DNA of 64,000 nt, from positions 2,170,001 to 2,234,000 of the forward strand of contig BSYQ01000004.1 of the NCBI GenBank assembly GCA_030272585.1. Direction: 5' to 3'. Below, piece after piece: positions 1 through 64,000 of this stretch; position 1 is the first letter of the stretch; every line of letters starts with the position of its first letter. The stretch comes from Bryopsis sp. KO-2023. Taxonomy: Eukaryota; Chlorophyta; Ulvophyceae; Bryopsidales; Bryopsidaceae. The notes beneath the pieces are model-generated. The model made no database searches. It had not been told where the DNA came from and saw only the letters and a list, made by a program, of their open reading frames with translations. The translations under genes and the position numbers were made by a program.

Positions 1-1655
1 TTGGGTTTTGAAACATTTATTGCAGCCCACCTCAAGATTTCCTCATTCATTTTAGCAGCTTCTCCCCTGCCTGCCAGAATCTCGTTTTGAATTTGAGCAA
101 TTTGTTCTTCGCAATGATCGGTGCCGATCAGCATTTCTATGTATTTCAACAGAGCAGCTGGACATTGAACATTCACAGCTTGTCTATTTTGAGTAACAAT
201 AAACCTGAAAAAAAAAAAAGTTTCATCCCAGTAGAAACAAATCGACTACTAGAAAAAAGATTTAATTGAAAAAAAAAAAAGATTGGAGACCGAATCATCG
301 ATTTCACAACATTAAACAACACACACAAGAAATGTGATTAGTCATAGATAGCATTATTCCAGACCCACTGAAGAAAGATCTTACACACACACAACACAAA
401 AAGGGGGAAACTCCTTGTCTGAATTTTTTGCTTTTTGCTTTTGCAAATACCATGATGTTTGCATGCATTCCATCTTTGAAAAGGGTAATCAAGAGTGCAT
501 GAGCCAGGAAATATGGAATTTTTGCAATTTTGTGACTGCTGCTTGAGCTGCACCTGTCAACAACATCAGTTTGAATCCCCAAACCCTTGATTTCCTCCTT
601 CACTTGATCCTGATCACACAACAAGAAAGTCCAAATTCAGGCTTCCTGGATTTTATTCACCCTCCCAAGAAAACAAACAGCAGCAGTGCAAATCAGCAAA
701 GTTTCTTCCTCAACCACACTGCATCCATTTTTCTCCAACCCGAGATAAAAATTTTTTGCATCTTTTCTTCTTTAATTCAAATAAAATATTTTCAGTCCAC
801 AATGAAAAAGAACAAAACAGTGGCCCCCAGTTGAGACTTGCTTGCGTGATTTTTTTCCACGATTTTGCTCCTGGCTTCAGGATTTGCGTTTCGGATGTGC
901 GCCCATGCAGAATCCTCCTCAGCGACATCATGCATCCACGATCGAATGATTTCACTCGCAGTCTTATCGTCACCTTCCAAAAAAAACACCATCGGAATCA
1001 ACCCAACCTCACGCACACCACCACAAGATCAAACGAAAGCAGTGCAAATGCCAGAGAGTCACAGCAGGTTTAAATCTGGGCTGCTGCATACAATTGCGGA
1101 TCGATCTCCTTCACGGAGGGATTCCTCATTGATCAGAGACGCCAGCGTTTTCGCCCGAAGCATGCTCTTGTTCCCACCCAACGCAAATGCCACAGCTTCA
1201 CCCTGCATGGACCCCACCCCCAAAAAAATGCACACACACACACATGTCTCAAAATGACGAGCTCCCAGCACCAGCAATCCAAAATGAATGATGCAAGCTT
1301 TCAGCGGAACAAGAATGGAGACGCCGTTTTCTGGTGGAGGTTTCGGGGTATGCGGTGGTTTGGTGCTTTCGGACAGGATCAGACCTTCATCGTCCCGTTG
1401 ATTCGACAATACTCACCACCACGCTCTTCCCGCAGCCATTTGGGCCGATGATGCAGGTGAACTGATCGAAAGGCCCGATAGTCGTCCGATATCTGAAACT
1501 TTTGAATCCTGAGAACATGCGGAATGCCGTCATTAGCCAGGCCAGCTTCTTTTTTTTCTGCAGCATGTTCACAGCACAGCATTTTTACCCTCCAACTCGA
1601 TTTCTGTGAGCTCTACAGGGAGGACCATGGAGTCCATTCCCTGGATTTCCTCCAT
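1..1655 (-). CDS. SMC: SMC-family chromosome ATPase, N-terminal part (runs off left edge)
   Basis: SMC proteins are coiled-coil ABC-type ATPases of cohesin/condensin-like complexes in the nucleus. Exons (plus-strand coordinates, read right to left): 1589-1655, 1417-1508, 1092-1202, about 940-1007 (3' limit unsure), 554-609, and 204 to beyond the left edge. Exon 1 begins at an ATG at 1655, about 20 residues before the family's LTEIEL-FKSF start. Exon 2 holds the Walker A GPNGCGKS; exon 3 continues with AFALGGNKSMLRA. Exons 5-6 join at a phase-2 intron to give VDRFIVTQNRQAVNV, the region before the coiled coil, and exon 6 runs into a charged helical segment. Odd point: the Asn that nearly always follows GKS in SMC proteins is replaced by Val. 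The FIVTQ...YIEMLIGT segment resembles SMC4 and SMC1, but I cannot assign a class. Exon 4 is the weakest joint. Confidence 0.8.
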
Positions 1656-4600
1656 CTTCCCCTTGCTTTCTTTTGCTTCTGTGGTAGTGCGATATAGATC
1701 CCTCACAGGTGTCCGCTTTCAACGGCAGAAATTTCGTTTGTGTTCTTTGTATGTTTCTGGTTGAGGTGCTTTTCTGTTTTAATGCACCAGGGAGGTATCT
1801 GTCAGTTGCTGTGCGTCTGACACATCATACGCACACTGTATGCATTCATCATGTTTTCCTTTTTTTGCTGCCAAGGTTTAGAGGGTCAGCAGCTCGATTT
1901 GTTGGAATGCATGCACATGGAACTTTCATTTTGTAGGGCTTGGGAAGGACTGTGTTGAAGATTATTGTTGAGGGATCTTGCCAATGCCTGTGCCCTTTTT
2001 TCAATTCTCAGCAGCATTCTGTGATAGAAACACTCATGCCAAGGCATGTTACACTAGGAACAAGATCAGATTTGGAATCCTCAAACTAGTGTGTCCTTAT
2101 GTTGGGTTCTGAGCTTTTGAATTGTGTTCTGCAATGCAAAATTTCCAACCCAAGTTTCCAGCTGATTCCCTTTCTTCTTTAAAAAACTTTCCTTGGGGTT
2201 CTTTTTTTCCCAAGTAAATCTCTTTTTTTATTTAGTTCATAAGGCATTTCAAGAACAGCTTGCGACAGTAGTCCGATCCAGTGCGCCCGCGTGAAGCGAA
2301 CATAGAATCCCAGTTTGCGTAAAGCTTTCCTTCTCTTGTATTACAACCGCAAGACGCTCCCAACGTCCCGCGCTTTCCACCAGTATTTTATTCAGTGCCA
2401 CCTCCAGCAAGCACCCAAACTTATAAAGGAAAAGTACTTTTCGCAACCCAACGCTTCCGTCCTCTTGCGCGCGCTCATTCGTATCCACTCTACATCGACC
2501 CACGCAAACTCAAAAGAATCCCACACATGGTCGTCCATTTCTATTTTGCGGCCTCTCGACCGAAACTCCGCCCCCCAGCCATTTTTCTTTTGATTCGACA
2601 AATACGTTAGTCACGGAGGAAGGGGAAAGGATTCCAAACTCGCCCAGCGTCTTTGGGGGGGGGCGGTTGCAGCCAACAACAAAGCGACGATTCCTAGAAC
2701 CCCCCCCACCAAATCACGCACGCTGACCCTTACAATAGTGAGGGTCAGCGTCAGTAACTGCTGCATCGACCAAAAAAAAACGAGTTAGCAATTCAGAGAC
2801 TCTCGCCCAGTCGTGCGTCGCTTTCTCGTTTTTCCCGCATCGTCAATTTTTTTTTTTTGTCGTCGTCGTCGTAAGCGTCACTCTCACCCTCTGCCAATCA
2901 CAATTTTTTTTGGTGTCCAGCCTGAGTTCGCAGATCTGTTGGTGGTGATTCACTGCGACCTGTTCCCACAGGCAAAACTTTTTCAAGAACAAAAAAAAAG
3001 GCAGGAGAGGGGAAGGGGGGGGGGGGGAGCTCACTTCACTCACTCGGTTGCCCGAAGTGTTTTTCAGTCAAGTATCACGAGGAAGTGTGTATCAGCAGGG
3101 ACCGACAAAAGTGCTTCTTTCTGTTTGCCAGGGGCAGAGTTTCAAACAGAGAAAAAAAAAAAACTGGGTGATAAGCAGGCAGCACAAGTTGGTTTCTTTT
3201 TCAGGCACTGCAAAATATGGATTCAGAATTTTACAGGCACCCCTTCATTCCTCATGTCAGAACCCCAGAGCTGCAATACCCAGAGCTCCTCCCACAAACC
3301 TGTTCTGGAAGAGAAACAGGCCTCTGCTCTTTTTTTTCCGACTGTTGGTGGGAGGAAACGATCCTTTCCACACTCCTCGACCATATGAGTAAGAATCGCT
3401 TTCAAAGATTCTCTGGGCTTTTTTCACTCCCGTGCTTGGTTTGGGGCTGCGCGCTCGCAGCGAGAACACCCAAAACCCACCGCAAAGAGTCGCAAGGGTG
3501 CACCACCAGCTCTAAACCAACATGACGAGGCCCCAACTTGCGCTCCAACGATCCCGTCGTGCAAGGAGCTCTCAATCAACAAACCACAACGAACGACCGC
3601 AGCCGCGCGAGCGCTTTCGCGGAAAAAATCCAGGACGAATGCCCCCACTCCAGCTGGCTCCACACGATAATCTCCTTATCTAACCCACATGTACGTCTTC
3701 CCTTTTAACGTGTCGTTCCCAAATCACATTTCGACTTCCCCCCAAAAGAAATCGATGTCAGTTTGGAATTTCGCAGCAAAAGTTTCCAGAGAGCAGCGCC
3801 TCAGTTCCAAGCCGTTCGTCAGGAAACACGGTAAGCAACGCACTCCCTGTGCAAGAACGAATTGAGCCAAAACTCGGACCACCTTTTTTTTCATTCGAGT
3901 ATCGAACCCTACCGCTGGACACTCCCATCATCGTCTTTATTTTTTTTTCCCGTTGTTCTGGTTCTCGCGCACCGTCGCTTCCCACCCCCGTGGCTCTGCG
4001 AGCGCACCTACCCCATTCAACAGTGCGTAAAGTATCAAATCCGACAGCAATTGCCAGGAACTCTTTTCATTAGTGGCAAAACACTCGAGAAAAAAAAAAT
4101 CCATTCCCCGTTTTGCACCAACACCGAGACGTTGCTCCTATCTGACGGTATGTCTTGGCCCGACTTTCGTTCGCTCCCTTTCCTTCTTCACACGTGAGGG
4201 TTGAGGTCACCTAGTTTACACGAAGCGCAGTCGTTGTGCGCGCAGTCGCGGTGAGGGCTTGCCACAAAAAAAAAGAAAAAGAAGGAAAAAGCACCGATAG
4301 AGAACCATCCAAGTCCCTCATCGTGTTCGTTCATCTCGCTTTATGAACGCTGGGCAACGTTACTTCAACGCTGAGCCCCCTTAGACCTCCTTTCCGTTGT
4401 AACTCCTTGTCTTTCTCTCCCCCCCCCCCTCTCATCGACGCTAGCCCCGAAAGAAAACAAAAACTGCGGCTTTTTTTTTTTCTTCTTTTTTTTTTGTTGG
4501 TGTATTTTTTTTTGTCCCCTCTATTTTATCGTCGCACCGCAGATGCATTTCCACATACATATAGACCCACTCTCTTGGCCGAGTTCTCGTTCGTCTTCCG

Positions 4601-4717
4601 TTTGCAGCACACTCGCAACACTCTCTCTCCTCCCACACTCGAGTGCGCGCATCTGTTGTGGGGGCCTGCCGGGGTTCTCCAAAAAACGAAAGGGTTGATT
4701 GTGACGAACAGCTATCG
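1656..4717. other. Gene-poor divergent intergenic region
   Basis: This separates the minus-strand SMC start from the plus-strand CxxC-protein start and so should hold both promoters and 5' UTRs. It is rich in homopolymer tracts (T, A, C and G runs of 8-12, for example near 2850, 3020 and 4420-4510). Open frames here, such as 2813-3388 on plus, are low-complexity or lack any recognisable domain, and I see no gene. Confidence 0.5.
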
Positions 4718-6838
4718 ATGGATTCCAGGAGTTCCGCTTCCGTCCGCAACGCTCAGCCCAACGGAGGAAGCCAGAGCCAGCAGCCAAGCCAGCGAACGAG
4801 CCAGCTTCTCCGCCAAACCCAAAAGCTTGTCCCCGCGCGCCCCTACAGACCTCCAACCACCGCTGGGCGTCGTCCGTGTGAGATGAGGGTAACCACCTGC
4901 GTTCATTGCAAAGTGGACCTGGTCGTGCATATGACCCCCAAAAGCTGGGACGAAGCCACCGCCAAGGGCTTCAAGCTCATCAAAGCGTTGCCCGGCCCAG
5001 GAATGTCAAAACTCTGTCCAAAGTGTTACGAGGGTGGCAGTAAGAACAAAGGCGCCCAAAATAACTCGGCGAAAGAGGGCTCGATGGTGGCGAACAAAGC
5101 GGAGGGAAATGCGGGAAACCCTGCCCCGAAGTCCGTACCACCCGCGGTCAAAGGCAGCGGTGTCAAGAGAGTCGTCAAGCGGAGGAGAGGTGATTCGTCG
5201 GTTGGTAGTACTAAGGGTCAGCGGGCAGATGAGGGCGCGATGGGAAATGCGCAAGCGGGCAGGGCACCGACGAAAGTAAAGCGACCGAGGGGGTTAGAAA
5301 CGGCGAAGCAGAATCAAGCGAAGGTCGATAGTACGAATGATGAGCTCCAAGCAGCGCAGGGTTTGCTTGCTTTTGCGGAAAAGGACAAGAGATGCCCTGA
5401 CCCGGTGGCACCCTCGGCGAAGGCCGCCCCCAAGGTGGATGGCTCGACCAAGGGTGGACCGTTACATAGTGTCAGCGCTTTGCCTGCCCCGGTCAGAGTT
5501 GTATCAGTGGGAAAGAGGGGCCAAGAGCATGGAGGCAAAACAGGAGCTGGGAAAGGAGCCGATTTGATGGATGTTGATAAGCAAGATGTTGTACAAAAGC
5601 AGAAAGCTCCCCATGTCAAGCAGACGAATCGAAAGGGAAAGGTCGAGGTGGGGCAACAGTTGATTGGGAATGGGGTCAAGTTTTGCAGGGGTTGCAGGCT
5701 GATCAAACCGGAAGTGCAGTTTGTCGAACCGAAGAGAAAGGGGTGGTATGTGTGCAACGAGTGTGAGCTGCTCAAGAGGCAAAAAGCAATAACCGTGGGG
5801 AAAAGATCGCCACCGAAGCCCAGGATTTGCAAGCAAGGGAAGGGCATCAGGTTCGACTATCATTGCTCCATGCCCGACGTGAATCGGGACAACCAAAGGT
5901 GGAAGAAACTGAGCGATATTCTGCGTCAGCTTTGCGACGGGGATTCGAAATCTCCATCAATGAGCTGCATGCCCAGGGTGCCTGTTCCAGCGACGGGCGA
6001 TTCGGGGGTGCTTAACAATACAGTCGAGGTGGTGAACTCTGGCATCGTCCAAACGGAGCATGGGGGCCGTGGGCAATACGTGATGAATTTGAGGAGATCG
6101 TTCAGCGGGGATGCATCGGATGGATCCCAATTTTCGGACGATTTTATCAAATGCCAGGAATGCAAAAAGGTGCAACCCAGCGAGGGGTTCAGGCCGGGCA
6201 GAGCGAAAATTTGCCACGAGTGTTGTCTCAGGTCGCAATGTAGCAAGGCGAAATCCCAGCTCAAGGACCAGAACAAGAGTCTCCCTCGTTATGGGGTCCA
6301 CACCCATGTCACTCCGTTGGTCATTCGAGATGAGTCGTCGGTGTTGGATTGCATACAGCAGCATTTAGATGCGAAGCCTGGATTGAATCCCGAGACCATG
6401 GCTGCTGAAGCAGGGCAGTCTGACATGAAGGACTACCCGAAAGTGTTCGGTGTTGCTTCGTGGGGAACGGGGTCGGAGGTTCCCGTGAACCTCCCTGGAT
6501 CCAGCAAAGCAGCCATGCTTAACCCTGACTATTCAAAATCCGTGAGTTCTAGGCCATTGGAGTCATGCTCCGAGGTGCCAGGTCACAGGGCAAGATCACG
6601 TAAGGGGTCCAATCCGAGGCGAAATGGGGTCAGCAGCACTTCGAGGGATCCAAGAGTGAACATCCGACGAGCCCCCACTGTGAGCGTCACACCGGAAGGA
6701 GTTCAGATTGTCTCACCCTGTCCCCTGTTCCTCCCGAAACACGCGCAAGAAAAAGCCAAGCTGTTCAGAGAAGAAGACATGCGAGATAGCATTGCAGCTG
6801 TTGGTATCTCCGGTCTGATCAAATTTCTGTTGGCATGA
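4718..6838 (+). CDS. Basic protein with three CxxC...CxxC zinc-ribbon-like modules
   Basis: This is an intronless frame of 706 residues from the ATG at 4718. The frame stays open 25 codons upstream to 4643, but that part looks like 5' UTR. No family recognised. The protein is Lys/Arg/Ser/Gln-rich and mostly disordered-looking, with three Cys-pair modules. Module 1 is near residues 61-103 (CVHC, 35 residues, CPKC). Module 2 is near 323-350 (CRGC, 19 residues, CNEC). Module 3 is near 477-500 (CQEC, 16 residues, CHEC). Modules 2 and 3 share the pattern C-x2-C-(K/R)-x-(I/V)-(K/Q)-P, then C-x-E-C, so they are probably internal duplicates. A KRVVKRRRG stretch near residue 150 looks like a nuclear localisation signal. 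Inference: a nuclear, zinc-binding, nucleic-acid-associated or regulatory protein. The lack of introns is unlike every other full gene in the window. Confidence 0.75.
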   Translation: MDSRSSASVRNAQPNGGSQSQQPSQRTSQLLRQTQKLVPARPYRPPTTAGRRPCEMRVTTCVHCKVDLVVHMTPKSWDEATAKGFKLIKALPGPGMSKLCPKCYEGGSKNKGAQNNSAKEGSMVANKAEGNAGNPAPKSVPPAVKGSGVKRVVKRRRGDSSVGSTKGQRADEGAMGNAQAGRAPTKVKRPRGLETAKQNQAKVDSTNDELQAAQGLLAFAEKDKRCPDPVAPSAKAAPKVDGSTKGGPLHSVSALPAPVRVVSVGKRGQEHGGKTGAGKGADLMDVDKQDVVQKQKAPHVKQTNRKGKVEVGQQLIGNGVKFCRGCRLIKPEVQFVEPKRKGWYVCNECELLKRQKAITVGKRSPPKPRICKQGKGIRFDYHCSMPDVNRDNQRWKKLSDILRQLCDGDSKSPSMSCMPRVPVPATGDSGVLNNTVEVVNSGIVQTEHGGRGQYVMNLRRSFSGDASDGSQFSDDFIKCQECKKVQPSEGFRPGRAKICHECCLRSQCSKAKSQLKDQNKSLPRYGVHTHVTPLVIRDESSVLDCIQQHLDAKPGLNPETMAAEAGQSDMKDYPKVFGVASWGTGSEVPVNLPGSSKAAMLNPDYSKSVSSRPLESCSEVPGHRARSRKGSNPRRNGVSSTSRDPRVNIRRAPTVSVTPEGVQIVSPCPLFLPKHAQEKAKLFREEDMRDSIAAVGISGLIKFLLA

Positions 6839-7777
6839 GGGAGGGGAGTGGAGGAGGGGGGTAGGGGGTCAATTTGAAGGAATGTCGGTGCGATGATTCC
6901 CGTCGGATCCGTCAAAATTGAGCTTTGGGTTGATGTGTAATTGATTGTACAAAACAAAACAAAAATCTCAGTCGGCATGGTGGCCCCTTTGATGATTTCC
7001 CATTTTTTTCATTGGGTTGGTTTTTTTCTTTTGCCATGTTTTTTTCGAGGGGGGGGGGGTTGTAAAGGAATTGAAGAGGGGATTGAAGAATGGGCGACAT
7101 TGGGGGTCACTGATAAGTTAACAATGGATTGTGTTTGCATCGAATTAGCTAGCAGAGAAGCAGATGGGATGGGGTTTTCATTGGCTTAGCATTATGATTG
7201 TCGTTTCGTTGTAAAGAATGCTAGCTGTGAAAATTCTTTGATATCGTTCATAAAAGACAAACCAGGGCACTGGGCAGTGCATTTATCGAAGAGGGAAGAA
7301 TGTTGTTTTTGCCTGAAAGGTCAGTGGCGGCCTTGGGGTTTTGGTAGGGTCGAAAGGATGGTCTTGATGGGTTTTTTTGTTTTGGGAGATCGAAAGGGGG
7401 GGGGAGGGTAGTCAACATATTTGGACATACTTGATGTGTAAGGAATGAGTGTGGGGTGGCTTTGAGACATGGGACCAGACTAGATTGGAAATGAAAATAT
7501 GTTGAAAGCTGCAACGAGAAAACTCCAGACTGATCTCGTTAGTTCAGTAAAAAAACATGCATTTTCCCTCTGCGTGGGGCGTCCTATTATCTATAGAGAG
7601 ATGCAGCCAGGGGTGTGTTTCTGTCAATCCCAGTGACAGAAACCATTCTTGATTTCCAAATTGTCGCAACTTCGAGCAACAGTCGATGCCACACAATGGG
7701 ATATATCATCTTTGAACCACCCTTTCGGCAAGCAGAAGGGGAGCTAAGGGTCCTTTCACTGAGGGAAGGAGTGGGAG
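6839..7777. other. Intergenic, 3' UTR and promoter
   Basis: This lies between two plus-strand genes. It contains G-runs (about 7050 and 7400) and no supported coding region. Confidence 0.4.
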
Positions 7778-10606
7778 ATGGCTGTATCGTCGCGCTCGGC
7801 TGTAGTATGCCTCGTTCCAGCCACTTTCGTGCTTCTGTTTGCCGCGGCGTTCCTCGTTCGGCCTCTTTGGTGGCGCACCGTTTCGGGTTTCAGGCCGATA
7901 GGGATCACGAGAAGGGACCAGATCTTTGAGACGACCGCACAAGCTTCGTCCTCTCAGGGCGGGGGTCGTTACAACGGTGAGCGCACCGTTTTTTAACCCA
8001 AAAACGTCTCGAAAAGCGTCACAGTCACGCATGTGAAGTTGGATTCCGATGTGGGTGGCATGATAAGATGGTTCCTGGAGTAAAATTCAGACGTTTGCGC
8101 ATGTAATTTTTGGTTTGGTTTGGTTTCAGACGTTTTCCACTCAAGCATTTTGGTTGGTTTACATGGTGGCTACATTTCTATTTCTCTGGCACTATATGGG
8201 GGGCGATGGCCTTATTTTGCTTTATCGTAATTATCGGTTTATTGGTTTCTGCTAAAGAAAGCTGAAGTTGGGATCGTGTGGCACTTTGGTCCAGGTTCTT
8301 TCCAAGGAGAGTTCCATGTGGGAGAGCATAACGAAACCGAAACGAACAATGAAAACACAGCAAACGAGGAGGAAATCAACCCCGCTGACTACCCTTTGAG
8401 CATGTAGGGCCTCAACAAACCACACACAAAACCCCAACGACTCCGTCACTCGACAATAGCACAATACCTTACATTTGAAAGTGCTACTGCTCTGGGACCT
8501 ACAATCCACAACACACTCAAGCAACACTCACAAACTCCACACTCACATGCGACAATTCTTGTTCAACGACTGCAGAGAGAGGATGAGGTCCATCGCGACA
8601 GATAACTACATCATAGTGACCTGGGCAAATTTCCACTATCTGGATTTCGCTGTGAACTGGGTGGTGCATTTGGTAGCCAATAATATATCAGCGTTCGCGG
8701 TGGGAGCCATGGACGGCGAAATTCTGGAATCTTTGGTGCAAAGACGCATAAACACATTCTCTATGGAATCCAACTTGACGATATCAGACTTTGGTTGGGG
8801 TAGCACAGCGTTTCACGCGATGGGTCGACAAAAAGTCGACCTGATTTACGCGTTCACAAAGATGGGAATGAACGTCATCATAGCGGATGTGGACTGTGTT
8901 TGGCTGAGGAATCCAATCGACTACTTCAAAAAGTACCAAAGAGCGGACATCTTGGCGTCCAGCGACCATTTGGCCAGCACAATGAAGGACGAAGGCTTGG
9001 AAGATTGGCCAAGGTGAGCGGCGGCGGCGGCGGCACCTATGTACGGAAAACCCCTGTTTTGTGCTTGTTCCTTGGTGGCCATGCAAGATTGCCGACTTGC
9101 GGCTGGTGGTTATTGCTTGGTACCTATACACATAGTTGGTGCGCTACGTTGGTTCAGGGCGAGCTCCCAAGCAAATATTGGAGTTTTGATGATGCGCCCA
9201 AAAGAGGCGGTGCTCGCTCTTGTTGAAGAGTGGCTCGCGGTGCTCACAGAAAACGATCAACTGTGGGATCAAAACGCTTTCAACGAGATTTTTCGCAAGG
9301 GGGTGGGGTACGAGCGGAACGAGGACCCCGACCGCCTTTTCTCTGCGTACGGAGACAAACTGATGATGGGTATCCTCCCTGTGGCGCTGTTTTGCTCAGG
9401 CCACACATTTTTTGTGCAACGAATGCCGTATACGCTTGGTTTGGAACCATACGTTGTGCACGCGACGTATCAATTCTCTGGAACGCCGGGCAAAAAACAC
9501 AGGATGCGGGAATCTTTGCTTTGGAACGATGAACCAGAGTATTTTGATACGCCGAACGGCTTCATAGCTTTTGACTTCGATATACCTGATGATATGCTGA
9601 AGAGCTCTGCTCCAGAAGGGTCGAACATCGACATATCAGATGTTCAGGGCCACTTTGCTTTGATCAATCATCAACTCCGCCAGGTAATAAGGAAGAATTT
9701 TTCGACGATATTCGATCAGAGGATAAAAGTCACTAGAATTTCAACCCACAACACGATAATAGTTCTCCTGGCTGTTTTGTGAGGATTGAGGAGTCTGGGA
9801 TGGTAGATAACCTGCTCATAATACAGGACTGACGATGCCTTCATGCTGTCAACAGCTCCGCGACGCATTTGCTATAGCGACGGCTCTGGATCGAACACTG
9901 ATAATCCCACAGGTTTGGTGCGGTCTTGATCGATGGTGGTCCCCACACAGTGGTCGCATTCCTGGCTCCAATTTTGAGTTACCATTCCCATGTCCATTGG
10001 ACCACTTGCTCGATTTGGAGTCCATCGTGAAGGGTCACTTCTCCAGAGAAATGCCTGAAGATGAATTCGGTCCCTACATTGACATCAGGGAATCCTCTTT
10101 TCTGCGCAACCCAAGGTGAGACTTGACAAGAGGATAAGAGTCGACGGGCCCCCTATTGATTGCCTGTACTTGTCTTTCAGTGGCATGACGCAGCGGTGCC
10201 ATTTTTCAGGTTGCCCGAGTCCGTGAACGCAACCAGGCTGGTGGTAGAGGTGTGTGAGGATGAAGATCAAGCTTGCAAGAAAAGAGGCCACTCAGGTGGG
10301 GACACAAGCATCAGTATCCCCCCTGGTCTCAACGACCAGCAGCTCAGAGAGACGTTCGAGTCGGCTGAGCAGAACAAACTCATTTACTTCTCGTCGATGC
10401 TGAACACCTTCGGGAACTTCAGTGACGCTTCCGATTTCGAGAAATTCCAAAAACGAACCAAGTTCTACACGTCGATATGGTGTTGCACTCATGAAGACAA
10501 CGTTCCAGGTCATATTTGGTATGATATGTGGTTTGATTTGATACCCCACAAAGACCGGTTTGAAAGGCTGTGGACGGCACAGTGGAATACAACACTGGGT
10601 CCCTGA
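7778..10606 (+). CDS. XEG113: XEG113-like arabinosyltransferase (GT77), Golgi type II membrane protein
   Basis: Exons 7778-7976, 8578-9013, 9158-9683, 9856-10115 and 10210-10606 sum to 1818 nt, encoding 605 residues (plant XEG113 is about 640). XEG113 adds arabinofuranose to hydroxyproline-linked arabinan on extensins in the Golgi. Residues about 8-32 form an uncleaved signal anchor after a short basic N-terminus. The nucleotide-sugar DxD appears as IIADVDCVWL (Asp170, Asp172). Family hallmarks follow in order: SDFGWGS, NIGVLMMRP, WDQNAFNEI, FCSGHTFFVQ, then after intron 3 LRDAFAIATALDRTL and CPLDH, and the C-terminal SIWCC...PGHIWYDM. All five splice junctions keep phase; the exon 2 acceptor (8578, alternative 8576) is the least certain. 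It lies 1.4 kb upstream of a secreted proline-repeat protein gene on the same strand, a plausible substrate class. Confidence 0.9.
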
Positions 10607-12014
10607 GGGAATCACGGTTGGAGCTTCTTTTTAGCTTTCAGACTTGGGGCAAATCCGCAGGCAGGTTTTTGTGGTCAGGAGGAGGGGGTTAGCAGTCAGT
10701 ACTGTGCGCGGTAGGAAAGATTTTCAGCCTCGTTTCTCCTCAGCTGGGTCGTAGATTTGTGGGATAGTGAAATGCGAATAAAATGAATATGTGGGGAACA
10801 CCTTGTCACGTTATTAATATTGAATTGATTTGCCCAATAGATCAGTTCAAAGCCCATAGCGCCCTGTTCAAGTGCAAAAAGATTCCAGACTCGAGACTCC
10901 ATAGCGCCATGAAGGCGACCTATTAATTGAAAACTCATCGCGACGATTCAATCACACTACTCCGACCAGAGTACTCTTTGTCCGAATTCGTTAAAAGTGA
11001 ATTTTCCTTTTCTTCTTTTTGTGACCTGCCCTTTTTGTGGCTTGTGGAAGTTGAACATAGTTGTTTCGAATACGACGGCTGACTCAATTGTGAGCAGACA
11101 ATCGGATTGTAAATACAGGTCACTATCAAAAAAGTGAAAGAAATGCTAATTCGTGTGTTGTCCGCTAGCGAAGAAGTTGGTTCGAGCATGACTTTTGCAA
11201 TAGTGTGGGTTCGGAAAAGTTTTAGTTTGATTGCATCGTTGTGTGGATGCATTAAGTGAAGAAAGGGTGCAGTCGAGAAGGAATTCTTGGGTGTTTTTCG
11301 ATCAAAAGGATGTGGGAATGTGTAGGACTTTGTTGTTGACAAATTTTGATCAGGTTCAAAATATATCCATCTCCTCATAGACAAGGCATCATATTACTAC
11401 CAATAAATCAATCAATTACAGAAAAAAGAGCCCATCACCCCCCATAATGCCAGAGTATTACAAGGTAAGAACGACAAAAAAAAACACCCAAAAGGAGGCT
11501 CCCAAGACAAAGAAAATCCCACCATTCCAAAGAAAAAAATTAGTAAGCTAAAAGAGATTGCCGACGAGAGAATACTACCACCTTTGGGCCTGGAAGCTGG
11601 GCGTGCCCAACGAGTTCGTCCCACGTCACCCTATTTTTGTTGTTTTGTCACACTTTTGATTTGGGACGAAATTCAGTGGTGGTGTCACTCTGGGCGTGCC
11701 GCTCCGCGCAACCCGCGTGCGCTGCTGCTGAAGGTGTGAGAAGTCGAGCGAATTTCACATGACGAAGAAAGAACCCAACAGAGAGGAGTCCTTCGGCGGA
11801 AGATATATAATGCGGGCGCAGGACAGAAGAGCCATCAAATTAACTGCTGCTTACTCGCTGCTTTACCAACTGCTATTTATTTTCGGCTGCTGTATTACGA
11901 AGAAAAGGCTCGTCGTCGAGCGAGCGACGGATCTGTTGATCAACGCGGTGATTTTCTTTCCTGGGTACCTTTCTGGGAGCAACGAGCCTGCACGAGGGAG
12001 GGAACGCGGCAAAG
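10607..12014. other. Intergenic, no gene seen
   Basis: This lies between the XEG113-like gene and the secreted repeat-protein gene. The longest frame (149 codons, minus, 10935-11384) has no domain, no splice partner and AT-rich random composition. A TATATAA at 11804-11810 lies about 200 bases before the next start codon and is a possible TATA box. Confidence 0.35.
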
Positions 12015-15000
12015 ATGAAGGCCGGCTTGTTGGCTATTGCCCTTCTGGTGATGCTGCACCAGGACTCCTTCGCAAGTGCTGCGGTTGCGTGCCCTGGGGC
12101 GGTGGACTCGAGCTGCTCGGCTTTCAGCACGCTCGAAATCTTGGTCACGGGTGGGAGGTGCGTCGGCACGGCCAGCGCGGACTGCACGGTGAGCGGAGCA
12201 ACTGCTGGAACGAAATAATATTCTTGCATTCATCCACCAACTTGTGATTTCTGACGAGCGAGCTATTCGGTTCTGCAGTCTGTAACGGAGTCCACCAGCG
12301 TGTTCAAGGAGGCGTTCGATGAGTGGTGGGGCGAAGAGGGAGTCTGCGACTCGGGGAAAGCCGAGACCGCCGTGACGTCTATCGCGACGGCTGTGGCCAA
12401 GGTCTGGTCCAACGCTGCAGTGAAGGTCGACTGTGAGGGGCAGGGCTTCGCTTGTGGTTGGTCCATCTCCAACGGAAACGCCTTCGCGCTCGCTTTCGCC
12501 GAAGCGATCGCTCAAGCTGCTGCCGAGGCAGGGGCTGGCACCGATGCTAACGGTTTCTGCTTCGCTGACGTTCGGGCAGTCGCCGGTGTTTTCGCCGAGG
12601 CCGCCGCGGCCGCCCAGGCCGACACCTGTACCAACGGCGGAGCTTCCGAAGACTTCGAAAACTCCTACGTGGAAGCCGTCCAGAAGGGAATCGCGACCGC
12701 TTTCGCGAGAGCCACCGCCAGCGCTTGCGACGGTGAGTCCTGAAGCTTTGCCCACAAAGTCCAGCACGCACGTGACCTACCGTTGTTTGTTACATGTAGG
12801 AATGTTTGTTGCTTCTCACGCTCGATTGTGTGGGTGCTCCACAGCCGATGGCGAGGTTTCCGCGTCCAGCGAATGCTTCGGCGAGGCCGAATCATCCACG
12901 GAAGGCGGTGTGGCCAAGAATGGCGACGTTTGCGGAGGAATCCAGCAACTCGAGGCGTGCACTGGAATCGTGAAGGACAAGTGTTGCCACTCGGATTTCA
13001 GGAGGTCCCTGTGCACTTGCCGAGATTGCAACGGTCCCTGGTTCAGAAAAACCAAAGCCGGCGACGCCAAGAAATCCTTCGCCAACAGGGCCGGGGATCT
13101 GTGCTTCTGCTTGGACACGACTGGTGAGTTGAGATGGGATGCATCTGAAGTGCGTTTGCAGTTTTGCACTTGTTTTTGCTTGACGTCTGTTCGGCCATGT
13201 GCTCAATGGGTCGTCGTTTGTCGGCAGATGACGGCGTTGAGGAGGAAACTGTCGAGTCCGCTGAGGAGGAGCAGGTGGCCCCACCACCAGTGGAGGAAAT
13301 CGTGCAAACCCCACCTGCACCTGTGCAAACCCCACCTGCACCAGTGGAAACCCCACCTGCACCAGTGGAAACCCCACCTGCACCCGTGCAAACCCCACCT
13401 GCTCCCGTGCAAACCCCACCTGCACCTGTGCAAACCCCACCTGCATCAGTGGAAACCCCACCTGCACCTGTGCAAACCCCGCCTGCACCAGTGGAAACCC
13501 CACCTGCATCAATGGAAACCCCACCTGCACCTGTGCAAACCCCACCTGCATCAGTGGAAACCCCACCTGCATCAGTGGAAACCTCGCCTGCTCCCGTGCA
13601 AACCCCACCTGCACCTGTGCAAACCCCGCCTGCACCTATTGAACCTGTACCGGCTACTGTTGAGGTGGAGGCAACACCAACTGAGCCAGAAATCATCGAG
13701 CCAGCCCCAGCTCCAGTGGCGATGGAGGAAACCCCAGCTGCAGAGGAGACCCCTCAGTCGGTACCAGCTCCTGTGCATATGGACCCAACACCAGCTGAGC
13801 CAGAAATCATTGAACCAGCACCAGCTCCAGTGAGCATTGAGGAGACCCCAGCTGCTGAAGTGATCCCTGAGAGTACCGAGGCCGACTTGGAAGAAGAGGC
13901 AGCTCCTCCCATGGAGGCTCCTGTGCTGGCCATGGGAGGCGAAGCAATGGAAGATACCCCTGAAGCTGTTCCAGAGGCGATGCCCCAGAGTCCCGAGTCC
14001 GACCTTCCCGTCGAGGAAAAGCCAGCCCCTCTCAAGGAGGGTCAAGTTGTGGGGGACGAGGCGACCGTCACCTGCCCTGGAGCCGTGGACACCACCTGCT
14101 CGGCATATTCTGCCCTCGAGATCCTCGTCACTTCTGGTTCTTGCAGCGGAACCGCAAGCGCTGACTGCACGGTGAGAATCCTTTCGCATGCACTATACCG
14201 CCACTACATCTCATGCAAGACCACGAAACCAGATCGGATGAAAACGTCCGTTCCATGGTTCTGAGGATCGCTTCTTGTGTTTAACAGGCCGTGACCGAGT
14301 CCAGAAGCGAGTTCAGGGAGGCGTTCGATGAGTGGTGGAGCGATGATGGCGCCTGTGACGGCGGCAAGGCGGAGGCAGCCGCCACAGCTGTTGCCACAGC
14401 GATCGCCAAGGTGTGGGCCAATGCCTCCGTCAAGGTGACCTGCGAGGGAATGGGTTTCGCTTGCGGATGGTCCATCGCTGATGGTCAGGCCTGGGCCATC
14501 GCATTCGCCGAGGCGGTGGCGCAAGCCTCTGCCGAGGCCGGCTCCGGGGGTGCGGAGGGATTTTGCTTCGCTGACATCCGAGCTCTTTCCGGCGTCATCG
14601 CCGAGGCTGCCGCCAAGGCCCAGGCAGATGCTTGTACCACTGGCGCCACCGTGGAGGACTTCCAGAACTCGTATGCCGGTGCCATCCAGATCGGCATCGC
14701 GAGCGCCTTTGCTCGAGCTACTGCCGAGGCCTGCTCTGTCGGTGAGTCTCCTGCCTGCCTTATCTTGTGAAAGTATGAGGATGTACGTGCATGAAGTGTG
14801 TGTGCTGAATTGTATCCTACAAAATGCTCGAACGCTGACGTCCACATGTTGTTTTCCCCAGATGGAGAATTGATGGCATCCAGTCGGTGCAACGGTGAGG
14901 CAGAGTCTCGCACGGAGAGCGACAGCTTTGCCATAGGCGACGCCTGCGCCGGAATTGCCCAGATCAAAGCTTGCACCGGGCCCGGGATGGAAATGTGCTG

Positions 15001-15157
15001 CGACAGTGAATTCAAGAGAACACTGTGCAACTGCAACAGACACGGATGTGCCGCTGGACCCTGGATCAAGAAATCCGAATTCGACGCCGAGAAAAACACC
15101 ATGAGGTCGTTCGAAGACAGACAGAGGAACGTCTGCTTCTGCATTGGGAACTACTGA
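12015..15157 (+). CDS. Large secreted protein: two Ala/Cys-rich cassettes joined by a TPPAPV proline-repeat linker
   Basis: Exons 12015-12188, 12279-12732, 12845-13123, 13228-14171, 14288-14741 and 14862-15157 sum to 2601 nt, 866 residues. Residues 1-21 are a clear signal peptide. The protein is cassette 1, linker, cassette 2. Each cassette has (i) a short module CPGAVD-x2-CSA-x-S-x-LEILVT, (ii) an exon of exactly 454 nt encoding about 151 Ala-rich residues that start near EAFDEWW and include CGWS and CFAD, and (iii) a Cys-rich module of 93-98 residues with CC, CxC and GPW motifs and a C-terminal CFC. The linker has 16 heptads (TPPAPVQ or TPPAPVE variants), then acidic Pro/Glu sequence. I do not recognise the cassette domains. 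Inference: an extracellular-matrix or wall glycoprotein whose prolines could be hydroxylated and arabinosylated. The equal exon lengths and phases of the two cassettes show an internal gene duplication. Confidence 0.85.
13304..13640 (+). repeat. 21-bp coding minisatellite (about 16 units)
   Basis: The unit encodes TPPAPV(Q/E), with TPPASVE, TPPASME and TSPAPVQ variants, within exon 4 of the secreted protein. All units keep frame and differ by a few bases, so copy number probably varies between strains by replication slippage or unequal exchange. Confidence 0.9.
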
Positions 15158-17271
15158 CGATTGTCTTGCTTCCGATGTTTCATTATTTTCCCTGAAAGGG
15201 AAAAGAGCACATGTTTTTGTATGGAAACATTTCCAGAAAAATAGGCTTGTGTTTGGAGGGTCGGTAAAACCTTTTGGCCGTGAAAGAAAGGGACGCAAAT
15301 ATGCGGAGGGAGGAATTGTTTATTTTATTTAGGATTGGTGCCAAGGTTTTTTGCAGGCTTGCAAACACGCATTGCGGGAAACGCAATGGAATTCAGTTGT
15401 GATCGGAATTTGTAATTCATTCTTTTCACTTCCTGCGAGAAGCAGGCAGGTGGAAGCTATCAACATTGTCTCCACGCAGATTTCAATTGGCTTTTTTCTT
15501 CAGTTTGATGATTGTGCAGTTACACTCAATTGTAACGGGGAGGGAAACACTCCTCCAAGCACAGATAACATGTTGCTTTTATCTTTCAAGCTGTAATTTG
15601 CATACGAGATGATTATGCCTAATGCTGGATTTGCTGGAGGCGGTTCCCTCAGGAAAAGGACGATAATGTTTCCTTTGCGTTTCTTGACACTCACATGCTT
15701 CATCCATATTGCCCTTCTTTCCAAAATGTTGTCCATTCCTTTTACGAACAGTTCCAGACTTTTATTCCCGTCTCATGCCATGCACCATTCGATGGCACTA
15801 TGTGCATTTCCATCGATTCTGAAGAATGGGAGCCTTGTTCAAAGTCATGAATGAGTATGACAGGTACGGATTTTTTTTTGTCTTTTTCTCCTTGCCCAGT
15901 CTTAAACATAAGCAGAACTTTGATACAGACTCTTCTCGAGCAGGATTGTCTGCGGAAAAAGCAATCGAAAGTGCCAAGAGCTTTTGTGATCCATCTAACC
16001 TCGCCAGTTTTCTTCAGTGTCAGTAAATGAACCGAAATGAGCAACAGCATATCTTCATATATAATTTTCACAGCAAAAATTAAGGTATTTCCTTTTTTTT
16101 CACCAGTAGAAATGAGGCCAGGGCAGAATTTAGAGCGACGCTCACTTTCTTTTCATTGGTGGTGAATTGGATGGGCCCCCTTCCTGGGAATGACAAGCAA
16201 ATGCTGCATTGACTGGGCTGGCCCTGCCCACTCTTTCTTAGGACTTATTTCAATTTCACAGTACCCCTGCTTAGCCAGCTTTTTAGAATCGTGTCAGACG
16301 ATTTTGATGAAGCCGATTTGCCAGAAGGCACCCCAAAAGATCCTCTCTGGGCTCTCAAGAGTATGAAAAAAATATGTATCCAAAAGAACATCACAATAAA
16401 GAGTTTCAATCAAGTCGACACTGACTGTTAAAAGCACCCCAGTGCACAACCGCTCGCCATTCATAACCCACAAACTCCTCTTATTTAACTCCTACTACAA
16501 TCGCCTGCGCACGTATATTGTCACACTCTGGCTAAGAATCAGTGTGGTAATATCTCCAAGTATCACATCACCAAAGCAATGCCCGCAGCCCCCCCCCCCC
16601 CCTTCATTTTCCGATTCTGCCATGTCAATTGGAAAGTTGACGCGAATAATGTCTGGCACCACAAGCATCTGATGCAAGCCATCAAAAACATGTCCCTGAA
16701 AACCCCAATATCCACCCCTCTTCAAAAGAAAAACAAGCAAAATAGCCATGAATATTATCAATCGTTCGTGTTGTCAAAATCGTTGCTGAACATGTGTGAG
16801 TGGATCTGTTTTTCGGCCTATCATATTTGCACGTCGACTCTTTTGTGCCAAGATTGAAACATCAATTCAACCAGGCTGCGATTTGCTTTCTTTTTTTTCC
16901 CCTCCTAAGGAGTGTCCAGCATATCAATCAAATATTAATATTACATGTGCAAGCAGAAGCCCAGGATAAGAGCAAACGTTCAACAAGAAGGTGATGCATG
17001 TTATCACCAAAGTGCCATACAGAAAAAGCGAGGGAAAAAGTTTTTCGAAAAAAAATATGACTAACTATGTTCAGTACCACCAGCATCTGATGCAAGCGAT
17101 CCGAACCTCTCCCCCCAAAACGCCCATATATATCACTTCTTCGACAAAGTAAACACGTTTTGAAAACAATGTTGCAGAATGTGTGTGTGTCAAAACGGTG
17201 GATCAAAAACTTTATCCGAAGACCCATCACACGACACGGACATTCAGCGCTGATGAAATGTGTCCAACATT
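15158..17271. other. Intergenic with a diverged direct duplication
   Basis: This is the interval between the secreted-protein gene and the 3' end of protease-ankyrin copy A. No gene is supported. Two related segments, about 16,650-16,830 and 17,065-17,220, share CACCA-x-CAGCATCTGATGCAAGC and neighbouring matches in the same order, so this is an old direct duplication of about 420 bp. Confidence 0.4.
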
Positions 17272-20200
17272 TCAACCTTCCAGAAGTGCTTTCAGGCGAT
17301 CTTTCTCTCCTTTGCCGCATTTCCCCTTTCCACATGGTTGCTCAGCATCGAGGCAAAAACAAATCATATCCACAGGCTTGAACCCGAAGATGTTCTCAAT
17401 ATCAACATCAGCACCAGCGTCAAGCAAAACTTCAATGGCTTCATCATTCCCATGAACGGCCGCATATCCTAAAGGCGTGATTCTACCTATATTTTGAGCA
17501 TCTTTTTCGCCTCCGCTGTCCAAAATCAGCTGAACCAGCTTTTTTCCTCCATAAGGAGCAGCACCCAGCAACACCGTGTCCCCTACAATGTTCTTGGCAT
17601 TCACATCCGCACCTGATGACATAGCCAATGATGACTTGCTGAGTACTGCATTGTAATGTAATGTACTGTATTGTACTGTACTGTGATATGTCATTGTGAC
17701 CGTGAAACATACATTTCTTTGTATGGGGTTTGCCTGGAGTGCTGCCGAAACTACTATGATATGCAAAACTGGCAGTCCACCTCAGATAATTTGGTATTCA
17801 AAAGGATCATGTTTGAGACAACCAAGCTTTGTGTGTCCTAAATTCCCATCGCTCAAAATAAAACAATTCTTTTTCCTCGACGGCACCTGATTCCAAAAGG
17901 AACTCAGCCACCTCTAAGTGGACATTGTGAGCTGCTGATATCAAAGGGGTGACTCCAGCGTCTCTTTTCAAATCCACAGTTGCACCTGAAACAAGGAGTG
18001 GCAACATATCAAATTAGTATCACCGATTCATGGAAATAGATTAGAAAGTGCTTACAATGCAGCAGTGGGAGCTCATCATTAAATATTTTCTGGTCTCGGC
18101 GTTTTCCCACCTTATCATAGGTATTTTACCCTGGAGAATAACAGGAATAGAAAAAAAAATAGAAAAAAATAGAATATAATTAATTGAATTCAAAGTGGGC
18201 AATTTGTTTTGATATTGGGTGTGTAGAAGAGTGTTTTGTTTTGTTTCACAGGAGGATTGGGCAGTGAATTTTCAGCAAAAAAACAGCATGGGTGCCAGCA
18301 TTTCGATACATTTTGGATTAAAGAGATCTGTTCTAATCCAACAATGCCATCTTCCCCACAACCCCCCCCCCCCCCCCCCTTTACACAAAAAAAAAGAAAA
18401 AAAAACCCGCTTGGTCACCAATATTTTTTTTCTATTTTCTTTCAAGCAAAAAGTGCACCAAGGAAACACACACACACACGTCCTGGGTAAGATGGTTAAA
18501 CTGCTTGAAAGTTTGGAGTGGAAGGCCGGATAGGTCTAGGGTTCGAATCGGGGTAGAGCAGAGTACTGCCAGCTGGCACACAATTAGAGAGTGAACAGTT
18601 GCAACTGTACAATTGTATAGACTTGGGGATTCAGACACAGACGACATGATCAATGGGTGTGATACCGAAAGGTCAAAACGCCGACACGTAAGAAAGATTC
18701 CGGACACACACACACACATCCAGAGTTTCTGCACTAAGATTTCAGATATATTAAATTTAATTACAAAAAAAAAAAACGAAAGCAAAGCAAAGCAAATGGA
18801 GCTTCACTGCTACACACATCACCTGCTTTTACCAAAACCTTGACAACCTCCAAATGGTCTTTTTGTACAGCAGAATGCAATGCAGCTCCGCCGGCCCTAT
18901 TCTGTGCATCGATTTCGGCCCCTGCATCACGCAAACGGTTTGAATTTTTTATTTATATATATAATTTCTTTAATATCTGTTTTGACAAGTACAAGACAAA
19001 GCTTAATCTATTTTCTGAACGGCGGTAATATAAGTTGCGCCATCTGCTTTCAGAGGAGTTTCCTCCATTCCAAAAAAAAAAAGGTCAAACTGGAGATCAG
19101 AATGAATGGCCGGATTGAGCAACAAAACAAAATGCACTTCTCCCTAGTCCATTTCATTCGTCGAAATATATATGTATATACTCGGCCCCTGCAGCGATTC
19201 TTGAAGCAAGAATTGCAACACGTTTCTGTAGTTTTTGCCCCCAGTTGATGCCAGGATAAACTATATGAATGGTTGGCCTTGTTTCGAAATTGGCGGCTTG
19301 ATTTCCTTCGAAACTGGCCGGGGGGACAACATCAAAAATGTACGATTTGTTCTGAGAGTGCATCGAGCAGGCCGACTGATCACCTGCTTCGAGCAAAATT
19401 TCAACAACATCCACATGCCCCTCCTCGGCAGCAGCATGTAGAGGAGTAAACTTCCTATCAAGATGTGTGGAGGACACATCGGCCCCTTTTGCAATCAGCT
19501 CCTACACATCCATAAGCACTGCTTGGTTGTCTTTTGATCATCTTTTTAAGGAAGTGGGAGTTTTTTCGTTTGGCTTGAATACGACAGCAACAGTCAAAAA
19601 GCCCAACCTTGACTTCGGTAGATTCCCCAGCGCCAGCAGCAGTGAACAACTCTTTGTTCAATGTGGTGAGACTCTTCTTGCCTCTTGTCTGTTCAAAAAC
19701 AACAGCAGGAAAAATCTTAGTTGCCAAGAAATGGCTTGCAATTGTGTTTTGTGGCAGAAGAGGAACTGGAGCTGGAAGCTGGGACTGTTAATTCATTTTT
19801 CCGTACAAAAAACAGCCCCAGCGCTGGGACCCCCATTACTGCACAGCTTCTCTTTCTTGGAGGATGTACACAAACCACCACGAACGCCATTCGAGAGGCC
19901 CATGCTCACCGACTTCAGTGGTGGAATTCTATTGGTGGTGGAAGTTGCCATTTTTTCATCGATCCATCGGCGAAAGCTGCTGACTCTGGTGTACACGTCA
20001 GGTTTCGTTGCATTGCAGAAATCCGCCCCAAAAGATACGATGCCAACCAGCAAATCGTATCGGGGATTCCCGTCTGTAATGCTGTCCCTCCCCTTGCTGT
20101 CAGCAATCAACAAAGGACCTCCAGAATCACCTAGAGAATTTTCAAAACAGTATATAAGTCCCCAGGAAAAGATAACCCATTCGGACAAGAGCTTCAGACT

Positions 20201-21261
20201 TGTAGCACCAACAACTGGAAGCAAGCATGTGTTTGAGAAAACTCAAAAAGTTTCTTGGAATGTGAGGGTTCTGAGAAAATTGTCACAAAGGGTGTTTTCG
20301 GGCCAACCATAAAAGCACTTCGATGGAAAAAACACGCACTTGTTAAATCGAGGCCAAAATCCTTAAAACGAATTCCTAAAAATCATGGATCTGACGACCA
20401 ATAAAAAAAAATATTGGTCCGAAATGTTTGATTTTTATTATGTACCTACCATACAATCTAATGATTCAAAAGAAAAAACGCGAAAAATTGTACAAATAAG
20501 AGCTGACACAATTCTCCTGTTTGCATTGCATATTTCCCAAGTTCGACGAATTACCCTCGCATACTGCTTGGGTGGGGTAGTGTGCACAAAGCATACTGTT
20601 TTGGAGAATAGGCCACAGCTTTTCACAATTTTGGTTGCTGACATATTCCAATTGGTCAGAAAATTGAAGCACCGTGGGAAAAGGACCACGAGTGCTGGTT
20701 CTTCCCCACCCTGCTGCGACCAGCTTTTGACCAGATCCAAGCAGTTGCTCGCTTTGGGCAAACTCTACTGGTTTCTTTGTGGTGGAGGGCTTCTTGAGCC
20801 GTATCAGCGCAATATCAAAACCACCCTCTGCGTTTCCTTTGTAATTCTCATGAATGATGACCTCCACTGCGAAAATGACCTACAAATGCACCATGTAATC
20901 GTATAGCGGCGCCTTGAATGAGGATTCCACCCTGTTTCTGCTTTTCCGTGGGCATTGTGCTTAGCAGGACCATCACAATCGGAAAGTGCCATGCAAAAAT
21001 ATGAGCAGAATCCTGGTTTCCCCACGAATGCCCAATTTCGTAGACTTAGAGTACCTCTGCAAATATGTCATCATCGATTCCATGGGCACCCACATACACA
21101 ACCGGTGTTGGCCCGGCAGAGTCTTCCCCAACTACACAGTGGGCTGCAGTCAGGACCCACTCAGGGGCGATCAATGTCCCTCCACATCGATGAGAACGAG
21201 AGCCCACTGTTCTCAAAGAACATGCATATGGAAACCTCCGTTCGGGAGCAGGTTCACCGCC
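17272..21261 (-). CDS. Serine protease-ankyrin fusion, copy A (5' exon unresolved)
   Basis: Exons in reading order are 21055-21261, 20555-20879, 19910-20130, 19608-19688, 19384-19501, 18823-18921, 17887-17985 and 17272-17612: 1491 nt, 496 residues to the stop, with every phase matching copies B and C. The S1-family protease has all three catalytic residues: TAAHC (His), GGFDIAL (Asp) and GDSGGP (Ser). The disulfide cysteines CGG/AHC and VC-EGDS/FC are present. The S1 pocket differs from trypsin: position 189 reads Ala and position 226 reads Asp (KPDVYT). A 27-residue linker exon leads into about five ankyrin repeats and a Cys-containing tail ending RLKALLEG. A signal-peptide exon should lie upstream but I could not fix it; a 1.3-kb transposon sits in that first intron and another in the 5' flank, so copy A may be poorly expressed or dead. 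Confidence 0.8.
18486..18720 (+). repeat. Possible tRNA-derived SINE in an intron of copy A
   Basis: GATGGTTAAACTGCTTGA resembles a Pol III A box and GGGTTCGAATC about 40 bases on matches a B box. Both flanks carry the same (AC)n-(A/C/G)TCC sequence, which could be a target duplication or two parts of one simple repeat. No second full copy in this window confirms it. Confidence 0.3.
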
Positions 21262-21308
21262 CTGCACACGCATCAATGCAAAGCTTCACATGTTGCTTCC
21301 CTGTTTTC

Positions 21309-22629
21309 TTCACCAACAGACCTGGGCCCGACCGGACCGGCAGCGAAAAACCGGTCCGGTCCGGTCCAACCTGTCCATGGACCGGCTGACCTGTCCGGTC
21401 CTGTCCGGTCCAACGAAAAAACGCCGGTCCTTGCAAGACCGGACAGGTTGTGACCTGTCCGGTCCTGTCCACTCCGGTCCAGTCAACCTCGGAAATCTGC
21501 AGAAATCTGGACCGGTTTTCTGACAGATTTTCCGTTTTTAGACAGGTCACACCCACATTTCGCCTTTATTAGACCGGCGATGTGACCTGTCTAAAACCGG
21601 AACGACCCTGTCTTGACAGGGTTGTTCTCCTGTTTTAGACCGGCTCCAGGTCGGTCTGGACAGGTGGGCTGCCTGTCCAGACCGACCTGGCACCTGTCTA
21701 GAACAGGTCGCACAATTAAGCACTTTTAACGTGCTAATTGTGTATCAATCGATTGGGAACTGATTCAATTGATTAAAGAACAAAGTATTATTTATTATAT
21801 ACATTTTTAATGCATGAATGATGTGAGCCAAGCCCACCAGCCACCGACTAGAGGGAGTCGGTCGACTCAAGGAGGATTCGAACCCGGGTTGGCTAAGCCC
21901 GAGTCGAAGACACTATCGCTAGTGGACCCCACCACAGGGACGCTCAAAAGGGGGTCGTTACTTTTAAGTACCCGTTTAATTTTCCAAAATTAAACGGGTA
22001 CTTAAAAGTAACGACCCCCTTTTGAGCGTCCCTGTGGTGGGGTCCACTAGCGATAGTGTCTTCGACTCGGGCTTAGCCAACCCGGGTTCGAATCCTCCTT
22101 GAGTCGACCGACTCCCTCTAGTCGGTGGCTGGTGGGCTTGGCTCACATCATTCATGCATTAAAAATGTATATAATAAATAATACTTTGTTCTTTAATCAA
22201 TTGAATCAGTTCTCAATCGATTAACACATTAAAAAGTGCTTAATTGTGTGACCTGTTCTAGACAGGTGCCAGGTCGGTCTGGACAGGCGGCCCACCTGTC
22301 CAGACCGACTTGGAGTCGGTCTAAAACAGGTCATATTGGGCGTCACATCGGTCTAAAACAGGGTCACACCGGTCTAAAACAGGTCACACGAGTATGACCG
22401 TACTAGACAGGCGACAACCTGTCTGGAAAGGTCAAATCCGGTCCAGAAAGGTCAAATCCGGTCTAGAAAAGGTGGCCTTTACTAGACCGGATTTGACCTT
22501 TCTTGGACCGGATTTGACCTTTCCAGACCGGATTTGACCTGTCTAAGAAAGGTCAAATCCGGTCCAGAAAGTGGTTGCCGGTCCTGTCCGGTCCGGTCCA
22601 ACGGGTTGGCGCCCAGGTCTGTTCACCAA
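21309..22629. mobile_element. Fold-back hAT-like non-autonomous transposon with 8-bp target duplication
   Basis: The element spans 21317-22621 (1305 bp) and is flanked on both sides by the identical octamer TTCACCAA (21309-21316 and 22622-22629). It begins CAGACCTGGGC and ends with the exact reverse complement GCCCAGGTCTG. An 8-bp duplication and a CAG terminus are hAT features. The whole element is a near-perfect giant palindrome with its axis at 21984/21985. Its outer arms are dense GGTCCGGTCC, GACCTGTC and related short motifs; its inner arms are unique sequence including a Pol III B-box-like GGGTTCGAATCC. No transposase frame is present. It lies in the first intron of copy A. Confidence 0.85.
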
Positions 22630-22639
22630 CACCCTTGAT

Positions 22640-23935
22640 CAGAACCAGAACCGGCAAGGAACTAGACGTGAGTTTTCGAAGTCAGATTCACTTTTCTAAA
22701 TGATATATCTATTTATAGATATGATGACCTCATCCCCATCATTGATTTCTACCCACAACGATGAGTGGCACTTGAAGCAGCTTCCGAAGCGAAGGAGCGA
22801 TCGACGTCCCGTCATCCTGAATGTCAGACACACGAACGCAGGTGAATCCCAGTCAGAAATTGGGAGAAAAGTAACGCATGGAAATCCACGACCCGCACCT
22901 CCCGATCGCCGCCACGCGAAGACCCTGCGAATCCAAGCAACACGGTAAACCACAGATCCAAATGAAGAATGGGTTTTATCCGGGAGGAACACGTCCGAAA
23001 TTGGTCCGACCCACCAATCGCCCGACCACACATGATTTTCTGTGTGGAAACGCAGCAGAGCGCCCATAGTATGAAGAAGACGAGCATGGGAACCAGGTTC
23101 GACGGGGCTTTCGACTTGACGAGAAGAAGGTTCCGATCGCGACAGGTTTAGGAGAGTCGGAGTGCCACCCGTTCTCGTCAGTGCGTTCCGTGCAAGCATA
23201 TGGTTACCGTAGATAGGGTAATATTTGCGCGCATGAACTTTCGCGTGTTTTATTTTTGCGACACTAATTTTTGCGATTCAATCAGGTCGCAAAAATTAGT
23301 GCAACGCAAACATTAGGCTGCGCAAAAAAAAAAGCTGCGCAAAAGAAAAGCTGCGCAACACACGAACCAAGTGCACGTCTCTTCCTAGCTCATTTCCCCC
23401 TAAACGATACGAGTCAACACCCTTTGCGTAGCCCATGCGGCTCCAATCGACCCCTCCCCAACCAGTCGCTGCCCTTCGCAACCTTTCTTAGCTACTGAGC
23501 CATGTTCGAGACGCCTTCGCACAGCATGTACATAGCCGTTGTTCAGGATGCCTGGATGGCTGTCACTGATCCAAGGGTGTGAAATTGAAGTGATGGATTA
23601 TTGTGGGGAGGTACCAGTAGCTTCACTCTGTTTGCTTTTTTCTGTTACCCTTTGTTTGCGTTGGTCTTTGTTTGCGTTGGTCTTTGTTTGCGTTGGTGGG
23701 ATGTCTGCGCGCGCTTATTAATTGCGGTGCTTCAAGTTTTGCGACACTAATTTTTGCGATTTTTCCTACTCGCAAAAATTAGTCCAACGCAAAAATTACC
23801 CTATCTACGGTATATAGAACAGTATACCCCGCTTCTTGTGCATAATCGAGGAGCCCAGTCCTGCTAGGTGCCTGGATGTACCAGGAACGACGCTTTTTCC
23901 AAACAGTCATAAGCCCCGACGGCCATGGGCAGGGA
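22640..23935 (-). other. 5' flank / candidate upstream exons of copy A (split by a transposon)
   Basis: This is homologous to 23,945-24,680 (plus, before copy B) and 48,530-49,205 (minus, before copy C). Conserved splice-like points on this strand include an acceptor GCAG before a 26-nt segment ending GAG|GTG, and an acceptor ACATTCAG followed by a segment ending in GTGG|GTAGA. No single frame stays open in all three copies, so the 5' exon structure is unresolved and the block could even have been transcribed in the other direction. Confidence 0.4.
23205..23812. mobile_element. TA-flanked non-autonomous DNA transposon (mariner-like MITE)
   Basis: The element spans 23207-23810. It starts CCGTAGATAGGGTAAT and ends with its reverse complement ATTACCCTATCTACGG, with TA on both sides. 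Just inside each end is a second hairpin built from TTTTTGCGACACTAATTTTTGCG-like and complementary sequence. No transposase frame is present. It interrupts the 5' flank of copy A at a point that is continuous in copy C. Confidence 0.75.
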
Positions 23936-23944
23936 TCTGACGGA

Positions 23945-24680
23945 CATGTCACATGTGCTACAGACTGTGAAACACTCCACGTCAGGCATGGTGGATTACT
24001 GTTTGGCACGCCGACCGTTGTTTCTTGCTGTGGCTGCGCGCTGTGCAAGCGAAAGGTCCGGGATGGCTCGTGACTATTTGGAGAAGAGCCGTGTCCACAA
24101 GACCGATGTCGTTCGCGGCAAGTTTGTATTCTGCTGGTTCCAGGCGCCTATCAGGACTGGGGTCGTCTGGACAGATCTGGCAAACACAACAAGCGTGACG
24201 CACAACATATGCTTGCACAGGACGAACAGTGGCAACTCGACCTCGTTTAACCTTTTCGCGGGGTTCTCTTCGCAAGATCGAGATTGAGTTTCGCCCAACC
24301 CGCGTCCTATGGCGCTGTTCTTGATACTGTGAGCGCTTTGCTGCGTTTCAACGCAAAAAGTTCCTTGTGTTCGTGCGACAGGTGGGGCGGTTCAGACTTG
24401 ACATTTGACGCTCTCCCCCTTCCCCCCCGTTACGTTGAAGCTTATTCGCCTGATGGATATGTGATGTCGAATCTTTTGGCTTGCAGGGCTCGCGCCTGGC
24501 GGCGACCGAGAGGTGTGTCCTCTTGCTCCAGATGCATGTTTTTTTTAAAGAATGTCTGAGTCGAGATGTGTGACGGCATGTCTGACATTCAGGATGACGG
24601 GACATCGATCACTCCTTCGCTTCGGAACCTGCTGCAGGACGCAGAGGCTTTCATTGCTGTGGGTAGACGCCCCCAATTAA
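23945..24680 (+). other. 5' flank / candidate upstream exons of copy B
   Basis: This matches the 5' flank of copy C (48,530-49,205) at most positions. A possible signal-like stretch RRPLFLAVAARCASE is readable on plus from about 24,005 and continues as an open frame to 24,287, but copy C lacks an upstream ATG in that frame. On the opposite strand a CVCQICPDDPSPDRR frame is shared by B and C. Copies A and B meet head to head near 23,940, so a shared promoter is likely. Confidence 0.4.
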
Positions 24681-24880
24681 ACATGCATGCTCCTACTCCT
24701 CTGCTTTTGGGAAATATAAATATCACTCACCAGCTTTGATTTTCACGATGGCAAATGTCTTGGGAGATGAAAATTCACACAGTCTCCACCCCATGAAATG
24801 AATGGCATCTTCAGCACCAGGCAATTTTCCACAGGATGTTTTAGGAAGAATGATGGGAGGCATTAGGTTTGTCTGTACAG

Positions 24881-27800
24881 AAGTCTTCAGACGCTCCTGA
24901 GGGGAGGTTTCCATATGCTTGCTCTTTGAGAGAGGTGGGCACTCGGATTCATATCTGTGGAGGTACATTGATTGCTGCCAGCTGGGTTTTGACTGCAGCG
25001 CATTGTGTGGAAGGGGAAGGCTCCACAGGGCCAACGCCCATTGTTTACGTGGGTGCCTATGGAATCGAAGATGAGTCATCTGCAGAGGTACTCGAAGTTT
25101 TCAAGCTCCCACAGTCTCACAACAAAATGTGTAAGAAAAAAGTGGGGGATAAAGATTGGCCTTATTTAAGTTTTTGGAGAGCCTCCTCATAATGCAAATT
25201 GAGGCGGAAGTCAACACTCGGCCAACACTCATGCAAGGATATTGGTTCGCTTGTAGATAATACAGGCAGAGGATGTTTTTGTCCACGAGAGGTACAGCGG
25301 CGATGTTGAGGGTGGCTTTGACGTCGCCCTGCTGCTGCTGAAAGAGCCCTCCTCCAAACAGCCAGCAACCCTCCCCCACCCTCAGCAAAGCATTGGAGTG
25401 GGCCTGCCTTTGGCGGCTGTAGGGTGGGGAAAAACCAGCGAACGTGGTGCGTTTCCAGAAGTGCTTCAATTGGCGGATGAACTCCCCTATGTAACCAACA
25501 AAAGCTGTCGAAAAAAGTGGCCCAAGCTCAAAGACAACATGCTATGTGCATTCTCCGGATCGCAAGGGACATGCAAGGGTAATCAGTCGGAAATTCCAGG
25601 CACCAATTCCAGACAAGCATGTTCTGTATGACCTTCCAAACATTCGTCATATTTATCGACCCTTTTTTAATTTTGCCAGGCGATTCTGGAGGTCCTCTGC
25701 TGATTCTTGACACCAAGCGGGGCTTCAACATCAAGGCTGGCAAACCAGAATTCGATCTGTTGGTTGGCATCGTCTCGTATGGCCCTGAAGGCTGTGGTTC
25801 GAGAAACGCAACAGAAGCCAAACCTGACGTCTACACCAGGCTAAGTGCTTTCCGGCAATGGATCGATGAAAAAATGGGGAGGGCTTCACCGAAAACCACC
25901 CCTGCTCCGGTGAGCAGCTATTTCAATTTGTGCCGTTGGGTTTTTATTGACCCCTTCACTAACCAAAAAACAATTTGGATCCAGTGCATTCACATTTCTT
26001 GCATGACTAAGCATTCCTGTCTGTCATCAAAACAGAGAAAATGTGGCAGTGATTGCGACGAACTGGACAAAGACCTATACCTTGCTGCCTTTGATGGGGA
26101 AGCCGACAATGTCAAGGTCAGCTGTTGCTTTTGTTTTTAATCCATGAAAAGTGCATTTGCTCCAATAGGGTTTGACATGGGTGTACGTACTGGTTTGTAG
26201 AGGTTGCTTTCAAAGGGGGCCAATGTATCATCCACATTCAAAGGGTATACTCCGTTGCATTACTCCGTTGCTGCTGAGACGGGACATCCAGAAATAGTCG
26301 AAACATTGATCGAAGCAGGTAATTGGCTGCACTGTTCAATGTTCTCCCATAATCCAGGATTTTTTTTTTTCTGAATGTGTTATGTACAGTTTCCACTCAG
26401 GGTAAACCAACTGGCATGTTATCAATCTGCTAAGACCATGGCATGCAACGTAATAGGGGCTGACATCGATGCACGGAGCCGTGTTGGCGGTGCATCTCCA
26501 TTGTTTTTGACTGCTCGGTTTGGTCATTTGGATGTTGTCGAGGTTTTGATAAAAGCAGGTGAATTGTGGCAGAAACCCTCAGTGCGTTTTCTGCAACATC
26601 CAGTGAATCTCACAATGTGATTATGATAGAAGAGACAATAATTTAACCCAGCAAATGCCCTCACTTCATGAATTGCAATGTCCTATTTTTTTGGGTTCCT
26701 ATTCCATGGGGGGCCTGTGGATCTGCGAATAAAGAGTGGGACGGAAAAATACAGATTCCTTTTTTAGAGTGTAAAGTTTACTCAATGTTGCAATGCTGCT
26801 TGATTTTTCCTCAAGAGTTAAAAACAGAAAAGGGTTGTTTATCATCTCTTGAAGCAGATAATTTTGCATGATTACTCATTGCAGGGGCAAATCTTGATGC
26901 ACAGGATGACCAAGGCTTGAGTGCATTATATGTTGCTGCACTGGCTGGGCAATTGGATGTGGTCAAATTTCTGGTCGGTGCAGGTAAATTGTGACTACAG
27001 CTCCATCCTCTTGCACTTCCTGTTGGAACTCTGGATGCATATGCTGGAATTCCTGCCATGTTTGTGAAACAAAACATTTGTGAGTCAGACAGAAACATCT
27101 ATTGCGATATATATCAAAACTGTCAAAACTAGATGATGGACGAGTGATCCTATTTGCAAGGAAAACTTTTCTTCTTCTTTTGTTTTCGAAAACAACAAGG
27201 GGGGGGCGGGGATGGAGCTGCATACACTCGTTGAAATATGCAACTCCTTCTTTCTGTCTTGTGTTGTTTCAAAAAATAATTTTTCAATTATTGAAATGGG
27301 TATCACAGAATGTATCCAAATGCTTCAAGATGCTCTTGCTCGAGGAGCACCGTCCAAAAAATAAATAAAAATGTGAATAAGTTCATGGTAGATTGTTGTA
27401 TTGGCTCATGTCAGACGTAAACGCGACGCTTTTGGCCACTTGATGTTTCAGGGGCAACTGTGGATTTAGAATCTGAACAAGAATTCACCCCTTTTCTCAT
27501 TGCCGTTCAAGCAAATCGATTGGAGGTGGCTGCATTTCTTCTGGAATCAGGTGTGCATGCGGAATGAACAATATGAGGTTGAAGTATGAAAAACTGTACA
27601 AGGGTCAGCAAATAGAGAGTTCTGTTTGAAATTCTCTGCATGCTGATGGTGGTTCGGGTGAACATTTTTATCCTGGCCAGTGAAGATCGTATACTCCCCA
27701 GGTTTTTCCTGCTTATTGTGTGGTGTCACCTCCTAGTATGCAACTTCAGTCTAAAAATGAAACAAAAAAATCAAAGCTTCGATCATTTTTTTGCAGGGGC

Positions 27801-28564
27801 CGATGTTGATGCACAAACTGACCAAGGCATGACTGCGTTGTACTTTGTTGCATTTGATGGTCGCTTGGATTTTGCCAAGATTCTGGTCAAAGCAGGTAAA
27901 TTTCGATGGAGAATTTCCACACATATCCTTGTTGGATTGTCAGACTTTGACTTATCATAGTTATGTAACCTTTTCGGCCACTTGTTGTTTCAGGGGCAAC
28001 TGTGGATTTGAAATCCAATCAGGGATTCCCCCCTTTGATGATCTCCGCACAACAAGGTCAATTGGAGATGGTGGAGTTTCTTCTGGAATCAGGTGCCCCA
28101 TCCCACCTGTTGATTTTCCTACCGCCGATTTTTATAGACAGGCATCTCAAGCAAAATTCCACGCAAGGAGAGGGTTCTTCGAAAGTAATTTTGACAGAAC
28201 GGAAATGTCTGCAGGTGCTGATGTGAATGCCCAAAATAGAGAAGGCTTAGCACCCTTGCACTTTGCTGCCATTGGTGATGGCGATGGGAAGCTAGTTCAA
28301 TTGCTTTTGGACAATGGGGCCGAAATCGATGCTCGAAACAAGTTTGGAAGGACTCCCATATTCACTGCAGCCTTTTATGGGAACGGAGATGCTCTGGCAG
28401 TTTTGAAAAAGGCCGGCGCTGATCTCAGTATCAAAGACAAGGATGGCAATAACATCGAAGAGCGTATTTGCACCTGCTTGAAAGTGAGCAGGGGGTTGGG
28501 TTGTTCGGAAGGAACTTGTGGGGAAGGAGAGAAAGAACGACTGGAAGCAATTTTGAATGGTTGA
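24881..28564 (+). CDS. Serine protease-ankyrin fusion, copy B (5' exon unresolved)
   Basis: Exons 24881-25087, 25257-25578, 25680-25909, 26036-26116, 26201-26318, 26457-26558, 26885-26983, 27452-27550, 27797-27895, 27994-28092 and 28215-28564 total 1806 nt, 601 residues to the stop. The protease triad is intact (TAAHC, GGFDVAL, GDSGGP). Pocket residues by chymotrypsin numbering are Gly189 and Asp226, the pair known from fiddler-crab collagenase rather than trypsin's Asp189/Gly226. After a short RKCGSDCDE linker come about eight ankyrin repeats, mostly one per 99-102 nt exon in phase 1-1, then a tail with CTC, GCSEGTCGEGEKERL. A secreted protease fused to normally intracellular-type repeats is unusual. 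Relative to copy C it lacks two ankyrin exons and carries a 6-nt in-frame insertion in the first ankyrin exon. Confidence 0.85.
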
Positions 28565-29911
28565 CCTGTCTGGAACATTCCATCACGCATAGCTTCCAGT
28601 TTATTCTTGCTGTCCAAGGGTTTCAGAATTTTTAGTTTCACAACCACAAGGATTGCACATGAGAGTTTCAAATTTTGCAAACCGGACTGCCAATAGTTAT
28701 TTTTTTTTTCTTTTTCTCTTTTTTTCGGATTTGGAATGGGTGTCATGGTCTTTAAAGAAGGTTTGCGTTGCTTGCATGAGATGCTTGTGGTTCTGAGGGT
28801 GGAAAGTTTTTGTTTCTTGTCGATTTTTTTTACCTGCTGATCAGACACAGTTCTTTGAGTGGTCAACATGTTGAATACAGTACAGAAAGTTTTGTTGAAA
28901 TGGCAAATTGTGACCCGATGTGAATTTAAGTTAAAACTTAATCCCACTGAGATGCGCCAAAAAATATGTTGCGTTTTCCTAACCAAGCTGTACAATCAAC
29001 GATTTTCATCGCAAGAACAATTGGATGACATGAAGATGGTTGGAAAGTGGATTGATGTTTGGAGGCATTTTCTTAAACTTTCGTGGATTTGCCTCAATTC
29101 TTCTTCTCAGCATGAACCCTGACAATCACTCCCCACACCAGTGTCGAAAGAGACAGGAGGAAGCAACAGCTCCATGATTCGAAAACTCACTTATGTTGCT
29201 CAATGTCTGCCAAGACATTTTTTTGGACGGAGTCATGGATTATGGTTCCATACGATAGGTCTGTATGTCTGCTCGAGGCTGGCTGCCGGGATCGTTGGTG
29301 GCTGTTTCAGCCACTGGGTCCACGGACTGGATACTGCAGAGGAGAACCCCCCCCCCGCCAATCGAAACTTGGGACGAGCAAACTTTACGAATTTTCCGTC
29401 CTTTTCTTGGTTTCGTTTTGGGGGCTGCGACGTTCTTGGACTCTCCCCATCACATCAAATCGGACTGACCAGCTAAAATGAAAGGGGACACAAATTCACG
29501 TTTTTTTCACCTGCCTCTGGTGCCTGCGTGCGTGTGGAGCAGAAAAAGATAGCCCGCCAGTATCGCAGCTCAACAGTGGCGGCGCAGCCAGGGTAAAACG
29601 GCGGCGCGCCTGCAGAATCTTCCAAATTCGATTGAAAATCTTCATAGCCATGGCATTTCCATTGTGTTGCTTTTTTTCTTGGGGACATATTCTTTCCCAT
29701 TCCTCATTGATAACTGAAAGCCCAGAAAAAAATGTAGTTAGTAATGAAAAAACGAGGATCTCTGTTGGAAACTTTCCTCCAACTCCAACCAATCACTGTC
29801 AAAAGCTCATCGCCAATCTTGGCATCTATGCTATCTGCACAACAGTGATCAACACTGTTTTGTTATTTTTTTGAGTAGCTTTTCTGGGTTTATAAAAAAA
29901 AACAGGGTAAA
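28565..29911. other. Intergenic, no gene seen
   Basis: This is the 3' flank of copy B and the promoter region of the mannanase gene. Frames on both strands (for example minus 28375-28995) are AT-rich and overlap the copy B terminal exon; none has a domain or a splice partner. Confidence 0.35.
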
Positions 29912-32900
29912 ATGTCGTTGATGGCCAGCTCTCGGCGGGGGAGCGTTCCATTCACCTCCTCCAGATGGTGTACGTTTTTCTCGGTCTGCATTTTCATCTT
30001 CCTATGTTTCCTTTATGTCGAACGCGGCAGCCCTTCCTTGGGCTCAAGCGGCATGCGCGTGGTCTCCATCCCTGAAGGTAATATAAGAGGCCAGAGAATT
30101 TTTTAAAAAATTCTGGTATAATATGGATTATTTTAATTCCAGTGTTATTTTTTTCAACTGTACTGATACCCCGAAAGCCTCGTGTAAATGAGTGAAATGA
30201 CCTTTATGACATTGTGGTTGCTGTTTTTTTCTGCTTTTTTTGAATTTTTTTTTGTATTGAAGGTGGCATGCGGATGTACGAACAAACCATGACTCGCATA
30301 AAAGACACTGTACAAGGGACCATGCAGTCCGTGTCCAGCACACCAACACTGGGGACCTCCGGCCCGGAAATGAAAACGAGAAAATACAAGATCGAAGATC
30401 CCAAAGTGATCTGTAAGGCTGAAGAAGCACACCTTTCTTTTTTGTTTTGATTTTTCCGGATTGTTTTTTTTTTTGGGGGGGGGGGGGGGTTTTTTGATTG
30501 ACGGGGGAGGGAACTTGGGAGGGGGAAGAATTTTACAGTTTTTTTTTAATGTTTTTTTTCTCAGCTGACATTTCGAAAGTGGTGAGCCCTTCCGAGGCAG
30601 GGATTTCTGCCAAAGAAGCAGACTATCCGCCCGAAATGCAAAATTTCGTGAAAGCGACCAATCGAGGGTTGACTTTGGATGGCCAGCCTTTTTTCATTAC
30701 TGGGTTCAACAATTACTACCTGGTGACAAGGGCAGCCTGGCTCGGAGAGGGAAGAAATATGGTATGAGAAGCAAAAAAAAACCGAGAAAAAACCCAATCA
30801 ATGTCTGTGAATCATCAGCACTAGTTTTTTAACACAATCTTTTGCCGCACAGCATCAGGTTTTTGGCCTTGTGTTGGTTAATCCAGCTTTTTTGGAATAT
30901 GCCAGTGTTTGAATGAAATTCTGTTTGTTTCGAGTGTTTCATGTCGCTGATCACATGGTACACCCTTCTGCTGCAATTTTTTTTTCTTGTTTCTTGTTTT
31001 TTTTTCCTTTTTCTATTTTTTTTTTTTGGAAACCAAGCAAAAATGGGATGGAAGGATGCAACCATATTGATGCTCATTTTCCTGGGTGCAGACAGACGAA
31101 GTGTTTGAGAGCGCGAGAAATTTGGGCTCCAATACGTTGAGAATTTGGGGCTTTGTGGATGGAGACAATTGGAACGCATTACAGCCAGAGGCAGGAGTAA
31201 TTGATGAAAAAATGTTCAGGTGAGGGCGCAATGAATCGGTCATGCATTGATATTTTCAAGTTCTTCTTTTTTGGTTGGAAATTATGTACTGTCTTTTGAA
31301 ATATTTGAGGAGATGTTGCGGTACACCCCTGAATATCGGTGTTTTTTTTTGGGTCCAATATTGCTTGTGAAAAGGTTCAAGGGGATGCTAGTAATTTTCA
31401 CCCATTTGCACAGTAGATGGGATGTTTTTCGTTTATTGCTTCATCGCTTTGTAGATTTAAGCAACAATTAGTTGAGAATATAAATATAATAAAAAAAGTG
31501 TAACTACTTCAGCTGTGCCGTTCAAAGTGGATTCGAAGCAGTTTTCCTGTTGTGACTTCTTCTTTTTCTCCCGGGGTTGTATTCTCGCACAGCAATGGTC
31601 TGGATTATGTTGTGGCCAATGCTCAAAAATATGGAATCCGGCTGATCGTCAGTTTCACGAACTACTGGGATGCCTATGGAGGAATGCTGCAATACGTCAA
31701 ATGGGCTAACAAAACCAGCATCGCAGATTTCTACACAGACCCGCAAATCAAGGTAGCCAGCGTTCGTTTCATATCAAGGGAGGTTTTTATGTGTTCGGGG
31801 TCGTTTTTTCTTTTCTTTTTTCCGTGACATTCATCCAAACAAGAAAAAGTTGTGCAATCCTGCAATACAAATTAAAAGAAAAAAAAAATTAAAAGAAATC
31901 TGAACAGGAAAAAAGACGATAGATGCTCTCTTTTTTTTGTTTTAGAAAGTTGGTTTTTCCCTTTTTTTTTGTTGCCTATGTATGATCAAGTGGCCCAATA
32001 TCTATTTTTGATATTTTTATTTTTATTTTGAATGAAGAATCATCGTGGTTTTTCTTTTCTTTCTTTTTCCTTAGAGCATGTTCAAAGACTACATATATTA
32101 CGTGATAAATCGGAAAAACACGGTGGATGGAGTGTTGTACAAAAACAACCCCGCCATTTTAGGATGGGAAATCGCCAACGAGCCCAGAGATCCGGGTGTA
32201 CCTGGCAGCCCGGCCCTGCAAGTACGTTTTGCTTATCTTTTCAAGTTCAGTGAATTTTCCGTATATTAAATGTTTCGAAATCTGATGCACAATAGAAAAT
32301 TTTCCGTAGTGAGGTTGAAGTGTTTTCCTGACCCCTAGAAGATTCCAGGGATCTTCGAATATCCCTGAAAAAAGAATAAAAAAAATCAGAAGTTGTCCAA
32401 CCAGTGAATTAGATTAGATTAGTCGGTCTTTTCTTAAATCAAACTTGTATTCGGCAGTTTTTTCGTGTTTTTGTTTTTTCCAGTGAGGAATGTAATGAAC
32501 CTGTCAAGGTTTTTCCAGATTCTATCATCAATCGTTCGGCCTTTGCTTTGTCGGTCCAGTCTCAGTTTTTACTGTTTTTTTTTTTTTTTTAATTCTCTGA
32601 TGCAGGCATGGATAGAAGAAATCGCAGGCTACGTGAAGAAACTGGACTCCAACCATTTGGTGATGGTGGGTTCCGAAGGCTTTTTCGGACCCTCCACAGC
32701 CAGCAAATCCAGACTGAGCGCAAACCCTTACACCCAGGTGTTCGCCCCCATCAGCAAAAGACCTTATCATTACGATGCTGTTTGCGAAGGGGCAGATTTC
32801 GAAGCCAACAACAAACCAAACTCCATCGACATTGCCGTGATCCATGCATATCCAGACCATTGGGCAGCTTGCGACGATGACTGCAAAACAAACTTCGCAA

Positions 32901-34503
32901 AGAGATGGGTGCGTGCCCCCATTAAAATCCATTCTTCTTTCTGTTTCTTAAACCTTTTGCTTTCATGGATTTACTCTTGATTTTTCAGCTTGAAAAATCG
33001 AAACTGAGACTGGAATATGACCACTGCATTGAATTGTTTTTGGTTGGATGCCCCCCCCCCCCTCCTTTTCTTTCTTTTTCGATTTCAAAATAAAAATGGT
33101 GTTAATGTAGATTCGACACCATTTGGAGGCTGCAGCTGAGCTTGGTCGACCTCTATTGATCGGAGAGTTCAATGCGCTGAAGCCTGTCGCCAGAAGGAAT
33201 TCTTTCATTCAGTTGGTCCACACAGAACTGGTTTCTGCAGCAAAGAAGGGATATCCTGTGGCAGGTCAGCCTCCCCTCCCTTCACTTGCCACCCTATCGT
33301 TTTTCCCTTACTCAACAACTTTCTTCTTTTTTTTAAATTTAGATGGAAAAAAATACATTTTCTTTCCAGGTCAACGGAACATGCCCTGCATTTTTCTAGT
33401 TCATTTTGCTCCCTCTCCCCCCGCCCCACCTAAAAAAAAACAAAAAAACAAAAAACCCAGTATTTCTTTTCAATATCATTGCCAATTTCAATATTGTTTT
33501 ATTCGTGTTTAGTGAAGGGTTTTCTTTTGGTGGCCCCCTCCTAGGAAGCCTTGCATGGATGCTGACAGGCTCAAGCTATCCAGACTACGATGGATTCAGC
33601 ATTTACCACAACAATGAAACAGCTGCACACCTCCCTAGACCTCCATGGAACATGCCAGACACGGAAAGAGTGAGTTGGGTTTTGTTTAGCTTTCGATAAA
33701 GTGTGACCATGTCGAGGTCAGTCATGGAGCCATCAACTGGAAAGAAAACAGAACATATTAGCACATTTGCTGATGCAGGACTGACACAGCAAAGAAATTG
33801 AATCCCTGTCGACATTTTTTTTGCAGCCTCGATGTATTTTTTTTTTTTGTCTTGGGGTATCAAGAGCTACCCTTGTTTTTAATCTTATAATTATTTTTTA
33901 ATTTTAATTTTAATATCACTGATTTGAACCTTGGGGGGTAATGCACTGCAGGAAGTGGAGAGGGCCTCGCACTACAAACTCAAGGAAATGCTGGAGTGCA
34001 TGGCAAAACGGGCCGAAGAGTATGTGTCAGACGAGGGGCTGCATTTGAATGATGGCTGGGAAGACACGAGCAAGATCATCTCTGATCATGTTCAGGTAAT
34101 TCACATCATCTCCACCCAAAAAAAAGAAAAAAAAAATAATCCCCTGTTGTTTTTTTTGGAATAGCACCCCTGTATTCGAAAAAGGACCTACTGGACATTG
34201 AAGAGTTGACTGTACATATTCTAAACGCTTGTAAAATTACTGAGAAATGAATGTACATATATTCTGGTTGGTCTTTTTTCTTGTTTATGTATAGTTGAAG
34301 AATCACAGTGGGGTTTCCTTCACATACCGCATTTTCTGTTTTTTCAAATAAGGAAATTCGTGAGAAATATTGTTGATTGATTCGCATGACCGCCCTCAGC
34401 ATGAACAAAAACTACATGATTTGATGGATGCTGTCTGTTTTTTCTTCTACTGTTTTTTTGTTTTTTTCGACAGGAGCTTAACAAAGTGACCGAGGTGGCA
34501 TGA
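29912..34503 (+). CDS. MAN: Membrane-anchored GH5 mannan endo-1,4-beta-mannosidase
   Basis: Eleven exons: 29912-30077, 30263-30412, 30565-30761, 31092-31219, 31593-31752, 32075-32221, 32606-32908, 33111-33264, 33545-33669, 33952-34095 and 34474-34503 sum to 1704 nt, 567 residues. Endo-mannanases cut beta-1,4-mannan backbones of walls and storage polysaccharide. The N-terminus has a basic stretch and one hydrophobic segment (about residues 21-35), so it is a type II anchor or an uncleaved signal. The catalytic domain starts near residue 130 with GFNNYYLVTRAAW and NTLRIWGF. The acid/base Glu is in WEIANEP (Glu303) and the nucleophile is in LIGEFN (Glu436). HAYPDHW precedes the nucleophile as in the family. 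The last exon has only nine codons plus the stop and could be an annotation risk, but its phase fits. A long Ser/Thr/Pro stem separates anchor and enzyme, as expected for a Golgi or surface enzyme. Confidence 0.88.
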
Positions 34504-35582
34504 GGAAGATTTCAACCTAATAAAAAAAGACCAAAAAAATAGGAACACTTTTTTTTTTTTCTTTTTCGCCATTCAGTTTTTGCTTTTGAAAGATTTGCCT
34601 TTCTGGTGCTGTGACCAACAAAAAAAAAAGAGTGTGGCGAGCGGAATTCAAACTTGGGATGCGTGGAGTCTGTAGGGTAGACTTATTTAAAAGACGATTT
34701 TACTTCACTGGGGCATTTAGGTGGGGTTGAATGTGCGCCAGCACCATTTCCAGTGACTTCACTGAATCCTTATACAACTTGTATATTTAAGAAAATACAG
34801 CGAAAACGGAAAGGGGTCTTGTTGTGGTGGTTGCTAGGGGTGGAAAAAATGTCCCTTCAAAGAAAGGGATGGTGGTGGTGGTGAAAATGGAAAAACAAAC
34901 CGAAGTCCAATGAGACCGAATCTAACACTCCATTCTCTGTGCCGCAATCGGCCAAAAAGATGCCAAACCTTGAAATACAACACAGGCCACAGATTGTGTT
35001 TTTTTTTACAATTTGGAGTGGACTGTGGACATGGGTATTCATACGCAGAAGCCCCCTCAACACACACCACACAACACACAATCATGAAAGGTGAATTAGT
35101 ATCAATTAATAAGAGACCAAATGCTTTGGTACTATTGTTTGTTGTGGTGAATCACTTTGATTTCTCCTCACCAACTTGATTTATGTGGGAACTCATCTCA
35201 AAAGTGAATCGTAAATTGAAAAGGCCGAATTCAAGCAACATTCACAGTATTAAGCCTGCATATGCATGGTAAGCTATTCACATTCAGCGCATGGCAGCTG
35301 TTACATTCCTTGTCTGAATATTGTACAAGAACACCATCCCACCTCCAACTCCATTCCCTGGGGCTTGCAGAACTGCCGTGAAAAGTAGCCCTGGAGCTGG
35401 AAGCTCCTACACTAATCCCCCAAAACTTTAAACCTTTTTTTTTCTTCCAAACACCTTAAGCCTGTCTGACATCTTCAAAAAACAACATCCAACATGTAAT
35501 TACTGTTTCTGTTTTTTTTCTTTTCTGAAATCAAAGTGCGGAAACCAATCTCCACCACCACCGCCCAGCGAAACTGATGGAA
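34504..35582. other. Intergenic between convergent genes
   Basis: This holds the 3' UTRs of the mannanase (plus) and acyl-CoA oxidase (minus) genes, with T- and A-runs; no gene is supported. Confidence 0.4.
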
Positions 35583-38500
35583 TCACATTTTGGACCTGGC
35601 TTTCATCCTTGGTTCAAGAACCTCATGCCAAGCAGGTCCCTCCTCTGTTTTGTTCAGCGGAGAGCCTTGTGCCATCTCGAACAAGCTCCTATACACGTCG
35701 CCATCCGCCCGACCCAACGCACTGTTCAGTTCGTAGTCCAGCAAACCGAACGCATCCACCAAGCCTACCGCGTTTTCCCGAACTCCACGGATGACTTGCT
35801 TGTGTTGCACGCGAATCATTTTCACTTGGGCCGGCGTCATGTATCCGAATTCCAGGTAATCCCCAGATTCTTTCTCGAGATAGGTCAATGCAAACAGGGA
35901 AAGGAGGGACCTCAGCACTTGGCGAGTGGGTGGTGACAGCGCTCCATCCAGCTCAATCTGAGCAACGCTTTCGAGGAAATTCTTGTAAACGAAGTACAAG
36001 CTGTGGGCGGTCGCCGCCCTGGATGAAAGAGATTCACAAATATCAGCCTCCAGGCATGCACCCAGAACATACCCAACATATGAGCAACACATGTCCAAAT
36101 ATCAATGTATCACTGCGTTTCTGGTGGTCATGCCAAAGCATGCCGGCAAAGGAAGGCAACCACTTCCGTCCAATCCCATCCAAAACCAAACCATCAATTC
36201 TAGACAGGTTCATTCCTTCCCGTTTTTTTATTCTTCTTTGGAATAAAGATGCCCATATTGAGCATACCAAACAGCAGCTCCTTAGTCTTGTAAGCAAAGC
36301 GAAACATGAACACAACAAAGAACCGCCCTCATCCCCAAAGGTGCCCAAATCCACTACCTAGCCTTAGGAGGATTAGGTGGGGGGTAGTGCAGCACCCTCT
36401 GGCATAGAACACCAGTAATATTCCAACAAATGGGCTTACTTGATCACAATGAGGGTGTTGTTGTCCCATGCAGCCCCTTGAAACGAAGGACTTCCACCAG
36501 CGGCTTTCTTCAGCTCTTCAGCAGCCATCGCCACCAGTCTCAGTGCCCTGTGCCGGAACGCAGCCAACTGAGCTTCCGTGTCCAGCCATTGACCAGGGTC
36601 GGTGATCGAACACTTCTTGGTCAACTCTGAGCGGACATTCTCAAGGTATTTGGAGGTCCCCGATAGGGGCTTCCCAGACATCGCGGTGGCGAGTGCTTTG
36701 ACCAGGAATCGACCGGTTTGGAGGTAGAGCACATTGTTGTCCCCTTCCCATGTGGCATTCTATACAAAATCAAATACATCACCACATCATTCCATTTGCT
36801 CCACAGTTTGATGGATGGGGTCAAATCTTGTTTGAGAATTGAATATGGGTTCCCACCACCACCAGCACCACCGAGTGAAGGAAAAAGAACATTTTCAGGC
36901 TTTCACGTTTTTTCCTACCTGAACATAGGACCCGTAGAGATCAGGGAAAGCGGACAGCCGGCTGTATCCGTGTCCCCCAGCAGAGAGCCTGCATTTTTCG
37001 ACGCCCTCACAGGCAACCGTCGTGCAAAACGATTTCAAGCCGGAAGATAACGCATGCAATTCGGGGAGCGTGCTGAACACCCCCTGGTCTCTGTTCCGCT
37101 CGAATTCGTGATACATTTCCATCATCGTCTTGCCGGTGAAATGGAGTGCGTAAGCGGAGGCCACTATCGGCAGCAGAGTGCCAGAAACATTCTGGTAGTC
37201 CAAAACCTATGGGAAAACAAAAATAAATCAAAAAAAGAGCTAACAAAAAAAAATCAAGAAGCATGGAAGATTGTATTATTGCACCCTCAAGTGGCTGAGA
37301 ACACTTGAACACAGAAAAGGGAAGGGTTCTTTTTTGCAATCGATTATGGTTAGGGTTCTCCATAAAGAAGACAATGTCTTAGCAGTCGACAAACATCTTG
37401 TCACAGCCCCACAAATTTCACATTTTTTTTTCCTCGACACCCCCCTTGCTACCCCCCCCCCCCTCTTTTCTTACCTGTTTCTCAATTTGACCAGGACTTG
37501 CTGCAGTTTGCCGCCTGACAGCAGCATACCTCACAGCAATGGTCGAAGCTTTCATCAGTTGCCTTCCGGAGCCCTCCACAATGGTGGCTCTAATGTACAG
37601 CATGGTTGCGTACGTTGATTTGGTATTGGAAGGCGGCGGAGGAACGTAGTCCCCTTCTGGGGTAACTTTGGTGAACCGCATGAACATGTCTTCCCGGGGA
37701 ATTCGCACATACTCGAATCTCAAAAAACCATTGTCCACCCCATTGTACCCAAATTTCGGGCCGATATCCCCCACCGTGACTCCTGGCATGGGTTTATGGT
37801 GTTCAAGGTCTCGAAGCTGGAGGTGGCAAGCGAGCGTTCCACCAAAATAGAAACACGTAAGGGATGCGCAGGCTAATGAAAAGCTATGCAAATTCAGAAA
37901 TCGGCAAAAATTTCCATAAAAAAAGAGGAAAGAAGGGTGGAAAATGAGAGAGCGGAGGGATGCTTTTAATCAACAACCAACCTAAACCATGAAAAGGATG
38001 TTTTAACTAACAACCGACCTGAACCATGAAACCGTGGGGACCGTAATCTTTTCCCCTGATGAACAATCGAGCCATGACGACGGCGTGGGTTGCAGTTTTC
38101 GCCAGTCCGCCGGGCCACCACTTGGTGCTGGTGGTGGTGGGCGAATGTATTATGAACTCTTGTCTGTCTGGATCGTAGGTAGCTGTGGTTTCCAAGCCCC
38201 TCAGAAACGTACCGTGACCCAGCTCCGTTTGAGCATAAGTCCCGATGATTTCGACCTTCTGGGCCATAGGCAGCCATTTGGCTTGCTGCTCAGGGGTGCA
38301 AAGACCGATTATGGATGGAATGAACATCTGAAGGGGGAAAAAAAAAAATATCATGTAAAGCGTAAACACAAAAAACAATCAGAAGGGCATAATCGATCGA
38401 AAGGGAGTAAGGGCTCACTCCAATGTGCAGCTCCAAGCCACCGGGCCAGTCCACCAGGGTTCGTATCATGCTTCCATCTTCGATAGAAAGCTTGTTTTTC

Positions 38501-40268
38501 CGCATCAAGTCCCTTTGATGAAGGCACCCAATAAAATCAGGTCAAAAACTATGACAAACTTTCTATGATATGTACTTACTCCGTCCGGTAATAACTGTCC
38601 ACTTATGTTTGGGGTTACAGTTCATGAGTGAGAAATTTAGTTGATGTGAAATTTTGGGGGAAGCATCTCTGATACACGTCAATGAAGCCTACAAAATTTC
38701 AGATCAATTGAATAAGAGGCTGCGATGCAGTGACTCCGAAACCAGAAACGAAGCAAAACCTGGATTTTCACCTCCCTGTTATCGTTTTGACACGTTAAAC
38801 GTCCATCGTTTGCCACACAATTTTGTTAACACATTCTTCAAATGTTCTGTGGCGAGCTCACAAAATTTCGTCGTAATTGAACCAGTGAGGAAAGCATGAT
38901 GTCGTCGTTCAGTAATCGTGACGACTATAAAACCGAGGAAAGTCGACCTCTGAAACCAAAAATAGCGGCGCAATGCACGAACTCCACCTCGACCTCGCAA
39001 AAGTCGGAAACGCAACCCAAGAGACCTTTGCGCGCCAGTTCGCTCGAAAATAGGAGCGAAAGTCACCAAGCTGCCTAGAAAATGGGACTTTGACACGGGT
39101 GCCAGGCGCAGTACACGAGAGGCCAGGTGGAATTTTCAGAGCAAATTTTGGGGATACACTATAAGAAGTGTATATTGTTGCTTGATAACAGTATCTTACA
39201 ATTTTGGGCTGATTTTGGTATGCAAAAAAAAAAGTCGTCGAAGTGAAAATCCAGGTTTTGCTTCGTTTCTGGTTTCGGAGTCACTGCATCGCAGCCTCTT
39301 ATTCAATTGATCTGAAATTTTGTAGGCTTCATTGGCGTGTATCAGAGATGCTTCCCACAAAATTTCACATCAATTAAATGTCTCACTCGTGAACTGTAAC
39401 CCCAAACATAAGTGGACAGTTATTACCGGACGGAGTAAGTATGCATGTCGAGAACTCGGCTGCCCTCACATGTCCAATAAATTAACTCCGCATTTTCTAT
39501 CTTGGCTCAGATATTTTGGAAATCTGAGCATAGTGTGTTCCCAATTGAAATTCGCCGTTGGCCACAGGTTTCCCCGAGTTCTTTCAAAATGTGCCAAGAT
39601 TGGAAGCAGTCCTGCAGGTCTGACAGTTCGCTGTCTGCAGCGATGACTTGAAAAAATAATTAAAAAAAAAAGCAGCGAAAAAGAGTTGACTCACCATATT
39701 CCGAAAGCAGCCTTGAGACCTCCCACATACTCCTCCTCCCTTGACAGAAAATATCTTTGGGACTTGTCTCCCCAATCGGTCTTGGAAACCAAATTTGCAA
39801 ATCGGATCCTTTCAAAAACAAGTAGAAACAGAGAATGAATCGAAGAAAACACAATTAATCGCAGAAAACACGCAAAGAAACAGCACCAGGAGGCACTGAA
39901 TTTTTTGAAAAAGAAAGTTTGACGATTTTTTGGCTCGATCCATGAACCAAAAAAATCTGATTTTGGATTGCTTTCTCCAAGCATTAAGTTCCAGCATTCA
40001 TCAATGACCAATGGGAAACAGGAATGTTTGTTTATGAGGTTGCCTGTCCACCAAAATTTTTCTCACGCCTCGAAACGACGCCACGCACTTACTTTTTTTC
40101 AAAATTCTCCCGCCCTCCGTTCAGATAATATTGCAGCTCGGAAACTGGAAACGTGCATCTTTTCCTCTCCTCGATGATATCTTTCGTGGGCTCACGGTGA
40201 GTCGCCAAAATCTTTCGCAGGCTTTCCTCCTGCAGCACCCGGGTTCGAGCATCCACAATTCGCTCCAT
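35583..40268 (-). CDS. ACX: Peroxisomal acyl-CoA oxidase
   Basis: Eight exons, in reading order 40093-40268, 39695-39808, 38419-38512, 38019-38327, 37475-37816, 36919-37206, 36440-36759 and 35583-36018, total 2079 nt, 692 residues (plant ACX1 is 664). The enzyme uses FAD to form trans-2-enoyl-CoA and passes electrons to oxygen, the first step of peroxisomal beta-oxidation. Visible family features are [12 protein letters not shown] at the N-terminus, [20 protein letters not shown] in the FAD-binding region, GGHGYS, and the catalytic Glu in TWEGDNN (about residue 446). The C-terminus ends SKM, a plausible type 1 peroxisomal targeting signal. The start ATG at 40268 opens directly into the conserved helix. 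An 857-bp transposon fills most of the second intron without disturbing the splice sites. Confidence 0.92.
38577..39437. mobile_element. Stowaway/mariner-like MITE with about 190-bp terminal inverted repeats
   Basis: The element spans 38579-39435 inside ACX intron 2, flanked by TA. The ends read CTCCGTCCGGTAATAACTG and its reverse complement, and the inverted repeats extend about 190 bp with only a few differences. The CTCCGTCC terminus plus TA target resembles plant Stowaway elements (CTCCCTCCGT). The short internal region (38,900-39,230) has no transposase frame. Confidence 0.8.
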
Positions 40269-41284
40269 AGGACACCCCCACCTCCTTTTTCTATTCCTGT
40301 GAGGTCCTCCGTTGAAAAGCTATACAAGTTTCGAGATGCGTTGTGTTGGTGTCTCCAGCTCGACAAAACTTAGCAGCAATTTTTTCTTGGCGATTTTCAG
40401 CACTGTGTTGTGGTTTCATTCTTTTTCCATAACATTTTTTGCTGTGAACCGCTTGCGTGGCGCCACGTTGGACACACGCCACGTTTGCGTGTGGAATTTG
40501 TGAGTAAAAAAGCTCGCACAGGCTTGCCAGTACAATGTGGACGTCAGCACCCAGGAACACACAAGTACCAGGCGACTGTTTGGCCCAACCGAAAACGCCA
40601 CGGGCACCCAGAGTCTTGACTGCTGGAGCTCGATCGTGGCGAACAGAAAGCACCCGGCGAGGAGCCTCCAGCCAGCACCAGTAAGTAGCCGGTTGAGCCG
40701 GTTGTGAATGCTTGCATCCCGATGAGTGGACAAGGCGGCCTTTTTTAGTCGTTTGCCGACCTTATGCGCCAATAAAGCAACGTACCGCGGCCACTGTTAA
40801 CCTCTCTGATATACCGTTCTGCACGGAACAGCGACAGCTCCGCAAGTTTTAGTTGCATGGCTGGACCATGGGTTGCACCAGAATTGTCTCGCGTTTGGTT
40901 TCTGTGGAGAGGTTTGCGATATTCTGGTACAGCGGTCTCGTCCATAGTTTGGTTTCAGCTGCGCGACCCGTTTATTTTCGAAGCGCGTTTTGATGCGCTT
41001 TCTCGTTGGAGGGAATCAATTCTTAAATCTCCTTCCCGAACTTTTCTCAGGAAGACTTGCTTTTTCCTTCCAGTGAACTGCACTTTTTCAAGCTGTTCGG
41101 TGAAAGACGCCGTGTCGCGGGCTTTTTTTCGCCCTCGACACAATTTGTGTGTTGCTGTGTGTGTCTTGTGGTCCCGCAAGTATCGATGGAATTTCCGTGC
41201 TCAGCCAATACTCCTTAAAGGAGTAAAGGCGGTGTCAGATGCGAGTGTTTGGTGTACGCTGACTTTCTTGTGTATCTCGCGCAG
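40269..41284. other. Divergent intergenic region
   Basis: This is the probable shared promoter of the ACX gene (minus) and the unknown six-exon gene (plus). A plus-strand frame 40857-41288 could supply a 5' exon of the latter (a donor GGTGAAA lies near 41,100), but nothing confirms it. A minus-strand frame 40416-40772 is hydrophobic in places but has no recognisable domain. Confidence 0.35.
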
Positions 41285-43577
41285 ATGAATTCCCGCTTCA
41301 AGTTTTGGACCTTCTCCGATCACGTCTTGACGGCGTGGTCGAAGAGGTTCATCACCTGGGACGGGTACTTCAGCGCCGCGGTCGACCACTACGAAGGTCG
41401 ATCGCGGGCGCCGTTCCCCCAGCCCCATTCCTCAGATGACGACGAGCCAGAGGCGAAGGAAGGCGCGTCGGCGCTCCTTCGGGGTACGATATTACATCTT
41501 CATATCTGGTGTCTGTGAATAACAAATGTTGAAATGAGTCAGAATGTTACTGAGGCTGGCGGGGGGGATATTTCACCGGTGTCGCCCCGGAGGGATGATT
41601 TCGAGTTTGTCGTCAAAGGGCGATCGCTTCTTTTTGGAGTGATTGCAGGTTTTCGTATTGGATTTGAAGTTGGGATGTGTCTGCGACAGGTGCGAGCAAG
41701 ACGGTGTGGAACTTTGCCCACCGAATTGCGAACACCCGCCCGCCTCCCAGCAACCCAAGGAAGACCACAAACCAGGCGAATCTACAGAGGTGGGCCTTCG
41801 ATCCTTGTCTTTCTGATGTCTCGTGATAAAAAAACGATTGATTGATTTCCTGCAGTGATTTTACCGCATGCGAATTTTTGATTGCGCAGGGCTTGGGTGC
41901 CGGAGCTGGATGACTCCATCGCAGGGGAGGATTCCAGGCGAAGAGCTGGGTACGAGGTATCCTCTCCATTCTGCCGGTCGATCAAAGTTGATCGGAAGAT
42001 GGAGGATGCGTTCGCTCCCTCTCCGCGCGGGTCCGACTTCTACATCTCCGCTTGGAGGTAGGCTCGGGGTTGGGGCTCGTACAACCCCACCCACGTGAGA
42101 ACTGGCATGGAAGATCAAGGTTTTTTTGTGGGTGGGGGGCGTACGGAGCGAGGGAAAGGCGTCGGGGAGGTAACGATCCACCCTTTTGTTTTCATGTGGA
42201 ATTTTCGGAACCTCATAGGAGGAAAACCAAAACATGCAAGTATGATGGCCTATTAAATGATGACTGAAATAGGCAGATTGATCAGAGTGTCAAAATCTTG
42301 CGAAGGGCTCGCTGCTGTTCGAACAGTGGATGATGTTTGACGTTTAGGTTTAGGTTGATATAGATGTGATTTAACCGCAGGGCAGAGGAGTGGGCTGCAA
42401 TGGATGCAAAATCTGTTGCTGATGAGTTCGCCGAACTGGCGAAGAAAATTGACGGTTTTGCTTGTGAGTACATTTTGACCTCATGTCGAAAACAAAAATT
42501 AGGATTCATGGCCTATCTGCAGAACCTGATCTCTCTGCTTTTTGATTTTGTCGAACAAGCAATGCGTTACGTAGCAGAAAAAAAACTTGTTGATATTTTG
42601 CCCCCTGAAGGCATGTTCAGGATAGTGAATGCCTTAAAGTGTGAAAAAACAGTTTAAAATTAAGAGAAAAAAATGCCCAAAGGTGTTAACTGGCGGAATT
42701 TATTGAGTATGATTTTACAAAATATCACCCTCAGTCAAATATCAGTTCGATTCAATTTGGGGTGGGGAGTTGTTTTCTACCTATAGGATTGATTGGACGT
42801 TGCTGTTGCATTTACTATCCTCCCACGTTTTACTGGGTTTGTGTTTCCCTTTTCTTTACGACATACAGGAAGGAAGGGAGCAGCCCAACTGAAAAATGAG
42901 CGTGACTTGGTTGCATGGAGGGTCCGTCCAATTTGACCAAGGGTGGGTGTCCTGAACATTATATATTGAACCCACCATAAATCTAAAACTTCTTCATTCA
43001 CTCTTTGTGAGAAATCAAATCAGGTATCAGATGTATTGTCAGAAATGATTCACCATCTGCAGCAATTCAATTTGAAAACCTGGTGTCGAATTTAGAATTC
43101 AGGTCGATTTGGGTCCCACTGAGGATTCTTGAGTTTGACACCTCCACGAATTCAATCCTGAATGTGATATCTCGAAATTCCATAAAATAAAAAAAAATCA
43201 AATTGGGAATGAAGTTTTCTTCTCACGTGCGCTTTCAGGTGTTCCGAGGGAAATTATGGGGCCTGTCGAAAGATTGCTCCTTTGGGCAATAACTTCACGA
43301 AGCACTCTCGACAGGAGATGAGGAACGATTGGATTGGACTCGAACACATGCAAGCGCTTCTATGGCTGACCTGGAGAGGTGAATTTGATCCTCAAACAAA
43401 ACGGCCTCCCATGCTGGTGGTTCGTTCGATTGATGGGGTGTTCCACCAACTGAAGTTTGGGGTTCGACAGTCAAAATATCAGCAAAGAGAATGACCAGGA
43501 GAGCAGTAATGGAAATCCAGGAAATTGGCCGCCAAGCTGCTGTAGCAGCGTGGGCTGGTATCATAGAAGCTGGCTAA
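41285..43577 (+). CDS. Unknown six-exon protein, about 262 residues
   Basis: Exons 41285-41483, 41690-41789, 41890-42057, 42381-42467, 43239-43378 and 43483-43577 sum to 789 nt with all phases consistent, which is the main evidence that it is real. The ATG lies directly after an AG acceptor-like sequence, so an upstream exon is possible. No family recognised. Visible features: a Trp-rich N-terminus (FKFWTF, AWSKRF), an acidic patch SSDDDEPEAKEG, a middle AWVPELDDSIAG segment, a helical EEWAAMDAKSVADEF stretch, and a C-terminal helix ending QAAVAAWAGIIEAG. No signal peptide or membrane span is clear. The exon 4 donor (GTACAT at 42468) was chosen because the stronger-looking GTGAGT at 42464 breaks the frame. 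It is convergent with protease-ankyrin copy C, 258 bp away. Confidence 0.55.
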
Positions 43578-43835
43578 GTAAAAAGCCAAGGTAAAAAAAA
43601 TATCCCAGGGAACTTTTTTGATGAAGGCATCATGAGGATTAGAAGGGAAAAAGGTTTGGGACCTTATTCAATAGCTGGAAATGTACAATATGTCAAATCA
43701 GGAGGTTTTCGACACTTCCCCTCAAATCATGTACTAAGATGAAAAGCGTAGCGTGTAAGAAATGAAAAAAAAAAAAAAGAATCGCTGCTGCCTGAGCAGC
43801 CCCCCCTTTTCCACAATGCAAAGACACCTATGAAA

Positions 43836-46800
43836 TCAACCATTCAAAATTGCTTCCAGTCGTTCTTTCTCTCCTTCCCCACAAGTTCCTTCCGAACAAC
43901 CCAACCCCCTGCTCACTTTCAAGCAGGTGCAAATACGCTCTTCGATGTTATTGCCATCCTTGTCTTTGATACTGAGATCAGCGCCGGCCTTTTTCAAAAC
44001 TGCCAGAGCATCTCCGTTCCCATAAAAGGTTGCAGTGAATATGGGAGTCCTTCCCAACTTGTTTCGAGCATTGATTTCGGCCCCATTGTCCAAAAGCAAT
44101 TGAACTAGCTTCCCATCACCACCACCAACGGCAGCAGAGTGCAAGGGTGCTCCGCCTTCTTTATCCTGGGCATTCACATCAGCACCTGCAGACATTTCCG
44201 TTCTGTCAAAATTACCTTCCAAGAACTCTCTCCTTGCGTGGAATTTTGCTTGAGATGCATGTATATAAACATCAGCGGTAGGAAAATCGACAGGTGAGAC
44301 GGGGCACCTGATTCCAGAAGAAACTCTACCATCTTCATTGCATTCACTGATGCTGCAACACTCAGTGGGGTGTCGCCAGTATCTCTCCTCGAATCCACGG
44401 TTGCCCCTGGGAAAAACCAAAAACCAAAAACCAAAACCTTGAACGAGTTCTAAACAGTGGGGGTAGGAATCTGTATGGGTTTTGTCCTGGTACAAAAAAA
44501 ATTAGTACACCTCCGAACACGATGAGGCGTTCTGGCACAGCTTACCTGCTTTGACCAAAACCTTGGCAACATCCAGGTGACCGTTTTGTGCAGCAAGAAA
44601 CAATGCAGTTACATCCTGGACATTTTGTGCATCGACATTGGCCCCTGTAACGCATGGTGGCAGATTTGAGGGGGAATTGTATTCTCAAGAGAAGCCTGTT
44701 TACTACACTTCAGAGTGTACACACATTCGCTGTCATTTTGTTGGGAGTGATTGGCCGTGAACATGTGGGACAAATTTTCCCCATGCACACCTGATTCCAG
44801 AAGAAATTCCACCATCTCCACTTGACCTTGTTGTGCTGCGATCATCAAAGGGGGGAATCCCTGATTGGATTTTAAATCCACAGTTGCCCCTGAAACAAGT
44901 GGGCGAAAAGGTTACGTGTATAGCTATGACAAGTCAAAGTCTGACAATCCAACAAGGATATATGTGGAACTTCTCCATCGGAATTTACCTGCTTTGACCA
45001 GAATCTTGGCAAAATCCAAGCGACCATCAAATGCAACAAAGTACAATGCAGTTATGCCTAGATCAGTTTGTGCATCAACATCGGCCCCTGAAAAAAAGTG
45101 ATCGAAGCTTTTATTTTTTTATTTCATTTTTAGACTGAAGTTGCATACTAGGAGGACACAATAAGCACAATAAGCAGGAAAAACCTGCAAAGTACACGAT
45201 CTTCACTGGCCAGGATAAAAATGTTCACCCGAACCACCATCAGCATGCAGAGAATTTCAAACAGAACTCTCTATTTGCTGACCCTTGTACAGTTTTTCAT
45301 ACTTCAACCTCATATTGTTCATTCCGCATGCACACCTGATTCCAGAAGAAATGCAGCCACCTCCAATCGATTTTCTTGAACGGCAATGAGAAAAGGGGTG
45401 AATTCTTGTTCAGATTCTAAATCCACAGTTGCCCCTGAAACATCAAGTGGCCAAAAGCGTCGCGTTTACGTCTGACATGAGCCAATACAACAATCTACCA
45501 TGAACTTATTCACATTTTTATTTATTTTTTGGACGGTGCTCCTCGAGCAAGAGCATCTTGAAGCATTTGGATACATTCTGTGATACCCATTTCAATAATT
45601 GAAAAATTATTTTTTGAAACAACACAAGACAGAAAGAAAGAGTCGCATATTTCAACAAGTGTATGCAGCTCCATCCCCGCCCCCCCCCTTGTTTTCGAAA
45701 ACAATAGAAGAAGAAAAGTTTTCCTTGCAAATAGGATCACTCGTCCATCATCTAGTTTTGACAGTTTTGATATATATCGCAATAGATGTTTCTGTCTGAC
45801 TCACAAATGTTTTGTTTCACAAACATGGCAGGAATTCCAGCATATGCATCCAGAGTTCCAACAGGAAGTGCAAGAGGATGGAGCTGTAGTCACAATTTAC
45901 CTGCACCGACCAGAAATTTGACCACATCCAATTGCCCATCCAGTGCAGCAACATATAATGCACTCAAGCCTTGGTCATCCTGTGCATCAAGATTTGCCCC
46001 TGCCATGAGTAATCATGCAAAATTATCTGCTTCAAGAGATGATAAACAACCCTTTTCTGTTTTCACCTCTTGAGGAAAAATCAAGCAGCATTGCAACATT
46101 GAGTAAACTTTTCACTCTAAAAAAAGGAATTTGTATTTTGCCTTCCCGCTCTTTGTTTGCATATCCACAGGCCCCCCATGGAATAGGAACCCCAAAAAAT
46201 AGGAAATTGCAATTCATGAAGTGAGGGCATTTGCTGGGTTAAGTTATTGTCTCTATCATAATCACATTGTGAGATTCACTGGATGTTGCAGAAAACGCAC
46301 TGAGGGTTTCTGCCACAATTCACCTGCTTTTATCAAAACCTCGACAACATCCAAATGACCAAACCGAGCAGAGAAATACAATGGAGATGCACCACTAACA
46401 CGGCTCCGTGCGTCGATGTCAGCCCCTATTACGTTGCATGTCATGGTCTTAGCAGATTGATAACATGCCAGTTGGTTTACCCTGAGTGGAAACTATACAT
46501 AGCACATTCAGAAAAAAAAACCCTGGATTATGGGAGAACATTGAACAGTGCAGCCAATTACCTGCTTCGAGCAATGTTTCGACTATTTCTGGATGTCCCT
46601 TCTCAGCAGCACCATGCAACGGAGTAAACCCTTTGAATGTGGATGATACATCGGCCCCCTTTGAAAGCAACCTCTACAAACCAGTACGTACACCCATGTC
46701 AAACCCTATTGGAGCAAATGCACTTTTCATGGATTAAAAACAAAAGCAACAGCTGACCTTGACATTGTCGGCTTCCCCATCAAAGGCAGCAAAGTATAGG

Positions 46801-47945
46801 TCTTCGTCCAGTTTGTCGCAATCACTGCCACATTTTCTCTATTTTGATGACAGACATGAATGCTTAGTCATGCAAGGAATGTGAATGCACTGGATCCAAT
46901 TTTTTTTTGTGTGGAAAGGGGCCAACAGCACGAATTGAAAGAGCTGCTCACCGGAGCAGGGGTGGTTTTGGGTGAAGGCCTCCCCATTTTTTCATCGATC
47001 CATTGCCGGAAAGCAGTGAGCCTGGTGTAGACGTCAGGTTTGGCTTCCTTTGCGTTTTTGGAACCACAGCCTTCAGGGCCATACGAGACGATGCCAACCA
47101 ACAGATCAAATTCTGGTTTGCCAGCCTTGATGTTGAAGCCCTGCTTGGTGTCAAGAATCAGCAGAGGACCTCCAGAATCACCTGGCAGGATTGAAGAGGT
47201 CAATAAATATGACAAATGTTTGGAAGGTCATACAGAACATGCTTGTCTGGAATTGGTGCCTGGAATCGACTGATTACCCTTGCATGTCCCTTGCGATCCG
47301 GAGAATGCACATAGCATGCTGTCTTTGAGCTTGGGCCACTTTTTTCGACAGCTTTTGTTGGTTTCATAGGGGAGTTCATCCGCCAATTGAAGCACTTCTG
47401 GAAATGCACCACGCTTGCTGGTCTTTCCCCACCCCACAGCTGCCAAAGGCAGCCCCACTCCAATGCTTTGCTGAGGGTGGGGGAGGGTTGCTGGCTGTTT
47501 GGTAGAGGCCTTTTTCAGCAGTAGCAGGGCGACATCAAAGCCACCCTCAACATCGCCACTGTACCTCTCGTGGACAAAAACATCCTCTGCCTGTATTACC
47601 TACGAGCGAACCAATATCCTTTCATGAGTATTGGCCGAGTGTTGACTTCCGCCTCAATTTGCAACATGATGAGGATCTCCAAGAAATTCAAAAAGGCTTT
47701 TTCCCCCACCCCCCAGGGAGCTTGAAAACTTCGAGTACCTCTGCAGATGACTCATCTTCGATTCCGTAGGCACCCACATAAACAATGGGTGTTGGCCCTG
47801 TGGAGCCTTCACCTTCCACACAATGCGCTGCAGTCAAAACCCAGCGGGCAGCAATCAAGGTACCTCCACAGATATGAATCCGAGTGCCCACCTCTCTCAA
47901 AGAGCAAGCATATGGAAACCTCCCCTCAGGAGCGTCTGAAGACCC
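43836..47945 (-). CDS. Serine protease-ankyrin fusion, copy C (5' exon unresolved)
   Basis: Exons in reading order are 47739-47945, 47278-47599, 46952-47181, 46758-46838, 46562-46673, 46324-46425, 45901-45999, 45336-45434, 44989-45087, 44791-44889, 44546-44644, 44308-44406 and 43836-44185: 1998 nt, 665 residues to the stop. This is the longest copy, with about ten ankyrin repeats. Triad (TAAHC, GGFDVAL, GDSGGP) and pocket (Gly189, Asp226) match copy B. Exons and introns are nearly identical to copy B over the whole length, including intron text around 45,520-45,800 against 27,100-27,370, so the duplication is recent or kept uniform by gene conversion. The two ankyrin exons 44546-44644 and 44308-44406 have no counterpart in B. 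A 330-bp insertion lies just upstream of the first listed exon. Confidence 0.85.
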
Positions 47946-48049
47946 CTGCACAGACAAACCTAATGCCTCCCATCATTCTTCCTAAACAAAACATCCTGTG
48001 GGAAATTGCCTGGTTTGACAGATGCAATTCGTTTCATGGGGTGGAGAAC

Positions 48050-48388
48050 AGTGTATTTTTTTTCAATTTTGCCGGCCCGAAAGTGGCCCTAAATTTGGCA
48101 ATTTCATCTTGTTGTGGCCCCAATTTGTCTGAAAAATCGAGAAGGTGGCCCCAACTTCAATAATAAAAATTACATTTATTTTTTGTTGTTGAATTGGAGT
48201 TTTGTGGAATATCAATTATTCTTGGATGTGGCCCCAATTTGTCAGAAAAAATGGGGATGTGGCCCTCTCATGGCCCAAAAATTATCTCCTAGAAAAATGT
48301 TTTGGCCCTTGTGTGGCCCGAAAATGTGCCAGACAATTCTTTTGGGGGGTCACAATGGGCCACAAAAAAATGCTCTGTTGGAGAATGT
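48050..48388. mobile_element. 330-bp insertion with repeated GTGGCCCCAATTTGTC motifs
   Basis: This is absent from the matching place upstream of copy B. Its flanks, GGAGAACAGTGTA and GGAGAATGTGTAA, look like a diverged duplication of the uninterrupted target seen at B (GGAGACTGTGTGAA, read on this strand). The inside contains several (G)TGGCCC(C) repeats spaced about 20-120 bp apart and no coding frame. The element class is unknown. Confidence 0.5.
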
Positions 48389-48529
48389 GTAAATTTTCAT
48401 CTGCCAAGACAGATCATTTCCCATAGCGACGGCGATCGTGAAAATTATAGCTGATATGTGATATTTTTATTTCCCATATAAGAGCGGTTTGGCTAAAATG
48501 ACGTGGAGAAAGTGCAAGCATGCATGATT

Positions 48530-49205
48530 AATTGCGAGAGTCTACCCACAGCAATGAAAGCCTCTGCGTCCTGCAGCAGCTTCCGAAGGGAAGGAGTTAT
48601 CGATGTACTGTCATCCTGAATGTCAGACAGGACGTCACACAGGTGAATGTCGACCCAGATATCGATATCAAAAAAAAAGTGGAGCGCGGGGACACACCTC
48701 TCGATCGCCGCCAGGCGCAAGTCCTGCAAGCCAAAGGACTCGACATCAAATATCCATCAGGTGAAAAAGCTTCAACGGGGGGGAAGGGAGAGCGCCAACG
48801 TCAAATTTGAACCGACCCACCTGTCGCGCGAACACAAGGAACTTTTTGCGTTGAAACGCAGCAAAGCGCCCACAGTATCAAGAACAGCACCATAGGACGC
48901 GAGCTGGGCGAAACTCAATCTCGATCTTGCGAAGAGGACCCCGCGAAAAGGTTCAACGAGGTCGAGTCGCCACTGTTCGTCCTATCCGTGCAAGCATATG
49001 GTGTCCGTCACGCTTGTTGTGTTTGCCAGATCTGTCCAGACGACCCCAGTCCTGATAGGCGCTTCGAACCAGCAGAATACAAACATGCCGCGAACGACGT
49101 CGGTCTTGTGGACAAGACTCTTCTCCAAATAGTCATAAGCCATCCCGGACCCTTCGCTTGAACAGTGCGCAGCCACTGCAAGAAACAACGGTCGGCGTGC
49201 CACAC
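48530..49205 (-). other. 5' flank / candidate upstream exons of copy C
   Basis: This is homologous to the blocks before copies A and B. On minus a frame MAYDYLEKSLVHKTDV-like runs about 50 codons, and SITPSLRKLLQDAEAF is readable before a GTGG|GTAGA donor-like site. On plus, CVCQICPDDPSPDRR is open for about 50 codons. Coding direction is unresolved. Confidence 0.4.
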
Positions 49206-49263
49206 ATTAATTCATTATGTCTGACGTGGAGTTCTCTCTGTCAAGTTTTGGCAAAAACTTAAT

Positions 49264-49812
49264 TTTACCGCCGAATGCTGAATTCTGCCGCCGCCCGACT
49301 GGCAGCCGCCCCGGGCGGGATGTCGGTCGACAGGCGACCCACGTATGTATGTCAGACCGAAAAAAAAGGGGGGGTTGGGTTTAGGGTTTAGGGTTAGCGC
49401 GACCGGCGCGCGCCAAGCGAGTGGGCGAGTTCAGGGATGCAGGTGTAACTAGTGGCTGGAGTTCGACCAGGACTCTGCAGCAGACTTTCCATTGACAAAA
49501 TATGAAAACGGAAATGAACCCAGGGAAGGGGATTGTGTTGGGATGGAAATCGACGGCTCCATTCCAGAGTTCATTGTTTTAAAGTGAGTTGGCGTTTGGA
49601 CTGTGGTGGGAGAGTGCGAAGTACTAAGGGAAACGAAAGCGATAGGGCGGCGGTTGCAACGGCAGCGTTACCGACAGCGACAGCGAAATTGAGTGCGGGT
49701 GAGTGAGTAATCGTGAATGAGAGAATTGTCGGGCGCGTCGCCTGTCGACCGACATCCCGCCAGGGGCGGCTGCCAGTCGGGCGGCGGCAGAATTCAGCAT
49801 TCGGCGGCATAA
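49264..49812. mobile_element. GC-rich element with about 75-bp terminal inverted repeats
   Basis: The left end CCGCCGAATGCTGAATTCTG and about 70 further bases recur inverted at 49,738-49,807 (…CAGAATTCAGCATTCGGCGG). The flanks are AT-rich (AATTTTA and TAATTAATT), so a TA target is possible. The inside holds a telomere-type stretch and no transposase frame. It begins about 60 bp beyond the end of the duplicated block of copy C. Confidence 0.7.
49376..49397 (+). repeat. Interstitial telomere-like TTTAGGG repeats
   Basis: About three units of the TTTAGGG type, ending in a TTAG remnant, lie inside the inverted-repeat element. TTTAGGG is the telomere unit of most plants and many green algae. This is a short internal tract, not a chromosome end. 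Confidence 0.7.
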
Positions 49813-49815
49813 TTA

Positions 49816-52800
49816 ATTGCCATCCGTAAGTTTTATGGCTGCAAGTCCATGTCCGCCACAGCAAAGGATGAATAGGGAGTGAGACATGTTGCGAACCATT
49901 TTGTGGGTTGCGGTAAAAGAAAAGCCATTCCTGAACGTTGACAACAGTTCTTCAGTTCAGTTTTTTTTGGTTTTGGTTTTTTTGGTCTTTCCTCCTTCAA
50001 TGGAGAAAAAATGGCAAAATTCGTGTGAGGTGAGCGGCCACTCGGAATACCTCGGGCTGTTTGCGATAGCGACGGTTTTTTCAAAGAAATCTGAGGTCTC
50101 CCAGGGGAACTCCGTGGTTCTCGAAGTTCTTCTCTGTTGAGGAGAATCCCGATACGATTTGGGAAGTGCCACACACCACTCTGTACCGTCGGAAAAGTAC
50201 GTGGGGAGGATACGAGATCCCACTATTTATTTTATTCTTTCCGGCGCATAAAAACGACATACAAGAAGAAAGACCCCTCAAAGCATGATTTGGCCTCATC
50301 TGGTTTGCTGGCTTTCGTTGTTGCCATTGTTTTCTTTACTTGAATGCAAGGGGGTGTCAATGCTGTGTTGTTGTTTTCTGGAATCCATTCATTGGTTTCA
50401 CTCCACGTGGCCACAGATTTCAAACCATCCTTTGATTTGAGAGATGGTCACCAGACCCCGAAATACTCCAGTTCTTTGCTTGGGTGGAAATTTCCCGATC
50501 TCTTGGGGCAGAAGGACTGCTGTGTTTTTCCATCCAAGTTTCGCTCCATCAATCATATACAATCGACATCCAGAGCTCGTTTGAAGTGTCAAACAACAAG
50601 TGCTTTGTACAAGAATTGCATGCACTGAAAGTCGAAATTTCGTAGAACTGAAAACGAAAGCTCTGTGGAAGGGACCATTTGTCCAGACCAGCTTCAATTC
50701 CTTTTTACCCCACCATCAAATGCTTTGTTTCCAAAAAAAGAAAAACGACATTAAAAACTTGAAGAAACAAAGATATTACTTTTTCACCCTGCCCAGTTTC
50801 CTCGTCTTTTCTTTGCAATGACAGCACGCAATATGTCGGCTGAAGCCTGCTTATCGAAAATAATCGTCAGGTAAACGTCCCTTTATGCATCAATGAAACT
50901 CTTTATTTTTGTTTCTTATCCCCGTAATGTCAAGGGCAAAGAAAATCTCCCCGAAGTTCAGTGAAGCTTCCTATATAGGATATAGGAAAAAAAAATTGAA
51001 AATTGGGCGGAATGCCCATGCAGGGACTCCCATGTTTCCTTCCTCTATCAATTTCTCGACTTGTTTCTCCAAGGTGTGTTGGTTCCAATGGTGTCATTAT
51101 TAACAACAAACACAATGTACCACGAGGCTTTGAAACGAATTCTATGAATCGCAACAGCTTTGTGTATTGCTTTTCGCTCCAGGTTCTTTTCCTTGCTTAC
51201 AGCCTGTTTGCATGTAAGCTTAATCAATTCTATAACGTTGAGGATTTTTTTTCTCTCTTAAAATGCATAATTGGAGGCACACCGATTGGGTTGCAGTTCT
51301 TCCTGGTCTTGGGACCTGGCTATGGGGGTGGGAAACATGGCTCTTTTTCAACCTTATCTTGATAATAAAATGCATCCTTTATATGTTTCCAAAACTTATC
51401 AGCATTTTCTGATATCGGGTTTTAAGTAATCACCACGATGTCCAAGGTTTAAGGGTTCAAGGTTCGAGGCCTATGGTTTATGGTTCAGGATTCAGGTAAC
51501 ATCCCATTGCGGCTTTAGGTTTTGCTGGTCGGGGTCTCCTACACAAGCTGGTTTCTGCACGAGGGGAAAAAAACTGGATAACTTATTCACATCTGTTTTT
51601 CCTGTGATTTCAGGAAAGGAGAAATCTGTTCAAGCGAACTTGAGCACATAAACTGATATTTTCCCAAGCACACAATCCAAAACAGAACCGGCCATGGACT
51701 GTTGAGGTGCATGCGACGATAAACATCTGAAACAAGGCTTTTCCAAGGGGAAACCGGCCCTGTAATTTCAATACATAGGGATTCCGCTCCCCGTTGAAAC
51801 ACTGGCAAGAAGAAAATTTTCATCAATTCAAGTTCAAAATAAGAGACACACAATGAACAATAAAAGGGTTTCTTTTGGGGATCATGGCAATTTTTGTTGG
51901 CTGGTTGTGCTTCCGTTTCCAAAATATATCCATGCACAGAATCATTCCTTAGTGACTCTCTCTAAAATAGCTGAGACAATGAATTGATCAGGCTCGAGAA
52001 AAAGACAAAACGTTCATTCTGTTGGTACTCATTCAAGTCTGGCTGGAGGCGAAACCTGAGAAGCCGATAAGCAAACAGAGCATGATGTGGCATTTTACCT
52101 TTTCGTATCAACTGGCAGCAATGAGTTTGGGTTGAAGTAAGCTCAAAAGACCATTATCAAGACAGGGATCCTACATGTCTCGTCTTGCCCCTTCTCAAAC
52201 GTTGGGTTCCCAAGCTCGAAATTCAGCAAAGCAATGAATCACCATGATAGCCTTTTTCCTGACCAGGTGTGCTGACCGGATCAACGCCATCGGTAATAAT
52301 AATAATTTAATCGCCATCGGCAGATTGAATCCAAACCCTTTGTGTGGTTACGATGTCAATATTCGACAAGAAGCATGAGTTTCCTAAACCGACCCCACAG
52401 CAGATCCACATTTGGGTCTGTAAGTTTGGACAATGGACATTTTAGGTCACAACTGTGGACACATTAATTTGGTGGCCGACTTCGTTATCGCCTGGCCAAC
52501 ATTGCAGCGCGAGCTACCCTCTGCTCAATCGATTGCAGCTTCTTGGTGTATGTTTTGTATGTCGTTTCGACAGATTCCCACCATCAACCCCTTGTTGATC
52601 TGGTCGTTCGCTACGCATGATTCACTCCGACGACGCGACGACTTTGAGTTTCTGTGTCATTGATGGCCTTTCTTTGTAGATATTTCACTGCGAATCAATC
52701 CCTATGCGAATGCAAAGATCGCAGTCGGTTCCAGGCATAGACTTCAAGTCCCCACAAGAACAAGTAGTGCATTTGTATGGATAATGCGCAAGCGTTGTAG

Positions 52801-54303
52801 TGGGATTCCACAATAAGTTCCAAATCAGAAGTGAAGTTGGCCAAAGAAGTTACAAAGACCAAGAGTTACGATTTAGTTCAGTACGATCAGTAATTTGGAT
52901 AAGTGATATTAGTGATTTGGATTTTAAGGAATCATGTTTTTTGATCGAATTGAAGGTGAATGAATGTGGAGCACCCGCGTTTTTTGTTGTCACCGTGTCT
53001 ATTAACTTAAGACACGATGCGCAAGGGCGTCCCTCGTCGACGTCCCTTACAGACGTCGGAGCATCCGGGCAAGCTGTGAATAGCTTCCCAGTACCACCTT
53101 GTCAGGGCTCTCGCCTCACGACAATCAGAAATCGCCGGACTTAGGAGGTGGTGTTTGACCCTCTGCCGTGCCGTTCGAGAAAAACTTGCTCATGTTGTGA
53201 CGGGGAAAATGTAGACGTGCTGCTTGTTTCATTGTTTTCGTGGAACTTTGATCACCATATTTGCTCCCAACGAATTGTCTTTCGCCGATCGCACACCCCC
53301 CCTTGCGAGTCGGTCGCAACTTGCGACTTGTAAATCTGCGTTTTCCATGTGTTTGTTCCCCAAAGGTTCAACAGACCCAAGTCGCGGACCATATTACACC
53401 AGTTTGGGACTTATTACATCATCTCATAAAGAGGATCAGAATTGACAAAAAGGGGGAGGGACCCTTCATCAAGTACATTCCTGAGAGAAATTGACATTGC
53501 CAAGTTGCTGCTTGATGAACAGGAGATTCACAACAAAACAGCAACAGGGAAAGAATTGTTACCTCGAACAACAGTTCCAAGGGCCCGGCAGAAACTTTAC
53601 ATGTAATAAGATGCTAGGCCGAAAGCCTGGAGCATCAACGGAACCAACGGGTCCAGCCGATTTCCTCTTCCCCAATTGTCGACAAATCACAAACTTAAAA
53701 CAGAACACAACCCCATGCAAGCACCTTGCTACTACATCACCCCATCACCACTGTTTCCGATTTTCTTTCCTTAAGCTTTTTGCTTCTTCTGAAATTTGAA
53801 AGGGGGAGGGAACAACTCTTTCTTTCCATTCATAGAATATGCTCCACAGTGCATACACTAAAAGAAAAATAAAAAGCTGGAAACCAATCGATTTTATTTC
53901 ACATGAGGTACGAAAGCAGGTTACTCATGGAACACTAGCAGACAGGGGTCAAAACCACAAACTTTTTCGTGTGCGTTCCATTGTTAAAGGCACCCTTTTT
54001 TTCTTATTTCTTGCTGGTTTTTTTTTCGCACTCCTGTTCACCACCCCCTTTTTCCAAAGAAAGATTAAGACTGAGCTGACCAGCCTCACCCCCAAAACGA
54101 AACCAAAATAAAAAAAAAATGAAACAATAAATACTGTGCTATTCTTATGAAGGTATTTCCTTGGTCATCGCTCCCCCACCAAACACACTCGATCGTTAAT
54201 AAGTCTGTCTGCCTTATGATATCCAGGTGCCTTTGAAATGGAGGTGGAGCTGTAAATATCTAGAGATACAAGCATGTAAATAATAGATACAATCAATTTT
54301 GGA
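49816..54303. other. 4.5-kb stretch without a recognisable gene
   Basis: Only short unrelated frames occur on both strands, none with a domain or consistent splice phase. It has moderate AT content, A/T runs and a few weak GGTTCAAGGTTCGAGG-type repeats near 51,450. A B-box-like GTTCGAATCC (minus strand, about 54,455) next to a T-run may be a Pol III-derived relic. Confidence 0.4.
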
Positions 54304-56765
54304 TCACTTTTTACGTTTTAAGATTATTTCGGTTATGTGCACCAGTCCTGCCTGAGCAACGATACCATGCTTGTGCTTGGGGGCAGGCATAGATTTCAGC
54401 TGTGGAAACAAAAAAAAAAAAACCTCAAGGAATAAACTTGAAAAAGTGAGGATTCGAACTGGTACTTCTTTTTCGAGATGGGCGCATGCACCTCACTATA
54501 AAAAAAAAAAGAGCAAGCCTCCAGCTTGGAAACGAAAGCGATAAAATGTAAACCATTCAGAAGGAAAAAAAAATCTCTTTTTGAAGTAATTTTATAACAT
54601 TTTCGTTCTAGAAATGAGAAATATTAAATGGAAAAAATAAAAATAAATAAATACTCACTGCTTCCAAGGCTTGTTTAGCGTGGTCCTCAGCCAGCTTCCT
54701 GGCTCTTTGAATACCTTTGCTTTTCTCCACAAGCCTCACAGCCTGACAAGAAAAAACCCAAACTAAACCTCAGATCCCCAATCAATCCTGAAAGCAGTTC
54801 TTCTACAAGAGGCGATATCACACTCAAAATTTCAGAATTGAAATTGAAAAAAAGTTTTGAGAAAACTGAGGGAGAGGAGCAAAAAAGTTTCTCGTCCAGC
54901 CCCCCATGACTCATATTCTTGTGCTACCTCCTCGACATCCCCACTGTCTCGAAATTTGCGGATGATCAATGGCTTCAATTCAGGAAACTCCTCCATTGCA
55001 AGCAATACCTGCACATAACAAGAGCCTCATCCAGGAGCAACACAAACTGAGCTGATATTAAGATGTTCCAAAACAAAAAGCCCGGTGCATTCCCTAGCGG
55101 AGAAAAAAGCAGGCTTATCAATTAATTTTCAAACTTTTGAGAAAAATCAGGAAATGAGGTCGATGAAAGGAATTAAAAAACAAGATGCCAGAATCTTACA
55201 GGCGCGGTCGCAAGTCCGCTCTTCACATCGTTGAGTGCAGGTTTTCCAAGCACATCGCTGCTTGCTGTGAAATCCAAAATATCATCAATGATCTGGGAAA
55301 CACCATGCACGCCCGTCAAGGTGATGCAAGAATCACAGTACTTTCAATTTTTCTTTCTTGATATTGATCTCGGGCTGCGCTCCAAACGACCCCCTCTGCG
55401 AAATTCACCGCACCTGAAATGCCATCCCCACATTTTTGCCATACTCCGCAGCCAGGTCACAAACCTACAGAGGAGCAGACTGTCATACAACCATTTCCAG
55501 AATCTGTACATGCAAGAGGAGAGTGGGTAGAAACTGGAGACATATTCCTGGAATATCAACTATCAACCTCGGCCTGGGACATATCCACTCAGGGCAAAAA
55601 TTGATTCTGAAAAAGGGGCTGCAAAACGAGAGTGCTTACGCTTTTGGGGTGGCCTCCAAATACAGCAACTGCTCGGCAGCAGCGGGACATCAAAGATGCA
55701 GTCTTCCTGTAGGTTTTGCTGAAGTAATAGTCCATGTTGACCAGGTCCTCCTTGGATGATGTCATCTGATCAAAACCACCACACGAAAAACTGTTTTCTG
55801 CCCATCCCTCCATCAACTCCCCAGCCAGACATGTCGGTTTTAACATCTATATTTAATATCGTTGCATATTTTTTATTTTTTTCGCATTTTGCGAAAACCC
55901 AGGAAATTCGCAAGGGGCTACTTTGCAAAATTTACATCATTCTGCTTGCGATTCTGAGGCGTTTCGGAAGGGGAGGGGCTGATTTCAGATGAAATGTAGT
56001 CTGACCTGCATGATCTCCCCGGCCACCAAGTCTTCCAGGATTCCCGAGATTATTTCAATGACCTCGGTGTTTCTGCAGGAGGCCATCGTCACAGCCAATC
56101 TCGCCAACAAGAAATCCCCCGCCAAAATAGATATCTTGTTGCCCACCACCAGATTGAGCGCCTTTATCCCCCTCCTGGTGGAGGCATCGTCGATCACATC
56201 GTCGTGCAACAGACTCGCCACATGAATGACCTCAGACATCTCCGCCACTCGCTGCTCCCTCCGCCGCAATTCGTGGGGGTACTGGTTCGCTGGCCTGGTG
56301 TCGATCTCCCCCCGATCGCTCGGAGGGGGGCAATCGTCGAGTGCCGACGCGAGCAGGAGAGACATGGCCGGTCGAAGGCGCTTGCCTTCGCACCCGCTCT
56401 TCAGCAAGTATTTCGACGCCATTGCAAGGACGGGGATTTCGGTCTCCACCACACACAAGCGTAACCGCTCCGTGATCGCGTCGATTTCGGCTTGAACGAG
56501 TTTAAACGGCGCTGCTGGGTCGAACGGCTCCACCGTCTCTTCGGCAGACACAACGCCCTTGACCACCTGGGGCTACAAGAAAACACCCCATTCCTGTCAC
56601 TTCCTGCAAAGACGGTGCATCGTAGGGTTTCCGGCGCCGCCATCGAGACACCGGTTTTGCACAGGACTCTTACGATACAAAGAAAGTTTCCGAAAGAGAA
56701 TTAAGAGGAAAGTTTTCTTGTGGTGTCGTATTCACCTGACTTGGAACCGCCGCTACAACAGACAT
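54304..56765 (-). CDS. SPS: Solanesyl (polyprenyl) diphosphate synthase, SPS3-like
   Basis: Exons in reading order are 56736-56765, 56006-56572, 55640-55765, 55414-55464, 55200-55292, 54928-55008, 54659-54742 and 54304-54399: 1128 nt, 375 residues. The enzyme extends allylic diphosphates with IPP to make the long side chain of ubiquinone or plastoquinone. First Asp-rich motif: LLHDDVIDD (Asp134, 135, 138), followed by TRRG. Second: IIDDILDF (Asp261, 262, 265). [16 protein letters not shown] and SKGIQRAR are also family marks, closest in my reading to plant SPS3. The first exon (ten codons, [10 protein letters not shown]) is inferred from a phase-0 GTGAAT donor and TTCTTGTAG acceptor. It gives little room for a transit peptide, so a further upstream start is possible. 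The C-terminal exon lacks the usual acidic DDED segment. Confidence 0.9.
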
Positions 56766-57763
56766 CCAGCTCCCTAACAAAAAGAAAGAACTTCGAGTGT
56801 TAAATTTCCGCCACCGGAAAGGTACTGATCACCTCCACCCTCTTGAAAACGATACTGTTGGAGGAGCAAGAAGAACAAGAAGGCTTTCGTTTTGAAAAAA
56901 AAATAAGGGGAGCTGGGGGGAGGACTTGCAAGCAACGAACAGATCGCCGCACCCATGATTGCACCACGCTCTTTTGGCGGCTCAAGGATGTTTTTTTTCC
57001 CTCAGGACCTGGTGGAGAGCGATTGGGATTGAACGCTTGTTCGACAAGAAGCTGGGTGGTCGAACCCAAACATCGACACAGCCGAAAGGACGGTGCCAAT
57101 GATGCGACGTCCTTACATCATTTCTTGAGTGGGTGAGTGATCTTTGACGATGAAACGAATTCGTTTCTTTAAAAAGGAAGCAGGGTTGAAGTTCGAGTTC
57201 CTTAAAAAAACAACTGTGGCTGTAAGGGACAAGGCTTCATTTCGTCCAACAGGTTCACATTCCTAAGGTTTTCATTTTCTTTGTGTTCTTTGGTCCAGCA
57301 GCATGGAGGGTATTGTTAATTTTTACTGTTGTTTGTGATTATTGATTAAATCGATTGAGCTTGTAGCAGTGCTATGAAAATGGCAGCAGTTGGAAATATT
57401 TTTATGGGATGTGCACACTGTATTTATGGCATAAAATTTCCTCTGACAAATTGGGGGAGATGTGTGACTTGACAGCCTCCTTCAACTCAGTCTCACTCTT
57501 CGCACTCTTTTGCTCTCAAGGGTGTGACAGAGCTCTCAAGTTGACTAAAGTGGGATTTTGCTATGTATACTGCATCAAAAAGTTCTACCAAGAAGCAGTC
57601 CCAGAGGAAGAACGCAATAACCCAAAATTGCTGGAGAGTGTACCTGCAGTGCCACAACATCGTGGCTTGAAAACAAGCATCAAGACTATCTCAAGAGCAT
57701 GTCATCCCCAAACAAACCCCTTCCCCAGACAAAAAGCTGAGATCTTTTGCACACACACCAATA
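56766..57763. other. Intergenic, no gene seen
   Basis: This is upstream of SPS. A plus-strand frame at 57409-57897 has no domain and overlaps the ankyrin relic; I treat it as chance. Confidence 0.35.
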
Positions 57764-58345
57764 TCAACCTTTCAAAATCGCTCTTAGGCGCTCTATCTCT
57801 CCTTCTCCACATGTTCCTTCCCTGCAACGCAACCCAACCACCACCTCCAAACACATACAAATTTCATCTTTCATCTTGCGCCCAGCCTCGTGTTTGACAC
57901 TGAGATCAGCACCAGCCTTTTTCAAAACTCAAAGAGCTTCGCCACTCCCATAAAAGGCTGCAGAAAACGCTGCAGTTCTTCCTTGAGCATTTTGCACATC
58001 CAGTCGGGCTCCATTATCCAAAATCAACTGGACTAGCTTTGGATTTCCAGCATAAGTAGCAGTCTGCAATGGAGTGCCACTCCCCGTATTCTGTGCATTC
58101 ACGTTCGCACCTAGATGCCTTTTAGCCACGGCATTTGATGGATAGCATATAAAACTCCACCCCACCTGTTTCCACTTCTTTTGTTTTTGTCAAATATTTG
58201 CAGCATTCTCTTTGAATCCTTTTGTTGTTGTTTTTTCTCCTCCAAACCTTTTGCAAAAGGCAATTACCTGAATCAAGAAGAACCGCAACCACCTCCAAAC
58301 GATCATTTTGTGCTGCAACAATTAATTGTCTCTTCTCAAATCCAC
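57764..58345 (-). pseudogene. Broken ankyrin relic of the protease-ankyrin family (copy D)
   Basis: The segment 57764-58110 is homologous to the terminal exon of copies A-C (NAQNTGSGTPLQTA, KLVQLILDNGA, and a tail with EGTCGEGEIERL). It has one in-frame TGA after GEAL, where B and C read Leu-Ala. An upstream repeat exon (about 58,267-58,345) reads LIVAAQNDRLEVVAVLL but is frameshifted relative to its VDLRRD start. No protease exons are found within the next 1.5 kb. It is transcribed in the same direction as copies A and C. Confidence 0.75.
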
Positions 58346-58615
58346 TTTCGTATCTCATATGAAAATTATTCCTACACTTTAACACTGCTGACACCTCAAA
58401 GAAGAGGTTATAATAGAAGGTTGATATCAAACTGTCAGGTTCCTGTGGTTTCCTAAATTCCTTTCATAAAAGAAAGAATTGTAACAAAACGAATTCTCAC
58501 TTGCTTCAAGAGGGTTTTGGCATTGGTCATGTTTGTTTGTTTTCTGGAGTTCCAGCATCCCTGTCCATCTTGACTTGACTGATCTCCGTCTCATTCTATT
58601 GCCCCAAAAGGATCA

Positions 58616-59068
58616 TCATGAAAAATCTTGAATCCATTGCTGTACACGTTCAATTGCTTCAGCCAATCTCTCCTTGGCTTGATTGCATTTCTTCACCAAT
58701 GCAGCATTTTTCTCCACATATACCTGCAGATGAGTGCAGCAAAACCATCATTTCCAAATCAAGAAATACAGTCGTTGAATGCCTCAGAAACAAGGGAAAA
58801 CCTTGCGAGCATATCGACCTCCCCCATTCGATCCAGTGCTTGGTTTCTGATTGACCACATGTTGATACAGTTTCCCCCTCTCCATACCTGAAGTTGCAGA
58901 TGGTATTCATTGACATCATGCCAGCAGCGTTCCTCCAGTTTCTCATTCTCACACTGTTGCCTGGCCTTGAAAACACCGACCCAACGAAAAACATATTTTC
59001 AATTATCGAGATATTGCTGACCTCACAATTGCTGCTGTGTTGCTAGCCTGACCTGGAGTGCAAACTCT
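58616..59068 (-). CDS. 3' end of a coiled-coil gene (partial)
   Basis: The terminal exon 58616-58723 encodes a 35-residue charged helix (KNAALVKKCNQAKERLAEAI…WIQDFS) before a stop. The exon before it, 58888-58960, encodes ENEKLEERCWHDVNEYHL, and a 24-nt micro-exon near 59,045-59,068 fits in phase (LQESLHS). Splice sites are CAG|GTATGG and CTGCAG acceptors. Further upstream exons (59,460-59,760 has candidates) could not be joined. No family recognised. Confidence 0.45.
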
Positions 59069-60236
59069 CTTGAAGCCTATTGGGGATATATTTCGATGGA
59101 AAGGATTTTTCACAAGTGGAAAACATGACAAGATAAGAAAAACATGTTCCACTAATGGCCTCAAAAATTGGGATCAAGAAACCTGTAAAAACAAAAAATC
59201 AGAAGAACAAAAATCAGGTTGATTTTGAGGGTATGGTCTTCTGCAACACATTAATGTTAATTGATATTCTAAAATTTTTTTTGGACTATATATTCACTGG
59301 ACACGCAAACATTCGGACAGTTTCCACCCCACCAGTTCGATTTCTTTGAACCCACCCCCTTCCCTTTTTCTTTCTTTTTGGCGGATATTGTGACAGACAG
59401 GCTGCCCTCAAGAAGACGATGGAATAATTTGAAGAATTAAAAAAAAAAAAGGGTACACTTACTCTGGACTTCCTGTTTGCCCTCCTAGTTTTTGACATCA
59501 GGCTCATAAACACCTTGCATATTGTTTTGGGCTGGCTACACAATTTTCACCGTAATTCTTCAGTACTCTTTTTTGTCAGTCAGTTGCATTCTGTCCTGTA
59601 AAACCGAAAAAATAAGGTCACTTCACAGAAAAGTGGGCTGCTGGCTGGAGTCTTTTCCAAGGGATACCTCTTCCACTCTGGCTCTGATTTTTATTTTATT
59701 TTTCCTTATTTTTTTTTCGAGTTGAAGCTGGCCAAGGAGCCCAACACCCTGTCGACACCTGAAAGAACGCCTCTGGAACTTATCTCGACGTTTCGACGTT
59801 TATGAACCCTTCTTGCGTAACGTCTTCCGCCTCGAGACGGATCCTCAAGTTCTTCGTCTTAAACGGAAAGCTTGGATCGAGCACACGAGGCTCAAAGAAC
59901 TCGAAAACATAAGGAAGAAAAAAGCACGTGAAGAAAACATATTCCTTTCCACGAAACCAAGAAAATATTACGCGCGAAAGAAAAGGTTTTTTCAAAAAAC
60001 AAAACGAACTCATGAAGGTTTTTTCAAAAAACGAAACGAACTCATGAATTATCCCGAGGTGGGTTCGAACCACCACACCACAAGGGTGCCCCTCCGAAGG
60101 GTCGAGACGTTTGGATCATAATCATAATTACAACCCACAGCAAAAGAGAGCCATCACCCTCTATGATGCTGGAACAAAGACAAAAAGGAAAGAAAAGAAA
60201 GAGAAAAACAAAAAAAACAAAAACAAAACAAAAACC
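59069..60236. other. Unresolved stretch before the LINE fragments
   Basis: This contains possible splice sites near 59,464 and 59,700 that may belong to the coiled-coil gene, a Lys/Arg-rich plus-strand frame (59813-60121) that I take as chance, a repeated TTTTTTCAAAAAAC segment (about 59,990-60,040) and, near 60,115-60,240, the A/C-rich 3' tail of the LINE copy. Confidence 0.35.
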
Positions 60237-60694
60237 TTAGGATTGTAAACCTGCTGAACGTATTGAAGCCATTTTGCTGATAACTAAAGCTAATTTGCCC
60301 GATGACACCCTACTAAAAAGATCCTTGGGATTAGCCCATCGAAAAACATCTGAATGCAAAGAACGAAAGGAAGAATAAAAAGGACATTCAAAAAGAAAAT
60401 GCCGTTCATCTTCCACCGCGGACCGACACAACCGACAAATCCTGTTTTCCCTTGGTACACCATTATATCGTCCCACTTCCACTTCCAAGAAATGAATACC
60501 ACAACGAAAACGAGTAAAGAAAACCCGAAGAGAAGTTGGTTTTAAAGTTGTCAAATACCGTTCAAATCTGAGGGAAAACTTAATATGCCGATACCAAGAT
60601 ATAACTCGAGATGCAGATGAACCGAAAACATGTTCAGCATGCATAGCTTTATAACGACGCTGAAATTCCGAAATGTCCACCAAAGTCGTAGAAG
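60237..60694 (-). mobile_element. LINE fragment, 5'-truncated, with C-terminal zinc-knuckle region
   Basis: An open frame of 148 codons ends the ORF2-type protein of a non-LTR retrotransposon. The CRLC, then E-x-H-x5-C cysteine-histidine motif (ICRLC…EDERHFLFECP) is typical of the region after the reverse transcriptase. Its first 220 bp are repeated almost exactly at 61,049-61,273. Confidence 0.75.
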
Positions 60695-60756
60695 GACGCG
60701 GGGTATAAACAACTCAACAGAATTACAATCCAAGAACAACACGGTCTAAGGCGAGA

Positions 60757-60815
60757 AGCCTTAAGACTCGTCAACCGTTGACCCGGGTTCGAATCCCGTC
60801 AACGGTCCTAACCGT
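60757..60815 (+). repeat. tRNA-like B-box hairpin between LINE copies
   Basis: ACCGTTGAC pairs perfectly with GTCAACGGT around CCGGGTTCGAATCCC, which contains a Pol III B box and a T-arm-like loop. No matching A box or acceptor 5' strand exists, so this is a tRNA-derived relic or SINE tail, not a tRNA gene. Confidence 0.4.
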
Positions 60816-60984
60816 AACTGTCTGTAACTTCTGCTCACGTGACCTCGGACTACACCGTCCGGATACAGTCACTCACATCACACCGTCACACTATCACATC
60901 AATCACGTCACTGGTCAGACGGCTACATAACCGACCTAACCTCTGTAACCACCGTCGCCTACTGGTTCGCTAGTGCGATTGTTA

Positions 60985-61735
60985 CTATTCTCTGGATTGA
61001 GAGGTCCCGGGATCAAATCCCACCTCTTGCACTTTAGAACTGTCACATCCCACTTCCACTTCCAAGAAATGAATACCACAACGAAAACGAGAAAAGAAAA
61101 CCCGAAGAGAAGTTGGTTTTAAAGTTGTCAAATACCGTTCAAATCTGAGGGAAAACTTAATATGCCGATACCAAGATATAACTCGAGATGCAGATGAACC
61201 GAAAACATGTTCAGCATGCATAGCTTTATAACGACGCTGAAATTCCGAAATGTCCACCAAAGTCGTAGAAGAAAATATCTTCTCCGGCCAAAACCGTCTG
61301 AAAAAACCCAAAATACGCCCAAACCAAGAAGATCGAGATGCGTGATATTGATCAAAACCCCAACAAAACAATCTTCCATGCAATCGATCAACTGATAACC
61401 CAACCAACTTGTTCCAATATCGGCACAATTGCGACCAAAGTGCTAATTCTAATGGATAACACCCTAATTCCCCGTACAGAACCTCCTTTGGCGTATATCG
61501 AGGCAAACGGAGGATACTTCTCATAAACTGGAGATGAATTGCTTCCAACAAACGCCACTGAGAAACTGTTAGGAATGGACCCCAAATAGGGAACCCATAT
61601 CCTATACTGCCCAAAACATACACCTTAAAAAGACTGTATGCTACTTTTGGATCCTCAATTTTCAGAGCAAAAAGACGCGACAAAACAAACGCCATTGCTT
61701 TCCGACACTGTTGTGCTGCTTGACTTTCAGTGGCA
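60985..61735 (-). mobile_element. LINE fragment, post-reverse-transcriptase region
   Basis: An open frame of about 236 codons (60985-61695) continues upstream in frame to the LTR boundary (ESQAAQQCRKAM). Motifs YGFPIWGP, LRLPRYTP and YGELGCYPLE are typical of the segment after the RT domain in non-LTR elements. It is cut on its 5' side by the Ty3/gypsy LTR and on its 3' side by unrelated sequence near 61,045. Confidence 0.75.
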
Positions 61736-61955
61736 GTGAAAGTCTTCCTCTAGAATTTCAGAACTCCAGAAAGAGTGTACCAACGCCTTTTATGGACGTT
61801 GCTAGTACACATGGTAGCAATCACCATACTTGGTGATTGGACCCTGCTACCACCGTGTGGGGACAGATGCAAATGTGTCACGACAGGTGACACACGTGAC
61901 GACACACATGTACACGTGGCGACACACCGTGACACACGCGTGTGACGTCATAACA
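61731..61955 (-). repeat. 3' LTR of the Ty3/gypsy element
   Basis: Read on minus, it starts TGTTATGACGTC directly after a polypurine tract (61956-61970, TTTGGGGGGGAGGAA). It contains a CATAAAAGGCG TATA-like box and many GTGACAC/CACGTG repeats, and ends near 61,731-61,737 where LINE coding sequence resumes. The exact end and target duplication cannot be set because the 5' LTR is outside the window. Confidence 0.7.
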
Positions 61956-62377
61956 TTCCTCCCCCCCAAAGTGTCAGACCTCCTGGTCCTGACTCCACTT
62001 GGATAAACACTTATATGCTACAGGGTGCAGAAACCTTAGCAATGGTTTACACACGGTACTTTGACCAAATGTTGAAATCTCTAGGTGCCTTTCAGCGAGC
62101 CACTACACCAAAAGTTTCATATCCGGTCAAGATTGAGATTGGAGAAACATCTCAAAGTTTGTGATCCCTTTCACAAAACCAAACCATCTTAAGGGTCAAG
62201 ACACCTTCTCAAACCCGAGATAAAACCCCTTTTCATGGTGAACGCTTTTCCACATTGGCTACCTTGCCTTAGGAAAACAATATCTCACCCGTCGGCATTC
62301 ACACATATGTGCGGAGATATTCAAATCAAATTTTGCCCATTCAATTTATTTCCCCTCTTTTGAGATCTCCTACTCTG

Positions 62378-64000
62378 TCAATTGCGCTCTTTCGACCGAA
62401 GGCGTTCACTTCGACGGATAACAATTGGCGGAGACAAGTCCGTCGACTTGATTTTGTTTTGGTATTCTTCTACCAATTCCCTAGCATTCTCCATATGCTC
62501 TTCGGGTTCCCAAGTATTATGCTCATGTCCATAACCCATCCATTTGCACAAATACTCAGTTTTACGCTTTCGACCTATTCGCCGTACACGATGATCTAAA
62601 AGCATCTCAACCTCATATTCCAACTCATCATCGAGTTCCACCGGCGGAGGAGGCTGAACTTTTCCATGCGCCCAATAAGGCTTCAACAAGCTCGCATGAA
62701 AAACCGGATGAATTTTAAGATAGTTCGGTAAATCCAACCGAAAAGCTACCTTACCGATTTGATCCGAAATAGTAAAGGGTCCGATCCACTTCGGCATCAG
62801 TTTTCGGGATCCTGGATGTTTTAGGCGGATATGCCGTGCATCCAACAACACCTTATCGCCTACTTTCACATCCACAGGACGTCTATGTCGATCAGCATAC
62901 GCCTTCATCCTTTGACGTGCTGCCTCTAAACACCTTTTCGCCTTCACAATGCTATCTCTTATCGTTGTCGTCATTCTTTGTACAGCTGGCACCGCCATCT
63001 GCAGTGACGAGCTCTTTCTACTAGATCCACCTGGCCCGAATCCAGGCATCTGTGCCGTCGTAGCTGTCCAAGGATCACGACCGTAATTAAGGAAAAATGG
63101 TGTCTCACCAGTCGCTTCCGACTTGGAGTTATTCATAGCAAACTCGACAACTGGCAACAGTTCAGACCAATCACTGTGGCGTATCCCAACAAAATGTCTT
63201 AGGGTGTCTTCTAAGACTTTGTTCATTGCCTCAGTCTGCCCATCAGTGGTGGGATGAAAAGCAGTTGACATAGCCTGACTGATCTTCCAAGTATTACACA
63301 ATTCCGCAAAGAATCGTGATCTCCACCTGGGATCTCTGTCACTCACCAATGTCCTAGGAAGACCGTGTGAACGGAAGACATGTGATACAAAGAGTCTCGC
63401 TGTTTCTGCAGCATCACACTTCGTGTATGTTGCAGCGCATCTCACCATTTTCGTGAGTCGGTCCACGAAAACGAGGATCGCATCATAATGCTCAGCACCT
63501 GACTTGGGAAGCTCGACTATCAAGTCCATTGAAACACTCTCCCAACGAGCATCTGGTATCGGTAGAGGTTGCAACGAACCAGGAGGTTTGCCACGTCTCC
63601 ACTTGTTCCGTTGACAACTATCACAACCTTTGATAAAGGACAATATTTCCTTCTCTACCCCTGGCCACCAAAACCACTTCAACAAATTGTGTTTCGTCTT
63701 TTTGACACCAAAGTGTCCCGAATACACCGTTGAATGAAAATCTTTTATAATATCCAACCTGAGGCCATCAAAGTTTGGGATAACCACCCGTGTTCCATTC
63801 CACCAAAAGCCCGAGTCGAAACGACACATTGAAGCAGCGGATTCCAATGCATTGAACCACTCGTCTTTAGCGTACCCCTCAGATAATCGTCGCTGAAGAT
63901 CGATATTAGGCAAAGGAGAGAGAGCTGGGCTCTCCTCACCAAGGTGACTGAGTCGGCCACAATTGCTCACCGACTCCAACAAGACACTGATCTGCTGAGA
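62378..64000 (-). CDS. Ty3/gypsy chromovirus polyprotein: integrase and chromodomain (partial)
   Basis: An open frame of at least 534 codons enters from the right edge. In order: the integrase HHCC zinc finger (HSTVYSGHFG, then CDSCQRN), the DDE core (SMDLIVELP; LVSDRDPRWRS; HPTTDGQTEAMN), a GKVAFRLDLP-type GPF-like module, and a chromodomain near the C-terminus (YEVEMLLDHR, YLCKWMGYG, NTWEPEEHM) that targets insertion to chromatin in this clade. The frame shows no stop or shift, so the copy may be young. The reverse transcriptase and gag would lie beyond 64,000. Confidence 0.92.
   Translation of the reverse strand, partial: SQQISVLLESVSNCGRLSHLGEESPALSPLPNIDLQRRLSEGYAKDEWFNALESAASMCRFDSGFWWNGTRVVIPNFDGLRLDIIKDFHSTVYSGHFGVKKTKHNLLKWFWWPGVEKEILSFIKGCDSCQRNKWRRGKPPGSLQPLPIPDARWESVSMDLIVELPKSGAEHYDAILVFVDRLTKMVRCAATYTKCDAAETARLFVSHVFRSHGLPRTLVSDRDPRWRSRFFAELCNTWKISQAMSTAFHPTTDGQTEAMNKVLEDTLRHFVGIRHSDWSELLPVVEFAMNNSKSEATGETPFFLNYGRDPWTATTAQMPGFGPGGSSRKSSSLQMAVPAVQRMTTTIRDSIVKAKRCLEAARQRMKAYADRHRRPVDVKVGDKVLLDARHIRLKHPGSRKLMPKWIGPFTISDQIGKVAFRLDLPNYLKIHPVFHASLLKPYWAHGKVQPPPPVELDDELEYEVEMLLDHRVRRIGRKRKTEYLCKWMGYGHEHNTWEPEEHMENARELVEEYQNKIKSTDLSPPIVIRRSERLRSKERN

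Follow-up and report, generated by a model that had tools for sequence, protein, structure and literature searches.

Gene structure

The window analysed here, a stretch of 64,000 nucleotides (C4:2170001-2234000), carries three multi-exon genes, A, B and C, in which an S1 protease is followed by ankyrin repeats; their positions are given in window numbering. Exons were placed from open reading frames, GT-AG splice sites and phase, and by comparing the three copies with one another. The genes lie at the place and in the domain order originally predicted, with GT-AG introns whose phases match. Each runs from a hydrophobic leader through two small propeptide exons, three S1 exons, a linker, a first ankyrin exon and a series of one-repeat exons to an end exon.

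Gene A, 17272..23087, minus strand: 11 exons, 543 aa, open throughout
Gene A leader, 23015-23087, minus strand
Gene A propeptide exons, 22899-22924 and 22757-22816, minus strand
Gene A S1 exons, 21055-21261, 20555-about 20861 and 19910-20130, minus strand
Gene A linker, 19608-19688, minus strand
Gene A ankyrin exons, 19384-19501, 18823-18921 and 17887-17985, minus strand
Gene A end exon, 17272-17612, minus strand
Gene B, 24309..28564, plus strand: 14 exons
Gene B leader, 24309-24381, plus strand: in-frame TGA at codon 8
Gene B S1 exons, 24881-25087, about 25266-25578 and 25680-25909, plus strand
Gene B linker, 26036-26116, plus strand: followed by six ankyrin exons
Gene B end exon, 28215-28564, plus strand
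Gene C, 43836..48893, minus strand: 16 exons, 715-717 aa, open throughout
Gene C leader, 48821-48893, minus strand
Gene C S1 exons, 47739-47945, about 47278-47590 and 46952-47181, minus strand
Gene C linker, 46758-46838, minus strand: followed by eight ankyrin exons
Gene C end exon, 43836-44185, minus strand

The one-repeat ankyrin exons measure 99-102 nt each and have phase-1 introns on both sides. The linker exon joins the last part of the protease tail in frame to the beginning of the first repeat, and the end exon encodes roughly two repeats plus a tail containing four Cys, in agreement with the predicted Cys-containing tail. Cys is absent between linker and tail, and in A the linker lacks it too. 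At intron 4 of A, and at the same intron in B and C, there are alternative nearby acceptors, and the join is uncertain by 2-4 residues. The span first proposed, 17272..47945, is too short: it missed the leader and propeptide exons, and each gene starts further 5'. Counted by eye, with the repeats of the linker/first and last exons included, the arrays contain about 6 repeats in A, 9 in B and 11 in C, where 4-10 had been expected.

A Pfam scan of A and C bears out the claim of a complete S1 domain and ankyrin repeats in one frame: Trypsin is matched over positions 1-220 of 220 in both (E 2.1e-45 for A, 2.4e-40 for C), and Ank is found within the same proteins (E 1.7e-34 and 5.2e-78 respectively). 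His57, Asp102 and Ser195 are kept in all three genes. A and C read open from end to end, and the TGA in the leader of B could mean that B is a pseudogene or that its start lies elsewhere.

Genes B and C, inverted relative to each other, have 93% identity across 3.3 kb with introns counted, and as near-copies they provide no independent evidence of each other. Two matches between them overlap at a site where C alone has extra ankyrin exons (44308-44406 and 44546-44644), as expected if a repeat pair was gained or lost by recombination between like exons. Between B and C, the head has a pN/pS of 0.21 and a dS of 0.124, and the array a pN/pS of 0.77 and a dS of 0.044. The window also holds a solitary end exon, a probable pseudogene relic.

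Overlap of the two B/C matches, 28063..28095, plus strand: 33 bp, in the final part of the last one-repeat exon of B
Solitary array end exon, 57767..58108 (C4:2227767-2228108), minus strand: one TGA, no adjoining protease head found

Family size

We searched the 91,088,769-base, 28-contig green-algal assembly, whose 91,672-base contig C28 bears an rbcL of green type beside an atpA-like frame. The end exon of C gave 149 matches and its Ser exon 86. End exons were scored for the best 150 of 471 candidates, and family counts are lower bounds; the weaker end-exon matches are ordinary ankyrin genes. When all 86 Ser exons were paired with the best 122 end-exon matches, at least 55 of the 86 (54 on C4 and one on C3) were followed on the same strand by an array end no more than 7 kb away, without another Ser exon in between, and 30 had no paired array end. 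The controls gave 5 pairings on the opposite strand and 22 upstream on the same strand, the latter because head-to-tail neighbours produce such pairs.

Within 284 kb of C4 there are 22 complete chains, each made up of the three S1 exons, one or more ankyrin exons and an end exon, with 11 on each strand; 26 chains have S1 and at least one ankyrin exon. The same exon chain recurs beyond chance, both at these 22 loci and in the 55 or more pairings genome-wide. Under a simple automatic splice rule 13 of the 22 chains are open end to end, five of them with one flagged boundary, while the other nine are not open under the rule, owing either to the rule itself or to real damage.

It is very unlikely, close to negligible, that a protease gene and an adjacent ankyrin gene have been joined in error, because the exon order is repeated across 22 chains, divided between the two strands: although the joining is read from genomic sequence, and one complete head has no array (C4 1354180-1355731) with fragments of either kind also present, order, strand and phases repeat from chain to chain, at least 55 same-strand pairings stand against 5 in the opposite-strand control, and the linker exon spans the two domains in frame. 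We therefore reject the two-gene reading. As judged from these chains, protease and array are one gene plan rather than two neighbours, and from the pairings the family comprises 55 or more fused genes, almost all of them on a single chromosome.

A cluster on C14 was set aside as a different group: the one 10-kb stretch that was read contains two S1 genes with the same three-exon plan, no array, and Asp in place of Ser195. Neither the size of the family nor the exchange of heads and arrays described below was part of the original prediction.

Protease heads and leaders

The heads were compared in the 27 cases with all three S1 exons, using chymotrypsin numbering. His57 and Asp102 are present in 27 of 27 and Ser195 in 25, with Gly in the remaining two, i.e., the catalytic residues are intact in most heads. 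Residue 16, as placed by the inferred splice sites, is Val or Ile in all 27, and residue 15 is Leu or Phe in all 27.

The heads split into two clades, 17 D-heads and 10 G-heads, which have different leaders and different specificity pockets. Residue 226 is Asp in 17/17 D-heads and Gly (nine) or Ala (one) in the G-heads; residue 189, read by eye, is Gly, Ala or Ser. In the bacterial and viral S1 frames that served as a reference, Asp occupies position 189 in 85 of 98, and Gly occupies position 226 in 62 of the 74 that were readable. The leader exon of D-heads has an ATG start in 13 of 17, B with its TGA included, and GTG for ATG in four, two of these loci sharing one leader. All ten G-heads have a distinct hydrophobic leader 270-355 bases upstream, chosen by eye among candidate frames. 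Signal peptides were judged on hydrophobicity alone, by which the proteases of the family are probably exported.

Exchange of heads and arrays

Some pairs of genes are closely related at one end and distant at the other. C4_1302 and C4_1314 have proteases of different clades with 56% nucleotide identity and arrays with 94-100% identity, and their genomic match, introns included, begins at the linker exon. The reverse is seen for C and C4_2129, whose heads are 94% and end exons 63% identical, and whose continuous match ends 6 bases beyond the first ankyrin exon; for C4_1481 and C4_1365 the match runs through the head and ends 24 bases beyond the first ankyrin exon.

Across 231 gene pairs, head identity and end-exon identity are correlated with r = 0.24. 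In AU tests on 21 genes the S1 data reject the end-exon tree (p 5.4e-19), and the end-exon data reject the S1 tree (p 2.9e-26). The two halves of the S1 region served as a control: they agree on 10 of 18 splits between themselves, and on 2 of 18 when set against the end exon. AU does distinguish the halves (p 0.003 and 0.0002), whereas SH does not separate them (0.16 and 0.15), and the log-likelihood gaps are 45-48 versus 702-798 for the end-exon tree; given the AU difference, some exchange inside the heads is therefore possible too. The D/G split is seen in both S1 halves and is absent from the end-exon tree. The nearest neighbour belongs to the same clade in 27/27 cases for each S1 exon, 26/26 for the linker, 20/24 for the first ankyrin exon and 14/21 for the end exon. 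These comparisons show that heads and arrays have been swapped between genes of the family, breaking at the linker and first ankyrin exons.

Constraint and variation in the arrays

Pooled over equal-length exon pairs only, pN/pS is 0.27, 0.38 and 0.45 for the exons S1a, S1b and S1c, and 0.52 for the linker, 0.58 for the first ankyrin exon, 0.65 for ankyrin exons and 0.72 for the end exon. By this measure the protease exons are under stronger constraint than the array exons.

Within the repeats, amino-acid change at positions 6, 8, 9, 11, 19 and 20, which we take to be those randomised in designed ankyrin binders, exceeds that of 500 out of 500 random position sets (73 repeats, 550 pairs). The corresponding pN/pS is 0.73 (bootstrap 0.61-0.88) versus 0.58 elsewhere for the 550 pairs, a set in which one third of random position sets reach as high a ratio, and 1.06 (0.44-4.64) versus 0.41 elsewhere for the 26 closest pairs. 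We looked for a pN/pS clearly above 1 at the binding positions and found none, either in the 550 pairs or in the 26 closest. These ratios do not demonstrate positive selection in the arrays, the higher of the two having wide limits, and relaxed constraint would explain them equally well. The arrays thus seem to vary where a binder would vary, which falls short of proof of positive selection.

Interpretation

The reading we prefer, with about even confidence that it is right, is that the genes constitute a lineage-expanded family of zymogen proteases that are exported and carry recognition arrays which can be interchanged. The leader would direct the protein into the secretory route, where a cut after Leu/Phe in the propeptide would free the Val/Ile-16 N-terminus and make the S1 domain active. 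The ankyrin array, entered via the linker, would bind a partner and bring the protease to it. Gain or loss of phase-1 one-repeat exons could create new array specificities, and exchange of whole arrays at the linker and first ankyrin exons could place different arrays on one head, and the reverse. We arrive at this reading because of the single frame from leader to end exon, the 22 chains and the conserved head residues, together with the hydrophobic leaders, the constraint on the head, the exchange at the hinge and the change at binder positions. Counted against it are Gly195 in two heads, the four GTG leaders, the stop in the leader of B and the lack of a clear excess over 1 in binding-position pN/pS. 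Ankyrin arrays are also unusual in exported proteins, which again counts against it. If the reading is correct, the role that we tentatively place first would be recognition, whether at the cell surface, the wall or the vacuole, of microbes or of wounds.

A somewhat unlikely but serious alternative is that the proteases are exported and the array is a spacer, scaffold or self-inhibitor, with drift and gene conversion among the many tandem members accounting for its variety. A pooled pN/pS of 0.58-0.72 in the arrays, i.e., below 1, is what this would give, as are the binding positions with no clear rise above 1 and the gene-conversion-like homogenisation of close copies indicated by the low array dS of B and C relative to the head. 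It fits poorly, however, with the concentration of amino-acid change at the expected binding positions and with the open frame and repeat framework being kept in the arrays, and drift alone leaves the hinge breaks in the three examined pairs unexplained.

A role in digestion or wall remodelling is improbable; the proteases of this giant-celled alga would then have multiplied for dosage, with the array holding them to the wall or membrane. The large family, the conserved active site and the two head types with different pockets would suit such enzymes, but dosage does not call for arrays that vary and are exchanged.

The exported-zymogen reading can be taken one step further, to a repertoire of exported protease receptors encoded in the germline of a plant-lineage organism, where two head specificities combined with exchangeable arrays would tie recognition to cleavage. 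G-heads, with their neutral pocket, could then activate the Leu/Phe-cut propeptides of both clades, forming a cascade with a logic comparable to animal clotting or complement. We regard this extension as rather unlikely. If it is true, recognition of many targets is coupled directly to cleavage, and if the arrays bind, the family is nature's parallel to the fusion of designed ankyrin binders with an enzyme. In a coenocytic alga, a single cell has to survive wounding and resident bacteria, and the proposal makes it testable how such an alga senses damage or strangers outside the cytosol. Both domains are ordinary; the novelty would lie in the size of the fused family, its concentration on one chromosome and the exchange at the boundary between cutter and presumed binder. 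Among the open-access papers searched, we found no description of a fused S1-ankyrin family with exchange at this boundary.

Known systems and relatives

Diversified recognition families include fungal and plant NLRs and snail FREPs, with which the algal family shares tandem clusters, modular exchange and variable repeat arrays. It differs in that the effector is a predicted exported protease, and the likeness is one of gene architecture.

The heads belong to the S1 chymotrypsin family (PF00089), as seen in their full-length domain, the His-Asp-Ser triad, the zymogen-type N-terminus and, by position, three standard disulfide pairs; the closest solved S1 sequences include enteropeptidase, plasma kallikrein, hepsin and crab collagenase (1azz). 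The algal proteins differ in adding a C-terminal ankyrin array and in their propeptide, for which cleavage is predicted to follow Leu/Phe rather than Arg/Lys. Asp does not occur at position 189, and one clade has it at 226. The crab collagenase pocket is Gly189/Asp226; a similar specificity may apply to the D-heads, with Asp226 in 17 of 17 and, by eye, Gly, Ala or Ser at residue 189.

At 93 viral and bacterial S1 loci (14 viral, and 79 bacterial from a list of the best 80), the 101 S1 frames include one with ankyrin repeats in addition. This is a Pseudoalteromonas frame of 496 aa, which begins with a hydrophobic stretch and matches Trypsin at 62-256 as well as Ank_2. Within this sample a close bacterial or viral source of the fusion is rejected, this single candidate having an S1 domain just 26% identical to that of gene C; given such low identity we consider the bacterial protein likely to be a separate fusion. 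Like the algal proteins, those of Pseudoalteromonas and its relatives have a leader, then S1, then ankyrin repeats; unlike them they are intronless, and no array exchange is known for them. The original view that S1 followed by ankyrin repeats is uncommon thus needs some qualification, with kinship to the bacterial proteins being distant: at E 1e-15, 15 of the 295 genomes in its order match the Pseudoalteromonas protein, and in four of them, its own included, the match covers nearly the whole protein.

Relatives of the S1-ankyrin genes

Contigs C3, C8 and C9, among others, carry numerous S1 genes beyond the S1-ankyrin family (genome-wide search, 198 matches), and part of them have long uninterrupted frames; we know of no such gene set in land plants. 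A second cluster and a bacterial protein resemble the family in different respects:

C14:1110001-1120000 (L037), second S1 cluster, three-exon S1 genes without an ankyrin array
L092:10318-11805, S1-ankyrin protein of a marine Pseudoalteromonas: leader, then S1, then ankyrin repeats

The C14 genes share the three-exon S1 plan of the family, and because Asp replaces the catalytic Ser195 (GDDGG) in both genes read there, they are probably inactive homologs. Gly occupies this position in two S1-ankyrin genes at C4:1334 kb and 1351 kb (L019, L021), which are otherwise well-formed family members and may be binding-only forms. The Pseudoalteromonas protein has the same domain order as the algal family, with near-full-length relatives in 4 of 295 genomes from its taxonomic order.

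Other features of the window

35583-38378 (-), multi-exon acyl-CoA oxidase gene (Pfam ACOX, E 5.9e-44)
21629-22330, near-perfect 0.7-kb palindrome, 95% self-inverted

The oxidase gene sits between genes B and C. A tentative mannanase-like gene at ~30500-33700 (+) gave no Pfam match in the single piece scanned. The palindrome, in the long third intron of gene A, looks like a mobile-element relic.
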